A stretch of DNA of 64,000 nucleotides from Aeoliella straminimaris (lineage in GTDB: Bacteria; Planctomycetota; Planctomycetia; Pirellulales; Lacipirellulaceae). The position numbers and the translations under genes were made by a program. The stretch covers positions 62,001 to 126,000 of the forward strand of contig NZ_JAMXLR010000038.1 in assembly GCF_024054565.1 (NCBI RefSeq), written 5' to 3'. Positions 1 to 64,000 of the stretch are shown piece by piece. The stretch's first letter is position 1, and every line of letters starts with the position of its first letter. Below the pieces are notes generated by a model that was not told the DNA's origin, searched no databases, and was given only the letters and a program-made list of their open reading frames with translations.

Positions 1-2
1 GC

Positions 3-497
3 AGCTTGTGGACGATGCTGAATTCCGTCGAAGGATTGGGCTTGTTGCGGCACCCTCAGTTCTGGCTCATTCCGCCCATACTATGTGTGCTGATTGGAGC
101 AGAACTCAGTCGCAGGCACCTGAGTGCTTCGACCCTCAGTACGGTGCGCTACATCTGCGCGGTGATGATCTACGCCTCGTCGACCGCCGACATATTCATC
201 AATGGAGTAGGCGCTGGCTTATGGCTGCCCCTGGTTCTCGCCGCGCTGTCGTTGGCAGGAGTATTCGCCGGCATCCTACTTCGAGTACGTGCGTTTCTTT
301 TCCTGGGAATTGCGTTTCTGTGCGTATCCTTGTTCTCTGTGGTTTGGCACGCAGCGGTTGAGCTGGAGCGGACCTGGATCTGGTGGGTAGCAGGGATACT
401 CACGGGGACGGCCATCATCGTGTTGTTTGGGCTCTTTGAGAAGAAACGCGAACAGGCCCTTGTCTTGGTCGAGCAGATGAAGCGGTGGGAGCCGTAA
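3..497 (+). CDS. membrane protein, C-terminal part (5' end outside window)
   Basis: The frame is open to the window edge, so this is probably the tail of a longer protein; a TTG at position 6 is the first possible start inside the window. The 163 visible residues hold about four hydrophobic segments (roughly residues 18-32, 46-62, 70-92 and 95-112, with another near 124-143) and end in a charged tail with KKR and EQMKRWEP. This is an integral membrane protein with a short cytoplasmic C-terminus. I do not recognise the family and assign no function. Confidence 0.55.
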   Translation, partial: SLWTMLNSVEGLGLLRHPQFWLIPPILCVLIGAELSRRHLSASTLSTVRYICAVMIYASSTADIFINGVGAGLWLPLVLAALSLAGVFAGILLRVRAFLFLGIAFLCVSLFSVVWHAAVELERTWIWWVAGILTGTAIIVLFGLFEKKREQALVLVEQMKRWEP

Positions 498-769
498 GCT
501 CTGTATCAGCACTACTCGCAAGTCGAGCTATGGCACCGGGTGCACTAGTCGTTCAGCTGGAACTTCATTGCTGACGGAACGCCATGGCCAAGGCGACATA
601 GATCGCGGCAACTCCAGACAAGAGCCTTCCGGCAGGACTGTGATACGAACACAATCGATGCGATCGAGGACCTTCCCATGCACGCTAAAGGAAAATGCTG
701 CGGTACTCGGTGCTACTAATCTCGACGGTCCTCCTTCGCGCACTCGTCGACTATCTATTGACTCCCTCA

Positions 770-1699
770 TCAATCGACGGGAACCACAAGCACCGGATGC
801 GGTGATCGCCTCACAAAGTCGTGTATCTCGTTTCTCGAATCGTGGTCGTGACGGACGAGGCCCAAGGCAATCAGTGCAGGGTGCGTTTTGGGATGTTCGG
901 GTGTAATCGGCTGCTCGTCTGCTTCGTATCGAATGATTAGCTCGTAGGCGAACCCTTGCTTTCTGGATGACCGTTGAAGTCCAGAATGCAGTCGGGCGTA
1001 GGTGCGGGCTAGCGCGTCTTCCAGATCCTCGGGATTAAACTCGGCATCGGGCTGCAGCGAGTTCATGATCTCCCTGAAATTCTTGTACGTGCTTTCTTCG
1101 ACCATCAGCAGTAGTTCCAACCTTCCGCTCGGCTGAACGAGCCCCGCAGCCCAATTGGCCGTCTTTTCTGCAGCCGCGTTTTCTCGCGTCAGGACGATCC
1201 GAATATGGTCGGAGGGGTCCCGCCCTACCGCGTCGGGGCGGCGAATGAAGATCGTGGGGATCTCGGACCGTGCCGCTATCACCTCCATCACGGTTCCTGC
1301 GCTGTCTTCTCCCAGTGATTCGAAGTCTCGACGAAACGGGCACGGTAGCATCAGCAGGTCGGCGCCAAAGGACTCGACAGCCGCGAGGATTTGATCGTAA
1401 TCCTCTTCAATGGATGCATCCACGTCGACGATTGTTGCGTTCGCTTCGACGTGCTGCCCTGCACTTGCCGATGCTTCGCCACCGATGGCCAGGTAGCCCA
1501 TCTCGCACGCCAAACGGCTTTGTAGTTGTTTCGCGAACAGCGTGAGGGCATGATCTTGACTCGAACCGTCGGTCGCCACAAGGACTTTGCGGGGCCGCTG
1601 TTGTGAGATTTCTATGGTAGCACCTACATCTGCACGCTCGAACAAGTCCATCGAGTCACTGAGTTCGTTATCGACATGGCGTTGAGTTGGGTCAGGCAT
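770..1699 (-). CDS. universal stress protein-like, two-domain
   Basis: The 309-aa protein starts at the ATG at 1699, preceded by GGGAG about 8 bases upstream; a longer frame to 1771 lacks such a site. The first half begins with RPRKVLVATDGSSQDHA, the usual first strand and helix of the UspA fold, and passes through a region ending in IPTIFIRR. The second half restarts with HIRIVLTREN and ends with HPVLVVPVD, the usual final strand of UspA. Family members bind ATP or act as stress regulators, but the glycine-rich G-x2-G-x9-G(S/T) ATP loop is not clear here. It lies 135 bases downstream of the permease on the same strand and is probably co-transcribed, so it may regulate that transporter (inference). 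Confidence 0.75.
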   Translation of the reverse strand: MPDPTQRHVDNELSDSMDLFERADVGATIEISQQRPRKVLVATDGSSQDHALTLFAKQLQSRLACEMGYLAIGGEASASAGQHVEANATIVDVDASIEEDYDQILAAVESFGADLLMLPCPFRRDFESLGEDSAGTVMEVIAARSEIPTIFIRRPDAVGRDPSDHIRIVLTRENAAAEKTANWAAGLVQPSGRLELLLMVEESTYKNFREIMNSLQPDAEFNPEDLEDALARTYARLHSGLQRSSRKQGFAYELIIRYEADEQPITPEHPKTHPALIALGLVRHDHDSRNEIHDFVRRSPHPVLVVPVD

Positions 1700-1834
1700 T
1701 GTTGAGTTCTCCCAGCCTCCGTTCACTTGGTTACAGCAGCTTGTACAGGACTTTTCGATGGCTAACGCCAACGACCTGGGACTTCTGGCGAAACGTCCCG
1801 GAGGCCACCGCTCACGGTGGAATCTGCTTCATCG

Positions 1835-3229
1835 CTATCGCGGCAGAGGCGGAATCCACCCCATCGAATTCAAAGTCAACAGATACGCGATCGCCCCGGC
1901 GATCTGAATAACCATAATCGTACCACCGAGGCGGATGAATTCCCCCCACGACACAGTCTCGTGCGCTTCTTTCTTCAACGTGTACAGAGCGATGACGCAC
2001 GATATCGAACCAATTGGTGTCCCGTTGCCACCAAGGTTACAGCCAAGGATTGTCCCCCACCAAAGTGGCTCTACGGCGACGCCACCGTCGCCAATCTGGT
2101 CGACAACGGGAATGAGCGTTGCGGCGACAGGAATGTTGTCGACAATCGCCGAGGCGACAGCCGAAAATATCGTGAGCAATGCAACCAACAGCCCGGTGCT
2201 TCCATTCGACAGGTCGACAACCTGTTCGGCCAACCAACTGAGAGCCCCTGTCGCCTTAACGCAGCCAATGATTAAGAACAGCCCCAGAAAGAAGAGTATG
2301 ATCGTCCAGTTGACCTTAGCGATAGAGTCCTCAATGGACTTCCCGGCGAAGAGCAGTGCCGCGGTGCCGCCGGCGATGGCGATGAAGTCCATTCCCACTC
2401 CGAGTTGTTGCGCCAGGGCAAAGCCAACAACCGTAATCAACAAGATGATGGCGCTGCGAATGAGCACCCGACGGTCTTCCACAAGTGCCCAGGCGTCGAA
2501 CTGCTCAATGCGGACCTTTAGGTCCGCCTGTTCCGATACGCTTTGATTCCATGGCAAGGACCGCCGGAATGCAAACCGCAATAAAGCCAGTGCGATAAGG
2601 AAGCTGATCAGAGCATAAGGCGCGGACACCATCAGGAAGTGAACGTAGGGAATGCCGGCCTGTGTGCCAATCATGATATTCGGCAAACCACTTGCAAAAG
2701 TGACCACCGCACCGCTGTTGGCGCAAATGGCGACTGACAGCAAAAACGGTTTAGGGGGATAATCTAGCTTACGGCAGATCACCAGGACCAAGGAACTGAG
2801 GATGAGCATCGCCGGCACGATGGTCAGCACCGCAACAAACAAGAATGTTAACGTGCAAATTGCGAAGTAAAGCGCCGAAGCCCGACCACCCGTCGCTTTG
2901 ACCATCAATATACTGAAGAAGTGAAACAAGCCACTCCGCCCGGTGACGTCGACAAGTATCCCTGTCCCAATGATGACGCCAAAGATGTTGAGATCGTGGG
3001 AGAGGATTTCGTAGGTGGCGTCGTAGTTGGGCAATACGCCCAGGATAAGTGCCAGCGGGACGAGGACGACGGCGCCTGCCAACGCCGCGACGGTCTTGTG
3101 AAAGCTATCAAGGGCAACACCTACGTAGGTGGCTATCATCCCCAGGGCGAACAGAATCATCACCCACGCGGGCGCGCGAGCCCCCGGCTCGACAGCGGCA
3201 ATTAGCAGTGTTTCAGAGAACTCCATCAT
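1835..3229 (-). CDS. SLC13/ArsB-type ion permease
   Basis: The 464-aa protein has about 11 to 12 membrane segments and two pseudo-symmetric halves. The first half carries the segment NSGAVVTFASGLPNIMIG and the second NLGGNGTPIGS. These are the paired Asn/Gly/Thr-Pro hairpin motifs of the ion transporter superfamily (ArsB, CitMHS, NhaD, SLC13). The substrate cannot be read from sequence; Na+/H+ antiport, arsenite or dicarboxylate transport are all possible. The start at 3229 (ATGATG) follows a GAGAGAGAG purine run. It is the first gene of a probable two-gene unit with the universal-stress-like gene. Confidence 0.8.
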   Translation of the reverse strand: MMEFSETLLIAAVEPGARAPAWVMILFALGMIATYVGVALDSFHKTVAALAGAVVLVPLALILGVLPNYDATYEILSHDLNIFGVIIGTGILVDVTGRSGLFHFFSILMVKATGGRASALYFAICTLTFLFVAVLTIVPAMLILSSLVLVICRKLDYPPKPFLLSVAICANSGAVVTFASGLPNIMIGTQAGIPYVHFLMVSAPYALISFLIALALLRFAFRRSLPWNQSVSEQADLKVRIEQFDAWALVEDRRVLIRSAIILLITVVGFALAQQLGVGMDFIAIAGGTAALLFAGKSIEDSIAKVNWTIILFFLGLFLIIGCVKATGALSWLAEQVVDLSNGSTGLLVALLTIFSAVASAIVDNIPVAATLIPVVDQIGDGGVAVEPLWWGTILGCNLGGNGTPIGSISCVIALYTLKKEAHETVSWGEFIRLGGTIMVIQIAGAIAYLLTLNSMGWIPPLPR

Positions 3230-3541
3230 CTCTCTCTCGGGTCAGGCTCGCTATTTCTGAGCCGATACGTTCTGCACCGCACTCTCCGGACAGCCATTCT
3301 ACGCAAAGCAGCCGTCCGCGGGCAGGTGGAGCCATCATTCGCGGCTTAGGAAGAAGCCCCTTGAGTAGAGACCGAAGGCTCTGAGATCCCAAGTGGCTCT
3401 TGAGGTAGCTCTTCTTACAGAGGCCCAGGTCGTTGCCCAGTACCTACGAATGATGTGGAAGCATAGTAGGCACGGCGCAAACACCAGGAGGTCACTTCAG
3501 TGCCATAGGCGATACAGGGCGCTAGCCGGCCGTGATATCGG
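3230..3541. other. intergenic stretch upstream of permease
   Basis: This 312-base stretch lies between the permease start and the broken MFS gene. I see no convincing open frame, RNA gene or terminator in it. It should contain the promoter of the permease unit, but no clear -35/-10 pair stands out. Confidence 0.4.
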
Positions 3542-3880
3542 CTAAGTGAGATAACTTGAAGCTGGTGCAGCCAACGCTGAGCTCACTCGACAAGTCGTGT
3601 CGACTTGTCCGGCGCGCTGCCTGTTGAACAGGGAGCGAAACCATCGGTCACCGGCCTTTGTCGGCGATACCCCCGACGCGGCCATCAATGCTCCGAAAGC
3701 GGCACTTGCAATCGCTCCGCCAATTTGGCGGCAGGTATTCAAGACGCCACTTGCTGTTCCGGCCCGTCGACTCGGCACACTGTTGAGCAATGGCGAGGTC
3801 GCCGAGGGCACGGTAAGTCCACCACCAATTCCAACGGGCACCATCCAGGCGACAATAGCCGGAACTGTGCCCTGTCACCT
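3542..3880 (-). pseudogene. MFS (DHA2-like) transporter remnant
   Basis: The frame reads GTVPAIVAWMVPVGIGGG and continues through PSRRAGTASGVLNTCRQIG to GGAIASAAFGALMAASG. This is the recognisable last quarter (TM11-TM12 region) of EmrB/QacA-type drug:H+ antiporters. Nothing upstream in this frame (stop near 3885) gives the other ten or more helices. The last 40 residues after GALMAASG look unlike the family, as after a frameshift. It lies about 100 bases outside the left attachment repeat of the island, so it is host-side debris, perhaps left by an earlier rearrangement at this tRNA hotspot. Confidence 0.6.
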
Positions 3881-3981
3881 CTGGTGGTACACGAGATTAC
3901 CTACCTTACACTACGGGCGTAGAACACCAATCACACGATTGGTCACCACGGTGCGGGTAGGTCAGAAACGACCGAGAAAAA

Positions 3982-4040
3982 TAGAGTACCGGAGGTGGGA
4001 CTCGAACCCACACGATCTTGCGATCACTGGATTTTGAATC
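3982..4040 (-). repeat. left attachment site: tRNA-Leu 3' fragment
   Basis: This copy matches 18174-18232, with 33 identical bases at its start and 16 identical bases across the anticodon region. It holds the acceptor 3' strand, T arm, variable arm and 3' half of the anticodon arm of a tRNA-Leu(CAA), then homology stops at 4040. It cannot fold into a whole tRNA. The four differences lie in the variable arm and are paired (GATC/GATC here, GCCC/GGGC in the intact copy), so both versions form a stem. Confidence 0.9.
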
Positions 4041-4132
4041 TGAGTTCACCTGCTCGTTGATTTTTATTAGCTTTCTCGCCCCGCAAAACACAGGCTTTTC
4101 ACAACGCAAAAAGTCGAATCGGGAAGCGACTT

Positions 4133-4151
4133 GCTAACACTTCGCTAACAC
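4133..4151 (+). repeat. paired GCTAACAC repeats, possible integrase arm sites
   Basis: GCTAACAC occurs at 4133-4140 and again at 4144-4151, 11 bases apart. Similar octamers, GCTAACAG and CCTAACAG, occur 12 bases apart at 18087-18106 near the other end and in the same orientation. Short direct repeats inside both ends are what arm-type sites of tyrosine integrases look like, but octamers this short may be coincidence. Confidence 0.3.
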
Positions 4152-4160
4152 CCACCACGT

Positions 4161-4193
4161 ACCCCGCAGGCCACAAGCCTAGCGGGGTGTTTT
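4161..4193 (+). terminator. rho-independent terminator near left end
   Basis: ACCCCGC (4161-4167) pairs with GCGGGGT (4182-4188), and an inner AGG/CCT pair closes the loop; GTTTT follows. It would insulate the island from host transcription at its left boundary. Confidence 0.65.
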
Positions 4194-4243
4194 CGTTGAA
4201 ATCGCTGGCGGCCGGGTCGAAAACAGCCGTCCGGTCGAAGAAT

Positions 4244-4382
4244 TCCAAAAAGTTTTTTCGTGCGAAAGCGTGCGAAAGCGTGCCATAGCGTGCCATAGCG
4301 TGCCATAGCGTGCAAAGTGGTTTTGCCGCTGGTGTTTTGGATGCGACAAACTTCTGGTTGCGCATAAACTGGGGCCTTATCA
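4244..4382 (+). repeat. 139-bp repeat unit, copy 1, with six phased 10-mers
   Basis: The unit begins TCCAAAAAGT, continues with six tandem 10-bp repeats at 4261-4320 (TGCGAAAGCG, TGCCATAGCG and a final TGCAAAGTGG), and ends with a 75-bp segment (4308-4382) that is identical in copy 2. The 10-bp period places each repeat on about the same DNA face, as in iterons or operator arrays. No credible protein is encoded. Confidence 0.8.
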
Positions 4383-4451
4383 CCACTGCGGCAACCAAAG
4401 GCAACAGAAGCTACTGCCTGCGACAGACTGCCCCAAACCGGAACGACAAAA

Positions 4452-4590
4452 TCCAAAAAGTATTTTCGTGCGAGAACTTGCGAAAACTTGCGAGAACGTG
4501 CGAAAGCGTGCGAGAGCGTGCAAAGTGGTTTTGCCGCTGGTGTTTTGGATGCGACAAACTTCTGGTTGCGCATAAACTGGGGCCTTATCA
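4452..4590 (+). repeat. 139-bp repeat unit, copy 2, with six phased 10-mers
   Basis: This is the second copy, offset 208 bases from copy 1. Its six 10-mers lie at 4469-4528 (TGCGAGAACT, TGCGAAAACT, TGCGAGAACG, TGCGAAAGCG, TGCGAGAGCG, TGCAAAGTGG), followed by the identical 75-bp segment at 4516-4590. The 10-mers differ between copies while the 75-bp part does not. The pair sits upstream of the first gene of the island, where the DNA-binding protein or the replicase could act. Confidence 0.8.
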
Positions 4591-4704
4591 GCGAAAGCTC
4601 CTGCCGAAACCAACGAAAGCTTCTGCTTGGACAGATCACCGAAACGTGGCCAAAATGGTCGCCAGCATTCACGACACCCCCTTACCGAAATTGGAGTTCA
4701 AACA

Positions 4705-5007
4705 ATGGCCGTACCCGCCCTTGGTACCGAGGCAATTCTTCCCGACGCCCTCTACCCGGTGTCGGCCTTCGAACGCACCGCCGGCATTTCGCCAGCGCGT
4801 CGGTCCGAAGCCAAGAAACACGGCATCGAACTAGAGGTTCTCGAAGTCGGCCGGCGGAAGTTTACCACCGGCAAAAATGCCATCGACTACCTACACCGAC
4901 TGGCCGCGCACACGGCCGCGCCACGCTGCCCCGCGCAGTTCACCACCATGGCAGGCCCGCAGGCCGGCCCGCAAGCGCGTGAGCACTTCGGCGCCAGCCG
5001 GAACTAA
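4705..5007 (+). CDS. small DNA-binding (excisionase/HTH-like) protein
   Basis: The 100-aa protein starts at the ATG at 4705, with GGAG nine bases upstream; the longer frame from 4627 has no ribosome site. Residues around 15-60 (LYPVSAFERTAGISPARR ... KFTTGKNAIDYLHRLA) look like a winged-helix or helix-turn-helix domain of the kind found in excisionases and phage regulators, including the closing strand that introduces a new helix. The last 30 residues are low-complexity (AGPQAGPQA). It is the first gene after the phased repeats and before the replicase, so a role as recombination directionality factor, repeat-binding initiator or repressor is plausible. The family is not firmly recognised. 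Confidence 0.6.
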   Translation: MAVPALGTEAILPDALYPVSAFERTAGISPARRSEAKKHGIELEVLEVGRRKFTTGKNAIDYLHRLAAHTAAPRCPAQFTTMAGPQAGPQAREHFGASRN

Positions 5008-5195
5008 CCAAACAGCCGCGGTAGCTCGCCCTGCGAGGCGCCAGCTAGACGCTGTCGACGCGTCGCCGGGCGTCGCGGCATTTTCGAGACAACGCCGGCC
5101 GTGGGGGCTGGCTAAACGTAATCCGTTCGCCCTGCCGGGCCTGGTCGACCGCTTCCGGAAACTGCGGTCGGCCAGGTCTCAAGGGTGAGAGCTTT

Positions 5196-7343
5196 TTGGA
5201 GAATGGATTTTTGAACGGAATCTTGGACCAAGCGGCGGCCGAAGTCGACTACAGCGACGCGGTAAGTGAGAAACACCAAGCGGCCATCGAGTACGCACAG
5301 AACGGCGATCCTGTTTTTCCATGCGTGGAAAACGGCAAGCCGCCAGCCTGTGAGCACGGCTGCAAAGACGCGACAACCGACCTGGCGACAATCCACGCCT
5401 GGTGGTCCGAAAATCCGGAATATAATATCGGCCGATCGACCGATGGCTTGCTGGTGGTCGACGTTGACGGCAAGTCGAACCCCTGGCTGTACGACATTGG
5501 ATCGGAACGCCAGTCGGAATTGTTGGCGGCGCCGCACGCTACCACGCCTAACGACGGCCTGCACTTTGTGTTTCGCCAGCCAGACGGCGCGAATTACCGG
5601 AATACGACAGGTCACCTGGCAGAGAAAGTCGACACCCGGGCCAACGGTGGCTACATCGTCGTGGCCCCATCGACCATCGACGGCCGCGAATACTTGTGGC
5701 GAGGCCAGGACGGCGAACTGCCGCCTTTCGACCAATTACCGGTGGCGCCGGCCTGGCTGTTGGACGCGCTGGCGGCCAGTGACAAAAAGCCGAAGCAACG
5801 CAAGGCCGGCACCGACGGCGCGGCCGCCGTACGCGGTAGCATGCCGGTCTACCGCGAGGGTGAGCGGAACGACGCGCTGTACCGCGAAGCCTGCAGCCTG
5901 GCCAACGTGGTTAAATCGCCTGGCGTCTTGGAGGCAGCGTTGCAGCGGACCAACGCCGAACGTTGCCAGCCACCGTTGCCGCCGGCCGAGGTGTCGCGGA
6001 TCGCGAACAGCGCCGCGGAATACATTGGGGCTGGCGGTAATTGGCCGACCGCGCAGCCGGCGCCGGCGGTAGTTGAGCCTGACGAGGCGTTTCCGACGCA
6101 CCTACTACACCCCGGCGGCCTGCTGGAAGAAATCATCGAATACCACCTGGCGACTGCCTACAGGCCGGACCGCGGCATAGCGTTTTCCGCTGCCCTGGCT
6201 TTGGTGTCGACCATCTTAGGCCGCAAAGTTGTGGACGACTGGGGCACCAGACCAAATCTGTACATAGTCCAGCTGGCGCCGCAGGGTGCCGGCAAAGACG
6301 CCGGACGCCTCGGCAACGAAAAACTGCTGATCGAAGCCGGCGCCGAGTGGTTGCTACTGGCCGGCGACATCGCCAGCGCTACGGGGCTCGAAATGGCCAT
6401 CAGACAGCACGGCGTCGGACTGCTGCAGATCGACGAAGCCGGCGACAGTCTGCAGGCGATGATGGGCCAAGGGGCAGCGCCGCACATAGCGCAGGCCGTC
6501 GCGGTCCTGAAAAAGCTGTACACGTCAAGCGGCGGTTACTATCGCGGGAAGTGCTATGCCAACCAGGACAAAAACCCGACTATCGTTATCTGCCAACCGT
6601 ACTTAACCGCCTACCTGACGGCGACGGAAGACCAGTTCAAGAAATCGCTGCAGGCTGCTTCGGTGCTGGATGGCTTTATGTCGCGGCTGGGGGTGTTCGA
6701 GGCCGCCAATAAAAAGATACCGTACACGCAATCGCCGCAGCTGGACTACGGCCGCCAGTCGATCGTCGGCAAGGTAAAAGCCTGGGTCGATTACCAACCT
6801 GGCGGGAATCTATCGTCTACTTCGACAGGCAACCCGGCGCCGGTCGAGATTCCATCATTAGACGGAGCGGTCCGCATCTTCGCTGAACACGACAACCGGT
6901 GCACCGACCTGGCCAACAATGATCGCGACGCCTACCGCGGCTTGTGGTGCCGGGCGCACCTGAACGCGCGGAAGTTTGCGTTAATCCACGCCTGCAGCCT
7001 GGCTGGTAAGCCGGCACCGAAATCGGTCGCCGCTGAGTCTGCTAAGTGGGGCTGCGAGCTGTCCGACTACTTGACGCGGCAGCTGGTGGCTATCGCCCGC
7101 GACGACGTCGCCGAATCGCCGTTCGACGCGGACTGCAAAAAGGTGGTTCGGTTCCTCAAAGGACGGAAGGGGCGAGCCACGGGCGACCAGGTCCGGCGCG
7201 CACTACGCCACCTTTCGAAACGCGACCGGGCAGCCGTCATAGAAACCATGGAAGAGGACGGCCGAATTGGCCGCGAGACGCAATACCCAAATGGCCCTGG
7301 GCGCCCGGCGACCGTCTACTACTTGGCTGCGGAGAGGGGTTGA
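5196..7343 (+). CDS. Prim-Pol / PriCT / P-loop replicase
   Basis: The 715-aa protein most likely starts at TTG 5196, because AAGGGTGAG lies just upstream and no ATG or GTG fits. Residues about 30-190 are an archaeo-eukaryotic primase (Prim-Pol, PF09250-like) domain with the metal-binding LLVVDVDGK near residue 87, LHFVFR near 122 and a TRANGGYIVVAPS strand. Residues about 220-275 resemble PriCT. Residues about 300-520 are a DUF3987-type P-loop region with a modified Walker A (APQGAGKDAG, near 360) and Walker B (LLQIDEAGD, near 408). Such proteins prime and unwind at plasmid, satellite and phage origins. It is followed directly by an iteron field, which is the probable origin it serves. Confidence 0.85.
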   Translation: MENGFLNGILDQAAAEVDYSDAVSEKHQAAIEYAQNGDPVFPCVENGKPPACEHGCKDATTDLATIHAWWSENPEYNIGRSTDGLLVVDVDGKSNPWLYDIGSERQSELLAAPHATTPNDGLHFVFRQPDGANYRNTTGHLAEKVDTRANGGYIVVAPSTIDGREYLWRGQDGELPPFDQLPVAPAWLLDALAASDKKPKQRKAGTDGAAAVRGSMPVYREGERNDALYREACSLANVVKSPGVLEAALQRTNAERCQPPLPPAEVSRIANSAAEYIGAGGNWPTAQPAPAVVEPDEAFPTHLLHPGGLLEEIIEYHLATAYRPDRGIAFSAALALVSTILGRKVVDDWGTRPNLYIVQLAPQGAGKDAGRLGNEKLLIEAGAEWLLLAGDIASATGLEMAIRQHGVGLLQIDEAGDSLQAMMGQGAAPHIAQAVAVLKKLYTSSGGYYRGKCYANQDKNPTIVICQPYLTAYLTATEDQFKKSLQAASVLDGFMSRLGVFEAANKKIPYTQSPQLDYGRQSIVGKVKAWVDYQPGGNLSSTSTGNPAPVEIPSLDGAVRIFAEHDNRCTDLANNDRDAYRGLWCRAHLNARKFALIHACSLAGKPAPKSVAAESAKWGCELSDYLTRQLVAIARDDVAESPFDADCKKVVRFLKGRKGRATGDQVRRALRHLSKRDRAAVIETMEEDGRIGRETQYPNGPGRPATVYYLAAERG

Positions 7344-7352
7344 GCATCCTTT

Positions 7353-7627
7353 GGCCGGTATGGCCGGTAATTGGCCGGTAATTTGGCCGGTAATTCAAGG
7401 GCAAAAACAACATATATATATGTTGTTTTTTATTATTCATACATATTACCGACCATTACCGACGCCCCCCTCTGTTAACTCAAAAAGAGAGTGGCCCCTT
7501 GAGGAAAAAGAACACCCCTGGTCGGTAATGGCCGGTAATTCGAAAACAGCGAGCACGCCCTAGAAAAACAGGGTTTTTTTCTCCGAGATACCGGCCAAAA
7601 AGCATGGTCGGTATTCAATTACCGGCC
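7353..7627 (+). repeat. iteron field, 11 copies of GGYCGGTA(A)T
   Basis: Direct copies start at 7353, 7362, 7373 and 7385, then 7520, 7530 and 7606. Inverted copies span 7445-7454, 7455-7464, 7588-7596 and 7618-7627. The consensus is GG(C/T)CGGTA(A)T; first-base and last-base variants are few. The first four are spaced 9, 11 and 12 bases apart. This density cannot be chance in 275 bases, and no coding frame explains it. Confidence 0.85.
7403..7430. repeat. perfect 28-bp AT-rich palindrome
   Basis: Every base pairs across the centre between 7416 and 7417; the core is CATATATATATG flanked by AACAA/TTGTT. It lies between the direct and inverted iterons. It could be a DNA-unwinding element, a site for a dimeric initiator, or a terminator for the replicase because a T run follows. 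Confidence 0.8.
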
Positions 7628-7778
7628 ACCACGGAGCTGCACCACCATCGGGACTGACCCGGACTCACCCGGATTGGTTCCGGTGACCCACTACTGACAC
7701 ACACCGCCGCGACGGTCGCGGCACACTGGCCACCAAAAACGAGAACCACGCCAACCGACCCTAGCGCCCCAAAGCGGG

Positions 7779-7976
7779 TTGGCCAACACAGCAGGAGTAA
7801 CGACGCGGGGCGAAAACGAACTGAGCTTCGGCGAGGAGGTCCAACTGATGAAGACCATCGCCGAGCAGCAGGGGATTTCCGTTGAGACAGTCGCGATGGT
7901 CGCGCTGCAAAAGGAAGTCCGGACATTGCAGGAACTGGTCGCCACCGTCGGCGACCTGGTCATTGCGAAACTTTAA
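7779..7976 (+). CDS. small helical protein, unknown function
   Basis: A 65-aa frame opens with TTG at 7779; an AGGAG lies a few codons inside, so the true start may differ. The sequence is mostly helical (SFGEEVQLMKTIAEQQGIS ... LQKEVRTLQELVATVGDLV) with a heptad-like C-terminal half, as in small dimerising proteins. It ends 11 bases before the next gene and reads as part of the same plus-strand operon. I do not recognise a family. Confidence 0.5.
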   Translation: MANTAGVTTRGENELSFGEEVQLMKTIAEQQGISVETVAMVALQKEVRTLQELVATVGDLVIAKL

Positions 7977-7987
7977 CCGGGGGACCG

Positions 7988-8386
7988 ATGAGAATTCGAT
8001 TTAAACCAACCGAGGCCAACGCATTCCAGGCCGAACGCCAACGGCAGACCGCCGAGCAACGCGCACGCGAACTGGGCGTCGACCCTGCCGGCAAGAGTCG
8101 CGACCAATTGACGGCCGCGGTGGCCGCCAGGTTAAAGCAGGGCACCGCACGCAAGCCGTCGCAGCCTGCGAAGCCTGCCGGCGATGCAAACAACCTGGCA
8201 GCCGGCGGACGCAACGCAGAGCCTGTGCGGCGTTCTAGTGACACGTCCGAACGACTGGCGAACTTCCAGCCACCAGGCGGCCGGCAATACCTGCTTATCG
8301 AAGGCGGAGAGGAGCGTTTGGAAACGGCGCCGTCGAAGGCGTTCCGCAGTTTCAGCGGCGCCGGCGCGTCGTTTGTGCTGGCGTAA
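7988..8386 (+). CDS. hypothetical basic protein of the island
   Basis: The 132-aa protein starts at the ATG at 7988, with GGGGGA seven bases upstream. The N-terminal half is rich in Arg, Gln and Ala (FQAERQRQTAEQRAREL) and likely helical; residues 20-50 (ELGVDPAGKSRDQLTAAVAARL) may form a small SAP-like helix-hairpin. The C-terminal part (FQPPGGRQYLLIEGGEE) is different and probably folded separately. No family is recognised. It is 11 bases after the 65-aa gene and is probably co-transcribed. Confidence 0.6.
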   Translation: MRIRFKPTEANAFQAERQRQTAEQRARELGVDPAGKSRDQLTAAVAARLKQGTARKPSQPAKPAGDANNLAAGGRNAEPVRRSSDTSERLANFQPPGGRQYLLIEGGEERLETAPSKAFRSFSGAGASFVLA

Positions 8387-8490
8387 TCGCCACCCCCGCG
8401 GGTCCTACTTTGGGATCCGAGCGAAGCAACCAAGGGGAACTGCACATACCACCAACTGCCTATCTACCCCATCTGAAAGGAGATAACGGG

Positions 8491-9186
8491 GTGTATAAGA
8501 CTAAACCGCTGCCAGATTTGTCGGAACAGGACGCCAAGCGTTTCTGGTCGCGCGTCGCCAAGACGCCTGACGAAGTAAACGATGGCTGCTGGGCGTGGCT
8601 AGGGGCCAAAAACCAGGAAGGCTATGGTCTGTTCAAGCTGAGCCAGACCAAGCAGGTATTCGCCCACCGGGTCGCCTATCGGCTGGCCACTGGCAAGCCG
8701 ATTCCGCCCGGCCTGGGTGTCTTGCACTCTTGCCACAATCGCTGGTGCGTTCGGCCAGGTCACCTGCGGGCCGGCACGCACCAGGAGAACATGCGCGACC
8801 TAGTTAGGACGCGGCCGCGCGGCGAGCAATGCAGCAACGCAAAACTTGACGTCGCGCAGGTCGCCGAGATCCGCAGGCGATACAAGCTGGACGGCCAGAC
8901 CGTCCAGCAGATCGCCGACGAGCTAGGCGTTAGCATCGCGGCCGTTCGCGACGCGGCGACAGGTAAGACTTGGTCGCATGTTACGGGTGCCGTAGCTCGC
9001 AAAAATCCGGCGCGAGCGTCGAACACCAAGCTGCAGCCGAGTGACAAGCCATTGATTCTATCGCTGGCTCGGCAGGGCTGGTCGCACGCGAAGATTGCCG
9101 AACGGTTCGGCGTTAGTCGCCGCGCGATTGGCTACGTGCTGTCGGGCCAGCGGTGGGCAGGGATTCAACCACCATCGGGGAACTGA
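8491..9186 (+). CDS. HNH endonuclease with C-terminal HTH repeats
   Basis: The 231-aa protein starts at GTG 8491, preceded by AAAGGAG at the right spacing; the longer frame from 8410 is not needed. Residues 79-91 contain the HNH core: H79, C81, H82, N83, C86 and H91 in LHSCHNRWCVRPGHL, with the Asn-rich helix GTHQENMRD after it, as in homing-type HNH_3 nucleases. Residues about 110-150 (QVAEIRRRYKLDGQTVQQIADELGVS) and 185-225 (LARQGWSHAKIAERFGVSRRAIGYVL) are two resolvase-like helix-turn-helix motifs. It may be a free-standing homing endonuclease or a nuclease used in genome processing by the element. Confidence 0.85.
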   Translation: MYKTKPLPDLSEQDAKRFWSRVAKTPDEVNDGCWAWLGAKNQEGYGLFKLSQTKQVFAHRVAYRLATGKPIPPGLGVLHSCHNRWCVRPGHLRAGTHQENMRDLVRTRPRGEQCSNAKLDVAQVAEIRRRYKLDGQTVQQIADELGVSIAAVRDAATGKTWSHVTGAVARKNPARASNTKLQPSDKPLILSLARQGWSHAKIAERFGVSRRAIGYVLSGQRWAGIQPPSGN

Positions 9187-9244
9187 AACTAAAGCCGTGC
9201 CGGTTGTCGGCTCGGATGAACTCAAAGAAGACCGAGGGAAAATT

Positions 9245-9742
9245 ATGGCACTGTTGCCTACCAAACACATTCCAAGACCACAAAAACTAGGCACCGCCGA
9301 AGGCAGCCCAAGCACGGCCGAAGTGGTCGCGGACCGCGCGGCCGTCGAAAGCGGCGCGCAGACGTACCGTACGGTGTTCGACGCCAACGACCTGCAAACC
9401 TTGGCCACCGATAAAGAAGCCGCTGGCGTGGTCAGAACGCCGATTAACCCCGCCTGGCCGTACGGCAGGTCGGTGTCACCCATAAACATGCGAGAACAAA
9501 GCCCCATTGCCTGGTTCCCACCTAGCGACTGGATGTTCAAGATGGTCATGCCGGTCCCGCTTTACAACCGGTGCGTCGCCGAGTTCGCATCCGACGGCGG
9601 CGACGCCGATCGCAACCTGTTCCACGCGGTGCTTTCCGTCGTACGCCGGGGCGTGAAGGTCGATCAACTACCGCCAGCGGCCAAGACTGTTTACGACGAT
9701 GGCGTTTCTCGCGGATGGGACAAGCAGGCGCCGACGTACTAA
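9245..9742 (+). CDS. hypothetical island protein
   Basis: The 165-aa protein starts at the ATG at 9245, with GAGGGA seven bases upstream; the open frame starts earlier, at 9095, inside the HNH gene. The N-terminal 100 residues are polar and probably flexible; residues 95-165 (PIAWFPPSDWMFKMVMPVPLYNRC ...) look folded. No known domain is visible. Its position between the HNH gene and the tape-measure block suggests a phage-derived structural or accessory protein, but that is only context. Confidence 0.6.
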   Translation: MALLPTKHIPRPQKLGTAEGSPSTAEVVADRAAVESGAQTYRTVFDANDLQTLATDKEAAGVVRTPINPAWPYGRSVSPINMREQSPIAWFPPSDWMFKMVMPVPLYNRCVAEFASDGGDADRNLFHAVLSVVRRGVKVDQLPPAAKTVYDDGVSRGWDKQAPTY

Positions 9743-9795
9743 CGGGCCAATTGCGACAAGCACCCAACATCAATTTTCTAAAAGGTAAGATAACT

Positions 9796-10431
9796 ATGCA
9801 AGCAACAATCTCCGCCCGACGCCCCAAGTCCGTCACACTGGACCAGGTGGTCGACGCGGCCGACCCACACACCTGGCGATTCGCAGGCGAAGAGGTTAAC
9901 GCCGCGATCACCGAACTACAGGCCGAAGCTATCGAGCTACAGGCCGCGGCGGCGGGCGACGTCGAACGCGCGTTGCAGGACTCGACCGGCGACACGTACG
10001 AAGACCTGCAGCGAAAACGCGACATGCTGGCCGCGGTCCGCTATTCGTGCGGCCAGAAGGCCTTGGAGATCGCGCAGGCCTGGCACCAGGTAATCGACCA
10101 GGCTGAAGTATCGCTGCGAGCCAAGCAAGGCGACCTGGCCGCCGTAGCCGACAAGGAACGCGAGAAGTCCCGCAAAGCATTGCTAAAAGCCAACTCCGGG
10201 CCGGAGAGCGATCCTGTTTTTGCAAACGCGCCGCAGGTTGCGGAACGAAAGTTCGCGCATAAAGTCGCCGCGACTACCAACGTGGCGAAGGCCATGGCGG
10301 ACGCGAACGACTGCCGAAACGAACTGCGGGCGATCCCAGAGCACCGGCGACGCGCCCAGCAGGCAGTCAGCCTGGCGGAACGTTACCTGGCCGATTTCCG
10401 TCGCCGGTTCATCGAATCGGCGGCCCGGTAA
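9796..10431 (+). CDS. coiled-coil protein upstream of tape measure
   Basis: The 211-aa protein starts at the ATG at 9796 after an AAAGGTAAG site; a longer frame from 9571 overlaps the previous gene. Residues 30-190 are almost wholly helical with long Ala/Glu/Arg stretches (VNAAITELQAEAIELQAAAAGDVERAL and others), predicting an extended coiled coil. No enzyme motif is visible. Coiled coils of this size occur as scaffolding proteins, tail chaperones and regulators, and I cannot choose among them. Confidence 0.6.
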   Translation: MQATISARRPKSVTLDQVVDAADPHTWRFAGEEVNAAITELQAEAIELQAAAAGDVERALQDSTGDTYEDLQRKRDMLAAVRYSCGQKALEIAQAWHQVIDQAEVSLRAKQGDLAAVADKEREKSRKALLKANSGPESDPVFANAPQVAERKFAHKVAATTNVAKAMADANDCRNELRAIPEHRRRAQQAVSLAERYLADFRRRFIESAAR

Positions 10432-10534
10432 CCGGCACCACCAAAGCCGGCCCGGGAGTGGTTCCCCGAGCAAGGCCGTTGCGGTCAGACTTCCACCGCG
10501 GCGGCCGGCCGGCTTATCACCCGAGGGGCAACCA

Positions 10535-10741
10535 ATGCAAGACGACAGCGAACGTTTCGACATGATGGACCGACCGACGGCCGCAACCACGATGGCCACG
10601 GTAGACGATTGGCACGCTGTGGATGAGGCAGCGGACCCGCGAGAGGACCCGACGCCCGAGCAGATCGCCGAGCGGTGCGCGGAGGTCCGGCGGGGCTGGT
10701 CCAAGAATCGAACACTAAAAAGGGCTGCCTGGCAGTCGTAA
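10535..10741 (+). CDS. small acidic protein before tape measure
   Basis: The 68-aa protein starts at ATG 10535, with GAGGGG eight bases upstream. It is acidic in its first two thirds (MQDDSERFDMMDRP ... DPREDPTPEQIAERC) and basic at the end (RGWSKNRTLKRAAWQS). In tailed phages the gene just before the tape measure often encodes an assembly chaperone, but at 68 residues and without sequence similarity this is only a positional hint. Confidence 0.5.
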   Translation: MQDDSERFDMMDRPTAATTMATVDDWHAVDEAADPREDPTPEQIAERCAEVRRGWSKNRTLKRAAWQS

Positions 10742-10777
10742 CCAACTTAATTTTGAGGAATGGGGGGCAAAAGTATC

Positions 10778-12955
10778 ATGGCAAATAGAAGCATCGAAGC
10801 CGGCCGCGCGTTTATGCGGTTGTTTGTGGACGACAACGAACTTCGCCGCGGCCTGGACAAAGCGGCGAAGCAAATGCGGGCATTCGGCCAGTCTATCGCC
10901 AAGGTGGGCGCCGGGTTTACTGCGCTGGGCGCGACCATCGTGGCACCGCTGACGGCCGCGGTTAAAATTTTCCAGTCGACCGGCGACGCGCTCGACAAAA
11001 TGTCGCAACGCACCGGCGTCAGTGTCGAAGCGCTTTCGGAAATCGGGTTTGCTGCCGAGCAGTCGGGAAAAGACCTGGCGGTTTTCGAAAAGGCGTTTAT
11101 CGGCCAGGCCCGCAGCATTCGAAACCTAGAGCGGGGGCTATCGACGTCCGCCGAGGCTTACGACGCGTTAGGACTGTCCATCGAAGACCTGCAGGGGCTG
11201 GCGCCGGACGAACAGTTTGCGCTGATCGCCAGGCGGCTGGCTGGAATCGAGGACCCGACCCGCAAAGCGGCCCTGGCGATGGAAGTATTCGGCCGCGCTG
11301 GTTCGCAGCTGGTCCCGCTGCTGGGCTCGCTGGACGGCCTGCGGCAGCAGGCGCGAGACTTAGGCCTGACGATCGACACCGAAACCGCGCAGAGCGCAGC
11401 AGAGCTGACGGACGCGTTTAACGAAGTCCGGCGGGTAGTCCTGCGGACCGCGGTAGCGATCGGCGCCGAACTGGCCGAACCACTGATTAAGGCTGCCCGC
11501 TGGATCCGCGACACGGCCAAGGCGTCGATAGCTTGGGCGAAGGAAAATGGCGGCCTAATCCGATCGGTGGCAGCTGTTGGCGCCGGCCTGGTCGCTGTGG
11601 GCGTTACGCTGGCGACCGTCGGGGCTGGGTTCATCGCGGCGGGGGCTGCTGTGACGGGCTTTACCGTGGTTGTTAACGCGTTGAACGTGTCGCTGGTGTT
11701 TCTAGCCGCGAATCCGTTGGTTGCCCTGGTGGCGGCCATTGGGGCCGTTGTCGTAGGCCTGGGGCTGTGGGTGGCGGCCACTAAAGAGTCGACGGCCGCA
11801 AACCGCGATTCCATAAAGAGCGTCCAGGACCTGGCGGGCGAACTGAACGCGGCCAGGTCGGAGTTCGCAAACGCCGGCGACGAAGTCGACATTTTCCGGG
11901 CCAAGCTGGCCGCGTTCCAGGGTGGCCAACAGCTGACCGGCCAGCAGCTGGTCGCGCAGGCGAAGATTGTGCGCGAACTGCAGGACGCGTTCGGCGATTT
12001 GGGCATTGTGTACGACCGGACCACCGGCGCAATTGCCAACCTGGACGAAGCGTTAACCAAACTGGCGGCGTCGGAGAAAAAAGCAGCGGCCACCAAGGCC
12101 TACGAAGATTCGCTGGACCAGGTCAACGCAGAGGCGCTAAAGGCCGCGAATCGCATGCGCGAACTGCAGCAGCAGGTGGAGGGCCTAGAGAGCAACGGAT
12201 TTGGGCTGCAGTTTCGATCAGCTGGCGTTCTGACGGCGAAAAGCCAGTTGGAGGAAGTCGCGAAGGTCTACGAAGACCTGGTTACGCGTCGCGACGAATT
12301 GAAACTGCAGTTTGACGCAGACATCCGGGCCATCGACCAGGCGTCTAGTCGCACGCTGGAAATTACCGCCGAGCAGGCCGGCGCCGTCGCCAACCAGGCT
12401 GGCCAGTCGATCGCCGCGGGCATCGAACAGGCGTTCGGCGTTGGTATCCCGGCTGTTTCGTCCGCTATCGAAAGCCTGGGGGCAGCTGCACAGCGCAGCG
12501 CCGAAGCTATTCAGCGCGAGAAGGAACTGCGCGAGCAACAAAGGCTGTCCAGTCTCAGGCTTTCGGACGAACTGGCGGCGCTGAAGATCGCCACCACGCA
12601 AGACGGCCTGGCGGAGCGAAAATCGCTGATCGACCTGCAGACGCAACAGGACCGCCGCGACCTGAAAGGCGAAGGGTTGCTGACGCCTGAAATAGAGGCG
12701 GCACTAAAACAGCGCGGCGAACTGCTAAAGCAGCAGGCCGAACAGGACTTCGAACGGTTTAACAAGAAACCGAAAAACGACCTGGCGGCCGCCGAGTCGC
12801 GGGGAACGTTCAGCGGCCGGGCTGCGTCGCTGGGCGCGTTGAACAACGCCGGGAGTATCGACAAAGAGCAATTAGAGGAGTTGAAAAAGCTGGTCGATGA
12901 GGCCGGCAGAACTCGCAGGGCTATCCAGAACGGAAAGGGGGTGCCGGTAACATGA
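10778..12955 (+). CDS. phage tail tape-measure-like protein
   Basis: The 725-aa protein (start ATG 10778, with GGGGGG ten bases upstream; ATG 10760 is a less likely choice) shows the layout of tape-measure proteins. There is an N-terminal region of the type LFVDDNELRRGLDKAAKQM, then FQSTGDALDKMSQRTGVS and EALSEIGFAAEQSG, long Ala-rich helices, and a hydrophobic stretch at about residues 255-330 (VGAGLVAVGVTLATVGAGF, NPLVALVAAIGAVVVGLGL). A coiled-coil tail with many Gln and Arg follows. Such proteins set tail length and enter the host membrane. No tail tube, baseplate or capsid gene is seen around it, so its role here may differ. Its stop overlaps the next gene. Confidence 0.8.
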   Translation: MANRSIEAGRAFMRLFVDDNELRRGLDKAAKQMRAFGQSIAKVGAGFTALGATIVAPLTAAVKIFQSTGDALDKMSQRTGVSVEALSEIGFAAEQSGKDLAVFEKAFIGQARSIRNLERGLSTSAEAYDALGLSIEDLQGLAPDEQFALIARRLAGIEDPTRKAALAMEVFGRAGSQLVPLLGSLDGLRQQARDLGLTIDTETAQSAAELTDAFNEVRRVVLRTAVAIGAELAEPLIKAARWIRDTAKASIAWAKENGGLIRSVAAVGAGLVAVGVTLATVGAGFIAAGAAVTGFTVVVNALNVSLVFLAANPLVALVAAIGAVVVGLGLWVAATKESTAANRDSIKSVQDLAGELNAARSEFANAGDEVDIFRAKLAAFQGGQQLTGQQLVAQAKIVRELQDAFGDLGIVYDRTTGAIANLDEALTKLAASEKKAAATKAYEDSLDQVNAEALKAANRMRELQQQVEGLESNGFGLQFRSAGVLTAKSQLEEVAKVYEDLVTRRDELKLQFDADIRAIDQASSRTLEITAEQAGAVANQAGQSIAAGIEQAFGVGIPAVSSAIESLGAAAQRSAEAIQREKELREQQRLSSLRLSDELAALKIATTQDGLAERKSLIDLQTQQDRRDLKGEGLLTPEIEAALKQRGELLKQQAEQDFERFNKKPKNDLAAAESRGTFSGRAASLGALNNAGSIDKEQLEELKKLVDEAGRTRRAIQNGKGVPVT

Positions 12956-13425
12956 TGACGGACCACAGCGAAACCGTCGCGCACGTCGAGCGCATCTGCC
13001 TTTCGGGGCTGACGCGGTTCGATGGCTCGGAGCATGACCAACGCGCCGCGAAAACCACAGCCAGCTTGGTGGCCAACCTGGCCGACCTGTTGGACAGCGG
13101 CGAAGTCGAGGCCTGGCAGCTATCGGCGATCGAAAACGTAAACGACGTTATCCAATTCTTCACCGACTGGCAGCGGGACCGCGGCGACATCGACCAGGAC
13201 GAATACGACCAGCGGACGCTGGAGACACAGCGGTTCCGGCTGGTCGAATTAGTGGGGCCGACCTGCGGCCAGAAACAATCGCAGGACGTCGACCGCGCAG
13301 TCTGCGAGGCCGTCCAGGCCGGCTGGGTCACGCTGGACGACCTGCGCGAGCTGGAGACGGCGGAGAACGTTGTCCGGTTGCTGAACCGGGCAGCGGACGA
13401 AGGGCGGCGCCAGCGGCTGGAGTAG
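12952..13425 (+). CDS. hypothetical protein coupled to tape measure
   Basis: The 157-aa protein starts at 12952 (ATGATGA), overlapping the stop of the tape-measure gene by four bases, so the two are probably translationally coupled. It is acidic and helical throughout, with Asp/Glu-rich pieces such as DLLDSGEVEAWQL and RDRGDIDQDEYDQ. I recognise no domain. Coupling suggests a partner of the tape measure, for example a chaperone. Confidence 0.6.
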   Translation: MMTDHSETVAHVERICLSGLTRFDGSEHDQRAAKTTASLVANLADLLDSGEVEAWQLSAIENVNDVIQFFTDWQRDRGDIDQDEYDQRTLETQRFRLVELVGPTCGQKQSQDVDRAVCEAVQAGWVTLDDLRELETAENVVRLLNRAADEGRRQRLE

Positions 13426-13653
13426 GCGGCTGCGGAGACTGGGGGCCGGCTGGGGATGTATGGCCGGGAGGTTCTTTGACAATTTGAAAGTCTGCGCCCT
13501 TGCCCACGTGTGGCGGGGCGTGGGCTATTGCGTTGGACTGTGTATTCCCATGACTTGAAAATTGATTGCGAATTCGGCCAAGATTGAATTCGGTGCGTCG
13601 AATATGCTGGGTGTACGTACATTTACTATGTTCAGTTTTGGGAGAAAGATCGA

Positions 13654-14574
13654 ATGCGGGTTCCGTTTAATCTCGCCTCTATAGTCGGTTTTCTCGGGAA
13701 TTACTGGCTTCTGATAGTCGGCTTAGTGGCGGCCATTGCCTGTATCGCCTTGCACGTTAGGCGAGACCCTAACACGCCGTACGGTCCGTTGGTTATTATG
13801 GCGGCCGCTGGCCTTCTCGCCATCGGGGGGACTTGGTGGGGCGCCGTCCAACAGATGGCGGCAGACGAAAAGGTCCAGACGGACCTGGAGACGGCCAACC
13901 AAACTCTTGTCAAGGCAACCGAGAAGCAGGACCAGACGATTGCAGAACAGGCGAAGACGATTGCGGAACTGGAGCGGACGCAGGAAATGCTGACTGGCGG
14001 CGACGGTGCTATTTTCCTTGAGTTCACCGATTCGCAGGCCGTCCTTCGAAACACGGGGAAGTATCCAGTTCACGACGTCAGGTTCGTTGTAGTTGACCTA
14101 ACGAAAGGCATATTAGACTGGAGAAAGAACCCGAACAAATCGGCCAAAGAAGTGTTCAACCAGCAACGAAGACCTGCCGAGTTTGAGACCATAAGGCCAG
14201 GCGGCCGCACGGCGATGTATGCGTTCAGGTTCCCTCCCCAAGGGGCCAGGCACTACTATGTGATTGAGGCCTCAGTCTGGACCAGCATTTTTCGGCAGTT
14301 CGCTGTCATCGACCATACCGAGGACGGCGCAATGACCTATGCGTACAAGGTCGTTAGGTGTGACATCGACAAACTCCGGTACCAGGATTTGTCGCCCCCT
14401 GTGGTGCAAGTTGACGAAGACTTCCCTCGCAATGCGGAGGGGAAGGTCGATTGGATTGACTACTTGGATAACAGTTGCTTTAGTGACGAAGATGCACTCC
14501 AGTACATAAAGCAACACTTATCTCCTCCTCAGGCAACTGAAGGCGGGGGGGCAGAGCCAACAGCCGAAGAGTAG
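13654..14574 (+). CDS. two-TM coiled-coil membrane protein (cargo)
   Basis: The 306-aa protein starts at ATG 13654 after GGGAGAAAG. Residues about 13-31 and 42-62 are membrane helices; residues 70-112 form a coiled coil (DLETANQTLVKATEKQDQTIAEQ); the remaining 190 residues are a soluble domain of beta-rich look with an acidic tail. No family is recognised. It follows a 228-base gap and has lower GC than the genes before it. It points towards the NYN ribonuclease gene on the other strand. Membrane-plus-nuclease pairs are frequent among defence cargo, so such a role is possible but unproven. Confidence 0.65.
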   Translation: MRVPFNLASIVGFLGNYWLLIVGLVAAIACIALHVRRDPNTPYGPLVIMAAAGLLAIGGTWWGAVQQMAADEKVQTDLETANQTLVKATEKQDQTIAEQAKTIAELERTQEMLTGGDGAIFLEFTDSQAVLRNTGKYPVHDVRFVVVDLTKGILDWRKNPNKSAKEVFNQQRRPAEFETIRPGGRTAMYAFRFPPQGARHYYVIEASVWTSIFRQFAVIDHTEDGAMTYAYKVVRCDIDKLRYQDLSPPVVQVDEDFPRNAEGKVDWIDYLDNSCFSDEDALQYIKQHLSPPQATEGGGAEPTAEE

Positions 14575-14744
14575 CAGGCGTGGAACCGGACGAAGTCGAC
14601 GTAACAGAGAACAGCGACCCGGTGGCCTGGGTGCTGTCGAAGAATCTTCACCGCAAACCATTGCTGCCGGCCGTCGTCTGTGTGCATTAATGGCCAAGTG
14701 TCGATTGTCATTCGACGCCTTCGGATCTTCGAGTTGCCCACCCA

Positions 14745-14933
14745 CTACGTTTCAACGCCGAGGTCTTCCACTGCGTCCCAAGAGTCGAACTCGTGAACGA
14801 TGACAATCTGCTGGCCTTTACGGCGCGATCGTTGGCCATGGGTGTACCCGTAGACTGACTGGACTGGCGACTCATCGTCTATGCTGGTTCGTACCTGAAT
14901 ATTTTGGGGAACTCTGCGGCAGCGCAGGAGCAT
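14745..14933 (-). CDS. possible small protein overlapping NYN gene end
   Basis: A 62-aa frame begins inside the last codons of the NYN gene and ends at 14745. Its second half (RRKGQQIVIVHEFDSWDAV) has protein-like composition. There is no obvious ribosome site. It may be a small overlapping gene or the lost C-terminus of the NYN protein after a frameshift. The rest of the 14575-14878 gap shows nothing I can name. Confidence 0.25.
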   Translation of the reverse strand: MLLRCRRVPQNIQVRTSIDDESPVQSVYGYTHGQRSRRKGQQIVIVHEFDSWDAVEDLGVET

Positions 14934-15709
14934 AGAACTTGCAAGTTAGTGTGTCTCCGCAGTTCGGCTCCGCCGCCAATTCCCGGGACCTCGAGGTAGT
15001 AGTACCCCTGTGCTTCCGCGACTTTCTTTTGAAAGTCTTTCCCAGGAAGGTCGGTAGGGGCGAGGATTCTGGTGTGAGTATTATTATTCGAGAACTTTGC
15101 AAGGTCGCCATTCGACATGGAAGGCCATTTATGCGATCCGCGAAAGCTGCCGTCTGTGAAAAAAAGAACCTCTCTCCAAGACATGCAGTGCGATTCGTCC
15201 GCAGCGTCGACCAGAGCATCGCTGAACGAGTCGGATATATAGACAAGCCTCAAGTACATTCCTGCCAGCTTTAGTGCCTCCAAAACCGGCAAAAAGTCCT
15301 GGTCTCCTGCTATCAATGTCGCCGATCGCATATTTCCGTGCAATGTGTGCGACAACATATCCACCGCGAGTTTTACGTCTACCTGTTTTTGACGCTTCTT
15401 TTTACCCATGGTCCTGCCGACAAAAACGTGGCACCCCCTGGTACGGTTGAACTCCCGCATCAACTCGTCGAAAATCTGGCCTGCGTTGGCATCGGCAGCT
15501 TGCGGGTGTGTGTCCGAGACCGGCGAGGCGTCGTAGTAAAAAACCTTGGTGAATACATCGGAAAACACTTCCAGGCTAAGCTGAGGCACGTCCTCCGTAA
15601 GCAGCATGGCAGGTAGCCTGCTGATTCCTCCTCGCAGGTATGCACCGTCTATGAAAAGGTAGGATGGCCGTTCTACCGCCGGGGTGTTTTGGTCGTTAGT
15701 CCAATACAT
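14879..15709 (-). CDS. NYN-domain (PIN-like) ribonuclease
   Basis: The 276-aa protein starts at ATG 15709, with GAGG six bases upstream. Residues 15-175 match the NYN/LabA (DUF88) fold: YLFIDGAYLRGG with the first catalytic Asp, then KQVDVKLAVDML with acidic residues, and LIAGDQDFLPVLEALKLAG with the last acidic pair. A Lys/Arg run (GKKKRQKQ) may contact RNA. The family are metal-dependent RNases; several are used in RNA turnover or anti-phage systems. It is the only minus-strand gene of the island apart from the uncertain small frame, lies tail-to-tail with the membrane protein gene, and is probably cargo. Confidence 0.8.
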   Translation of the reverse strand: MYWTNDQNTPAVERPSYLFIDGAYLRGGISRLPAMLLTEDVPQLSLEVFSDVFTKVFYYDASPVSDTHPQAADANAGQIFDELMREFNRTRGCHVFVGRTMGKKKRQKQVDVKLAVDMLSHTLHGNMRSATLIAGDQDFLPVLEALKLAGMYLRLVYISDSFSDALVDAADESHCMSWREVLFFTDGSFRGSHKWPSMSNGDLAKFSNNNTHTRILAPTDLPGKDFQKKVAEAQGYYYLEVPGIGGGAELRRHTNLQVLCSCAAAEFPKIFRYEPA

Positions 15710-15861
15710 TCTGGCCTCGCTACGCGGCAGGTCGAAATCTGCAGGTTGTCTGCTTTTAGGACCATTCTAGCGAAACAGTGGTTCGCGGTGGAGGTTTCAC
15801 AAGCCGGAGCGAAGCAACCCAAGCTGCTTCTCTGAGGTCCTGGGCGAGTGACGTAGCAGTG

Positions 15862-15889
15862 TTGACACCAGCGCCCCCCGTGGCACAAT
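15862..15889 (+). promoter_or_regulatory. sigma70-like promoter for right-end operon
   Basis: TTGACA (15862-15867) is followed after 16 bases by CACAAT (15884-15889). Downstream, CCGCGG occurs at 15912-15917 and 15924-15929 and could form a leader hairpin or operator. The promoter would drive the small genes at 15953, 16107 and 16694. Confidence 0.55.
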
Positions 15890-15952
15890 GACGGGTGCTA
15901 AACCCTGTCGCCCGCGGCTGCTACCGCGGACGGCAAAAGAGGACATCTGACA

Positions 15953-16156
15953 ATGCTAAATCTTCATCTGAAATCAGAGCGCGTCCGCGCGCAGGTTTGT
16001 GGTACCCGTAAGGGCCACGGGCGGTGTCAGATGCCGCCTAGCAAAGCCTACGCGCGGTCGCGCTTTCTTTGGCCTGGCAATCTGCCGGGCCAGAAAGGCC
16101 ACCCCTATGGTCAATTTCTTCCCGCAACGCTTAACCGTCTGGCGGATCCTTCGTAA
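15953..16156 (+). CDS. small basic protein, possible HGG-family relative
   Basis: The 67-aa frame starts at ATG 15953 with GAGGA nine bases upstream. Residues 15-50 (CGTRKGHGRCQMPPSKAY, then GQKGHPYG) recall short phage-type proteins with the pattern CGAxTRxGxxC ... RCRxHGGxSxGPK, but here the HGG core is replaced by LWPG. It overlaps the start of the next gene by 50 bases in another frame. It may be real, a decayed gene, or chance. Confidence 0.4.
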   Translation: MLNLHLKSERVRAQVCGTRKGHGRCQMPPSKAYARSRFLWPGNLPGQKGHPYGQFLPATLNRLADPS

Positions 16157-16589
16157 CTATCGCAAGGTTCTCGACCTGGTCGACCGCCTGGCACGCAAAA
16201 CCGACTGCCCGCCGCGTCTAAGTTTTCGCAACCAGGTCGCCTGGCTGTGTGACGGCGATCGGATCGGCCACCGGACTGCCGGCCGGTTGCGAAAACTGGC
16301 GACCCTGGTACGCAAAGCTGCGGTCGGCGAATCGCTGGCGCCGGAATCGCTCGAGCAGCTGCTAGGCAGCGCACGCCGGCTGCGTCGCAAGCTTGAGAAC
16401 GTCGACCGGAACACTCGCCAGGCGATTACCATCGACAGCCTGGCGGCAACGCTGGGGCTGCCTGGCGAATGGATCACCAAGCACTGGTTGCAGCGATCGG
16501 TCGATCCGATGCCGACAGTAGGGCGAGGTCGCTTCGTCCTGGTCGACGAGCTAGACGCTTGGGTCCGCCGGCGCGCTGCTGCACTGTAG
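16107..16589 (+). CDS. protein with C-terminal AlpA/excisionase-like domain
   Basis: The 160-aa protein starts at ATG 16107, with AAAGG upstream. Residues 1-100 are very basic and helical (many Arg and Leu). Residues 107-160 (ITIDSLAATLGLPGEWI ... RFVLVDELDAWVRRR) form a winged helix-turn-helix of the AlpA/excisionase kind, and align along their length with the 60-aa protein encoded at 16694. It is likely a DNA-binding regulator or directionality factor of the integrase. The N-terminal basic part has no recognised family. Confidence 0.65.
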   Translation: MVNFFPQRLTVWRILRNYRKVLDLVDRLARKTDCPPRLSFRNQVAWLCDGDRIGHRTAGRLRKLATLVRKAAVGESLAPESLEQLLGSARRLRRKLENVDRNTRQAITIDSLAATLGLPGEWITKHWLQRSVDPMPTVGRGRFVLVDELDAWVRRRAAAL

Positions 16590-16693
16590 ACCCGCTACCT
16601 ACCGCCTTGGCCGTTCTGCCAAGTGCGATTTAGGCCTATTTGTTACCGCTACCCACTATTCCCACGAAACGAAAGAAAGCGAGGCTCCCTACC

Positions 16694-16876
16694 ATGCCGT
16701 CACACATCACCATCAAGACCCTGGCCGCCGAACTAGGTCTTAGCGTCGCCTGGATCGAAACCAACTGGTTGCGGCGTCCGACCAACCCGCTGCCGACCGT
16801 CGAGCGCGACGGCCGGCAGTTTGTCGCGGTCGACGCGCTTAAGTCCTGGTGCAAGGCCCGCGTTGCATCGCTGTAA
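16694..16876 (+). CDS. AlpA/excisionase-like DNA-binding protein
   Basis: The 60-aa protein starts at ATG 16694 with GAGG upstream. It consists only of the winged helix-turn-helix: ITIKTLAAELGLSVAWI, a short loop, then a strand (DGRQFVAVDALKSWCKARV). It resembles the C-terminal domain of the 160-aa neighbour. A lone domain of this size immediately before an integrase gene is the usual position of an excisionase (recombination directionality factor). A terminator separates it from the integrase. Confidence 0.7.
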   Translation: MPSHITIKTLAAELGLSVAWIETNWLRRPTNPLPTVERDGRQFVAVDALKSWCKARVASL

Positions 16877-16885
16877 CCCCTGACG

Positions 16886-16928
16886 CCCAGGCCCGGCGGT
16901 TTTCGAATCGCTGGGCCTGGGGTTTTTT
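16886..16928 (+). terminator. rho-independent terminator before integrase
   Basis: CCCAGGCCC (16886-16894) pairs perfectly with GGGCCTGGG (16913-16921), followed by G and six T. It ends the small regulator operon, so the integrase needs its own promoter or read-through. Confidence 0.9.
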
Positions 16929-16976
16929 CGCGAATCTTTGGTAACTATACACACCGGTAAGAATCGAGGTTTCCCT

Positions 16977-18176
16977 ATGGCCGAAGAAATCAAAGTCTAC
17001 ACGTTCCTCCCCGCTGACCGAACGAACTACCAAATGCGATACCGCGACCCCTACGACGGCAAGGAGCGTACCAGGTCGGCCGGCTGTCGGACGAAGAAGG
17101 AGGCCGAACGCGCCGCAGCGGTTTGGGAAGACGAACTGCGCCGCGGCGTGTACGTTCCGACCAGCAAGGCCACCTGGCAGGACCTGGTAGACCATTACGT
17201 CGAACACGTCCTGCCGGGCTTGGGCACCGGGACGGCCACCACCTACCTGTCAACGTTCAACGTCTTCGGCAAGGTGGCCACGCCCGCGCGTGTCGCGGAC
17301 TTCACCACCAACCGGGTAACGCGGTTCGTTGCCCAATGTCGCGAGAATGGACTATCTGACGCCACGATAGCCCGGCACCTGCGAACGCTAAAGGTGCTGG
17401 CCCGTTGGGCGCATGGGCAGGGCATTCTGTCGATCGTTCCCAAGTTCGAAATGCCGAAGCGGGCGAAGGGATCGAAACGCATGAAGGGCCGGCCGGTGAC
17501 GCTGCAGGAGTTTAACGAGATGCTGGCGAAGGTGCCAGCTGTCCTGCCAGAGTGGCCCAGCGTGCCGCAGGACGTCGACGCCTGGCGGTTCTACCTCAAA
17601 GGCCTTTGGTGTTCTGGCCTACGTCTGGGCGAGTCTCTGGCCCTGCGGTGGGACGATGCCCCCGGCGCTATCGTGGTCGACTACTCGAGGCAGCACCCGC
17701 TGTTTCGGATTCCTGCCGAAGCGCAGAAGTCAGGTAAAGACCAAATGCTGCCGATGGTTCCCGAGTTCGCCCGGCTGTTGGGTACTGCCGCACCAGAAGA
17801 CCGCAGCGGCCCGGTGTTTGCCGTCGGCACCAGCCGGCACATCGTTGGGAAGGTTGTATCGGCGATCGGCCAAGCGGCCGGCGTAGTGGTTGACAGTAAG
17901 TCTGGCAAGTTCGCCAGCGCCCACGATCTGCGGCGATCGTTTGGTTCCCGGTGGAGCCGGAAGGTTATGCCCGCTGTCCTGAAAGAACTGATGCGCCACG
18001 CCAACGTCGCCACAACGCTTGATTTCTACGTAGGGGACGATGCCCAGCGCACCGCGGCCGAACTGTGGGGCATGGAAACCCCGGCTGCTAACAGTTTACC
18101 TAACAGCGAGGTGGAGTTAGGCAGCCAGCCGGAAGTCGAAGATGGCGAAGACGCCTGCTTTTCCAGAGATTTTTAG
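16977..18176 (+). CDS. int: tyrosine recombinase / integrase
   Basis: The 399-aa protein starts at ATG 16977, with CGAGGT upstream. An N-terminal arm-binding region (residues 1-60) is followed by a SAM-like core-binding domain (about 65-165, DLVDHYVEHVLPGL ... HLRTLKVLARWAHG) and the catalytic domain. Catalytic residues are visible: R216 (GLRLGE), H316 and R319 (HDLRR), H341 (LMRHAN) and nucleophile Y351 (DFYVG). The tail of about 45 residues is polar. The stop codon (TAG at 18174-18176) is the first triplet of the right attachment repeat, so the gene abuts the tRNA it targets. It catalyses site-specific integration and excision of the island. Confidence 0.95.
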   Translation: MAEEIKVYTFLPADRTNYQMRYRDPYDGKERTRSAGCRTKKEAERAAAVWEDELRRGVYVPTSKATWQDLVDHYVEHVLPGLGTGTATTYLSTFNVFGKVATPARVADFTTNRVTRFVAQCRENGLSDATIARHLRTLKVLARWAHGQGILSIVPKFEMPKRAKGSKRMKGRPVTLQEFNEMLAKVPAVLPEWPSVPQDVDAWRFYLKGLWCSGLRLGESLALRWDDAPGAIVVDYSRQHPLFRIPAEAQKSGKDQMLPMVPEFARLLGTAAPEDRSGPVFAVGTSRHIVGKVVSAIGQAAGVVVDSKSGKFASAHDLRRSFGSRWSRKVMPAVLKELMRHANVATTLDFYVGDDAQRTAAELWGMETPAANSLPNSEVELGSQPEVEDGEDACFSRDF

Positions 18177-18232
18177 AGTACCGGAGGTGGGACTCGAACC
18201 CACACGCCCTTGCGGGCACTGGATTTTGAATC
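18174..18232 (-). repeat. right attachment site inside tRNA-Leu
   Basis: This copy of the 59-bp direct repeat forms the 3' part of the intact tRNA-Leu(CAA). The matching copy is at 3982-4040. The exchange point must lie in one of the identical blocks: the first 33 bases (T arm and acceptor) or the last 16 bases (anticodon region). Confidence 0.9.
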
Positions 18233-18262
18233 CAGCGCGTCTGCCAATTCCGCCACTCCGGC
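18179..18262 (-). tRNA. tRNA-Leu (CAA)
   Basis: The 84-base minus-strand gene has a 7-bp acceptor stem (GCCGGAG with CTCCGGT, one G-U pair), a D arm, the anticodon loop TTCAAAA reading CAA, a long variable arm (GCCC TTGC GGGC on the plus strand) typical of class II Leu tRNAs, and the T arm GTGGGTTCGAGTCCCAC. CCA is not encoded. It is intact although the island is integrated in its 3' half, as expected when the element supplies the missing part. Confidence 0.95.
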
Positions 18263-18556
18263 AAAGTGAAGGACTGAAACAGTTTACGTCAAATCTGGGG
18301 GGGCTCCAAGGGGGCTGGCGAGGATTACGTGGGACTGGCGGATCATCAAGGGCCAATCCCTTGGAAGGGAGTACCGGGCTGTCTGCGCGGTCTTTAGAAG
18401 TCTGCCGCTGTCTGGCAACTGGCTCGGTCCAAGCTACCCGGTTGGGGCCCAAACAGAACGGGTTTTGGGCCGATGCATCTTTTGCTCTGAGAGGGTGACA
18501 ATTTGGGGAAAGTCAGCGACCATCGGACTAAGCGGTCCAGAAAGAGATCCCGGCCC

Positions 18557-20020
18557 CTAGCGTTGAGCTGAAGAGCTGTTGGCCAGTTCGGTGCGGAGTT
18601 CCTGCACAAGACCAGGTGCCAGGAACTCGCCCAGGACATCGCGTGTGTCACTGAACATCTTCTCGATGCGCTGCTGGATTTTGGGATCGTCGCTTGTAAT
18701 CATGCGCTCTTGTGGACGCAGACGCTGCTGCTCGAATTCAGTGGCAGTCCGTATACCTTCGAGCTGGCGAATCAGGTTGTTGGCCCCTTCGATGTCTCCA
18801 GCTTTGATCTTCGCCCGAGTTCGAAACGCGAGGATGTTTCGGCGGGCCACCAGATCGATCAGTTCTTCTTGGATACCAATGAGTTTCGCTTCTGCTTCCA
18901 GGCGACTGCGATCGTCCATAAGGGGCGCGTTCACCGTGCCATCGGTTCCGGGAACGACTGGCACTTTCGCTATCCATTGCCCACCACTCTGGACAAAGAC
19001 AACCTGTACGGGGGTTTCACCAGGCTCAATAGTAATGGCACCGTCATCGTCCGTCTTGCCGATGTACGCTTCCTTTTCGGCATTCGAATCGCGCTGATAG
19101 ACGCGGAATCCGGCGAGAGGTTGATCTTCTTTGTCACGGGCGTGGAGCCGAAGCTTCGTCTGCTCGCTTCCGGGACGGACAAGAGCTGCTAACTGGTCGA
19201 CTCGACCACGCTGCCGCGCGCCGAGAGGCGAACGAGTATGGCTAATGATCGTGGCGGTGGTCGCACCGTCGGCTACCGAATCGAGACTCAGGTAGGTCCA
19301 GGGGACGCGCTGAATACCGTTCTCGACGGGAATGCCATCCCGATCCACCCGACGAACCACGGGGCGAAATACATCTCCCTCGGCAACCATCCGCATCTGT
19401 TCGCTGACTCCCGGCAGGTGAGCACCGCGAAAGCTCATCTCCACTTTCTCCGGCGTTTCGCGAATGACGCGAAAGGTAGCTAAAGGGGTGAACGCGCGGT
19501 GAATGGCGTCGAAGGCAAGTTCAGGAATCGCCGCCCCATCGCGTGTATCGGCCCCCCAAATGGAACCCCACTCTTCGAGCAAGCAGTCTTGCTCTTGGGC
19601 GGCGACTTCGAATCCCAGGGAACTCTCACGAATCTTTAGGACCATGATCTTGTCATGGTCGCGACGAAGCGAGGTCAACTCTTCGTCGGACAGATAAGCC
19701 AGTTGCCCAGCGGCCGGTAACGTTGCCGAGGTGGGGACGGGCTCGATTGTCGTCCTCCACAAGGGGCCAAAAGCGGTGCGAATGCGTTTGCGGAGGTACC
19801 CAGGGAGCGATTGCTTCAGTCGCTCGCGCCAGACCTGCGAGACATCATACTCCACGAGCAGTTGAACGCGATACGGCGAAACCTCCCAATACCTATCCAC
19901 CGTTGCGGCCCGGCTGTCCTCCGCACTTATCGCCATCACCATCGCCATTGCAACAGCCATCACGGCCAGCCACTGCCCGGCGACAATGCGAGAAACGTTA
20001 TTGCGTGGTCTACAATTCAC
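18557..20020 (-). CDS. secreted protein of the ExbBD operon
   Basis: I chose GTG 20020 as start because it overlaps the previous stop by four bases (GTGA) and gives a signal peptide: basic NCRPRNNVSR, then the hydrophobic AVMAVAMAMVMAIS, then a cleavage-like region near SRAA. The mature part (about 450 residues) contains a region with LRLHARDKEDQPLAGFRVY followed by IGKTDDDGAITI, which looks like a carboxypeptidase-regulatory-like beta sandwich (residues ~290-355), and a helical C-terminus. Its function is unknown. It is the last gene of the nine-gene minus-strand operon and may be a periplasmic partner of the preceding solute-binding-like protein. Confidence 0.65.
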   Translation of the reverse strand: MNCRPRNNVSRIVAGQWLAVMAVAMAMVMAISAEDSRAATVDRYWEVSPYRVQLLVEYDVSQVWRERLKQSLPGYLRKRIRTAFGPLWRTTIEPVPTSATLPAAGQLAYLSDEELTSLRRDHDKIMVLKIRESSLGFEVAAQEQDCLLEEWGSIWGADTRDGAAIPELAFDAIHRAFTPLATFRVIRETPEKVEMSFRGAHLPGVSEQMRMVAEGDVFRPVVRRVDRDGIPVENGIQRVPWTYLSLDSVADGATTATIISHTRSPLGARQRGRVDQLAALVRPGSEQTKLRLHARDKEDQPLAGFRVYQRDSNAEKEAYIGKTDDDGAITIEPGETPVQVVFVQSGGQWIAKVPVVPGTDGTVNAPLMDDRSRLEAEAKLIGIQEELIDLVARRNILAFRTRAKIKAGDIEGANNLIRQLEGIRTATEFEQQRLRPQERMITSDDPKIQQRIEKMFSDTRDVLGEFLAPGLVQELRTELANSSSAQR

Positions 20021-22338
20021 AGTCGATTGGCCTGGAATTCGAGCTGCCAGTTGGAAAGATCTTGAAACAAATGAACCGGTTGTTCGGAGATGCCGGACAA
20101 CTCGCGACGATATGCGAAGTAGTTGACGGTCTGCCAAAGAGGTATGACCGGCAGGTCCGTGCTTGCGGCATCGTGGATCTGATAAAGTCTTCCACGCACA
20201 TCGTTCCAATTGCGGGCCGCGTCAAGTCGATCCAGAGCAAGTCGCATAAAATCGCTGGTACCAGTCACAATACCGCCAGCTCCCAGCAGTCGCCGAGCAT
20301 CGCTTACCGGCTCCCAAGTGCTAAGTTCGGCATACTTCAGATCCACATACTTTTCAGCCTCGAGCATCTGCTCGGTGGTCAACTCGACCAATTCGATGGG
20401 GATGCCAAGACTGTTGAGATCCTTCGCGATTTCGGTGCAAGCCATGCGAGCAACTGCATCAGCCGAGTGGCCCAGTGTCACTGTCGGCAGTGGCGTGTCA
20501 CCAGGCTCCTTTACACCTTTCGCCTTCTGCACATTGCTCCACGCAGCGGTCGAAAGCACGATTGCCATGTACGGATCGTAAGGACGAGGCTTTACCTGGC
20601 TGTTGTATCCGTAGCGAATCGGATCGCTAAGCGATACACCGGCCGGAAATGGCCCGCTGACCGTTTGAAATCCTGAGACCTCCTGCCCTGCCAGCAACAC
20701 GTCATGGACAAACCGATCGCGTCGAATTCCATAACACAGCGCCCTGCGGAACTCACGCTGTTCGGTAAGCGGTGAGCGTCCGGTGGGAACCAACACGTGC
20801 ACCGTGGGCAACAGGTAACTCTCCACAACCAAGCTATCGTCTGCCTGCAGCTGACGGATCTGCCACGGCGGCACCCGGTCGACTACATCCACGACGCCCT
20901 GCGACAGTGCTGTGATCAGCTGATCATCGTCCGGAAAAGCTCGCTCGTGAATCTCGGCAATAGCGCCTCGATGGGCTGGCGAAGTGGCAAAGCGAATCAA
21001 CTCGTCATTGTATTCCTCGATACCAAACGCACCGCGGTCGGAGAGCCCCACTAGTTCGGAGCCCATTGGCAACGTGAGCAAAGACTCGGGGCGAACATGC
21101 GGATGTCGGAAGTGAACTCGCACATTCTGTGGGTACTCCACATCGACGCGTTCGACCAACTCAGCCAACAACTCACTTCCATGTCCCGATGCGAGATTCG
21201 CAGCTTCGAGTAATTGTCGGGCCAGGGCAGAAGCGGCAAGGCTCACGTCGAGTGGTGCTGAGGACTGCGACTCAAGCAGCTCAAAGTTGAGTTCAAGTCC
21301 CGATGGAGCGAGTTCCACCTGTGCAATGTTCGACTGGTACTCGCCACCCTCGGCAGTGTACCCCCGCAACTCCAGGATAGTGGGATTCGTCAGCGAGGCC
21401 GCCCGCACCGAGGCAGAGCTATCAATCCGATACTGGGGATCCTGCGGAGAGCGTTGCAGCACGCCCAGTGTGACGACAGGGTACTCTTGCTGCAAACGGG
21501 CACGCAATTCGTTGACACCGTTGAGTTCCGGCCATACCCCAACCGCTTGATTGACAGCTTGGCGCGCCGCCAGATACTTCTTGGCATTCAACAGTTTTTC
21601 CGCTTCGGCAAGCTGGCTCGTAGCCGCTTGCAGGAATCGCTGTCGCCAGCGTTGAACCACCGTGAGTCGAAGACCGTTGAAAGTTTGCTCCACAACGTCC
21701 AGCGTCGTGCGAGCGGACTTGAAGTTGCGCTCGGCCAGATACTTCTCAATGATCTTTCCAGCGACCGTATCCACAGCTCCGCTCAAACCACTAGCGTTCG
21801 GCGTCCGATCGTATAGGCTGCCCAGAATTGCCAGTGATCGGTCGTATTCACCACCGTTGTAGGCTGCCAGCGCATTCGCCTGCAGGTAGCTGTTAATCGC
21901 CTGGTCGAGTCCACGAGTATGCGGAGCCTTGTTCAACAAGTGTGAAAAGTAGGGAAAGGCTTCATCGAATTTTTTCTGCTCGGCGAGGGCTAAGGCCTCG
22001 CGCATAATCATGTCCTCAAACAGATCGATGCGTTGAACAGCGGTCCAGGGGACGGAGACCTCCGCGGCGGCCACCTCCAAATTCAGTGGCCGGATTTGTA
22101 GGTCACCTCCCGCCGGGAACGGATTGGGAACGGTGCGCGAGCCACCTGGGAACCGCAACGGTTGCACATTGACTGTTTCGCCGGTCTTCAGCACGATGCG
22201 GTCAAAGGCCGGTTGCATGTAGATTGGGCCTTCGTCTTCGGCCAAATCATCGGCCGCGAAGGCGCAGCGCGCCCCTACCCCACTCAGTAACACACTGAAT
22301 AGCAGACATCGAACTAGTTGACAAAAACGGAATGGCAT
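20017..22338 (-). CDS. secreted TPR plus SBP_bac_5-like protein
   Basis: The 773-aa protein starts at ATG 22338 with a signal peptide (CLLFSVLLSGVGARCAFA). Residues 110-290 contain helical tetratrico-like repeats (LALAEQKKFDEAFPYF, AAYNGGEYDRSLAIL, LLNAKKYLAARQAV). The last 350 residues resemble family 5 solute-binding proteins of peptide/nickel ABC importers (DVVDRVPPWQIRQLQAD, TEQREFRRALCYGIRRDRF, then IPLWQTVNYFAYRR). No ABC permease or ATPase is in the operon, so it may have been recruited to the ExbBD complex rather than to a transporter. Confidence 0.75.
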   Translation of the reverse strand: MPFRFCQLVRCLLFSVLLSGVGARCAFAADDLAEDEGPIYMQPAFDRIVLKTGETVNVQPLRFPGGSRTVPNPFPAGGDLQIRPLNLEVAAAEVSVPWTAVQRIDLFEDMIMREALALAEQKKFDEAFPYFSHLLNKAPHTRGLDQAINSYLQANALAAYNGGEYDRSLAILGSLYDRTPNASGLSGAVDTVAGKIIEKYLAERNFKSARTTLDVVEQTFNGLRLTVVQRWRQRFLQAATSQLAEAEKLLNAKKYLAARQAVNQAVGVWPELNGVNELRARLQQEYPVVTLGVLQRSPQDPQYRIDSSASVRAASLTNPTILELRGYTAEGGEYQSNIAQVELAPSGLELNFELLESQSSAPLDVSLAASALARQLLEAANLASGHGSELLAELVERVDVEYPQNVRVHFRHPHVRPESLLTLPMGSELVGLSDRGAFGIEEYNDELIRFATSPAHRGAIAEIHERAFPDDDQLITALSQGVVDVVDRVPPWQIRQLQADDSLVVESYLLPTVHVLVPTGRSPLTEQREFRRALCYGIRRDRFVHDVLLAGQEVSGFQTVSGPFPAGVSLSDPIRYGYNSQVKPRPYDPYMAIVLSTAAWSNVQKAKGVKEPGDTPLPTVTLGHSADAVARMACTEIAKDLNSLGIPIELVELTTEQMLEAEKYVDLKYAELSTWEPVSDARRLLGAGGIVTGTSDFMRLALDRLDAARNWNDVRGRLYQIHDAASTDLPVIPLWQTVNYFAYRRELSGISEQPVHLFQDLSNWQLEFQANRL

Positions 22339-22372
22339 TTAAGCGTTCGCGAACAGCACACTGATTCGGAAA

Positions 22373-25300
22373 TTAAGGCGATTCGATCACAAGCAGCGCG
22401 GCGTCGCGGCCGGCCACAACCAACCGATTGTTGAGCAACACAGGCCCTCCGGCGATTGGCTCCCCAGCATCAACACGTCCCTGCTCGTTTCCATCAGCCA
22501 GGGCCAGCTTCAATACGACGCCATCTTGTTGAGCTAGCAACACGGACTGATCAACGATCAGAGGGGGGCCAGCGAGCTGAGCATCTTTCAATGAGACCTC
22601 CCAGACAAACTTGCCAGTGGAGTCAATGGCCATCAGTTGACTGGAGGTAGCCACCAGAGCGTAGTCCCCCGCCTTGTACGGTCCCCAAACTACCCGCCCA
22701 CCGGTGTTGAGGGACTCGCCGACGTCAAGTGTTGGTAACTGATAAGAAATGACCTGACCATTATCCGCCAGAGCGATTGCCAATTGACCGACAACGACAA
22801 AGCCGCTGGCCAGCGGAGTCGCGCTGAGTTTTGCCTCGGCTGAAGCAGTCAGCGCGCCACCTGGCTCGTACTCCAATAGGTAAACTTTGGAGACGCCATC
22901 AGACACAAGCACTTGCTCGCCATCCACTACCGCTGCGGGACGCCAGGCAACCGTTCTGCCAGCTTCGAGTGGCGGCTGGAAGGGTGCCGCAAGGGGCTTA
23001 CCTGTGTCGGCATCGAGGACGAACACCTGCCCAATACTGAGCGGCGCTACCCAGCCTTTGCCGAGGGCTGTTGGGCGACACGCGAGCGATCCGGGCAGCG
23101 TAACCGGGGCAAGTGGCTTGGCGCCACTTGGAGAGTACAGCAGCGCGGCATCGGAATCGGAACCAGCGAAAACCGCTGCCCCCCCCGCCAAGAGTTCTGC
23201 GAAGTCGTAGAGAATAGGACTCGCCCCCGGCGCGGTTCGGTTCAGTGGTTCATTCTGCACGCGGGTACGAATGGTATCAGGATCGAATCGGAAAACGCAT
23301 CCGTTGGCATCTGCTTCGAGCAACGCTACTGGTGCCGTGCTGGCCAGGGGATTGTCGGCAGGCGGAACAGCAACATCTGTTTCCCAATATGGCTTTCCGT
23401 TGCTCATGCTACAGGCCGTTACCGTGAAACCCGAGCGGCGGCGTCGCGAACGAGTGTGAAACAATACTCCATCGCGTCCTGTGAGAGGTCCCACAAACTG
23501 GGAACGGTTGTAGTCGTCGTCGAGCGCATCGACAACGAGCCGGTTACCAGTTGGCGCAATGGCATATTTGGCCAGCGAGTTCTCGGCAATCCATATTTTC
23601 CCATCGAGCACAGCCGCGTGCGGCGGCGCGGGTTGGGTGGAGCGACCGGTGCGGCTAGCCAGTACGGTTAACGGATCGCCGTCGGGTCCGGCACTTACCT
23701 CGTACACGGCTACCGCCCCATGATCAGTAACCACGGTTATCCGCCGTCCCTCGACCATGGGCTGCGTGACCACGCGCCCAGTGATGCGTTGTTCGGCTAT
23801 CTGCTCGGTGAGCAAACCACTTCCGTCAACCGCGTACAGCAGAACCTTGGAAGTATCAGCCCCATCAGACTCGGCCAGCATCACCTTGTCGAGCGCCACG
23901 GCTGCGGGAGCTGCGATCGAACCACGTGCATGATTAGAGTAAAACACCCCTGTGCACGTGAAATCTGAAGCCGACAGCGTATAAACGCTCGACCTTTCGC
24001 CAATAACGTACAGAACGCCAGCTTGAGCATTGATCGCGGGCGGAACTCGCAAGGGCTGGGCAAACTGAACATAGCCGGTCCGTTCTCCCGTTTCGCTATC
24101 TACAACATGTAGCTTGCCGGAACTGCCGGCAAGCAAGACGTTGCTGCCCACCAGGACGGGAGCCGTCACCTCATCGTCAATCGTCAAACGCCAGATCAAC
24201 TTGCCTGAGCCAGCATCCACTCGTACGAGCGTCTGCTGGGAAGCACCACCTTCGCCCGCCCGCCATTCGACCAATAACACGTCGTTGCCGACGATTACGG
24301 GAGCCGTTGGCGTAAGCGCCGGCCCCGTATAACGCCGCCACAGCACATTGCCACTAGAGGCGTCGATTCCGTAGGCCACACCATCCACCTGGGCACAGAA
24401 CACGCCGCTTGTCGGAGCCTTTCCCTCCACTCGGCGATTCGCCACGGTTAGCGCAGCGACCAGGGCGGTATCGGGCTCTGTAGTTTCGGCTTGAATCTTG
24501 TCATCGACAAATCGAATACTCTGTTGTTCCGCCGCGGAGATTTCAACCAACGCTTCCGCTAAACGAGCATTGCCAATCAGTGCAGGGTGCTTTTCGACCA
24601 AAGCCTCTTGAGCGGCGAACGCAGCGGCGATGTCACCTTCGGCAGTCTTCGCATCGATGGTGGCCAGCGTTTCCTCCAGGTCGGAGAGCGACTGCTGCTT
24701 CTGCTCAATCCGATCGAGAGTGGCCCGAATCTCTTCCAACTCGGTGTTGTCTCGACGCGACTTGGGTACATACTTGGTGTTGTTGGCCCAACCCAGTGCG
24801 GTAGTTGCCTTGTCGTAGAGTTCCTTCGTGGAGGCGACTTCCTCGCTCGCCGCGGCGTCATCGGCCAAGCCACGGGCAATACGTGGCAACAGGTCGCTCA
24901 GGTCCTCTTCGGCCACATTGAAATCTGGCTCATCTGCCACCGCGCGCAGCTCCGCCTGCGTCTTGTCGAATGCCAGGCTTTCGTTACCGGTCTCGAGCGT
25001 CTGGCGGATGCGAGCCATCGCCAGTTCCATCCGGGCTTTGCTGAATTCAGCATTACCAGGATAGTCTTCGACAAACTTCTCGTAATTCGCGATCGCATTG
25101 CCGTAGGAGCCCGACTTCATTTCCGACCGAGCAGTCGATAGCAGATTGTCAGCATTCTCGGCGAACATGATGAACCAGATCAGCAGGCCCACGACGACGA
25201 GTAGCACCAATGAGCCGCCACCGATCAGCAAGAGAGGCGAGTCCCATTCATTCTCTTTCTTGCCCTTCTTTTTCTTCTTTTTCTTTTTCGAGCCTTTGGG

Positions 25301-25651
25301 CTCAGCAGACGGTTCCGGCTCTGGTTCTCCAAATCCGCCAGTTCCGGCTTCGTCCATCGACCATTCGGCCGAACTGCTAAGATCCTGCAGTTGGTCCATC
25401 GGCAGATCAACACCCGAAGGCTCGCCCGATGGCTCTGGCTGCGGTGGCGGCTTGATCTCGCCTCCCGCAGCAAGGGCATCCATCGCTTGTTGTTTATCGA
25501 GCAGTCCCTTGTCGATCAGAAACCGCGCAAGCGACTTCGCCGAGAGGGGCTTGCTCCCCCCTGCCGCTACCTTCTTGCGAAGCTTCTCGACAGTGCTGGC
25601 CGGAAGCAAGGCTTTCGCTTCTAGCGAGTCAATGAATTCTTCGGCTGTCAT
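22373..25651 (-). CDS. large PQQ-like beta-propeller membrane protein
   Basis: The 1,092-aa protein starts at ATG 25651. Residues 1-60 are a small helical domain (TAEEFIDSLEAKALLPAS ... LARFLIDKGLLD). A Pro/Glu linker, a Lys-rich run (122-132) and one membrane helix (about 139-163, LLIGGGSLVLLVVVGLLIWF) follow. Residues 170-400 are helical, with TPR-like units (MKSGSYGNAIANYEKFVEDYPG). The rest is a PQQ-type beta-propeller with repeats such as YGIDASSGNVLWRRY, VRVDAGSGKLIWRL and MAIDSTGKFVWEVSL. Topology should put the propeller in the periplasm. It is probably the sensing or scaffolding part of the ExbBD complex. Confidence 0.85.
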   Translation of the reverse strand: MTAEEFIDSLEAKALLPASTVEKLRKKVAAGGSKPLSAKSLARFLIDKGLLDKQQAMDALAAGGEIKPPPQPEPSGEPSGVDLPMDQLQDLSSSAEWSMDEAGTGGFGEPEPEPSAEPKGSKKKKKKKKGKKENEWDSPLLLIGGGSLVLLVVVGLLIWFIMFAENADNLLSTARSEMKSGSYGNAIANYEKFVEDYPGNAEFSKARMELAMARIRQTLETGNESLAFDKTQAELRAVADEPDFNVAEEDLSDLLPRIARGLADDAAASEEVASTKELYDKATTALGWANNTKYVPKSRRDNTELEEIRATLDRIEQKQQSLSDLEETLATIDAKTAEGDIAAAFAAQEALVEKHPALIGNARLAEALVEISAAEQQSIRFVDDKIQAETTEPDTALVAALTVANRRVEGKAPTSGVFCAQVDGVAYGIDASSGNVLWRRYTGPALTPTAPVIVGNDVLLVEWRAGEGGASQQTLVRVDAGSGKLIWRLTIDDEVTAPVLVGSNVLLAGSSGKLHVVDSETGERTGYVQFAQPLRVPPAINAQAGVLYVIGERSSVYTLSASDFTCTGVFYSNHARGSIAAPAAVALDKVMLAESDGADTSKVLLYAVDGSGLLTEQIAEQRITGRVVTQPMVEGRRITVVTDHGAVAVYEVSAGPDGDPLTVLASRTGRSTQPAPPHAAVLDGKIWIAENSLAKYAIAPTGNRLVVDALDDDYNRSQFVGPLTGRDGVLFHTRSRRRRSGFTVTACSMSNGKPYWETDVAVPPADNPLASTAPVALLEADANGCVFRFDPDTIRTRVQNEPLNRTAPGASPILYDFAELLAGGAAVFAGSDSDAALLYSPSGAKPLAPVTLPGSLACRPTALGKGWVAPLSIGQVFVLDADTGKPLAAPFQPPLEAGRTVAWRPAAVVDGEQVLVSDGVSKVYLLEYEPGGALTASAEAKLSATPLASGFVVVGQLAIALADNGQVISYQLPTLDVGESLNTGGRVVWGPYKAGDYALVATSSQLMAIDSTGKFVWEVSLKDAQLAGPPLIVDQSVLLAQQDGVVLKLALADGNEQGRVDAGEPIAGGPVLLNNRLVVAGRDAALLVIESP

Positions 25652-25706
25652 CGATTCTCTGTTCGTGTCGTTTCTGTACGTTGTGAAAACCTGAGCGCAG
25701 CGGTAG

Positions 25707-26201
25707 CTAGAACTCGTAGTCTTCTAGTATTGATACGCTTACATCGTTCACGCCCGCGGCCGCGCCGGCGTCGATTGAGTCGACCAGCTTCTCATAGACT
25801 GCCTCCTCGTGCGCTCGAATGATGAGTTTGGCGGGCCCTGGGGTTCCGCCCTTGCCTTGCCGCGCATCACGAACCTTAGCCCGCATGTCCAGTGACGACT
25901 GAGCCTTTTGTTGCTCGTCCCACAACGGTGCAGTGATCCAAAATACGTTGTCTGCGTCGATTGCGATGAGGATCGAATCCTTCTCGATATCGTCTACCGG
26001 CTGGGCTGATACTTCCTCGTCGTCTGCTACCGGCGGAATCTTCAACACCTTCTGCAGGGCAAACGCCGCAGTGACCATGAAGAAAATCAGTAGCAGAAAT
26101 GTCACATCCACCATCGGTGTCATGTCCAACTCGTCGTCCGAGCGCGTTTTCGGCGCCGGCGGCGTGAAGTTGTCGGTGGGTTCTACTAGATCAGCGGACA
26201 T
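25707..26201 (-). CDS. ExbD/TolR-family protein, copy 2
   Basis: The 164-aa protein has an N-terminal cytoplasmic stretch, one membrane helix with the proton-carrying Asp (DMTPMVDVTFLLLIFF), and a periplasmic domain ending with YEKLVDSIDAGAAAGV. ExbD/TolR partners ExbB/TolQ in proton-motive-force-driven motors. This copy has an unusual acidic insert (DEEVSAQPVDDIEKD) just after the membrane helix. It lies downstream of a second ExbD, so the complex may hold a heteromeric ExbD dimer. Confidence 0.9.
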   Translation of the reverse strand: MSADLVEPTDNFTPPAPKTRSDDELDMTPMVDVTFLLLIFFMVTAAFALQKVLKIPPVADDEEVSAQPVDDIEKDSILIAIDADNVFWITAPLWDEQQKAQSSLDMRAKVRDARQGKGGTPGPAKLIIRAHEEAVYEKLVDSIDAGAAAGVNDVSVSILEDYEF

Positions 26202-26303
26202 GCGGTCTTCGGTAGGTGAACTGCAACTCGATTATTAGACTGGTGATCCACTTTGGCCGCAGGCGAGTAGGTCCCTGCCCCAAGACCTACTCGCCCGCGA
26301 ACC

Positions 26304-26840
26304 TCAGTTGGAATGTGATTCAAGCACGCCGAGGTAAATATCCACCCCCTCGACTTTCGACACCGCTTTCAAAACGCCGTCGATGTCACGGCAGGCCACG
26401 CCACGATCGGCTTTGATCACGACATCCGTTTTTCCTTCCGCTACGCCGGCCTGTATATGCTGCGCGATTTCATCGCTTCTGGTTTCTGGATCCCGAGACA
26501 ACTCGTTTTGCGAGAACTTTCCATCGCCTCGAAAAACGGGGGCCTGGTCGATGCCACCTTCGCCAACAGAGATAACACTCGAAAATCTTTGGCTCACGGC
26601 ATCGCCGTGCACCGCCTTCGGCAGCTGGATAGCCGTGGTCTCATCGGGCCGTGACGAGACCAGGAAGAAAATTAGCAACAGGAACGTGATATCGATCATC
26701 GGGGTGATGTCCATATCCAGCTCCTCCTCGTCACGTTTCGAACGAGGTGGACGAACAAACTCCTCATCGCCCTCCGCGAGGACGATGGAGCCTTCGTCTC
26801 GTTTCATCACTACCGAATCGAGTTTGTCGTTTAAAGACAT
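26304..26840 (-). CDS. ExbD/TolR-family protein, copy 1
   Basis: The 178-aa protein has the ExbD signature (DMDITPMIDITFLLLIFFLV) with the key Asp in the membrane helix near residue 50, followed by a periplasmic region ending in AVSKVEGVDIYLGV. It lies 46 bases after the ExbB gene, and its sequence differs widely from the second copy, so the pair is old and not a recent duplication. It would form the proton channel with ExbB. Confidence 0.9.
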   Translation of the reverse strand: MSLNDKLDSVVMKRDEGSIVLAEGDEEFVRPPRSKRDEEELDMDITPMIDITFLLLIFFLVSSRPDETTAIQLPKAVHGDAVSQRFSSVISVGEGGIDQAPVFRGDGKFSQNELSRDPETRSDEIAQHIQAGVAEGKTDVVIKADRGVACRDIDGVLKAVSKVEGVDIYLGVLESHSN

Positions 26841-26886
26841 CGTCTGGTGCTATCTATGTGTAAGTGCTAACTCGAAACGGCGGGAA

Positions 26887-27525
26887 CTATTTCGAACGGG
26901 CAAACGCCAACTTCAGCGAGTCGATCAACCTGCCAATCCCAAGTCCCACCAAGTCTTCCATCTTGCGAATTCGAACCACGATGCTGTTGGTTACCAGCAG
27001 CAGTGGAACAGCGATTGCCAAGCCGCAGGCCGTGGTGATCAGGGCGAGCATGATGTTACCAGCCATTGCCGTCGGATCGACGTCGGAACCGCCAGTGGCA
27101 ATGCCACGGAACGCCCCCATCATACCGAGCACCGTACCGAACAGTCCCACCATGGGAGCACTCTTCACCACCGTGGCGACCCAACTCAAGCGATGCTCAA
27201 TATCGGCCAAGACATCTTGCTGGAAACGTTCCCACAAGCGCCGCTGCAGTTTAGTGATGCCGAGTTCCCGATTCTCGATGGCAAAGAGAGCCAACTGCGG
27301 TAACGCTCGACGATCGTCCTCGCACAGCTGCGCAGCGGCCGAATAATTGCCCTGCCCCAATGAAGCGTCGAGCTCGGCCAGAAACTCATCCTGCTCGTCT
27401 TCATCGTCAAAACGAACCTGGCCGACGCGCCGCCAAACCAGCACTGCGCAGAACGCCCCCCACAGCGCCAACAGCCCCAGGGCGACATAAACTACAATTC
27501 CAACTACATTAAACAGGACGTCCAT
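26887..27525 (-). CDS. MotA/TolQ/ExbB proton channel protein
   Basis: The 212-aa protein has an N-terminal membrane helix (residues 3-30), a cytoplasmic loop (DDEDEQDEFLAELDASLGQG) and two C-terminal helices. The family motif APMVGLFGTVLGMMGAF and the pattern MAGNIMLALITTACGLAIAVP are clear. It would build the pentameric channel around the ExbD pair. No TonB-like gene lies in the operon, so the energised partner is unknown. Confidence 0.92.
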   Translation of the reverse strand: MDVLFNVVGIVVYVALGLLALWGAFCAVLVWRRVGQVRFDDEDEQDEFLAELDASLGQGNYSAAAQLCEDDRRALPQLALFAIENRELGITKLQRRLWERFQQDVLADIEHRLSWVATVVKSAPMVGLFGTVLGMMGAFRGIATGGSDVDPTAMAGNIMLALITTACGLAIAVPLLLVTNSIVVRIRKMEDLVGLGIGRLIDSLKLAFARSK

Positions 27526-27547
27526 CGGGTCTCACGAAAGGGCTATG

Positions 27548-28435
27548 CTAAAAATACTTCTGGTCTTCAACGCTGATCACGTACTCACGACCTTCTTTGG
27601 TGATACGGAAGACTGTCCGATCGACGTCCTCCAATGCTTTGACTCCGTTCTTGAACATCATCTTCTCTTCGGCCACGAAGAACTTATTGGCCGTCTCATC
27701 GGGGTAGAACACAAGGATGATGGCACCGGCCTTCATAATGCCCGCCTTGCGCGCCAGTCGAAGCTCGATCTGGCCAAGGACGCCACTGGAAAGCAATCGA
27801 TAACGGTTTGCCTTGTTTTCTGCTTCCGGCGTCCCTTCGCGTGTGGTGGGACTGCCCTGCGCCAGGTTCTTGGCGTAGTAGACCTTGTTGTTTCGTCGAT
27901 CGAGCACGGCCAACTCGCCGCCGAAGAAGTCGATCATCCGGGCATAATCCAGGTCCGAGGCAGGGTCGAAGCGAAGTTCCTGAATGGGCATATTGCCGCC
28001 TTCACCACCGGTGCCATCGTAGTCTTTATGTCCCTTGCCGGTGCCATAACCTGACGCAGCTGCGTCCGATTGGAACACCTCGTTAGAGAGCATGGCAGTC
28101 TTGCTGGTGATGGCGTTAGTCAGCTCTTTCAGCGTGTCTTGCAACTGCGGCGGGACATCGGTAGGGGCATCTTCCAGCCCTGGTGGCTCGATGTCTTCCT
28201 CGTATCCCTTGGGCGGCTCACCCCGCATCTTGGGAATCCGCTGCAACAGAGGCTGCTCCGTTTCAGGACTGAAGCGGCGAAACAAAAACACGATGATCAT
28301 CACGGCCACCGTGGTGCCGATCAAGACCAGCAGCGACACCAGCAAACTCGATACCCGATCGAAGGCGTTAACCTCCAAGCGATACCGATGACCAGTAGCA
28401 CTGGGATGTGCCTGGCGCTGCGGTGCACTGCTCAT
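27548..28435 (-). CDS. single-TM protein of ExbBD operon, paralogue A
   Basis: The 295-aa protein has a short basic cytoplasmic head, one membrane helix (about residues 29-52, LLVSLLVLIGTTVAVMII) and a large periplasmic part. It has no named domain. It shares a full-length pattern with the next upstream gene: AFDRVSSLLVSLL, DLDYARMIDFFGGELAVLDRRNNKVYYAKNL, and an Ile-rich C-terminus. Residues 110-160 are Gly-rich and flexible. The topology (in-out single pass) resembles TolA or TonB partners of ExbBD, so a role as the energy-transducing component is possible. Confidence 0.7.
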   Translation of the reverse strand: MSSAPQRQAHPSATGHRYRLEVNAFDRVSSLLVSLLVLIGTTVAVMIIVFLFRRFSPETEQPLLQRIPKMRGEPPKGYEEDIEPPGLEDAPTDVPPQLQDTLKELTNAITSKTAMLSNEVFQSDAAASGYGTGKGHKDYDGTGGEGGNMPIQELRFDPASDLDYARMIDFFGGELAVLDRRNNKVYYAKNLAQGSPTTREGTPEAENKANRYRLLSSGVLGQIELRLARKAGIMKAGAIILVFYPDETANKFFVAEEKMMFKNGVKALEDVDRTVFRITKEGREYVISVEDQKYF

Positions 28436-28516
28436 TGTCGTCGTCCTTTGCGACCGGGGTAGGTTGACAATCTATCCAGTATATTTAGGCAGGATGGAAT
28501 AACCAGGGGCAAGCGG

Positions 28517-29497
28517 TCATTCCAACATGATGGGTAAAGCTCCGAATTGGGAGGAGGGGCCCTTCGCGGCACAATCGCCAAATTCGGGACTCCCTACACG
28601 ACATTCGGAGGGGCGGTTCCACAGGTAGGTTTGGTGTTCGATCGTGATCTCGAAATTCTGGCCCACTCGGGTAACCCGAAAAACAGTCCGTGCAACGTCC
28701 TCCAATCGATCGTAGCCGTTCTTGCGCAAATGGGCCTGCTCTTTGGCAAGAAACTCGTCGGCCGCCTGCTCGGAATAGAAGACCAGAATGATGGCATCCG
28801 GGCTCATGATGCCCGCCTTTCTGGCCATTCTCACTTCTATCTGCTGCAGAGTCCCGGCCGACAATAGTCGATAGCGAGCTTGCTTGTTCTCAGCGGCAGG
28901 AGTACCTTCGCGGATGGTTGGAGACGACTTGGTCAGGTGCTTCGCATAGTAGATCTTGTTGTTTCGCCGATCGAGCACGGCAAGTTCGCCATCGAAGTAA
29001 TCAATCATGCGGGCGTAGTCGGCATCCGACATGGGGTCGAAGCGCAACTCATGGACCGGCATGTAGGCCTCCGCTGCAACGCAGTGATACGACAATGCAC
29101 TGTTCTGCGTACCTTGAGTACTGTCAGCTACCCGTTCTAACGACTCCGTTGAAAGCAGCGCCGTCCTGGTGCTAATGGCGTCGCTCAGCTGCTTGAGAGT
29201 ATCTTGCAACTGCAGTGGGAGATCGTCAGGCGTTTCTTCCAGTTTTGCCAGCTCGACTTTTTCGGCAACTGCAGAAGGCACTTGGCTCACTGCGGGAGAG
29301 ATGTACACCGCCGTATCGTTTGACGCCGGACTGAATGTGCGAAAAAGAAACATCACAGTCAAACCAGCTACTACTGCACCGACCAGCATCAGCAGAGCAA
29401 CTAACAAGCTCGCAATCCGGTCGAAGGCATTTACCGCCAAGCGATACCGATGGCCAATCGCACAGGAATGTGCCTGATGCCGTGGGGTACTGCTCAT
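28517..29497 (-). CDS. single-TM protein of ExbBD operon, paralogue B
   Basis: The 326-aa protein starts at ATG 29497 (GAGGAAG seven bases upstream); a longer frame to 29527 is unlikely. The layout equals paralogue A: basic head, one membrane helix (about 30-52), then a periplasmic domain with MSDADYARMIDYFDGELAVLDRRNN. It carries an extra 30 residues at the C-terminus. The pair is a tandem duplication that has diverged. No function is known. Confidence 0.7.
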   Translation of the reverse strand: MSSTPRHQAHSCAIGHRYRLAVNAFDRIASLLVALLMLVGAVVAGLTVMFLFRTFSPASNDTAVYISPAVSQVPSAVAEKVELAKLEETPDDLPLQLQDTLKQLSDAISTRTALLSTESLERVADSTQGTQNSALSYHCVAAEAYMPVHELRFDPMSDADYARMIDYFDGELAVLDRRNNKIYYAKHLTKSSPTIREGTPAAENKQARYRLLSAGTLQQIEVRMARKAGIMSPDAIILVFYSEQAADEFLAKEQAHLRKNGYDRLEDVARTVFRVTRVGQNFEITIEHQTYLWNRPSECRVGSPEFGDCAAKGPSSQFGALPIMLE

Positions 29498-29584
29498 CGT
29501 CGACTTCCTCAACAACCGGGAACTCATCTATCGTGTAGCGTTCAAGAACCTGAAAGAGACTACGTGTCGCGAACGGAACTCTAA

Positions 29585-31216
29585 CTATTCAAGAACCACC
29601 GGCACTCCTGGACGGACACCGTGGTACCATTTCACCCACTTATCCACCGCCTCCAATTGTTCTTCGCGGGTGAACTTGTCTTTTAATCCGAAACCCGTGA
29701 ATCGACGACTAATAAATCGCAGGCCGTCGCGGGCTTCGATTGCCAAACGCGGGTCCGGGCTAGCCAGGGCGTAGAGCATGGTAGGCACGTGATCGAAATC
29801 GCCTGTCTGGGCCAGCGCTTTCACGGCCACGATTCGAGCTGCCGGCTGATCCCCACGCACCATTTGCTTGAGCTGCCGGATAGTCTTTTCATCGACTTCG
29901 CCGATAACCAACTCGCTCTTGCCACTGATAACTTGGTCCATGTCCGCAAGCTTGTCTTCGTCGAGATTGTCCAAGAAGCTGGCGATGTTAGCTTTCGATT
30001 GCGATTCCACTAGCTGGCCACCACGAAGCTTCACCTTGCTCAGGTCGCGAGGGATCCCGCGGCCGGCAAGTGCTGCTCCTTCGCCCAAGCTGCCGAGGGC
30101 GGACTCCATGGAGCGAATGAGAAACAGGATCGAAAAGGCCGTATCGCACTCGAAGCCGCAACCGGTTTCCCACGAACCGTCCTGACCTTGCGTGCTCATC
30201 AGGTGCTTCACGCCGTTGTTGTACCACTCCGGCTCGGGATCGTCGGAACCCTCTAGAATCGCCTGCAACGACTTGTAGCGTTCCAGTGCGTAAAGGTAAT
30301 AAGACGTGTAGCGTTCAATCTCTACTTCGTAGTTCTTCTCCATCCAGGCATCGCCGCGTGCCACGGCTTCCAGCAGGTTCTGCCGGTTAATCGTAGAGCC
30401 AGACAGGCGGGGTCGGCTAGAGTCTCGTTCGCTCTTGATCTTCACCAGCGAGGGCAAACCACTTTCTTCTTTGGCCTTGGCTCCTGGCTCGAGGATGCCA
30501 ACCAAGTCAGCACAGATGAGTAGGCTTCCCATTGCGGCCGAGACCATCGAACAGGTAACTTCCGTTTGTTCCTTCAGTTGGCCAGGCGCCCCGACAATCC
30601 CCTGGTACCCCCAGGCGCCGCTGGGATCCTGAGTGTTGATTAGCCAGCGGGCAACTCCGTCAATCGAGCTGGTGCTGATAGGCACGCCCCGCTGGTACGC
30701 CTCCCAGAATCCAAGGCAACCATATTGCGACTGCGAGGTATCGCCAGATGCTCGTCCGTCATAGCCCCAACCACCATGTTGCTTCTGACGTTTCAGCATT
30801 GCTGCCATAAAGAACTGGAGCTCTTTCTGGTGTGCCTTGGCGTCCAGATCGCTGAGGAAGATGATCGCCAGCCCGTTGGAATAGACATCGTCCGCGTGGC
30901 CCTGGGCTGCTGCCACCTGACACGCCTTGAGGGCCTCCTGGACGAGGCGGTGGTCTTTCTGCCCCTCCTTTATAAACACCAAGGCAATCAAGCAGCGCCC
31001 CCCGAGCCGTTGCTCCTGGGTGTTCGCTTCCAGAAACTTCTTGCCCTTATCGACCATCGCCCGCACTTCGGGGCTTTCCTTCGTGTACCCGTGCACCGTG
31101 GGCGCAATCGCACATCCAGCGGCAAGTCCAATTGCCAGAAGGATGATGCGCGATGGCTGGGTGTGAATGGGAGCTTGTGCAGCAGAATGCGTTCTGGGTT
31201 GCCAGTATCCTGACAC
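29585..31216 (-). CDS. prenyltransferase/squalene-cyclase-like repeat protein
   Basis: I set the start at GTG 31216 because a perfect AGGAGG lies seven bases upstream; longer frames reach 31279. The 543-aa protein has a signal-like hydrophobic segment (IILLAIGLAAGCAIAPTVHG), then alpha/alpha-toroid repeats of the squalene oxidase/cyclase kind (RRQKQHGGWGYDGR-type, WLINTQDPSGAWGY, HLMSTQGQDGSWE) and a C-terminal helical region with HEAT-like ARIVAVKALAQTGDFDHVP. A DXDD cyclase motif is not visible, so enzyme activity is doubtful; it may be a peptide- or lipid-binding scaffold. It is the first gene of the operon. Confidence 0.75.
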   Translation of the reverse strand: MSGYWQPRTHSAAQAPIHTQPSRIILLAIGLAAGCAIAPTVHGYTKESPEVRAMVDKGKKFLEANTQEQRLGGRCLIALVFIKEGQKDHRLVQEALKACQVAAAQGHADDVYSNGLAIIFLSDLDAKAHQKELQFFMAAMLKRQKQHGGWGYDGRASGDTSQSQYGCLGFWEAYQRGVPISTSSIDGVARWLINTQDPSGAWGYQGIVGAPGQLKEQTEVTCSMVSAAMGSLLICADLVGILEPGAKAKEESGLPSLVKIKSERDSSRPRLSGSTINRQNLLEAVARGDAWMEKNYEVEIERYTSYYLYALERYKSLQAILEGSDDPEPEWYNNGVKHLMSTQGQDGSWETGCGFECDTAFSILFLIRSMESALGSLGEGAALAGRGIPRDLSKVKLRGGQLVESQSKANIASFLDNLDEDKLADMDQVISGKSELVIGEVDEKTIRQLKQMVRGDQPAARIVAVKALAQTGDFDHVPTMLYALASPDPRLAIEARDGLRFISRRFTGFGLKDKFTREEQLEAVDKWVKWYHGVRPGVPVVLE

Positions 31217-31379
31217 GTGGCGACCTCCTAATCGCATGGTTAGGTGGGGGCGAACGCTTGAGCGGGGAGCTCGAAGCATGGGGGCACGATCCCGGCAAGC
31301 CGGGGATGCCTCGTCGCCGATTCCGGTAGGTGGGGGTGTTCCGAGAGACCTATATACTACCCCCCCGCCACACCAAATG

Positions 31380-32006
31380 TCAACGAATGGAGCTTAAATC
31401 TCCCCCACCGTCCGGAAGTGTCTCAAAGCAGACCTCGGGCAACAAGCCTGCCAAGTGGGGGAAGAAGGCATCGACCAACCCTCCAGCCACGGCTTGATCC
31501 CAGTGGGAGCGTTCGCCAGGAGTCGCTCCGCGGGACTTTAGCAGCAAGAGCCGCCTGGCCCCGAGGCAGATTGCCAATCTCGCGGCGATGGAGTCACTCG
31601 TCACGTGCCAGCCCGTCGGCAACGTCCGACCAGGCAACTCCGGCTCGGTGGAAAGCAGAAAGGCCTCGGAAAAGAACAAGGAAATGCCCGGCTGAGAAGT
31701 ACGCCGACGAAGCTTGTCGTACGACTCGACCGCCGTCCATTCAGGTAACCAACTTCCCACAATCCGGCCAGCGATCTGCATCAACTCAATCGCTCGCCAA
31801 TGGGCGTCGGACTCGTCCAAAGGCGTTGATCCATCGAGTTGCCGGAGCGCATCGACCAACGGTCCCCCGCCAACGAGCAAAACACGATGACCCCCGGGCT
31901 GCATTTGGATTCGAGCATCCAACCAATGCCGAATCGCTGGGACGAAATCGCCGCGGGTGAGCAGGCTTCCGCCTATTTTCGCTACCTCTATCGCCGTATC
32001 CATCAC
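31380..32006 (-). CDS. amino-acid-kinase-fold protein, MfnE-like
   Basis: The 208-aa protein starts at ATG 32006, overlapping the upstream stop by four bases. It has the N-terminal loop AKIGGSLL and the second phosphate loop LVGGGPLVDALRQLD, which are signatures of the amino acid kinase family, and a short C-terminus. In the methanofuran pathway MfnE phosphorylates the aminomethylfuran phosphate intermediate. The close MfnF-like and ATP-grasp neighbours support this reading; the substrate itself is inferred from context. Confidence 0.75.
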   Translation of the reverse strand: MMDTAIEVAKIGGSLLTRGDFVPAIRHWLDARIQMQPGGHRVLLVGGGPLVDALRQLDGSTPLDESDAHWRAIELMQIAGRIVGSWLPEWTAVESYDKLRRRTSQPGISLFFSEAFLLSTEPELPGRTLPTGWHVTSDSIAARLAICLGARRLLLLKSRGATPGERSHWDQAVAGGLVDAFFPHLAGLLPEVCFETLPDGGGDLSSIR

Positions 32007-33004
32007 GACCGCCCCGCCAAACAGGCAACCGCCGCCGCAGCAGCGCAGTGGCTGTGCTGCACCCCATAGTAGGCGGATAGCGATACTACCTTATCAGCGA
32101 CGCCGGCTAGTGAGAGAGCATCACGAGCCAGCGCCTCGCCGCTACCCGACACCACGGCCGGCACGTGCCCCGGAGTCAGACCAATCGCAACTTTGTTGAT
32201 GGCCCGGCTTATCGCCTCCAGTTGGGTCTGCTTGACGTAATGGCTAGCTTCCACGGCGTCCGCAAGAGTGAAGGACTGACGGTCCGCACAAATCTGTCGG
32301 GCTAGTCGATCGACGCAATGCTCGACACTGGTGGAACGGCCGTCAGCCGTTCCACGCGAAGTCTCGCTCACAGTGCCGAGCACGCGGTACACATCCAGCG
32401 TGGTCGCAAACAACTCGGCTGACACGGGACAGATGTGACCGCGGTACGGTAACTCACGAACGATTGCACACAGCGGAGTTCGCTCTGCCCCCGAGTATAC
32501 AAGCTCGCCAGCCAGCAGCCGGTCGGTGTCGGTCGAGGACGTAGTCGCGACAGCGCCTTGGACGACCGGAATGATGTCGCTGGTGGTCGACCCCACGTCG
32601 ACCACCACACCAGTCCCGCCCGGCAGTTGGCGAGCAGCATGGCGAGCCAACGCATGCCAGTTGCTGGCCGCGGCCAACAGGGGGGTCTCCATCACCTGCT
32701 CGGGTTTTCGAAACTCACCATCAATGCAGTACACGGCGAGACGACGCCCCGCATTCGCTTGACTCAGGCATTCGGTAATGTGTCGCACGCCAGCCGACTT
32801 GGTTTCGTAGCAATCTGCCAGTTCTCCAGTCATGGTCGCCGCCAGAAAATCGACCTGCGGAGCGTCTTTGAGCAGTGTCGCGATGGCGTCCGCCAAACGG
32901 TCGGGCTGCCGCCAAAGCTCGAAGGGAGTGCTTTTGGCGAACTGGTCACCATCAGCAACTTTCAGATTCGCTCCGCCGACGTCGATTCCCAGCCACTTCG
33001 TCAT
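32003..33004 (-). CDS. hydantoinase/oxoprolinase family, MfnF-like
   Basis: The 333-aa protein starts at ATG 33004, eight bases after the previous stop; a longer frame to 33049 has no support. It has the actin-like ATPase fold of the hydantoinase A/oxoprolinase family: GIDVGGANLKVADGD at the N-terminus (phosphate 1), VVVDVGSTTSDIIPV in the middle (phosphate 2) and VVSGSGEALA near the end. In H4MPT-linked C1 metabolism, the MfnF family condenses the furan and tyramine moieties of methanofuran. Its position between the ATP-grasp and kinase genes fits this. Confidence 0.8.
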   Translation of the reverse strand: MTKWLGIDVGGANLKVADGDQFAKSTPFELWRQPDRLADAIATLLKDAPQVDFLAATMTGELADCYETKSAGVRHITECLSQANAGRRLAVYCIDGEFRKPEQVMETPLLAAASNWHALARHAARQLPGGTGVVVDVGSTTSDIIPVVQGAVATTSSTDTDRLLAGELVYSGAERTPLCAIVRELPYRGHICPVSAELFATTLDVYRVLGTVSETSRGTADGRSTSVEHCVDRLARQICADRQSFTLADAVEASHYVKQTQLEAISRAINKVAIGLTPGHVPAVVSGSGEALARDALSLAGVADKVVSLSAYYGVQHSHCAAAAAVACLAGRS

Positions 33005-33012
33005 CGCTGCGT

Positions 33013-34026
33013 TCAATCCAGAATGCTTACTTCCCCGGCCGCGTTCCATTTCACGGGTCGAGAGATCTCGGGCGGCGTAACCTGCCCGCCATTCGACACG
33101 GCCAGCACCAGCTCCGCAAGGTTCACGTCATACGCCGCACGCAGGCCTACGTACGAAGTGGTACAACGAGGGTTCACTTCGATTACAAAGTCCTCGGAGC
33201 CATCCTCCGCTTCCCCCAGAACCAGATCGACGCCCACGAGCCCTTGTGTGGGCGGCAAAATGTGCACTGCGGAAAGGGCAAGTTTCGCTGCGCGGGCACG
33301 CAAGTGCTCCTCGAGCGGTAGTGCTCCGCCCTGGTAGGCGAAGTCGTCCGCGCCAGCCAAACACTGCAGACACGGCTCCAGAGCAAGGGTCTGCTCGGCG
33401 CCGCAGATGCACAGCACACTGACTGGCAGCCCCCTGACGCGTTCTTCCAGCCGGTAGGCACCATCACCGCGAGAAAGCTGGTGTCCTTCTTGCACCAACT
33501 CGACTCCAAGTGAACCGCAGCCGTCGATCGGCTTGACTACGGCGGGGTAGCTAACCCCAAGTGGGCAACGTTCACCTGGCATCAGCACCTGCCCCTTCGG
33601 CACAGCAACCTTGGCGGCGAACAACCGCTCGATCGTCGACTGCTTATCGCTGGCTACGGATACGAACTCAGGCGATGGCGAAAGCAGCTTCCCCCCCTGC
33701 TCTGTCACCCGTTTGCCGAGCCCGAGAAGCGTTCCCCTGAACTCAGGAGCGATCAATACCGTTTCGTCCGCCCAGCAAACCAGTTCGTCGAACTTCTGAC
33801 TTCGCTCTTCAGCGGTCCGCGCTCGGTGAGTGACGATACGCTCATCCAGGGCGAGCTGAACGCCATCCGCCACGATCACGTGAACCTGGTATTCTCGGAT
33901 GGACAAGAAGTCTGCAGCCACAGCGGAGAGCATTGCTGCGCCCTCTGCCACTAGAGATTGTGGCGGCTGCTGACCATCCTCCAGGGCTCCGCCACCGCAT
34001 ACCCATTCGTAGACGAAGATGTTCAA
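33013..34026 (-). CDS. ATP-grasp ligase, MfnD-like
   Basis: The 337-aa protein starts at ATG 34026. Residues about 130-310 carry the ATP-grasp elements: YPAVVKPIDGCGSLGVEL (nucleotide loop), RLEERVRGLPVSVLCI, GLVGVDLVLG and VIEVNPRCTTSY (metal-binding end). The N-terminal 60 residues are of the type MNIFVYEWVCGGG, seen in the planctomycete and methylotroph ATP-grasp relatives of tyramine-glutamate ligase. Role: amide-bond formation in cofactor synthesis. The exact acceptor is inferred from the neighbours. Confidence 0.8.
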   Translation of the reverse strand: MNIFVYEWVCGGGALEDGQQPPQSLVAEGAAMLSAVAADFLSIREYQVHVIVADGVQLALDERIVTHRARTAEERSQKFDELVCWADETVLIAPEFRGTLLGLGKRVTEQGGKLLSPSPEFVSVASDKQSTIERLFAAKVAVPKGQVLMPGERCPLGVSYPAVVKPIDGCGSLGVELVQEGHQLSRGDGAYRLEERVRGLPVSVLCICGAEQTLALEPCLQCLAGADDFAYQGGALPLEEHLRARAAKLALSAVHILPPTQGLVGVDLVLGEAEDGSEDFVIEVNPRCTTSYVGLRAAYDVNLAELVLAVSNGGQVTPPEISRPVKWNAAGEVSILD

Positions 34027-34048
34027 GGCGGGCTATGCTGCTGGATGC

Positions 34049-34366
34049 TTAGAAGATACCTAGTTGATCGCGGGCGTCTTCGGTCATGCGATCAGGAGTC
34101 CAGGGTGGCGTCATCACCAGCTTGATCTCCACATCATCCACCCCATCGAGCTTTTCGACAGCAGCCTGAGACTGCGCCATCAACTGCGGGCCTGCGGGGC
34201 ACGCGGGGCTGGTCATCGTCATGTCGACCGCCACATGATTTGCACCGCCCTCTTGCTCCTCTTGTTTGATTTCGTAGATCAATCCAAGATCCACGATGTT
34301 CACGAACAATTCGGGGTCGATCACTTCCTTGAGTGCTTCGCGAATGGTGTCTTCGGCAATGGCCAT
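34049..34366 (-). CDS. sufT: MIP18/DUF59 metal-sulfur assembly factor, SufT-like
   Basis: The 105-aa protein begins with the DUF59 pattern EALKEVIDPELFVNIVDLGLIYEI and contains the conserved MTMTSPACPAGPQL, whose Cys is the putative cluster contact. It ends with LVMTPPWTPDRMTEDAR. DUF59 proteins load Fe-S clusters onto target proteins. It follows sufB, sufC, sufD and a Rieske gene on the same strand, which fixes it as the assembly-factor member of the SUF set. Confidence 0.88.
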   Translation of the reverse strand: MAIAEDTIREALKEVIDPELFVNIVDLGLIYEIKQEEQEGGANHVAVDMTMTSPACPAGPQLMAQSQAAVEKLDGVDDVEIKLVMTPPWTPDRMTEDARDQLGIF

Positions 34367-34384
34367 AATGAACCTTTCGTGTGT

Positions 34385-34705
34385 CTATTGCGAAAGTCGA
34401 ACGAGCACTTGCCCGTCTTCCACTTTCACTTCGTGGGCCACTGTTGCTTTGGTAGCGGGCATCGTCTTCGCCTCGCCAGTCGCCAGATCGAACTTTGCCC
34501 CATGACGCGGACAGGCGATCGTGCACCCTGCCGGATCAATCGCGCCGTCGCTCAACGGCCCACCATCGTGAGTGCACACGTCGTCGAGAGCATAAAAACT
34601 GCCTCCCACGTGCACCACCACGACCAATTGATCATCTACTTCCACCAACTTGCGATCGGGATCGCCAAAGTCGCTCACTGGGGCTACCGGGACAAATTCG
34701 CTCAT
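34385..34705 (-). CDS. Rieske [2Fe-2S] ferredoxin-like protein
   Basis: The 106-aa protein starts at ATG 34705, four bases after the sufD stop. It shows both Rieske cluster boxes: CTHDGGPL (Cys-x-His) and CPRHGAKF (Cys-x2-His). It matches small ferredoxin subunits of ring-hydroxylating systems, and similar proteins accompany SUF genes in several bacteria. It may be a client or an electron donor in cluster assembly. Confidence 0.9.
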   Translation of the reverse strand: MSEFVPVAPVSDFGDPDRKLVEVDDQLVVVVHVGGSFYALDDVCTHDGGPLSDGAIDPAGCTIACPRHGAKFDLATGEAKTMPATKATVAHEVKVEDGQVLVRLSQ

Positions 34706-34709
34706 GCCG

Positions 34710-36053
34710 TTAACCCTGCACTTCCGGCGCAGCCTGCTGGTCGAGGTCCTGCACACGGCTGGCGATGGCATCACCCAATGCGTTGCGAACCGACTCGATC
34801 GTAATCCGATCGAAAACCTGCTGGAAAAAGCCGGCCACGATCAAGCGAATGGCCTCGGTGCGGGTGTAGCCACGTGACATGGCGTAAAACACCTGCGGTT
34901 CGTCTACCCGCCCCGAAGTGCTGCCGTGGGTGCAGCGCACATCATCGGCTTCGATCTCCAGACCAGGAATTGAATCGGCACGTGCTGTCGGTGCGAGCAT
35001 TAAATTGTCGTTACGTTGGTAGGCATCGGTCCGCTGAGCGGCGAGGTCGACCTTAATCATGCCCCGCCACACGGTACGCGAACGGTCCTGCAACGCCGAC
35101 TTGTATAGTAAGTCGCTTCGGCAATAGGGAGCCATGTGATGCTGGTGCGTGTTGTACGACAAATGCTGCCGGCCCTCAGTAAACATCACGCCGTTCACTT
35201 GAGCATTGGCATCGGGTCCGGTGAGCGCCACTTGCTGATTCACCTTCGCCAGCTTGCTGCCCAGTGCACCAATGGTCCACTGCAGCGAGGCGTTTCGATC
35301 CACCGTCGCTCGCTGGTGAGCAAAGTGCCACACACTGGTCGACCAGTTCTGCAGGTTGACATAGCGGAGGTGCGCTTCGGGTTCGACGATGAGCTCAATT
35401 GAACCACAATGCAGTCCACCGCCGTTGGGCGAGGTGCTCGCCGTTTCGCTCAGCATGGTAGCCTCGGCACCCTCTTCGAGGATCACCAAGGTCTTCGACA
35501 AATCGACACCGCTATCGCCCATCGCCGACATGCCGTGTAGTGGCTGCGAAATGGCGACACCTTTGGGCACGTATAGCAGCGTACCGCCACTCCAGCAGGC
35601 AGCGTGCAGGGCGGCAAACTTGTCGTGAGTTCGGTTTACGACCTGGCGCTCAAAGAATGGCCGCAACAGATCGCCATGCTCGACCACCAGACGGTCGAGG
35701 CTACCGAACAGCACCCCCTTACTTGCCAGCTCACCGATAAGCGAATCTTCAGTCGCCGAGCTGTTGTAGCTGACCAATGTCCCGCCGAGTTCCACGTCGT
35801 GGGTCAACAGGCCGGGCGCGAGCTCAGGAGCGGTCGCCGGTTCCGTTGGCAGCGCGAACTTATCAAGGTGGAACATGCGAATGTCAGTTCGCATCCACTC
35901 TTCATCATTGCGCGCGGGCCAGTCCATCTCACTGAAGGCCTGCCACGCTTCGCGGCGGATCGTGGTCAACCAGTCGGGCTCGGCCGACCGGGTTTCCAAG
36001 AAGCTCTCAAACGCCGCGTCAGTAAAACCATTGGCTGCAGTCGCAGTCGTCAT
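34710..36053 (-). CDS. sufD: Fe-S cluster assembly protein SufD
   Basis: The 447-aa protein starts at ATG 36053. It has the N-terminal helical region (TDAAFESFLETRSAEPDWL) and the SufBD beta-helix core, including the typical HQHHMAPYCRSDLLYKSALQ, SRTVWRGMIKVDLAAQRTDAYQ-type and ADDVRCTHGSTSGRVDEPQ pieces. SufD joins SufB and SufC to form the scaffold where clusters are built. The order sufC-sufB-sufD differs from the E. coli sufABCDSE order; no sufS or sufE gene is seen in the window. Confidence 0.95.
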   Translation of the reverse strand: MTTATAANGFTDAAFESFLETRSAEPDWLTTIRREAWQAFSEMDWPARNDEEWMRTDIRMFHLDKFALPTEPATAPELAPGLLTHDVELGGTLVSYNSSATEDSLIGELASKGVLFGSLDRLVVEHGDLLRPFFERQVVNRTHDKFAALHAACWSGGTLLYVPKGVAISQPLHGMSAMGDSGVDLSKTLVILEEGAEATMLSETASTSPNGGGLHCGSIELIVEPEAHLRYVNLQNWSTSVWHFAHQRATVDRNASLQWTIGALGSKLAKVNQQVALTGPDANAQVNGVMFTEGRQHLSYNTHQHHMAPYCRSDLLYKSALQDRSRTVWRGMIKVDLAAQRTDAYQRNDNLMLAPTARADSIPGLEIEADDVRCTHGSTSGRVDEPQVFYAMSRGYTRTEAIRLIVAGFFQQVFDRITIESVRNALGDAIASRVQDLDQQAAPEVQG

Positions 36054-36107
36054 TCGTCTCTCAATTCCAATCTTGATCGTTTATTCGATTATGAACCCGG
36101 CCACAAA

Positions 36108-37523
36108 TTACCCGACGCTGCCTTCCATTTGCAGCTCGATCAGGCGATTCATCTCCACTGCGTATTCCATCGGCAGCTCTTTGATCAACGGCTCGATAAA
36201 GCCACTAACGATCATCGAGCTGGCTTCGGCTTCGGTCAGGCCGCGGCTCATAAGGTAGAACAGTTGCTCTTCGCCAATTCGCGAGACGCTTGCCTCGTGT
36301 TCGATCTGCACATCCTGCTCTTCCACTTCGATGTAGGGGTAAGTATCGCTACGGCTGTCAGGGTCGAGGATCAACGCATCGCACACCACATTGCTCTTCG
36401 AGCCAACGGCACCGTCTTCCACTTTGCATAGGCCGCGATAGCTACTGCGACCGCCGTTCTTGCTGATGCTCTTGGAAATAATGCGACCCGAGGTATTGGG
36501 TGCACAATGCACCAACTTGGCACCAGCATCCTGATGCTGCCCCTTCGATGCAAAAGCGATCGACAGGATCTCTCCGCGAGCCCCCGGTTCCATCATGTAG
36601 ACGGCCGGGTACTTCATCGTGAGCTGACTCCCAAGATTGCCATCGATCCACTCCATGAGGGAGTTCTCGTACGCCATGGCACGCTTGGTGACCAAATTGT
36701 AGATATTGTTGGCCCAGTTCTGAATGGTCGTATAGCGACAACGACCATTCTTCTTGACCATGATCTCCACAACGGCCGAGTGCAGGCTCTCGGTGGAGTA
36801 CATCGGCGCGGTGCATCCTTCGACGTAGTGCACTTCGGCACCTTCGTCGACGATGATGAGCGTCCGCTCGAACTGGCCCATACTTTCGGCGTTAATGCGG
36901 AAGTAGGCTTGCAGCGGGAAATCAATCTTCACGCCGGGGGGTACGTAAATGAATGAGCCACCCGACCAAACGGCCGAGTTGAGCGCGGCGAACTTGTTGT
37001 CGTGCGGCGGGATGATCGTTCCGAAGTACTCCCGCAGTAGCTCAGGATGTTCGCGTACGGCAGTGTCGGTGTCGGTGAAGATCACACCCTTCTTGGCGAG
37101 GTCTTCCTGCAACGAACCGTAAACCACTTCGCTCTCGAACTGGGCTTTTACGCCAGCCAAGAACTTTCGTTCTGCTTCGGGAATGCCGAGCCGGTCAAAC
37201 GTGTCCTTAATCTCCTGCGGCACGTCGTCCCAGGTCTTACCCTGGCGGTCGGTCGGCTTCAGGTAGTAGTAAACATCCTGGAAGTCGAGCCCAATTTTGC
37301 CCCCCCAGTTAGGCATTGGCTTCGACTCGAAGATCTCCAATGCCTCCAGACGAAACTCGCGCATCCACGAGGGCTCGTTCTTCAATTCGGAGATCTGCGC
37401 AACAACTTCACGATCCAGACCCTTGCGTGCCTTGAAGACGCCGGAGGTCTGAGTGATAAAGTCGTACTTATTGATTTCGCCAATGCCAGTTTCATCGGCG
37501 GGCGACATGACGTCAGTTGACAT
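36108..37523 (-). CDS. sufB: Fe-S cluster assembly protein SufB
   Basis: The 471-aa protein starts at ATG 37523. It carries the SufB landmarks: the N-terminal [19 protein letters not shown] region, [37 protein letters not shown] with the conserved Cys, [16 protein letters not shown], and [20 protein letters not shown]. It accepts sulfur and iron on the scaffold with SufC and SufD. It lies 60 bases after sufC and 54 bases before sufD. Confidence 0.96.
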
Positions 37524-37583
37524 AGGTTATTCCTTCGTCGGGCTCTTGGGGGCACCGTTGGATTCAAATCAGGTGCGGCTGCT

Positions 37584-38399
37584 CTAGGCGGTGGCGGTTT
37601 CTTCTGCCAGCTCTTCTTCCAGGGCTGCTTCTTCCGGGTAAGCAGCGCGAATGCGATCGTAGCCTTGTGTGTACAACTCTTGGGCAAGTTCCACGCCACC
37701 GGTCTCGACGATCTTTCCGCCCAACATCACATGGGTGAAGTCAGGCGCGTTATAGTCCAGCAGCTTGTCGTGGTGAGTGATGATCAGAATGCCCATCTCG
37801 GCACCACCAATTTCGGCGATACTCTGGCTGGCGAGCTTAACAGCGTCGACATCCAGACCACTGTCGGTCTCGTCGAGAATCGCGAACTTCGGTCGCAGCA
37901 TCGCCATTTGCAGGATCTCGGCCCGCTTCATTTCGCCGCCGGAAAAACCATCGTTCACGTACCGCCGGGCAAATTCAACGTCCATGCGAAGTTGCGACAT
38001 TTTCTCCTTGAGTTCCTTCCGGAACTCGCGCATCGGAATCAGGTCTTCGCCTTCCTTACGCTCCGGGTTGCGAACGTTGGTCGCCGCGTGACGCAGGAAG
38101 TCGGCCATCTTCACGCCGGGGATCGACATCGGGCGCTGGAAAGCCATAAAAATGCCGGCACGGGCACGCTCCGAGGCGTCCCACTCCATGATGTCCTGAC
38201 CGTTGATCTCGATCGTCCCGCCCGTCACGTCGTAACTGGGATGTCCCATGATGGCATTGCCCAACGTGCTCTTTCCCGAGCCGTTGGGGCCCATCAGGGC
38301 GTGGGTCTCACCTCGATTGATAGTGAGATTCACACCGCGGAGAATCGGCTTGCCTTCCACTGCCACGTGCAGATCGGTGATCTTGAGGGTTTCGCTCAT
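37584..38399 (-). CDS. sufC: Fe-S assembly ATPase SufC
   Basis: The 271-aa protein starts at ATG 38399. It has Walker A (LMGPNGSGKSTLGNAI), the SufC-type signature (DGFSGGEMKRAEILQMA), Walker B (FAILDETDSGLDVDA) and the H-loop (ILIITHHDKLL). The C-terminal extension, about 20 residues of Glu and Ala, is longer than usual. SufC drives conformational change of the SufBCD scaffold. Confidence 0.96.
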   Translation of the reverse strand: MSETLKITDLHVAVEGKPILRGVNLTINRGETHALMGPNGSGKSTLGNAIMGHPSYDVTGGTIEINGQDIMEWDASERARAGIFMAFQRPMSIPGVKMADFLRHAATNVRNPERKEGEDLIPMREFRKELKEKMSQLRMDVEFARRYVNDGFSGGEMKRAEILQMAMLRPKFAILDETDSGLDVDAVKLASQSIAEIGGAEMGILIITHHDKLLDYNAPDFTHVMLGGKIVETGGVELAQELYTQGYDRIRAAYPEEAALEEELAEETATA

Positions 38400-38471
38400 C
38401 GTTTTCCTTGTCTCTGGAGGCGACCGGTCTCAAACAATCGAGAGGTTGCCCAACATTAGTTATCGCTTCTG

Positions 38472-39071
38472 TTATCCGGTTATTTTCTGGTGATCGAACA
38501 TCGGCTGGCCATCCGCTGGAGCAGTGACATAACCCGAGTGATGCGGCACGGGCAACTCGTCGTCGATCTTCGTGCCCTCCATGCCCTTCGCAATGCGGTG
38601 GCCGTTAATCTTGTCCTGGATCCGCATCAGTCCTTCCAGCAAGGCCTCGGGTCGCGGCGGACAACCTGGTACGTAGACGTCTACCGGCACAACCAAGTCG
38701 ACACCCTTCACCACGTGATAGCCATACTTGAAGTAAGGTCCGCCACCGACCGTGCAGGCCCCCATGGCGATCACGAACTTCGGGTCCGGCATTAGGTTGT
38801 AAAGTCGCCGCACGCGGCTGGCCATCTTGTAGGTTACGGTGCCCGCCACAATCATCAGGTCGGCCTGCCGGGGAGTCGCGCGAAACGCTCCCGCACCAAA
38901 ACGATCCATGTCAAAGCGGCTCGCACCTGCGGCCATCATCTCAATTGCACAACAGGCAAGGCCAAAGGTCATTGGCCAAATGCTCGACTGTCGGGCCCAG
39001 TTAATTGCTTGCTCTACGGTCGTCGTTAAGACGTTGTCTTCAAAACGGCCTTCAATCCATGGCTCGTTCAT
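38472..39071 (-). CDS. nuoB: NADH-quinone oxidoreductase subunit B-like
   Basis: The 199-aa protein contains the NuoB cluster-N2 ligands: adjacent cysteines in [11 protein letters not shown], a further Cys in [12 protein letters not shown], and the final [16 protein letters not shown]. Position and strand place it between the SufR-like gene and sufC. No other complex I gene lies near. Either the complex I operon is elsewhere or this is a stand-alone NuoB-like protein. Linkage to suf genes fits its need for Fe-S clusters. Confidence 0.9.
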
Positions 39072-39140
39072 TTGAAAGTTCGTGATTCAGGGGTGAGAGT
39101 AAACTTGGATGCCGGACCGATAACGAGGCGCGGCTTGTTT

Positions 39141-39788
39141 CTACGGTTCGCCAACTGGCAACTTGGAAGCACTGCTGGGCTCAAACGAACAACAAGCGTC
39201 GCCCAACGGGCGACAGCCGGAAATTCGCATTGTTTCGCCCAGCACCTCCGAAAACAGCATTCGCTCCATCGCGCAAATGCTCTTATCATGCTCAACCAAT
39301 TCGGGGTACGGACACGCTACCGCGGTGAGCACTGGCAACTCGCCAGATTCGTCGACCTCGAATGGGATGTGTCGTTGTTTCATCATTTCTGCGAGGCGAT
39401 GCATCTTCTCCTCCAGCGATCCGCCCGGCAGTTCGCCTGCCCGCTCTGCGAGCTGTTTCGCGATACGCCTCAACAGTCCGACACGAATCTCAGGATCGTC
39501 GATCGCGCGAATCTCGGCCCACAACACATCGACCAAGTCGGCGTAGTTGTTGCCTCCCGAACGACGCCCCTTCTCTGTGAGCTGATAACAATGGCTCGGC
39601 CGACCTCGCCCGGTGCGAACCACCTCTTCCCGGCAAATCAATTCATCCTCCATCAATCGTGCCAGCCGCTGCCTGACGGCGGTGGCCGTGACGCCCAACT
39701 CATCGACAAGCTGGCTGATGCCCATTCCGCCCTGCTTGCGGAGCAGGTTGAGCAAAGCCTCGTCGGAATCCGTTACAGTGGGGATCAT
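39141..39788 (-). CDS. sufR: SufR-like Fe-S-sensing transcriptional regulator
   Basis: The 215-aa protein starts at ATG 39788 (the frame to 39836 is longer but not needed). Residues 8-70 are a winged helix-turn-helix (LLNLLRKQGGMGISQLVDELG, TATAVRQRLARLMED). The C-terminal half contains cysteines in CPYPELVEHDKSIC, RISGCRPLGDACC, as expected for a [4Fe-4S]-binding SufR. In cyanobacteria and actinobacteria SufR represses the suf operon when clusters are plentiful. Here it precedes nuoB and the suf genes on the same strand. Confidence 0.8.
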   Translation of the reverse strand: MIPTVTDSDEALLNLLRKQGGMGISQLVDELGVTATAVRQRLARLMEDELICREEVVRTGRGRPSHCYQLTEKGRRSGGNNYADLVDVLWAEIRAIDDPEIRVGLLRRIAKQLAERAGELPGGSLEEKMHRLAEMMKQRHIPFEVDESGELPVLTAVACPYPELVEHDKSICAMERMLFSEVLGETMRISGCRPLGDACCSFEPSSASKLPVGEP

Positions 39789-40092
39789 TTCTGCGCAGAT
39801 TGATAGGGGGATGGCGGCTGCATGCCGCCAGATCACATAGCCTTAACTCTTGTATCGTAAGGCTTTAGCTATTATTGACAAGGGTCGGTTTGAAAAATAG
39901 CCTCCAAAATCTCAACAAAAGTCGCAAAGTCTTGCACTGCAACGGCTTATCGACTAAAAGTGCATACCAGCCAGCCACTTCGGCCACCCCGCTCCGTAAC
40001 GCTTGTGTCGGCTATCCGTAGGAGCTGGTGGCCCCTCCACGAGGGGCACAACTTCCGACCGACTCACTTCAGTTATCAACGGAGCTGCGCGA
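39789..40092. other. divergent intergenic between sufR-like and AGCS genes
   Basis: This 304-base region should hold promoters for both flanking genes. A TTGACA at 39875-39880 reads plus-ward, but no good -10 follows at 17 bases. I found no clear SufR-type inverted repeat. Confidence 0.3.
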
Positions 40093-41796
40093 ATGCTATC
40101 GCTTTTTCATCGTACGAAGACTGGACTCTTTGCGGCAGTGGCCCTTTCGCTGGGTACCTGGCTGGCTGGGGTGGCTGACGCCCAGGAGCCGGACGCAACT
40201 GCAGTTCCACAGGTGGAAAGCAGCGATGCCGCGCCCGATGCCCCCAGCACCGAAGCAGCGGGAGAGGAAGGTGCGACGGAACTGACGGGCTTTCGCAAAT
40301 GGGAAGCCGCTGCGGACGCCTGGGCAAAGAAGTGGCTAGTCGACCCGATGGATGCGGTGCTGTTTGCTCCGATCTTTTCATACAAGGGCAAAGGGCTCGA
40401 CGGTGAAATTACGACCTACAAGCTACCGATTGTGGTGGTCTGGCTGGCCGGGGCGGCACTGTTTCTCACGGTGTTTTTCAAATTCATCAACATCCGAGCG
40501 TTTTGGCATGCCATCCGCGTGACGAAAGGCGACTACGATAACCCCAATGACGATGGCGAAGTAAGTCACTTTCAGGCGCTGGCTTCCGCCCTGTCTGCCA
40601 CGGTTGGTCTTGGCAACATCGCAGGTGTCGCAATAGCTGTTGCCACAGGTGGGCCCGGCGCGATCTTTTGGATCATCCTCGCAGGATTATTCGGGATGAC
40701 CAGCAAGTTTGCCGAATGCACGCTGGGCCAGATGTACCGCAAGATTGACGCCGATGGGCACGTGTCTGGCGGCCCGATGCGTTATCTCCGAGACGGTTTG
40801 GCCGAGATGAAACTCGGTCCGCTAGGTGTGGTGTTGTCCATAGTGTTCGCGGTACTCTGTATTGGAGGTTCATTTGGTGGCGGTTGCTCGTTCCAAGTTT
40901 CGCAATCCAAGAATCTTGTGCTGGAACAGCTGAATCTCGCGGATGCGGCCTGGGCGCCGTGGGCGTATGGCATCCTGATGGTCATCATGGTGGGCGTCGT
41001 AATCATTGGTGGCATTCGCCGCATCGCATCTACCGCGGAGAAGATCGTACCTTTGATGTGCGGCGTGTATGTCTTGGCTGCCATCATCATCCTGATTACC
41101 AACTATCACCGCATCCCAGATGCGTTCGGCCGAATCTTCTCCGAAGCATTTACCCCGCAAGCGGGCTATGGTGGATTTTTGGGGGTACTGGTGGTGGGCA
41201 TTCGCCGGGCCGTGTTCTCCAACGAAGCAGGCGCCGGTTCGGCAGCGATCGCTCACTCTGCCGCCCGCACCAAGTACGCCGTGCGAGAAGGAATTGTCGC
41301 GCTGCTCGAACCCTTTATCGATACGGTAGTAGTCTGCACGATGACCGGGTTGGTCATCGTGATCACGGGGGTCTATGAGCCATCGCATCCCGGCACCATG
41401 GAGCTGATCGAAGCAGGCAACGGCGCTACCCTCACAGCCAGGGCTTTCGAGACAGAAATTGACTGGTTTCCTGCAATTCTCACTTTGGCTTCGTTCTTGT
41501 TCGCTTACTCGACAATGATTTCCTGGTCCTATTACGGGGAACGCTGTTTCACCTTCTTGTTTGGAACGCGGACATCAATGCTCTATCGAATACTCTTCCT
41601 GATCGCCATCATGATGGGAGCCCTGGTCAACGCCAACAACGTGCTTGGGTTCAGTGACTACCTGATCCTCTCTATGGCATTTCCCAACTTGCTTGGGGTG
41701 CTCATCATGAGCGGCAAAATCAAGGCCGCGCTCAACGAGTACTGGGCGAAGTACAAGGCCGGCGAGTTCACCGAGTACAACAAACTCGAGTCGTAA
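40093..41796 (+). CDS. sodium:alanine symporter family (AGCS) protein
   Basis: The 567-aa protein starts at ATG 40093 with GGAG eight bases upstream; the frame from 40003 is longer. A signal-like segment (LFAAVALSLGTWLAGVADA) and an acidic linker (residues 30-65) precede the usual AGCS core of about ten membrane helices, seen in SALSATVGLGNIAGVAIAVA, GGSFGGGCSFQVSQSKNL and NEAGAGSAAIAHSAAR. It imports alanine or glycine with Na+. The N-terminal extension is an unusual feature for the family. Confidence 0.88.
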   Translation: MLSLFHRTKTGLFAAVALSLGTWLAGVADAQEPDATAVPQVESSDAAPDAPSTEAAGEEGATELTGFRKWEAAADAWAKKWLVDPMDAVLFAPIFSYKGKGLDGEITTYKLPIVVVWLAGAALFLTVFFKFINIRAFWHAIRVTKGDYDNPNDDGEVSHFQALASALSATVGLGNIAGVAIAVATGGPGAIFWIILAGLFGMTSKFAECTLGQMYRKIDADGHVSGGPMRYLRDGLAEMKLGPLGVVLSIVFAVLCIGGSFGGGCSFQVSQSKNLVLEQLNLADAAWAPWAYGILMVIMVGVVIIGGIRRIASTAEKIVPLMCGVYVLAAIIILITNYHRIPDAFGRIFSEAFTPQAGYGGFLGVLVVGIRRAVFSNEAGAGSAAIAHSAARTKYAVREGIVALLEPFIDTVVVCTMTGLVIVITGVYEPSHPGTMELIEAGNGATLTARAFETEIDWFPAILTLASFLFAYSTMISWSYYGERCFTFLFGTRTSMLYRILFLIAIMMGALVNANNVLGFSDYLILSMAFPNLLGVLIMSGKIKAALNEYWAKYKAGEFTEYNKLES

Positions 41797-42369
41797 CTAA
41801 CACAAGAGGAGCCCTGGAGATGGGCTGGCGCCGCCATCCAGGAGCAGCAGGCGCCCATGGAAGTAGTTGCAAAATTGTAGCCGTTTTCTCGGCGGTGTCG
41901 ATTTGATTGAGCAATAGCATCACGTGAAGACAAAGCATTCTTCGATCACTCCCGTCTCCAAAGCTTCTTATTCGCAACCTTGCATCCATTCTTTGCAAAT
42001 ACTGACATGCTTAGCAGTATTCCTTGCATAAGGCCGGCGTGATCACTAGCCTGTGACCAATGTAAACAACGGCCACTCATGGTTTCGATTGATGTGTGGG
42101 CTTGTTTACGAGCTTGTGGACTTCGTGGGCTTGGCGGCGTTTTGTGCCCAGCCCCTTTTCCTAGTGCTTTTCTGGGCGGCCGCCTTGCGAGTGCTGCCGC
42201 CCGGCGTTTCGTCTTTTCCGAACCCAAACACGACTGCAAAGCGTTGCGAGTGCGTCGGATTCTTTACCGGCTAGTGATTCACTAGCGGGTTGAGGCTCCC
42301 GTTGTATCAAGACGTCTTGGTACTTACGTCTCACCAGGATCAAGCGACAGTCTAATAGGGCAAAAAACT
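41797..42369. other. intergenic stretch before the secreted-protein block
   Basis: This 573-base region has no credible gene. A near-perfect 25-bp palindrome is listed separately at 42266-42290. I see no terminator with a T run after the AGCS gene. Confidence 0.4.
42266..42290. promoter_or_regulatory. 25-bp near-perfect palindrome, possible operator
   Basis: The core CTAGTGATTCACTAG (42271-42285) is a palindrome around one central base. Flanking ACC/GGT bases extend it to 25 bp with one mismatch. It lies 80 bases upstream of the secreted protein gene at 42370. Confidence 0.45.
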
Positions 42370-45300
42370 ATGAAGCAGTGCTCCGCCATTGCATGGACTC
42401 CGTGCGCAATCGCCTTCGCGTTACTAGCATTAGCAGGCCCACGCCTGGCCCACGGTCAATTTAATGTGACGTGGCAAGGCCCCAACAACGGTCAGTGGTG
42501 GGAAGACAGCAACTGGCCTCCACCAGCCGGAGGTACCGAAGGGGTGGAGCCTTTGGCCGAGTTTGCCGAGCAGGCGATTATTGACAACGACACGACGGCC
42601 GTCGTATCACGCGCAGCTGACACAAATATAGATCCAGACGAAGGAAACCCGGGAGGCGTGAAACTAGGGCCAACTGCAGGCACTTCTGGAGGGCTGCGAA
42701 TTGTATCCGGTGGCACGCTGACAGTGGACGCAGGCATCTACGATGACGGTATCGTCATCACAACTACCGACGGCTTCGTCGACGCGGGGCAAAGTGGCAC
42801 CGGTACTCTCACCGTACTGGGAGGCGGCACCCTGAATTCTGTCGGCATTCGGTCGGGCGGCGAATCGACCAGCAGTATCAACCTGGGAGATAGCTCGGGA
42901 CTAACGGCCACCGTATCTACGGGCTTTGCCGAACTGGCCCGCACCACCCGGGTTGTGGGGCCCAACGTCAATTTCAACGCCACCAATGGCATTCAGTTCA
43001 CAGGCGAACACACGCTTATCGCAGAAATCACCCATCAAACCAATCATTCCGCCCTGAAGACGCCGGCGCTGGCACAACTTGGGGGGACGCTTCGACCGGA
43101 ATTCAACGGCGTTACCCCACAGGTCAATGACGAATGGACTCTCATCGATGCCGGCTTCACGTACGGAGACTTCGACGCCCTCGACTTGTCCGCTTTGCCG
43201 GCGCTCGGGCCAGCTCAGGCGTATCGCATCAAACGGGACAGTGGTGGCAACGGCGACCTGGTGAAGCTCGCTGTTGATCAACTCTTAACGCTGGTCATCG
43301 ACCGCGAATCTGGTGCGGCGACGATCACCAACGAAGGATCAGCGGCGGTGGCGATTGACGGTTACTCCATTCTATCGCCATCAGGCGGACTCACTGGCAC
43401 ATGGAATAGTCTAGCGAACCAAGGCACAGCTGGCTGGCAGGAAGCCACTCCTACAGCCAATGCTCTCAACGAGTTGAGCGACTCGGCAACCCTTAACGTA
43501 ACTGGCGCCTCGCCAGCCAGCGTGGGAACTCCATACGAAGCTGTCTTCCCCGCCTTTGGCGTCGACCCCGACGACATCGAGTTTGAGTTCACGCTGGATG
43601 GCGACGTCGCTCAAGGCCTGGTGGAGTATACAGGAACCAAGGTCAACAACAATCTGGCCATTATCGTCGATCCATCGACGGGTGAGGTGCAGTTCAAGAA
43701 CGATTCGCCCTTCGATGTAGCGATCGATGGCTACTCCATCTACTCAACTTCTGGCTCTTTGAACGTCGACGACAGCAACTGGAATAGTCTCAGCGACGCA
43801 GGTATCACGGGATGGAGGGAGGCATCGCCTGTTTCGACGGTGGCTTCGGAATTGAATCCCGACGGTAGCTTGCTTCTAGGCGGATTCGACGCCTATGAGT
43901 TTGGCACCCTCTTCGACTCAATGGGAACACAGGATCTGGTATTCGAGTTCGTGATGGAAGGCGAGGACACACCACGCCAGGGAGCGGTCGTCTATGCTGA
44001 AATCATCGAATTACCTGGAGACTACAACGAGGATGGCAAAGTTGATATCGCCGACTACACGGTCTGGAGGAACAATCTTGGCTCGGCTGTTACTCTGCCA
44101 AACGAAGGGGATGGAGTAACTCCCGGTCAGGTCACGGCGGAAGACTATGCGTTCTGGAAGTCCAACTTTGGAGCATCCGCGAGCGCTGCGGCTGTATCCA
44201 CTTCCGGAGTACCGGAACCCTTGTCACTGCAGTTGCTTGCATTGCTTGCGATGGTCGGCGCTTGCGTCTGTCGAACTAAGAAGTCCGCCCTGCCCTTCTC
44301 TGCCAGTTCAGTAAAGCACAGAGGTAGCGCCCTGGCAGGCTTGTTGTTGGCCTTCGCCGTTTCGGCACCATTCTCCCAGGCGGCAGTTGTGATTGACGAG
44401 GATTTTGAAGGGGAAACGGGGCTGCCGACTGGTTGGGTGCTCGTCGACAACAATCCAGGAACAGCCGATCCATCGTTCAGTATTCTCACCGGTCATGACG
44501 GCTCGGGAGGCGATCTAGGTCAGTCAGGACACATTGGCGACATGATTGACGGGGTTCCTGGTCCAGGGCAGCCAACCGGTGGATGGTTTCAGGCACCAAG
44601 TACGGTGAACGCCTCGACGAGTTGGGAGCTCTCCTTTGACATCAAGTTTGGTTTTCCCGCCGAAGGTACCGCTGACGACTCCGCGATTGTCTTTGGGGAT
44701 CTCGACAATCGCAACTACTACACTCTCGTGATCACTGAAGTCGCAGGCAACAACGACTTGCTCTACTTGCTCAATGACGACCGCCAAGGCAATACCGACA
44801 GCGGCACCCCTGTGGTAGGCACTGACGGGTTCGCGAGTGGGTTGGTCGAGAACACCTGGTACAGTGGGACGCTTACCTACGACTCGGTCATGCAAGGCCT
44901 GAGTTTTCAACTGGTCGACCCAGCTACCGATAGCTCCCTGGGCTCGTTCGCTACCAAATTGAATGGTACTCACATGGTGTTGAACTCGACGACTGCCATG
45001 TTCGAAACCGTCAATCCCGCCTTGTCAGGAGACGTTCAGTTCGGCTTTGGGACCCTCAACGACAACGGCACCTACGACAATATCGTCCTGGAAACCATTA
45101 GCACCGCTCCGGGGGACGTCGATGGCGATGGAGTGGCGGATATCGACGACTTCAACATCATTCGCGACAACTTCCGCCAAAGTGCTTCTTCGCGATCGGA
45201 TGGCGATCTTACCGGCGACGGGTTCGTTGACTTCTATGACTATCGACAATGGAGTGAAACGCAGCCAGGCAGCGTCGTGGCAGCAGTTGCGCATACGATA

Positions 45301-45393
45301 CCCGAACCGACAACCGCGCTACTGCTACTAACCGCCTTCGGTTTGTTGGCCTCATGTCCGGTGGCACGTCGGGTTCACAAAGCTGATACGTAG
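42370..45393 (+). CDS. apparent fusion of two secreted dockerin/PEP-CTERM proteins
   Basis: The 1,007-aa frame starts with a signal peptide (IAFALLALAGPRLAHG). Residues 75-300 are a Gly/Thr-rich beta-helix-like region. Residues about 306-420 and 427-545 are two copies of a repeat domain shared with the gene at 47707. Then come a dockerin pair (GDYNEDGKVDIADYTVWR, ~550) and a PEP-CTERM tail (VPEPLSLQLLALLAM, ~613). Without a stop the frame continues into a second signal-like segment (ALAGLLLAFAVSAPFSQAA, ~650-675), a beta-sandwich-like part, a second dockerin (~914) and a second PEP-CTERM tail (~977). It looks like two genes joined by loss of a stop or start. Confidence 0.8.
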   Translation: MKQCSAIAWTPCAIAFALLALAGPRLAHGQFNVTWQGPNNGQWWEDSNWPPPAGGTEGVEPLAEFAEQAIIDNDTTAVVSRAADTNIDPDEGNPGGVKLGPTAGTSGGLRIVSGGTLTVDAGIYDDGIVITTTDGFVDAGQSGTGTLTVLGGGTLNSVGIRSGGESTSSINLGDSSGLTATVSTGFAELARTTRVVGPNVNFNATNGIQFTGEHTLIAEITHQTNHSALKTPALAQLGGTLRPEFNGVTPQVNDEWTLIDAGFTYGDFDALDLSALPALGPAQAYRIKRDSGGNGDLVKLAVDQLLTLVIDRESGAATITNEGSAAVAIDGYSILSPSGGLTGTWNSLANQGTAGWQEATPTANALNELSDSATLNVTGASPASVGTPYEAVFPAFGVDPDDIEFEFTLDGDVAQGLVEYTGTKVNNNLAIIVDPSTGEVQFKNDSPFDVAIDGYSIYSTSGSLNVDDSNWNSLSDAGITGWREASPVSTVASELNPDGSLLLGGFDAYEFGTLFDSMGTQDLVFEFVMEGEDTPRQGAVVYAEIIELPGDYNEDGKVDIADYTVWRNNLGSAVTLPNEGDGVTPGQVTAEDYAFWKSNFGASASAAAVSTSGVPEPLSLQLLALLAMVGACVCRTKKSALPFSASSVKHRGSALAGLLLAFAVSAPFSQAAVVIDEDFEGETGLPTGWVLVDNNPGTADPSFSILTGHDGSGGDLGQSGHIGDMIDGVPGPGQPTGGWFQAPSTVNASTSWELSFDIKFGFPAEGTADDSAIVFGDLDNRNYYTLVITEVAGNNDLLYLLNDDRQGNTDSGTPVVGTDGFASGLVENTWYSGTLTYDSVMQGLSFQLVDPATDSSLGSFATKLNGTHMVLNSTTAMFETVNPALSGDVQFGFGTLNDNGTYDNIVLETISTAPGDVDGDGVADIDDFNIIRDNFRQSASSRSDGDLTGDGFVDFYDYRQWSETQPGSVVAAVAHTIPEPTTALLLLTAFGLLASCPVARRVHKADT

Positions 45394-45479
45394 ATGCACT
45401 GATGGTGTCCGACTCAGATTCCCATTTTTCCTGCAACAAACTTTTCTTCTTTTGACTTTTCCACAGGGAGCGTAATGAA

Positions 45480-46343
45480 ATGAGCAACCGACAGCTTCGA
45501 TCGGACAAATACGGCAATTGGCTACTGCTGCTTGCCATGTTTAGCTTTCTGTCGTTGGCCCACATTGCCACTGCAGCAAACATCTTGGTTGTGGGCGGCA
45601 CCGAGGCCACCGATGATACCTTTCAAGCATTTCTTGAAGGCAAGGGACATACGGTAAGTAATACCCTGCAACCGTACGCGGGCACCACGCCCTCGGCGAT
45701 GGAACTCGACGCGGCCGACTTGGTGATCGTCAGCCGCAGCATTAATAGCGGAAACTATATCGACGACGCCGGATTGGCAGCCGCTTGGAATGCCATCGAT
45801 AAACCAATGCTGATGATGAGTAGTTACCTCATCCGCACGAGCCGCTGGGGATGGGTCGACACCACAGCAGTCAATGGCGACGTGGCAGCACCGACCGACT
45901 TCAATGCGTATCCAGCCCCCAGTCATCCGTTTGTCGACGGTCTCACGACAAGCGTCTTCCCGAGTACCTTCGATGGTGGCAATCCAATGGACATCGACTG
46001 GGGCGGCACCGCTTCGCAAGTGCCTGCTGGATCGACCGTTGTGGCTACCATGACCGTCGGTGCGGAGGCCAACGCCCTGGGAATTTTGGACATCCCCGCC
46101 GGTACCACGCTGTTTGCCGACAATGAAGGCACCGTCTCCGTAACGCCTCAGCGGCGCGTGTTCTTTCAAATGAACGACTATGCGGACGAAGATGACGTCT
46201 TTGTCCTTTCCGAGAATGGCGGCATAATCCTCGATCGCATCGTCACCTCGCTGGCAATCCCAGAGCCATCAAGCTGTACGCTCGGCCTGCTTCTGGCAGC
46301 TGGGGTGACTTCGCTGACGTTGCGACGTCGTCTCCATTCTTAA
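45480..46343 (+). CDS. secreted PEP-CTERM protein, GATase-like fold
   Basis: The 287-aa protein starts at ATG 45480, after GGGAG. It has a signal peptide (WLLLLAMFSFLSLAHIATA), then a domain beginning ILVVGGTEATDDTFQAFLEG with LDAADLVIVSRSINSGNYID, which resembles the Rossmann-like class I amidotransferase/ThuA fold, and ends with a PEP-CTERM tail (IPEPSSCTLGLLL ... RRRL). There is no dockerin. The central 657 bases are almost identical to the next gene. The function is unknown. Confidence 0.78.
   Translation: MSNRQLRSDKYGNWLLLLAMFSFLSLAHIATAANILVVGGTEATDDTFQAFLEGKGHTVSNTLQPYAGTTPSAMELDAADLVIVSRSINSGNYIDDAGLAAAWNAIDKPMLMMSSYLIRTSRWGWVDTTAVNGDVAAPTDFNAYPAPSHPFVDGLTTSVFPSTFDGGNPMDIDWGGTASQVPAGSTVVATMTVGAEANALGILDIPAGTTLFADNEGTVSVTPQRRVFFQMNDYADEDDVFVLSENGGIILDRIVTSLAIPEPSSCTLGLLLAAGVTSLTLRRRLHS
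45567..46223 (+). repeat. 657-bp duplicated segment, copy 1
   Basis: This part of the gene at 45480 is about 98% identical to 46528-47184 (roughly ten differences by eye). The offset is 961 bases. Signal peptides and C-terminal regions on both sides are unrelated, so only the mature domain is duplicated. Confidence 0.95.
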
Positions 46344-46437
46344 CAGTTGCGACTAGGGCAGCGGTGTCCGATGGAATCGGCTTGACGTTGAAATGACTGC
46401 TTTTCTTTGTATCGAAACTATTTTGGAGCGGATAAAG

Positions 46438-47520
46438 ATGAGAGAGCCGGTACACTACTCAACGAAGAGTCGATTCTATCGGATGCTCTGGATGGGCGGC
46501 CTCGTCGTGGCTGCGATGTCGCAATGGGCCACTGCAGCAAACATCTTGGTTGTGGGCGGCACCGAGGCCACCGATGATACCTTTCAAGCATTTCTCGAAG
46601 GCAAGGGACATACGATAAGCAATACCCTGCAACCGTACGCGGGCACCACGCCCTCGGCGATGGAACTCGACGCGGCCGACTTGGTGATCGTCAGCCGCAG
46701 CATTAATAGCGGAAACTATATCGACGACGCCGGATTGGCAGCCGCTTGGAATGCCATCGATAAACCAATGCTGCTGATGAGTAGTTACCTCATCCGCACG
46801 AGCCGCTGGGGCTGGGTCGACACCACAGCAGTCAATGGCGACGTGGCAGCACCGACCGACTTCAATGCGTATCCAGCCCCCAGTCATCCGTTTGTCGACG
46901 GTCTCACGACAAGCGTCTTCCCGAGTACCTTCGATGGCGGCAATCCAATGGACATCGACTGGGGCGGCACCGCTTCGCAAGTGCCTGCTGGATCGACCGT
47001 TGTGGCCACAATGACCGTCGGTGCGGAGGCCAACGCCCTGGGAATTTTGGACATCCCCGCCGGTACCACGCTGTTTGCCGACAATGAAGGCACCGTCTCC
47101 GTAACGCCTCAGCGGCGCGTGTTCTTTCAAATGAACGACTATGTAGACGAAGATGACGTCTTTGTCCTTTCCGAGAATGGCGGCGCCATTTTGAACAACA
47201 TCCTAAATGAACTCTCTGACAATCCCATCGTGCCTGGAGACGTAAACGGGAATGGAATTGTTGACATTGATGACTACTACATCATTGAGGATCACTTTCA
47301 ACAAAACGTTACCATGCGATCTGAAGGCGATCTAAACAACGACGGAATAGTCGATTTTACTGATTTCAGACAATGGAAAAGCAACCGCACCGATGTGGGC
47401 AGCGGCAACCTCTCGGACTCAACGATCCCTGAACCCAGTGGCTTGACGATCATCGCCTTCTTGGGAGCAGGGATTGCCGTTGCCGCACGCGCCCGTAGCA
47501 GGCCTGCCCAAAAACGATAG
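46438..47520 (+). CDS. secreted dockerin/PEP-CTERM paralogue
   Basis: The 360-aa protein starts at ATG 46438, with GGAG nine bases upstream. It has its own signal peptide (LWMGGLVVAAMSQWATA), the same central domain as the gene before it, then a dockerin-like pair (GDVNGNGIVDIDDYYI and GDLNNDGIVDFTDFRQWK) and a PEP-CTERM tail (IPEPSGLTIIAFLGAGIAVA). The domain shows only a few amino-acid changes against its twin. The dockerin is an addition that the first copy lacks. Confidence 0.8.
   Translation: MREPVHYSTKSRFYRMLWMGGLVVAAMSQWATAANILVVGGTEATDDTFQAFLEGKGHTISNTLQPYAGTTPSAMELDAADLVIVSRSINSGNYIDDAGLAAAWNAIDKPMLLMSSYLIRTSRWGWVDTTAVNGDVAAPTDFNAYPAPSHPFVDGLTTSVFPSTFDGGNPMDIDWGGTASQVPAGSTVVATMTVGAEANALGILDIPAGTTLFADNEGTVSVTPQRRVFFQMNDYVDEDDVFVLSENGGAILNNILNELSDNPIVPGDVNGNGIVDIDDYYIIEDHFQQNVTMRSEGDLNNDGIVDFTDFRQWKSNRTDVGSGNLSDSTIPEPSGLTIIAFLGAGIAVAARARSRPAQKR
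46528..47184 (+). repeat. 657-bp duplicated segment, copy 2
   Basis: This is the second copy of the near-identical segment, within the gene at 46438. The joins at both ends are sharp: the bases before 46528 and after 47184 have no match in the first gene. Confidence 0.95.
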
Positions 47521-47706
47521 ACTTTGGCCGCCATCTACCGCGTATAGCCGTGTGTGGCCTAGCGGTGAGATACATGACAGGTCAATCCGCTTCCCCGCCA
47601 ACTGGAATCATTGGCGCCGCTATCTTAAGGCCCAGCGATCCAGCACTCAGAAGCCAAAGAGATCACAGCATCACCGAAGAGGCACCGGAGAGAGAGAGAG
47701 CAGCCG

Positions 47707-50235
47707 ATGAGAGTCGCCCCTACGTTCTATATTGTTCTGAGTCTCGTAATCCATTGCACGATATTGGGATCGGTACTTTCCCAGAAAGCCACGGCCCAGA
47801 TCGCGGCGTCCCCTATCCCTGGGATATCTGTCGAAATTGCCGATGTCATTCAACTACCCGATACTCGCAACCTGGGTGCCGAGGAACAGTCGGAGGACAA
47901 TCGAGTCAACGACAGCAAGGCTCGCATCAACTTCATGCGCGAACTGCCTGACAGCACGGGGCGATGGTTCGTCAACGACCTGCGTGGCGATCTATACCTG
48001 GTTGATTCCAATTCCAATACATCGCAGCCGTTCCTGAACCTCCGATCGGAATTCTCCCGCTTTCGCTACGGTCCAAGCGGCCTTTCCACCGGGCTGCTCA
48101 GTGTGACTCCCCACCCCGAGTATGCCGCCAACGGCAAGTTCTATACCCTGCATTCGGAGACGTTCAGCGGATCGCCCACGCCAGACTTCGTCGCACAAGG
48201 AAACGCCGGCAACATCAACGGCGGCAGCGCCAACCATGTCGTGCTAACCGAGTGGACAGCCACCGACCCGAGCTCCGATAGTTGGGCAGGAAGCCACACG
48301 GAAATGATGAGAATCGCTGCCCCTTCAGGCTTCTTGCACGCACACGGCGATGTGGCCTTCAACCCGGTGGCTGAACCAGGCGACGAGGACTACGGCCTGC
48401 TGTACGTGGGAGGAGGCGACTACGGCTACGACGCCTATTCCCGTGGCGATCCCCAAGCCCAGCGGCTCGATTCCATCTACGGCAAGATCCTCCGCATCGA
48501 CCCTGCTGGCAACAACAGCGCAAACGGCAATTACGGCGTACCCACGAGCAATCCTTATGCTGCGGACGGCAACGCAGACACGGCAGACGAGATCTACGCG
48601 TCTGGTCTTCGTAACGCCCATCGCTTGATGTGGGATCAACAGACGGGCGTCATGTATACAACTGATATTGGTCAAGGGCGCATTGAGGAGATCAACATCG
48701 TTCGGTCTGGCGAAAACTACGGCTGGTCCGAGCGTGAAGGAACGTTCGAGTATCTTGGTGGAAACGTGGGACCACTGCCCGGCAATGATGCGATATTCGG
48801 TTACACCTACCCTGTTGTACAGTACGACCATGACGAGGGCAACGCCATCGCAGGTGGGTTTGTCTACCGCGGCACACAATTGCCCGAACTATACGGCAAG
48901 TTTGTCTTTGGAGACATTGTCAATGGGCGCGTCTTCTATAGCGACGTCGCCGAAATGGATACGGCCGACGACGGCGACCCCGCCACAACAGCCGACATTT
49001 ATGAGTTGTTCCTCACTCGCAATGGCGCACCTACCACGCTGGAGGACCTGATCCTGGCGGACCGTGGGACAGGAACGTTGCCGAATGGTCGACACGATCT
49101 CAGATTCGGACAGACCTCGGATGGAGAAGTGTACTTGATGACGAAGCAGGACGGCTGGATTCGACAACTTGTCGGCGATGGTCCACCATCCCAGTTGGTA
49201 CTCTCTGTCGACCGTGCCACCGGCACAGCAACGATGCGCAACAGCAGTGGCAGTGCCGTCGACATTCAAGGGTACTCCATCTTGTCGGCCTCTGGATCGT
49301 TGGGGCCGGACAACGCGACCTGGAACAGCTTCTCCGACCAATTACTCCCAGATTGGAACGAGTCGGTAGCAACGTCCGCTGAACTCGATGAGGCGAGTTC
49401 TGGAGAGGCACTGTCCTTCGCCGATTCCCAACAGCGATCGATCGGTACTCCCTACCAGCCCGCCTACTCATCTTTTGGCACCACAGGGCCGGAAGACCTT
49501 CAGTTCACCTACATCGAAGCTGCCACCCAGCAGCAGGTGACTGGGCTCATCGAGTACACTGGCATCGACGAAACGAACAATCTTGTCCTCACGGTCGATC
49601 CAACAACAGGCCTGGCACGGCTTTCGAATCCCTCTCCTTTTGATGTTTCCATTGACGGATACTCCGTCGATTCCTTTGAAGGTTCTCTTCAGCCTGGAGA
49701 TGGCAACTGGAATAGCCTCTCGGATCAGTCGCAAGCGGGCTGGCGAGAGGTGCTGACAGAGACGACGGCGATCTCCGAACTCAACCCGGATTCCGACTTG
49801 TTTCTCGCCAGCGGCTCCGAGATCGAACTGGGAACGTTCTTTCTGGTTGGTGGCGAGCAAGATCTGGAATTCAACTTTCTTCTCGCCGACGAGGAGACCG
49901 CCCGGCTGGGAGTTGTGCTGTACCAGCAACTTGGAATTTCAGGGGACTACAACAATGATGGCGAGGTGAACATCGCCGACTACACGGTCTGGCGGAATCA
50001 TCTTGGATCGAACTTTCAGTTGCCCAATGAGGGGGGAGCCACACCGGGCCAGGTCACGGTGGAGGACTACGCACTTTGGAAATCGAACTTTGGCCAAACG
50101 ACAAACTCTGCAGCAACATCAAGGGCAAGAGTGCCCGAGCCGTCGACCCTAGCGGCGATGTCACTCTCATTGTTATTACTTGCCGCACGATTTCGCCTCG
50201 GCACAGCCCCAGCTAATTGTGAAAACGTCGCCTAG
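47707..50235 (+). CDS. PQQ-type sugar dehydrogenase-like, dockerin/PEP-CTERM
   Basis: The 842-aa protein has a signal peptide (VLSLVIHCTILGSVLSQKATA). Residues 35-490 form a glucose/sorbosone dehydrogenase-like propeller: LHAHGDVAFNPV, YGKILRIDPAG, YASGLRNAHRLMWD, GQGRIEEINIV and NYGWSEREGTFE. Residues about 497-620 and 624-740 are two copies of the repeat domain seen in the gene at 42370. A dockerin (GDYNNDGEVNIADYTVWR) and PEP-CTERM tail (VPEPSTLAAMSLSLLLL) end it. It probably oxidises sugars or aldehydes outside the cell; PQQ dependence is inferred from the family. Confidence 0.85.
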   Translation: MRVAPTFYIVLSLVIHCTILGSVLSQKATAQIAASPIPGISVEIADVIQLPDTRNLGAEEQSEDNRVNDSKARINFMRELPDSTGRWFVNDLRGDLYLVDSNSNTSQPFLNLRSEFSRFRYGPSGLSTGLLSVTPHPEYAANGKFYTLHSETFSGSPTPDFVAQGNAGNINGGSANHVVLTEWTATDPSSDSWAGSHTEMMRIAAPSGFLHAHGDVAFNPVAEPGDEDYGLLYVGGGDYGYDAYSRGDPQAQRLDSIYGKILRIDPAGNNSANGNYGVPTSNPYAADGNADTADEIYASGLRNAHRLMWDQQTGVMYTTDIGQGRIEEINIVRSGENYGWSEREGTFEYLGGNVGPLPGNDAIFGYTYPVVQYDHDEGNAIAGGFVYRGTQLPELYGKFVFGDIVNGRVFYSDVAEMDTADDGDPATTADIYELFLTRNGAPTTLEDLILADRGTGTLPNGRHDLRFGQTSDGEVYLMTKQDGWIRQLVGDGPPSQLVLSVDRATGTATMRNSSGSAVDIQGYSILSASGSLGPDNATWNSFSDQLLPDWNESVATSAELDEASSGEALSFADSQQRSIGTPYQPAYSSFGTTGPEDLQFTYIEAATQQQVTGLIEYTGIDETNNLVLTVDPTTGLARLSNPSPFDVSIDGYSVDSFEGSLQPGDGNWNSLSDQSQAGWREVLTETTAISELNPDSDLFLASGSEIELGTFFLVGGEQDLEFNFLLADEETARLGVVLYQQLGISGDYNNDGEVNIADYTVWRNHLGSNFQLPNEGGATPGQVTVEDYALWKSNFGQTTNSAATSRARVPEPSTLAAMSLSLLLLAARFRLGTAPANCENVA

Positions 50236-50615
50236 AACTGGACTCTTCGACATTCCACAGAGGGCAATAGGGGAGTGGTTTTTCCCCTAGAGAAGCAGCG
50301 TCCGGCGTGACTTCCAACGCAGCCGAAGGGGTAATTTCCGCATTGCCTGGACGACAGCTCCCATTTGGCTCGACGACCGTCGGCCAACACGATAAGTTCT
50401 AACTTGGTCCTAAATTGTGACCGCTTTTCATGTACTTACTTGTCAACACTTCGTCGCCCACGCCCGGCCAGCCAATCGAGGCATGTGACGCGACAACAAA
50501 CCGCCTTATCCAGAAACGCTTCGCATTTCTCCGTCTTTCAACGGACACGTTGCGAACTAAAACCGACCTTTCTTGGCTCTGTTCCTGACCACAGTTCAAG
50601 CGGGAAACTTTCACT
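50236..50615. other. intergenic, weak hairpin
   Basis: Between the dehydrogenase and DUF1559 genes there is a 7-bp hairpin (TAGGGGA with TCCCCTA, 50268-50289) without a T run after it. Nothing else is recognisable in this 380-base stretch. Confidence 0.35.
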
Positions 50616-51689
50616 ATGCTCATCGCCAAAAAGCCCCAGCTCGGTATTACCCCCCTGGGACAACGACGAACAGCCGGATTCACACTTGTCGAACTCCTCG
50701 TGGTCATCGCCATCATTGGGATACTCGTGGCGCTGCTGCTACCGGCAGTTCAGGCCGCTCGCGAGGCGGCCCGACGCAGCCAGTGCATGAACAATCTAAA
50801 GCAGATGGCGCTGGCACTGCACAACCATCATGACACAATTGGAGCTTTGCCAGCAGGCGCTGTCATGAGTGGTAGCGCGGGTATCGGCTCGCTCAACTAC
50901 CACAACGGCTGGACTCGTGAAATCATGCCGTTCTCCGAGGACGCAGCTTTGGCCGATTTGTATGATCCGGACATTGCGGTCACCCATCGAACCGATCCTG
51001 GGGCCAAAGCGTTCCGCGAAACCCAGGTGCCCATGTATACCTGCCCTTCCGATTTGCCGATGGTCCTCGCGAATCCATCCAGCGGTCCTGGAAATTCAAT
51101 TCTCTTCATGACCTCGTCCTACAAAGGAAATGCAGGGCGTGGTGATGGATTTGTCACCTGGTACTTGCTCGAAGACTTGCCCGAGAAGTCCCGCGGTAAA
51201 GGCACGGGATGCATTTGGGGATGGCGTGGCCCGCTGCACGCCGTGGCCATGGATAATAGTGTCTCGCTGCGTCCTGAGAAGTTCAAAAGCATCAGCGATG
51301 GCTTGACTCACACGCTGTTGGTTGCCGAGGGCGCCAACCGCTATCAACCCCGTCGTCCCTACTGGGCTTATACCTGGGGAAACTGCTTGCTCTCCCAACC
51401 CACCGCTCAACCGCGAACCCTGCTTGGCGACTATGAAGCCTGCACCGCCCTGCCCGAAGACAACAATGGGCAGTCGCAGTTCACTCCACTCTCCGGCCGG
51501 TCACGACGTGCTTGTATGTCCGGATGGTATGCGTTCCACCCGGGCGGCATGAATGGCGCGATGTGTGATGGCTCTGTCGACTACATTTCGTTCGATATGG
51601 ACTTGCATGTCTTCTCCTGCATGGGCAGCATCGCGGGCCAGGATGGAGAGAATATTGCGGACCAGGTTAGCACGGGTGGCCGTCGCTGA
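50616..51689 (+). CDS. DUF1559 prepilin-like protein
   Basis: The 357-aa protein has a type IV prepilin leader and N-terminal helix ([20 protein letters not shown]) at residues 27-50, followed by the planctomycete DUF1559 pattern ([27 protein letters not shown]) and the C-terminal H-x-GG...DG motif ([19 protein letters not shown]). It is processed by prepilin peptidase and inserted in or across the membrane. Such genes are numerous in planctomycetes and their role is unsettled. It sits next to a lipoprotein gene. Confidence 0.9.
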
Positions 51690-51742
51690 TAGCCCTATTA
51701 CTCCATGACGTTTTGCCGCTGACGGAAGAGGTTCAGAGCACT

Positions 51743-52153
51743 ATGCGGGCAGTTTCGTTTCTTGCGTTTAGTGTGATCGCCGTGATCACTTTTGTCGGGT
51801 GTAACAGCGGAGAGACGCTGGCACCCGTCGCTGGGCATGTCACTCTGGACGGAGTTCCGTTGGCAGACGCACAGGTCATCTTCTACCCGATCGACGATGG
51901 TGGCATGCGCGCCTTTGCAGGATTCGCAAACGAACAAGGTGTTTACGAACTCAGCGAGGCCGGTGCCGATTCACCGGGTGTGCCACCAGGCAAGTACCGG
52001 GTGTCGATCAGTACTGCCGTTCCCAGGGGACAGATCGACGAGCTGACGCCGATCCCTCGCGAAAAGGTGCCTGCAAAGTATCGGGATGGAGCCTTGGAGT
52101 ACGAAGTTCCAGCTAGCGGAACTTCGGACGCCGACTTCAACCTTGAAACATAG
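51743..52153 (+). CDS. lipoprotein with carboxypeptidase-regulatory-like domain
   Basis: The 136-aa protein starts at ATG 51743. A hydrophobic leader ends in the lipobox FVGC, so Cys17 is likely lipidated. The mature part reads LAPVAGHVTLDGVPLADAQVIFYPI and PGKYRVSIST, typical of a transthyretin-like/carboxypeptidase regulatory beta sandwich. This gene type commonly follows a DUF1559 gene in planctomycetes, so the two are probably co-transcribed. Confidence 0.82.
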   Translation: MRAVSFLAFSVIAVITFVGCNSGETLAPVAGHVTLDGVPLADAQVIFYPIDDGGMRAFAGFANEQGVYELSEAGADSPGVPPGKYRVSISTAVPRGQIDELTPIPREKVPAKYRDGALEYEVPASGTSDADFNLET

Positions 52154-52319
52154 CACTCACTACCGATCAAACGGGCGGGTCGTTCGAGAGCGAGAGTTCA
52201 GAATATCACTCTGCTGGCAACCACAAGCAAGTCAGTGCGTGGATCGTATAAGCAGAGTCACCCGGGGCAGCGCGCCGCATTCGGACTTGCTCATTCTATG
52301 CAGGTCTATCACCCCGGCT

Positions 52320-53432
52320 TCATCGCCGACCCTTGGCTCCCAAGACAATAGCCACCACGCCACACGAGAAAACATCCCAGGTGGCGGGTTCAGGCACGGC
52401 GTGCAAGCCGCTTTCAGCGGTCGCCGCAGCGACTCCGCCGAAATTGTTCGTCCATAGTTCGTAGTCACCAATATCTACCACCTCCGAACCGGAATCCGCA
52501 CTCCCCGCGGCCAGTGCGTCATCTGGTCCCCCCAAGTTGTTTCGCCACGTGGTGTAGTCCGCGATATCCACCAGCCCGTCACCGTTGAAGTCCCCAGGTG
52601 GAGCAGATGTCGATGACTCGATGGCCAGGTTAGTGAAGAACAACTCTCGCTCGCCAGTCGGGCTGACAATTCCATCCCCACTGGTATTGCCCGTGAGCGT
52701 AAACTGAACGGATGCCGGAACACCCGCTTTGAGGTCGACACCGAACGCCTGGCCATCTAGCACTACGCTTCCCACGCCACTCGAGGTCAGAGCAAACGCA
52801 AAGCTGGCCCCGTCGCTGGTATCGGTAGGAGAAATTCCAGTCGTTGCTTTGCCGTTGGCGTCCAATATCTCCCAACTGTAAAGCGCCCCCTGTGGACTCG
52901 CACCAGCTTGGGCGGTCAACGTCGCGGCGCCTTCGGCATCGCGGAGGGTAAAGATGACAAATGGATATTGCGTATTGTCGCGGGCGTCGAGCTTGGCGGG
53001 ACTATCGAAGTCGAAGGAGAAGGTGTCACCCACCAGCATCGGATTGGCAAAGGATCGTGTAGCACTTGCGGTCAAGTACCCTGTTGCCTGCCCGTTGGTA
53101 AGCCCAAACGCTGGCGAACCCAAATCATTGAAGGCACTTGGGCCAAAGTCGAGCCCATCGATAAAGTGATTCAGCCGCCCGTATGGAGACACGGCAGGCA
53201 GGTGGTATCCGCCGGCGAAATCCCAGGGCCCGAAGCCAGTGCCTCCATTATCGTCGCCGGGCGGGTTTTCGCCCGCTGTTGGATTGAGCCCCAGCCAGGA
53301 TCCATCAGGATTGTAAGCATAGGCCACATCAACAGCATGGTCGGAGGCAATCACTTCTGCCCTCGACTGTGATTCTATGCTACCAATACACGTGACAAGG
53401 AGCAGGATTTGCAGATTTCGAATTTCGGACAT
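52320..53432 (-). CDS. secreted dockerin/PEP-CTERM protein
   Basis: The 370-aa protein has a signal peptide (LQILLLVTCIGSIESQSRA), a beta-sandwich mature part with no named domain (FSFDFDSPAKLDARDNTQY), a dockerin-type pair (GDFNGDGLVDIADYTTWR, VVDIGDYELWTNNFGG) near residue 285, and a PEP-CTERM tail (VPEPATWDVFSCGVVAIVLG). The middle resembles carbohydrate-binding or LamG-like domains only in overall look. It stands on the minus strand, facing the lipoprotein gene. Confidence 0.78.
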   Translation of the reverse strand: MSEIRNLQILLLVTCIGSIESQSRAEVIASDHAVDVAYAYNPDGSWLGLNPTAGENPPGDDNGGTGFGPWDFAGGYHLPAVSPYGRLNHFIDGLDFGPSAFNDLGSPAFGLTNGQATGYLTASATRSFANPMLVGDTFSFDFDSPAKLDARDNTQYPFVIFTLRDAEGAATLTAQAGASPQGALYSWEILDANGKATTGISPTDTSDGASFAFALTSSGVGSVVLDGQAFGVDLKAGVPASVQFTLTGNTSGDGIVSPTGERELFFTNLAIESSTSAPPGDFNGDGLVDIADYTTWRNNLGGPDDALAAGSADSGSEVVDIGDYELWTNNFGGVAAATAESGLHAVPEPATWDVFSCGVVAIVLGAKGRR

Positions 53433-53473
53433 TTATCACAGGGTGTGAATTCAAGAGAAGTGCAGATGCCGAA

Positions 53474-54400
53474 CTAAATGGGATCCTGAATGATGGCCCC
53501 TTCGTCCTTGCCACCGGCAGCTTGATAAGAATTGTAGTCGATGTCTTCGGTGACGAAATGCACGCTTCCATCGCCCAGCAGGAAGTTACTTCCCCCCGGG
53601 TGCAGCGACTTGAATCCAACTTCGGCATTCCAATTGCACGGGCGATGACATGGATCATCGGCATTGGGATCACAGGTGTCGTAGTTGATCGGGATCAGAG
53701 TGGTACAGTAGCCACTTCCATTGTTCGTCGCCAACCAACCATTCTCAGCATGCTGCGAGCATGCCGGCCGAACTTCGCCGAAGAAAATCGTATTTGACGT
53801 ACCATCAACCACCTGGGCCAAGCGGGCCGTCTTACCAATCCGCGTAAATGGGCCCGCGAAGTTGCGAGGATGATCAATAGGCGCGATGGCGTTGTCTTGC
53901 CAAGGGTGATTGCACATACATTCCGAGTTGAAGTACACCTCTGTGGGGCCTCGTGAGGCCGCGTAGTTGTGTTTTGCTCTACCAGGACGCGCGTCTTCGG
54001 TCGGTGGGCTATCACTCGGGCACAACAGTGTGTCGATCTCTGAGCCAGCTATTAGTTCCGATGTGCCTGCGAATTTTTGATTGTCAATGTTCATTGACTT
54101 CAAATTGATAGCATCGTAGAGAACCCCTTGCTCCAGGTACGGCAGCAGATAGACGAACACCGAACCACGGCGTACTCCATTGTCGGACCTCCAAACGGCA
54201 CCGGGGGGAAGGTGGTTGTTGCTGTCCTCGTAGTTGAGTACAGCGATTCCGATCTGCTTCATATTGTTGGTGCAGGTTGTGCGTCGCGCCGACTCGCGCG
54301 CAGCTTGGATGGCTGGCAGCAACAAGGCTACCAGAATGCCAATGATGGCAATGACGACCAACAACTCGACCAACGTAAAGGCCAGACATTTTTTCGACAT
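53474..54400 (-). CDS. DUF1559 prepilin-like protein, second copy
   Basis: The 308-aa protein starts at ATG 54400 ([19 protein letters not shown]); a frame to 54535 lacks support. It has the prepilin helix, the AARESARRTTCTNNMKQIG pattern and the C-terminal FLLGDGSVHFVTEDIDYN motif of DUF1559. Cys-rich stretches (CTTLIPINYDTCDPNADDPC) lie in the middle. It shares only the family features with the copy at 50616, so it is not a recent duplicate. Confidence 0.9.
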   Translation of the reverse strand: MSKKCLAFTLVELLVVIAIIGILVALLLPAIQAARESARRTTCTNNMKQIGIAVLNYEDSNNHLPPGAVWRSDNGVRRGSVFVYLLPYLEQGVLYDAINLKSMNIDNQKFAGTSELIAGSEIDTLLCPSDSPPTEDARPGRAKHNYAASRGPTEVYFNSECMCNHPWQDNAIAPIDHPRNFAGPFTRIGKTARLAQVVDGTSNTIFFGEVRPACSQHAENGWLATNNGSGYCTTLIPINYDTCDPNADDPCHRPCNWNAEVGFKSLHPGGSNFLLGDGSVHFVTEDIDYNSYQAAGGKDEGAIIQDPI

Positions 54401-55120
54401 CGTACTTCTGTGGTGGGGGTGGTGCGGGCAAGTACTGGTCTGCTGGGCGACGCACCGACTGTTGAATGAACAATCAGGCAGAACCTCGACGGTACTTATC
54501 AACATGTAACAACTCACAGCCAACAAATCAAACAAGTTTGCTCAAGATGTCAGCAAGTCGGTGCGTCAATTGGTTGCAGAGGGTCCTGCGGCTAACAACA
54601 CCTTCGGCAACCAACGAGCCACGAAGATTCTTCTTTGCTGGCGAACCCCGCATCCCTTCAAAGTCCGTTGGCAATAAGCAACAAACCTTGGTTTAGCGAG
54701 TCCGTCGCTGCGCTCGCCACTCTTCGATTGGATCAACATCAAACCAGTAAGCGATGCATGACTCGTGGCTTTGGCATTTCGATTGCTGCAAGTATTAAGC
54801 CAAGAAGGATAGCTGTGGGTACCACGGCAACCGGCGAAAGCACTTGGAAGTGTTGATACACCACGCAACACTTCGCGGTGAGTCGCATCGTAGCCCCACT
54901 CTCTCCACTTTGTTCGCTTGACCAACTCACAGCACCTACGCTTGACCGCAACATCAGGTTTTGCGGTTCTTCGCAGTACGCTTGCTTGCGCCTTTAACTG
55001 TTACGAATGCGCGAAGTAACACCCGCGAAAGCGGACACATTGTGTATGTTGAACCTACATAACTCGCGAAGCATACTGAGGTGCTCGTCTTAGGCCAGGG
55101 GCGCCAGATTCATACGTCGG
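54401..55120. other. long intergenic region
   Basis: This 720-base stretch separates the divergent DUF1559 and GH-GT2 genes. Short frames exist but none has protein-like composition with a ribosome site. I recognise no RNA gene or repeat. It probably holds two promoters. Confidence 0.35.
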
Positions 55121-57745
55121 ATGACCATGTCTACACTACTGGGAACGGATCAGCGTATTCGATGCGCGGGGAAATACTTCACTTTGGACGACCAACGTTG
55201 GGCGGTTCAAGGTTTCAGCTATGGCCCCTTTCCGCCGCGTTCGGACGGACAGTTCCTTCCCGAACTGAACGATCTGCGGCGGGACTTGCAGCATATTGCG
55301 TCACTAAATGGCAACTGCATCCGTGTATACCATCCCCCTAGTCGCGAGTTGCTTGATGAAGCACTTCGATACGGTATACGCGTATTCGTAGACGTGCCGT
55401 GGGAGAAGCATCGATGTTTTTTCGAGGACTGGGAAGGCCGCCGCAACGCATTGGAGGTGGCCGGGAACCTGGCGCGTGACCTCGGCAATCACCCTGGGCT
55501 ATTTGCCATCAGTGTCGGCAACGAAATTCCAGCGGACATCATTCGATTTCAGTCCCGACATAAGGTCGCACAGTTTGTCACTCAATTACTGGATACTGTT
55601 AAACAAGAGGCGCCAGACTGCCTGACAACTTACGTTAGCTATCCGACCACCGAGTTCTTTCAAGTAAGTGAATGTGACTTCGTCACCCTCAACGTGTACC
55701 TCGATGATGAGGCCAAGCTTGGCGCGTACATTGATCGACTCCAGCATATTGCAGGCAATCGTCCTCTGCTACTTGGTGAGTATGGTAGCGACTGCTTGCG
55801 AGGTGGGGAGCAGCAGCAGGCCGAACGTCTCGAAGCGATGGTCCGTCAGTGTGACAACCATGGCGTTTCAGGGGCCTTCGTATTCGCTTACACGGACGAG
55901 TGGTTCACCGGTGGGAAATTGATTGACGACTGGCAGTTTGGTGTGACCCGAGCCGATCGCTCGGAGAAACCGGCCGCTCATGTGTTGCGGCAAAAGTGGT
56001 CGGGGCAAGAAGAAATCGATCCCGAGCTACCAGGCGTGTCGGTAGTCGTTTGTTCCTACAATGGAGGAACCACACTCGAGGAGTGCCTGCATTCGCTCAT
56101 GGCGCTCGAATACCCAGATTACGAAGTGATTCTGGTCGACGATGGGTCAACTGATAACAGTCGTGCCATCGCGGAGCAGTTTCCACAGATCAACTACTAC
56201 TACCAAGCGAATAAGGGCTTGAGCGTTGCTCGCAATGTGGGTGCCGAAATCGCCACCAAGGACGTTGTCGCCTACACCGACTCCGATTGCGTGGTTACCT
56301 CTGATTGGCTGCGGAAGCTGATGACTGCCATGCGAGCACAAAATGTCCAGGCCATTGGCGGACCGAATATCACGCCACCTTCAGATGGTTGGGTTGCCAA
56401 GTGCGTAGCCGCAAGTCCGGGCAATCCGAGCCATGTGATGCTCAATGACCAACTCGCCGAGCACGTCCCCGGCTGCAACATGGCTTTCCAACGCGCTGCT
56501 CTGCTCAACATGGGAGGCTTCGATCCGCAGTTTCGCCAGGCGGGTGACGACGTGGATATTTGTTGGCGTTTCCTGGATTCGGGGATGCAGATTGGCTACG
56601 CCTCCGGTGCCATGGTGTGGCACAAGCGGCGCTCAACCGTGAAGGCCTATGGCAAGCAGCAGAGCGGTTATGGCAGAAGCGAAGCACTGGTAATCTTCAA
56701 ACATCCGCAGCGTTGCGATCTGCTAGGGCAGGCAATATGGAAGGGCATCATCTATGGGGATGGTGCGGTTGGTTTGCCTTTGGCCTCGGACTTGATCTAT
56801 CACGGCCAGTTTGGCAATGGCTTATTTCAACTCGTCTATCGCCACAATCGCTATGCTCCGTGGTCCATCGCCATGTCCCTGGCATGGCACCTCGTCGCCC
56901 TCTATGTACTATTGCTCGCACTGCTGTTTCCGCCATTGGCGTTGGTGGCGATAGCCATGGAACTTGCCACAGTCGTTCTTTGTGTACGTTCCGCCATTAG
57001 CGCGCCACTTGGAAAGAGTGCGCCATGGTGGTGCCGGCCGCTGGTTGCCTATCTCTATTGGGTGCAACCCATATTGCGCGGCTGGCATCGAACGACTCAC
57101 TTGCTGAAGATCCGTAAGGTGCCCAGGCATCCAGTCAGTTTCCGGGCCCCGCAGGTCGAAAACGAACGAACCTTATGCAAGGTCGAAAAGTCCAGTTGCT
57201 ATGCTCATTGGGACAATCGCTCCGGTCGCGGCCGAACCGAGATGCTGCACGCGTTGGTCAATCTTGCCAAACGCGGCGGATGGAAGGGAGACTTTGAAAA
57301 CGCTTGGGCGGACTGGGATGTCAAACTCTTGGGAGACTTGTGGCACCACATCACTGTGCGTACCGCCACGGAGGAACTTGGCTGGCCTCGTCGCTTCACG
57401 CGAGCCCGGTGCGACCTTAGAAAAACCCAGTTGAGTCAGGTCATTGCTGTCGCCATCGCCATCTGGCTAATTTGCGCAGCCATTTCCATGCAATACTGGG
57501 CAATGGGCGCGGGGCTGGTTGCCGCCGCCACCTACTGGTTGGCTACCCAACGCAGTCGGCGGATGTGCCTCAGTGCCGTCGCCTCCCTGGTCACTGCGGC
57601 TGGGGACGTTAGCGGGCTCAGCGCAGATGACGACTTTGACACAAAAGCTTCCAAAGCAGACCTGGAGCCCGTTGTTGAGTCTTGGGTGCGACTGGAAGCA
57701 TCAAGCCATGAAAGGAGTCCGGCAGGCAAGGTAGTGGTCTCATGA
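55121..57745 (+). CDS. glycoside hydrolase-glycosyltransferase 2 fusion
   Basis: The 874-aa protein may start at ATG 55121 or 55127. Residues about 10-300 form a TIM-barrel glycoside-hydrolase-like domain of the clan GH-A type: acid/base motif AISVGNEIP and nucleophile-like LLLGEYGSD. Residues about 305-535 are a GT2 domain (VSVVVCSYNGGTTLEECL, VDDGSTDNS, YTDSDCVV, DDVDICWR). Membrane helices follow near 590-640, then a cytosolic part and another hydrophobic segment near 768-805. It probably makes and edits an exported polysaccharide. Its stop overlaps the first ABC gene. Confidence 0.87.
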   Translation: MTMSTLLGTDQRIRCAGKYFTLDDQRWAVQGFSYGPFPPRSDGQFLPELNDLRRDLQHIASLNGNCIRVYHPPSRELLDEALRYGIRVFVDVPWEKHRCFFEDWEGRRNALEVAGNLARDLGNHPGLFAISVGNEIPADIIRFQSRHKVAQFVTQLLDTVKQEAPDCLTTYVSYPTTEFFQVSECDFVTLNVYLDDEAKLGAYIDRLQHIAGNRPLLLGEYGSDCLRGGEQQQAERLEAMVRQCDNHGVSGAFVFAYTDEWFTGGKLIDDWQFGVTRADRSEKPAAHVLRQKWSGQEEIDPELPGVSVVVCSYNGGTTLEECLHSLMALEYPDYEVILVDDGSTDNSRAIAEQFPQINYYYQANKGLSVARNVGAEIATKDVVAYTDSDCVVTSDWLRKLMTAMRAQNVQAIGGPNITPPSDGWVAKCVAASPGNPSHVMLNDQLAEHVPGCNMAFQRAALLNMGGFDPQFRQAGDDVDICWRFLDSGMQIGYASGAMVWHKRRSTVKAYGKQQSGYGRSEALVIFKHPQRCDLLGQAIWKGIIYGDGAVGLPLASDLIYHGQFGNGLFQLVYRHNRYAPWSIAMSLAWHLVALYVLLLALLFPPLALVAIAMELATVVLCVRSAISAPLGKSAPWWCRPLVAYLYWVQPILRGWHRTTHLLKIRKVPRHPVSFRAPQVENERTLCKVEKSSCYAHWDNRSGRGRTEMLHALVNLAKRGGWKGDFENAWADWDVKLLGDLWHHITVRTATEELGWPRRFTRARCDLRKTQLSQVIAVAIAIWLICAAISMQYWAMGAGLVAAATYWLATQRSRRMCLSAVASLVTAAGDVSGLSADDDFDTKASKADLEPVVESWVRLEASSHERSPAGKVVVS

Positions 57746-59508
57746 TTCAAAGGTTCGCTATACTGCTACCCTATTTCTTCCAGCAACGTAAGCGACTGAT
57801 CGGTATCGCCGCCACGACGGTGCTGCTGTCACTGGTATCGATTGCTGGTCCTTGGCCGATCAAATTACTGATCGATTACGCACTGGGCGATTCCCCAGGG
57901 CTTTGGGGCATGAGTCGCTGGACTCTTGTAATGCTGTCCGCAACAAGTGTGCTATTGCTGTACGCCCTCGGCGCCCTTTTCGACCTGCTTCTCAGTTGGC
58001 AGTGGATGGCATCAGGTCAGCGCATGGTCTATGGACTGATGGTCGATGTTTACGATCGAGCGCTGCGTGTTCCCATCGGCAAACGGAGCCGCAACGTGGG
58101 CGATCTGCTGGAACGCATGTTCAACGACACTTGGTGCGTGTATACAGTCGCCACCGATGCGTTAATCTCCCCCCTTCAGCAAACGATTACTTTCGTCGGT
58201 ATCGTCATCGTGGCGTCGCAAGTCGATGTGCAACTCACCCTGTTGTCGCTAGTAGCGGCACCCGCCATTGCAGCGTCCGTGTGGTGGTTTGGCCCTCGAC
58301 TGAAGAACCGAGCCAAACGCGGACGCGAGACTCGCGCCGAACTGACCAGTTTTGTACACCAAACTCTCACTTCCCTGCCATTGGTGCAGGCTAATTGGGC
58401 GCAGTCGCATCACCAGAAACGCTACCATGCGTTGGCGGACGAAGTCGTCGCTACAGCCCAGAAAGCAGTGCTCACCAACAAGTCGTTCGGATTGGTAAAT
58501 GGAGCTCTCTCCGAGACGGGCCGGGCCCTCATACTACTAGTCGGTGGTATCGGCGTACTGCAGGGCAGCACTACGGTTGGCACCCTGGTACTGTTCATGG
58601 CTTACGTGCGAACCATGCAGAAGTCCGCTGGAAAATTGCTGAACACGTACGCCAAGCTGCGAAAGATTGAAGCCAGCGTTGAGCGTCTGCAAGAGGTGAT
58701 GGACGACGCAGGACCAAGTCGAGACGCCGGGACGGTGGACCACATTCCTCGCGCTGAAACAGGCGCTAGTATCCAATTGGAGCGAGTGACCTACCACTAT
58801 CTTCCCGACGTGCCTGCGGTCTCCGAGATCAGTTTCCGAGTTGCCCCAGGTGAACGAATTGGCATCGTGGGTCAATCTGGCGCAGGCAAGAGCACACTGG
58901 CTTACCTCATTGCCAGTCTTGCCGAACCCAACGAAGGCCGTATTACCATCAATGGAGTTGATCTTCGCAAGGTTTCGCTGAGCGAATCGCGAAAGCAGGT
59001 ATCCATACTGCTGCAGGATGCCTTTCTGCTACCCATCTCGGTTTCTCAAAACATCGCAATTGGACGTCCTGGTGCCACCCAAGTCGATATCGAGAAGGCG
59101 GCAACTCTGGCCGGTGCCCACGACTTCATCTCCGCGTTACCCGATGGGTATGAAACCGTACTTGGTGAACGGGGATCAACCCTGTCAGTCGGCCAGCAAC
59201 AGCGAGTGGCCATCGCGCGAGCATTTCTGCGAGACGCCCCCATCATAATCCTAGACGAGCCCACATCGGCGCTCGATGTGGGAGCCGAACGCGCATTACT
59301 GTCAAACCTCGAGCAACTTACAGCAGGTAAGACAACCATCATCATTTCTCATCGCCTGACAACCCTCGAAGGAGTGGACCGCATCTTCGTATTTGAAGAT
59401 GGGCGTATTGTTGAACAAGGCACCCCCGAAGCGCTGCGTTCAGAGGCCGGACACTTTGCCACTCTCAACAAGGCTCAATGTCTCACCGAGCAGGAGGCCT
59501 GCACTTGA
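57742..59508 (+). CDS. ABC exporter half-transporter, copy 1
   Basis: The 588-aa protein starts at ATG 57742, overlapping the previous stop by four bases. Residues 1-320 hold six membrane helices. The ATPase domain has Walker A (GIVGQSGAGKST), Walker B (PIIILDEPTSALD) and the H-loop (IIISHRL). The signature is LSVGQQQRVAIARA, in which the usual second Gly is Val. It likely pairs with the next gene as a heterodimer exporting a polysaccharide or lipid-linked glycan. Confidence 0.92.
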   Translation: MIQRFAILLPYFFQQRKRLIGIAATTVLLSLVSIAGPWPIKLLIDYALGDSPGLWGMSRWTLVMLSATSVLLLYALGALFDLLLSWQWMASGQRMVYGLMVDVYDRALRVPIGKRSRNVGDLLERMFNDTWCVYTVATDALISPLQQTITFVGIVIVASQVDVQLTLLSLVAAPAIAASVWWFGPRLKNRAKRGRETRAELTSFVHQTLTSLPLVQANWAQSHHQKRYHALADEVVATAQKAVLTNKSFGLVNGALSETGRALILLVGGIGVLQGSTTVGTLVLFMAYVRTMQKSAGKLLNTYAKLRKIEASVERLQEVMDDAGPSRDAGTVDHIPRAETGASIQLERVTYHYLPDVPAVSEISFRVAPGERIGIVGQSGAGKSTLAYLIASLAEPNEGRITINGVDLRKVSLSESRKQVSILLQDAFLLPISVSQNIAIGRPGATQVDIEKAATLAGAHDFISALPDGYETVLGERGSTLSVGQQQRVAIARAFLRDAPIIILDEPTSALDVGAERALLSNLEQLTAGKTTIIISHRLTTLEGVDRIFVFEDGRIVEQGTPEALRSEAGHFATLNKAQCLTEQEACT

Positions 59509-61295
59509 GTCGCCCCTGGTGGTTACGTCTGCTCGCGCTTGGATTGCCCTATTGGCGATCAATGGTTGCGATTGCGCTATTGATGCTTGTTGCGGCCGCC
59601 TTTAATGCATTGAAGCCGTGGCCGGTAAAGCTACTGATCGATCATGCATCGGAGCCCTCCTCTTCGACGCTAACGCATTGGGCTGCACCATCTCTCGAGT
59701 CTTTAAGCCCAACGGCTCTCGCTAGCTACTTGGCATTGGCGATGTTGCTGATTTTTGTAGCAATATGGTGCACGAATACGCTGCTCGCCTATGTCCAATC
59801 GGGACTTGGCATAAAAATAACATGCGGTCTGGGTGCTCGAGTTCTCGAGCACCTGCAGAACATTTCACTCGCTCACTATGGGAAGCACCCCACTGGTGAT
59901 CTAGTTCGTCGGGTCACTCGTGACAGCAACTGTGCTCGTACACTGTTGATTGATATTATGCTTCCCGCTCAAGCAGCCATCATCACCTTGGTAGTCATGG
60001 CTGGAGTGATGTTGATGATGGACCCGATTCTGGGCCTGGTGACCCTATCTATACTGCCACTGACAGCCTGGTTTCAGCGTCGGTACTACCGCCCAATGCA
60101 GGAGAATCAACTGCGGCAATATGAGCTTGAGGCCGAGATGACCACAGAAGCCGAACGCTCGCTAACGGCCAAGCCAATGCTGCAGGCCTACGGGCAAGAA
60201 TCGCATTGCGTCACGCGACTAAAGGATGCGTCTGAAAACACCCTCCGGGCGTATTTTGCCTGTCTCTTTGCAGAGTTGAAATTTCGCACCTTTTCAGGTG
60301 GTTGTGGTGCATTTGGCAGGGCCGCCGTGGTTGCGGTCGGTGGCTATCGAGTGCTTGCCAATGACATTTCCATTGGCGACCTGATCGTCTTCATCAGTTA
60401 TGTAGAAATGCTCTATTCTCCCGTCGACACCCTGGCAACCTTAACAGCATCGATCGCCAGTGTTCACGCCAGTGCCGAGAGAGTGTTTCAGATGCTTGAT
60501 CGCAAAGACATGGTTGTCGTCGACACAGGGAAGCACAATGCTCACCTCGCCGACAAGCACTGGGAAGGTGTCGTGGAGTGCAATGGGGTGTCTTTTGCTT
60601 ATAACGACAGTCGACGCGTACTCGACGATGTCACCTTTAGGGCAGAACCGGGAGAACTTGTCGCTGTCATCGGACCTTCAGGCGCGGGCAAGAGCACTCT
60701 GATGTCGCTGCTGCTGAGATTCTTCGACCCGACCAAGGGACGGATTACCCTGGATGGCATCGACTTGAAGGAAATACCGCTGGAAGTACTGCGCCGCCAA
60801 ATATCGATACTGTTGCAGGATCCATTTTTGCTACCGACTAGTGTCGCCGACAACATTTCTTATGGTCACCCGGGCGCATCAATTCAGAGCATTTGCAAAG
60901 CTGCCACTGCCGCCGGTGCCGATGGGTTTATTAATCGATTGCCACAGGGGTACGACACGGTACTGGGAGAACGCGGTGCATCACTTTCAGGGGGGGAACG
61001 ACAGCGAATTGCCCTGGCGCGAACCTTTCTGAAGGATTCGCCTATATTGATTCTCGATGAGCCGACCTCGGCTCTCGATGCCTTGAACGAGAAGGCATTT
61101 GTCGACGTCTTGACGCACCTTCGAGAAGGTCGCACTTGTTTCATGATCGCTCACCGACTTTCAACCATTCGGCACGCCGATCAAATACTATTTTTGAATG
61201 AAGGACAGCTAGTGCCGGTCGATGGTCCGTTGGACGACCTTGACCTCTTCCATAAGCCAAGCCCTCCCTCACCGATACTAACAGGCAAACGATAG
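59505..61295 (+). CDS. ABC exporter half-transporter, copy 2
   Basis: I chose TTG 59505: AGGAGG lies six bases upstream and the codon overlaps the previous stop (TTGA); the frame from ATG 59478 is longer by nine residues. The 596-aa protein has six membrane helices and a canonical ATPase (GPSGAGKST, LSGGERQRIALAR, PILILDEPTSALD, MIAHRLST). The coupling and standard signature suggest it forms the consensus site of a heterodimeric exporter with the first copy. Confidence 0.92.
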   Translation: MSRPWWLRLLALGLPYWRSMVAIALLMLVAAAFNALKPWPVKLLIDHASEPSSSTLTHWAAPSLESLSPTALASYLALAMLLIFVAIWCTNTLLAYVQSGLGIKITCGLGARVLEHLQNISLAHYGKHPTGDLVRRVTRDSNCARTLLIDIMLPAQAAIITLVVMAGVMLMMDPILGLVTLSILPLTAWFQRRYYRPMQENQLRQYELEAEMTTEAERSLTAKPMLQAYGQESHCVTRLKDASENTLRAYFACLFAELKFRTFSGGCGAFGRAAVVAVGGYRVLANDISIGDLIVFISYVEMLYSPVDTLATLTASIASVHASAERVFQMLDRKDMVVVDTGKHNAHLADKHWEGVVECNGVSFAYNDSRRVLDDVTFRAEPGELVAVIGPSGAGKSTLMSLLLRFFDPTKGRITLDGIDLKEIPLEVLRRQISILLQDPFLLPTSVADNISYGHPGASIQSICKAATAAGADGFINRLPQGYDTVLGERGASLSGGERQRIALARTFLKDSPILILDEPTSALDALNEKAFVDVLTHLREGRTCFMIAHRLSTIRHADQILFLNEGQLVPVDGPLDDLDLFHKPSPPSPILTGKR

Positions 61296-61320
61296 CTCGC
61301 CCCATCAATGGAGAAGCACG

Positions 61321-62265
61321 ATGACCAAAACCTGGAACAAAGTGTTCGGCATAGGTCTCAGCAAGACTGGCACCACTAGCCTCGCTGCTGCGCTCCGAAA
61401 GCTGAGTATTCGAATCGTCGACTACCCCAACGATGCCCGCACGCAGGAACAACTGGAAACGGGCGACTACGAACTAGATGTCCTGCGAGACAGCGATGGC
61501 ATGACGGACACGCCCGCTGCCTACTGCTTTGCCCAATTGGACAAGACGTATCCGGACAGCCTGTTTATTCTGACAGAACGAGAGAATCGCGATAGATGGC
61601 TTGAATCGCTGAGATCTCAGTGGGAAACCACCGATCGATGGGGCAAGCACCATCGCCAGTCAGCGAAGTTTGCCTACTTTATTCGCTGCGCTAACTATGG
61701 CGTTCGCTGCTATGTGCCCGAGCGGCTCAAGTATGCATATGAACGCCACAGCGAGGAGGTCCGTCAGTACTTTTCGGACAAGCCAGGGAGACTACTTACG
61801 CTGGATATTACAAAAGGCGACGGCTGGAAACAGCTCTGTGAGTTCCTTGATATGCCGATTCCCGACGAACCCTTTCCCCATGCAAACAGCCGCTCGGAAA
61901 AGGCGAAGCAGGTTGCCTACCGAGGTCGACTGGAAGCTTGCTACGATGCCGTTGAGCAACACGTTCCTCGTGGCGAACTTCTCGTAGTTTTGGACGATGA
62001 AGTACTGCACGGCACAGCTCTCCACGAATTGAGACGCTGCATGCCATTGGTCAACAGGGCCGGTGTTTACGATGGCTTTCCTGTCGATCAAGCGCAGTGC
62101 CTGCAGCACACAGAGGAACTCAAACGCAACGGTGGCCAGTTCCTTTTTGTCTTTTACACCAATTTCTGGTGGTACGAACACTACCCGGCCTGGAGTGAGT
62201 ACATGGCGACGGATTTCCAACTGCTGCATGCTGATGATGGATGCCACATCTATCGGGCCAAGTAG
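61321..62265 (+). CDS. sulfotransferase with C-terminal glycan-associated domain
   Basis: The 314-aa protein begins with GIGLSKTGTTSLAAALRKL, the PAPS-binding loop of sulfotransferases, and has the second PAPS contact region around LFILTERENRDRW. Residues about 210-314 belong to a separate domain with GVYDGFPVDQAQCLQHTEEL, FVFYTNFWWYEHYPAWSEYM and DDGCHIYRA, a pattern found attached to many glycosyltransferases. It likely sulfates the glycan or a sugar precursor before export. It lies 25 bases after the second ABC gene. Confidence 0.82.
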   Translation: MTKTWNKVFGIGLSKTGTTSLAAALRKLSIRIVDYPNDARTQEQLETGDYELDVLRDSDGMTDTPAAYCFAQLDKTYPDSLFILTERENRDRWLESLRSQWETTDRWGKHHRQSAKFAYFIRCANYGVRCYVPERLKYAYERHSEEVRQYFSDKPGRLLTLDITKGDGWKQLCEFLDMPIPDEPFPHANSRSEKAKQVAYRGRLEACYDAVEQHVPRGELLVVLDDEVLHGTALHELRRCMPLVNRAGVYDGFPVDQAQCLQHTEELKRNGGQFLFVFYTNFWWYEHYPAWSEYMATDFQLLHADDGCHIYRAK

Positions 62266-62306
62266 CACATCTTCAGGCACAGCTAATCACTACGACCAAG
62301 CTACTC

Positions 62307-62852
62307 ATGTCCAAGCAACTTCCACAGAACGTACTGGTGGGCGAAGGCACGCGCATTCAAGGTCAGAATTGCTTTAACCGCTTCTTCAGTGAGCATTCCC
62401 CCGCACTAACCATCGGGAGCAACTGCATGATAGCCAATGCGCATTTTGCTCTGGGTGCCAAAGCCCAGATGCAAGTTGGCGACGAATGCCTGCTAAGCAG
62501 TCCCATGTTCCTATGCGAGGAGAGAATTTCCATCGGCAGTCGCGTGGTCATGGGATGGAACGTGGCCGTCATGGATACCGATTTTCACCCTCTCGATCCT
62601 GACTTGAGAAAAACAGACGCTATAGCCTGTTCGCCGCTTGCAGGTGGTATTTCAAGGCCGGCGATTGACTCGGCTCCGGTAACCATTGGAGACGACGTAT
62701 GGATTGGGCCACAAGCCACCATCCTCAAAGGCACAAGCATCGGTAGCGGATCCTTCATCGAACCAGGCACGATGGTCACTCAGGACGTTCCCGCCGGTAG
62801 CCGAGTTTCGGGCAACCCAGGTCGTTGCACCCCCCTTTCTGAGTTCCAATGA
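62307..62852 (+). CDS. hexapeptide-repeat acyltransferase, copy 1
   Basis: The 181-aa protein starts at ATG 62307. It has left-handed beta-helix hexapeptide repeats (VGEGTRIQGQNCF, ITIG- and IGDDVWIGPQATILKG) with the typical DTDFHPLD substrate loop and a final SGNPGRC. It is of the maltose/galactoside O-acetyltransferase kind and would add acyl groups to a sugar of the polysaccharide. Its stop overlaps the start of the next gene. Confidence 0.88.
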   Translation: MSKQLPQNVLVGEGTRIQGQNCFNRFFSEHSPALTIGSNCMIANAHFALGAKAQMQVGDECLLSSPMFLCEERISIGSRVVMGWNVAVMDTDFHPLDPDLRKTDAIACSPLAGGISRPAIDSAPVTIGDDVWIGPQATILKGTSIGSGSFIEPGTMVTQDVPAGSRVSGNPGRCTPLSEFQ

Positions 62853-63424
62853 TGTCGAATCCCCAGCTTATCGAGGGCGACTGGTTCGATGGGGTGATCC
62901 CTTCCAACACCAGCATCGACTCAGACGCCTACGTAGAGAGCACGTACAGCTTCCATTGCTTCGAAAGCACAAGAACCATCGGACTTACCCTCGGCCCTGG
63001 CGTCGGCGTATATCGCCAGACTGTGTTCGATGCAGGTCCCCATGCGCAGATCGAAGTCGGGTCGTACTCCATGCTCAATGGAGTACGTATTGTGTGCGAC
63101 TCGCAGATCACCATCGGCTCGCACTGTTTACTTGCGTGGAATGTGATACTCATGGACACCAGGCGTGCTCCTTACGACCGAAATGCCCGGCGCCAACTCA
63201 TATCGCTGGCAATTGAGAACGATTTTCGCTGGCCGACTGACCAGGTAGCTGCCGAACGGATAACGGTGGCCGACAATGTCTGGGTGGGGTTCGACTGCAT
63301 TGTGTTACCGGGCGTCTCGATTGGCGAAGGATCGGTGATAGGCGCGCGGTCGGTCGTCTACGACAACATTCCTCCCTATAGCGTCGCCGTCGGGAATCCC
63401 GCTCGGGTTGTCCGCCAACTCTAA
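62849..63424 (+). CDS. hexapeptide-repeat acyltransferase, copy 2
   Basis: The 191-aa protein starts at ATG 62849 within the previous stop (ATGATG), so the two are translationally coupled. It has repeats such as IEVGSYSMLNGV, ITIGSHCLLAWN and VADNVWVGFDCIVLPGVSIG, with a substrate loop MDTRRAPYD, and ends VGNPARVVRQL. It shares the fold with copy 1 but is a distinct sequence, so the pair may modify two positions. Confidence 0.88.
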   Translation: MMSNPQLIEGDWFDGVIPSNTSIDSDAYVESTYSFHCFESTRTIGLTLGPGVGVYRQTVFDAGPHAQIEVGSYSMLNGVRIVCDSQITIGSHCLLAWNVILMDTRRAPYDRNARRQLISLAIENDFRWPTDQVAAERITVADNVWVGFDCIVLPGVSIGEGSVIGARSVVYDNIPPYSVAVGNPARVVRQL

Positions 63425-63439
63425 CCAGCAAGATTCTCA

Positions 63440-64000
63440 ATGCCACTCAGAGAGCAAACTCAGCGTACCAAGGTCATTGTCTTCGGTATTGCATTCTTCT
63501 ACCCACTTGCAGGTGTCACTTTCCAGTTCCTGCACTATCTGCTTGGCTTGCGCGAACTGGGATTCGACCCCTATTACGTAGAAGACTCGACGCGTCGCGT
63601 TTATGATCCGTGGTTAAACGACATGGCTGACGACGCGACCAATAATATTCGCCATGTTGGCAAGGTTTTCGACGATTTTGGCTTTGAGGGTCGCTGGGCA
63701 TATCGTAGTCACTATGGCGACAAGCAATGCTATGGACTTCACCACCAACAGCTTGACCAGCTGTACAAAGAGTCCGACGCTTTCCTGAATGTTACTGGAG
63801 CGCAGGAACTGCGCGAGGAACATTTGCAGATCCCGTGCCGGGTCTATGTCGAGTCGGATCCTTTCGCCGCCCAGGTTCGCGTAGCCCAAGAAGACAACTA
63901 CTGGCTGAAACTCCTAGGCGCCCACACTCACCATTTCAGTTTCGGTGAAAACCTTGGCCATCCCGACTGCCCAGTACCCATCGAACAATTCGATTGGAAG
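63440..64000 (+). CDS. glycosyltransferase-like protein, 5' part only
   Basis: The frame opens at ATG 63440 and runs off the window; 187 residues are visible. The start (VIVFGIAFFYPLAGVTFQFL, HYLLGLRELGFDPYYVEDS) resembles the first Rossmann fold of GT-B glycosyltransferases. It belongs to the glycan cluster by position, 15 bases after the acyltransferase stop. The C-terminal donor-binding half is outside the window, so the family cannot be fixed. Confidence 0.65.
   Translation, partial: MPLREQTQRTKVIVFGIAFFYPLAGVTFQFLHYLLGLRELGFDPYYVEDSTRRVYDPWLNDMADDATNNIRHVGKVFDDFGFEGRWAYRSHYGDKQCYGLHHQQLDQLYKESDAFLNVTGAQELREEHLQIPCRVYVESDPFAAQVRVAQEDNYWLKLLGAHTHHFSFGENLGHPDCPVPIEQFDWK

Follow-up and report, generated by a model that had tools for sequence, protein, structure and literature searches.

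The question raised by this locus is why a mobile element should carry a gene for a tail tape-measure protein (TMP), the determinant of tail length in a virus, and almost nothing else for building a virus. The element, referred to here as W, lies at 3982-18232 of the window, the whole 64,000-nucleotide stretch of Aeoliella straminimaris DNA that was analysed. Because of this gene content, the data suggest that W rebuilds the tails of a helper virus. We consider it probable that W is a helper-dependent phage satellite of the Planctomycetota, whose own TMP is swapped into stolen tails. Assignment to the satellite class is supported by the sequence comparisons described below, and the tail mechanism is one that we infer by analogy with the PLEs of Vibrio cholerae.

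W is flanked by a 59-nt direct repeat (3982-4040 and 18174-18232; 55/59 identical, 93%) with a spacing of 14,192. ARAGORN found one intact tRNA within the window, a tRNA-Leu(CAA) at 18178-18262 on the minus strand, and the repeat is the 3' part of this gene. The integrase-proximal att copy (18174-18232, plus strand) is located inside the intact tRNA, and the distal copy (3982-4040, plus strand) is a 3' fragment only. When the flanks of W were joined in silico, a tRNA-Leu(CAA) accepted by ARAGORN was restored. The first-pass annotation had interpreted the ends as a tRNA-Leu duplication, and the repeat is indeed present, but the copies are unequal, differing at four positions. All four mismatches are in the variable arm, which is altered in the distal copy and yet remains paired (GATC..GATC vs GCCC..GGGC). 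The non-coding end region of W also contains two near-copies of 147 nt each, 89% identical, at 4236-4590. Two congeners have the same tRNA and flanking genes and no W-type integrase; they share the right flank and the tRNA with W, and the left side holds other genes. The genome encodes one more integrase (L099, tRNA-Leu TAA, 67%), for which no distal repeat could be detected and which is apparently a remnant.

The right end of W encodes a tyrosine integrase (16977-18176, plus strand; ORF 16938-18176, with 16977 the likely start) that matches Pfam Phage_integrase. Its stop codon is 2 bases short of the tRNA 3' end, in agreement with the matched integrase described initially, and a strong terminator-like hairpin (16886-16921, plus strand) precedes the gene. 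This integrase served as a family marker. A search of Pirellulales genomes found the W-type family in 68 of 296, and on the tree W falls within a clade of ten integrases (support 100/98), most of which come from bounded elements of short length; none of the ten was seen to belong to a complete prophage. The second marker, at the opposite end, is a small Xis/AlpA-like protein of 100 aa (4705-5007, plus strand), defined by an alignment of 14 members and an HMM. No relevant Pfam family was found for it, a PDB profile search gave nothing usable, and the AlpA and HTH_17 models matched none of the 14 members. Its function was therefore assigned from its position and a predicted winged-HTH pattern, and it is likely to be a directionality factor.

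The replication module consists of a 715-aa Prim-Pol/primase protein (5196-7343, plus strand; Pfam Prim-Pol 3e-34 and PriCT_1 5e-9; phrog_3022 DNA primase 4e-62) followed by an iteron field at 7345-7630. The iteron, GGCCGGTAATT, is present in five exact copies, all between 7362 and 7627, and in variants, on both strands; no exact copy occurs in the rest of the window. An AT-rich palindrome (7403-7430) lies inside the field, which is a candidate origin of replication. Distant Prim-Pol proteins were found on plasmids. The presence of a Prim-Pol replicase with an iteron field, as well as of an HNH nuclease and a tape-measure-like protein, had been proposed in the first-pass annotation and was confirmed in each case. 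The nuclease (8491-9186, plus strand) has C-terminal HTH motifs and matches Pfam HNH_3 (1e-14) and HTH_23 and the PHROG HNH endonucleases.

The TMP is a protein of 731 aa (10760-12955, plus strand) that matches several PHROG tape-measure families at 1e-20 and weaker, as well as annotated TMPs of cultured phages; no Pfam match exceeded the cut-off. A pattern-based contig search with this protein alone returned no relatives, but the whole-genome search found them in 50 of 296 Pirellulales genomes, the closest being about 40% identical. Complete planctomycete prophages commonly carry the same TMP family, and in some of them a related primase precedes the structural genes, so an ancestry of W from phages of this type is likely. 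In 30 of 42 other TMP loci a tail tube gene lies within six genes of the TMP. Neither a tail chaperone nor a hub gene could be identified adjoining the TMP of W. Directly 5' of the TMP lies g7, a 68-aa ORF (10535-10741, plus strand) that is possibly in the chaperone position. Upstream of g7 is g6 (211 aa, helix-rich; 9796-10431, plus strand), which occupies the position of the coiled-coil proteins in elements L136, L044 and L083; the low-identity alignment with these counterparts was too weak to claim homology.

The remaining genes are mostly orphans or accessory genes. On the plus strand, g3 (132 aa, 7988-8386) had sub-threshold family matches only. Neither g5 (165 aa, 9245-9742) nor g9 (157 aa, 12952-13425), whose start overlaps the TMP stop (ATGA), has relatives in 196 Pirellulales genomes, and their structures, predicted without an alignment, were unusable (mean pLDDT 51 and 58, respectively). 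The 306-aa g10 (13654-14574) has N-terminal membrane segments, a coiled coil and a weak spanin-like PHROG match, and a small DNA-binding-like protein (16107-16589) clusters with relatives in elements L100 and L112. On the opposite strand lies an NYN-domain ribonuclease-like accessory gene (14879-15709; Pfam NYN 2e-11, weak PADLOC NYN).

The absence of recognisable capsid, portal, terminase and conjugation genes, noted at the outset, was confirmed. No W protein had a Pfam or PHROG match to capsid, portal, terminase or tail tube proteins, and none had a Pfam match to relaxase, mobilisation or conjugation genes. When 282 planctomycete prophage proteins were compared with W by tblastn, the TMP and the primase were the only matches, and no remnants of terminase, portal, capsid or tail tube were detected at E<=1e-3. 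The earlier suggestion of a tail-only element is unsupported, since W is devoid of genes for a tail tube, a baseplate or fibres.

The alternative offered with it, a new class of phage satellite, is well supported at the level of a family. In Pirellulales, 17 further integrase-bearing elements bounded by direct repeats were identified, 7.4-18.7 kb in length, mostly with partial phage gene sets. All 17 share the integrase with W, and the Xis-like HMM matched 16 of them as well as W. The family uses many tRNA genes, and 16 of the 17 sit at recognised ones; in L042 the tRNA-Leu is occupied via a different integrase family. TMP-like proteins occur in 8 of the 18 bounded elements and fall into four unrelated groups: W, L044 (Lacipirellula limnantheis I41), L136 and L083 form one, and the others are L104/L108, L119 and L120. 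L044 measures 11.1 kb and, like W, sits at tRNA-Leu(CAA). W, L044 and L083 were found through the TMP, and without these three the count is 5 of 15 integrase-found elements. TMP presence changes at least five times on the integrase tree, and the TMP is thus an accessory rather than a fixed trait. Other members have a lone terminase, head protease or capsid gene. Portal and tail tube were undetected in all 18 elements by sequence profiles, which very divergent versions would escape. Pfam analysis of 95 further proteins from eight elements likewise gave no portal or tail tube and did reveal a lone small terminase, a PICI-like trait. A zinc-peptidase-like (HExxH) gene lies near the TMP in L136, L044 and L083; it was dropped as a family marker, as it was not recognised in W and is present in further genomes.

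The main rival to the satellite reading is decay: W may descend from one of the common planctomycete siphovirus prophages through loss of the genes for head, portal, terminase and tail tube, with the TMP left over by chance. Since both the TMP family and a related primase are known from complete prophages, such a lucky survivor is possible for any single element. L083, which has a relative in the TAC position, looks intermediate, as its neck, chaperone-like, TMP and post-TMP genes still follow the order of a prophage. However, the genes of W are intact and closely packed with no gene remnants, and the same incompleteness is seen in all four bounded elements of this TMP group and in others with unrelated TMPs, none having a portal or tube. 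Furthermore, related elements from different genera keep the integrase, the Xis-like gene and the TMP in the same order, with different replication genes. The first-pass annotation held that complete relatives would mark W as a decayed prophage. Complete prophages with the TMP family, some with a related primase upstream, do exist, but their existence cannot tell decay from capture; the att-bounded family points to capture followed by retention. Decay is considered unlikely.

The possibility was also considered that the TMP serves as a decoy or in defence, jamming or poisoning helper tail assembly rather than building tails for W. Interference with tail assembly is a known defence of prophages and PICIs (PMC11364771, PMC10884400), and several members hold the TMP as their only tail gene. 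Nevertheless, a nearly full-length protein has been retained (731, 687 and 576 aa; 427 in L044), and the TMP of PLEs is incorporated into virions and required for transfer (PMC12987554), so that this role is unlikely. It is more doubtful still that W is a non-viral integrative element or integrated plasmid with a phage gene as cargo. Its iterons and Prim-Pol resemble plasmid replication modules, and in one relative the cargo is a complete type I-G CRISPR-Cas locus. Against this, neither a relaxase nor any mobilisation or conjugation gene could be recognised, and the family repeatedly features TMPs, head proteases, capsid proteins and terminases.

If W is a satellite, the Xis-like protein and the integrase would excise it once a tailed helper phage infects or is induced. 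This helper is probably a planctomycete-type siphovirus, of the kind found as prophages with the same TMP family. Prim-Pol would replicate it from the iterons, and the capsids, portal, terminase and tail tube of the helper would package it. The TMP of W would displace that of the helper and give chimeric tails as in Vibrio PLEs, and the HNH nuclease may attack helper DNA or take part in packaging. W could gain a set tail length, another route for DNA entry or immunity to defences directed at the TMP of the helper.

Satellites were formerly thought to steal tails whole, and the PLE study of March 2026 (PMC12987554) was the first shown exception. It demonstrated chimeric tails, and deletion of the PLE tmp lowered transduction by 96-99.9%; the first-pass view that satellites usually have no tape measure is thus outdated, as PLEs encode and need their own. 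That study raised the question of whether satellite TMPs are a Vibrio quirk or in general use. The question becomes testable with the present family, which is distant in phylum and has four unrelated TMP groups, some of them in cultured, completely sequenced strains (e.g. Lacipirellula limnantheis I41). The chances are about even that the planctomycete elements are a phylum-specific family of satellites whose members each have no more than a few assembly genes of a phage, or a single one (TMP alone, terminase alone, head protease and TMP, or capsid and TMP), that TMPs were captured independently from several phage lineages, and that reprogramming of tail length or tail entry is a general strategy that evolved outside Vibrio with the TMP as sole recognisable tail gene. 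A search of the available literature found no paper on Planctomycetota satellites, which appear unreported before. The element family is previously undescribed and widespread in Pirellulales, and its TMP-only state is new. If the satellite reading is true, the Planctomycetota would gain a satellite family of their own.

Compared with known systems, W is neither a complete prophage, as it has no terminase, portal, capsid or tail tube, nor a conjugative or mobilisable element, as it has no relaxase or transfer genes. Planctomycete siphovirus-type prophages (e.g. L078 and L041) share its TMP family and in some cases a related primase, but contain terminase, portal, capsid, neck and tail tube in order, none of which is present in W. 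The backbone of W is similar to that of the PICMIs of Vibrionaceae (integrase, small AlpA-like regulator/excisionase, primase, no capsid genes; PMC10803314). However, the PICMI prototype has six genes downstream of fis, whereas W is 14 kb, sits at tRNA-Leu and has a Prim-Pol and a TMP. PICMIs are defined by int, alpA (PF05930 or PF12728) and a primase (DUF3987 or DUF5906); W falls outside this definition, having an integrase and a primase that matches Prim-Pol rather than DUF3987, and an Xis-like protein that matches no AlpA model.

With PICIs and cf-PICIs W shares a size of about 15 kb, a specific att site and its own replication, and some relatives carry a lone terS, capsid gene or head protease. 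In contrast to these, W has no recognised terS and no head module, lacks the cf-PICI capsid-forming set (capsid, portal, terminase), and shows no Stl/AlpA master regulator. Among the defining features of PICIs (PMC6092414), W has the integrase, the replication module, the specific att site with direct repeats and, at 14.2 kb, the size of about 12-15 kb (7.4-18.7 kb across the family); the definition further includes att sites never occupied by prophages and phage-dependent induction and packaging. Strict PICI membership is not claimed for W, given its TMP; PLEs and cf-PICIs break the same rule. Some cf-PICIs are reported to have tmp genes (PMC12987554, Extended Data Fig. 10). PLEs additionally encode a chaperone (and PLE11 a hub), neither recognised in W, and their helper is the virulent myovirus ICP1. 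PLEs are further characterised by core genes and a homologous integration system in Vibrio. W differs from them in phylum, replication gene and integrase, the last belonging to a tyrosine integrase family of the Planctomycetota. Like the proposed satellite W, the PLE integrates and has a TMP of its own (PMC12987554).

The element at window 3982-18232 (W, 14.2 kb), from a planctomycete of the order Pirellulales and the family of Lacipirellula, is bounded by a 59-nt repeat with 4 differences between its copies at 3982-4040 and 18174-18232. The right copy forms the 3' part of an intact tRNA-Leu(CAA) (18178-18262, minus strand), the only intact tRNA in the window, confirming the tRNA-Leu duplication that the first-pass annotation had placed at the element's ends. 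When the flanks were joined in silico, the resulting tRNA was accepted by ARAGORN; excision of W would therefore be harmless to the host. All four differences between the att copies fall in the variable arm and preserve the pairing of its stem. All 85 bases of the intact right-hand tRNA match the tRNA of one congener, and it is the left copy that has the unusual variable arm and differs from the congener's tRNA. Either the crossover lay beyond the variable arm and the arm was brought by W, or the left copy is a fragment of another tRNA allele. In two congeners this integrase is absent at the same tRNA beside the same flanking genes, which is consistent with a recent arrival of W. The non-coding end region also contains a 147-nt near-duplicate (89%; 4236-4382 and 4444-4590) with short internal repeats GTGCCATAGC.

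The leftmost gene of W encodes a small Xis-like protein (4705-5007), and is followed by a Prim-Pol/primase gene (5196-7343) and an iteron field (7345-7630) with five exact copies of GGCCGGTAATT. The genes g3, HNH nuclease, g5, g6 and g7 lie, in that order, between the iterons and the tail tape-measure protein (TMP) gene (10760-12955). Directly after it comes g9, which overlaps the TMP stop via ATGA, then g10, an NYN gene on the opposite strand, a small DNA-binding-like gene, a strong terminator and, at the right end, the tyrosine integrase gene, which ends at the tRNA. The TMP was identified because it matches several PHROG tape-measure families, because similar proteins are so annotated in cultured phages, e.g. 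Paracoccus phage Shpa, and because its relatives occupy the TMP position in prophages. Gene calls, Pfam, PHROG and repeat counts recovered all of the modules read earlier from the sequence: integrase, Prim-Pol, iterons, HNH gene and TMP-like protein. The reported lack of capsid, portal and terminase was likewise borne out, since no W gene matched a capsid, portal, large terminase or tube family in the Pfam and PHROG scans and, in a tblastn comparison with 282 planctomycete prophage proteins, only the TMP and primase matched. In its HTH part the HNH gene weakly matched small-terminase HTH profiles, as it did many HTH families. The gene caller was a simple one, trained on the window, and missed at least one real gene (a protease-capsid gene in the relative L119), and divergent structural proteins could be hidden among the orphan genes.

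The integrase search found relatives in 68 of 296 genomes; a second collection gave 124 confirmed matches, with 79 loci kept, nearly all labelled Planctomycetota. Forty integrase loci and two TMP loci were fetched (L numbers) and an upstream repeat of the tRNA end was sought in each. Besides W, 17 elements of 7.4 to 18.7 kb were bounded, at tRNA-Leu, Arg, Cys, Phe, Lys and Met genes (L133 without a recognised tRNA). The Xis-like gene is present in 17 of the 18, mostly at the end opposite the integrase. Replication genes vary among the elements and are of Prim-Pol, DnaB-like, AAA_25 or replication-initiator types. In the integrase tree W groups with nine other integrases (support 100/98), every one from the bacterial family to which the window belongs. 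Counting W, eight of the ten come from short bounded elements; the other two are the remnant-like L099 and L101, which meets a contig break. No complete prophage was seen in this clade. Because the integrase family, taken more broadly, extends to at least one larger prophage-like locus (L138, 34% identity) and to IMG/VR contigs as long as 59 kb, the integrase by itself is not diagnostic. L099, at tRNA-Leu TAA on contig C29 of the host genome (15143-19670, integrase on the plus strand), holds a second integrase copy (67%) adjoining a TMPb-like 412-aa protein; its distal repeat was not found, and it is probably the remnant of another family member.

Relatives of the W TMP were found in 50 of 296 genomes of the order. 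Most of these loci are prophages with the order, labelled by PHROG, primase, terminase, portal, protease-capsid fusion, decoration, neck, major tail protein, chaperone-position protein, TMP and post-TMP protein; at 30 of 42 such loci the TMP lies within six genes of the tail tube. According to the first-pass annotation, complete relatives in the same order would make W a decayed prophage. Such prophages do exist with the TMP, and some have the W primase family upstream, but W is not thereby shown to be a wreck. What they show is the likely descent of these genes from such phages.

Within the element family, the W TMP family is present in L044 (Lacipirellula limnantheis I41, 11.1 kb, perfect 57-bp repeat), L136 (single-contig genome, 10.4 kb, tRNA-Arg) and L083 (16.4 kb, tRNA-Cys), the last with neck, chaperone-position, post-TMP and head-protease-like genes as well. 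W, L044 and L136 have the TMP as their sole recognisable tail gene; no chaperone gene was recognised in these three, and in W g6 and g7 stand at the expected place. Other TMP groups occur in L104 (the window's genus), with a relative in L108, in L119, which also has a protease-capsid gene, and in L120, together with a capsid protein, head protease and small-terminase-like gene. PHROG support for the TMP was strong in L120, L136, L044 and L083 and modest in L104 (1e-6) and L119 (1e-4); L108 was assigned by its similarity to L104. Among elements lacking a TMP, a large terminase was found in L106 and in L107, a protease-capsid gene in L113 and an S49 head protease in L100. No portal or tail tube was detected in any family element, by a Pfam list complete for eight mainly TMP-bearing elements and among the PHROG matches listed (pooled results, first 25 of 47 and first 25 of 33 families). 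A TMP was thus present in 8 of 18 elements and a tail tube or portal in 0 of 18 (Fisher p 0.003). W, L044 and L083 had been picked up by their TMP; leaving them out gives the fair comparison, 5 of 15 versus 0 of 15 (p about 0.04, by hand).

A lone small-terminase-like gene is found in L120 (7507-12795) and L101 (103-438); in L120, a 17-kb tRNA-Met element, it accompanies the capsid protein, head protease and TMP, and this element looks like a capsid-forming satellite that carries a TMP of its own. An HExxH (zinc-peptidase-like) protein is conserved in L136 (5950-6612), L044 (11646-12335), L083 (10658-11368) and L105 (14504-15223), where it directly precedes a coiled-coil protein and, at three of the four loci, the TMP. 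L112 (1361-19642; genome G040, contig C11, tRNA-Arg) is an 18.2-kb satellite-like CRISPR carrier, in which the same integrase and Xis-like genes accompany a complete type I-G CRISPR-Cas locus (Csb1/Cas7g, Csb2/Cas5-6g, Cas3g, Cas8g, Cas4-Cas1, Cas2; array of ~15 repeats). On host genome contig C57 (about 157-170 kb), L239 (6898-19779) is a phage block with terminase, portal, head-protease-like and capsid-like genes, no recognised tail genes and no nearby tRNA; it is either a head-only counterpart or a decayed prophage.

The possibility was considered that W is simply a wreck, as any single element could be. However, the family pattern argues against decay, because the integrase and Xis-like gene are common to short bounded elements from several families within the order, their genes are intact and close-packed, their replication modules differ, and the TMP recurs without tube, portal or complete head. 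TMP presence requires at least five changes on the integrase tree. The TMP was therefore gained and lost repeatedly, as expected for satellite accessory genes, although repeated losses could also produce this pattern.

The analysis shows the boundaries, gene content and family of W. By analogy with known families, a satellite of this kind would be excised by the tyrosine integrase and the small Xis-like protein and replicated by Prim-Pol at the iterons. Because W encodes none of its own, it would use the capsid, portal, terminase and tail tube of a helper. The HNH nuclease may be directed against the helper or serve in packaging, or its gene may be a homing gene. For the TMP the model is PLE, in which the satellite TMP replaces that of the helper in virions, tail length shifts by ~10 nm and tmp deletion lowers transduction by 96-99.9% (PMC12987554); the W TMP may likewise take the place of the helper's. 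If W is a satellite, the main alternative is that this TMP acts as a decoy.

In the open-licence literature, no paper was found that joins phage satellites and planctomycetes, and the family therefore appears undescribed. W fails strict membership of the PICI, since it has a structural gene, of the PICMI, with no AlpA or DUF3987 match, and of the cf-PICI, with no head module. It nevertheless resembles the PICMI (PMC10803314) in its backbone of integrase, small protein at the Xis/AlpA position and primase, and PLE in its carriage of a TMP.
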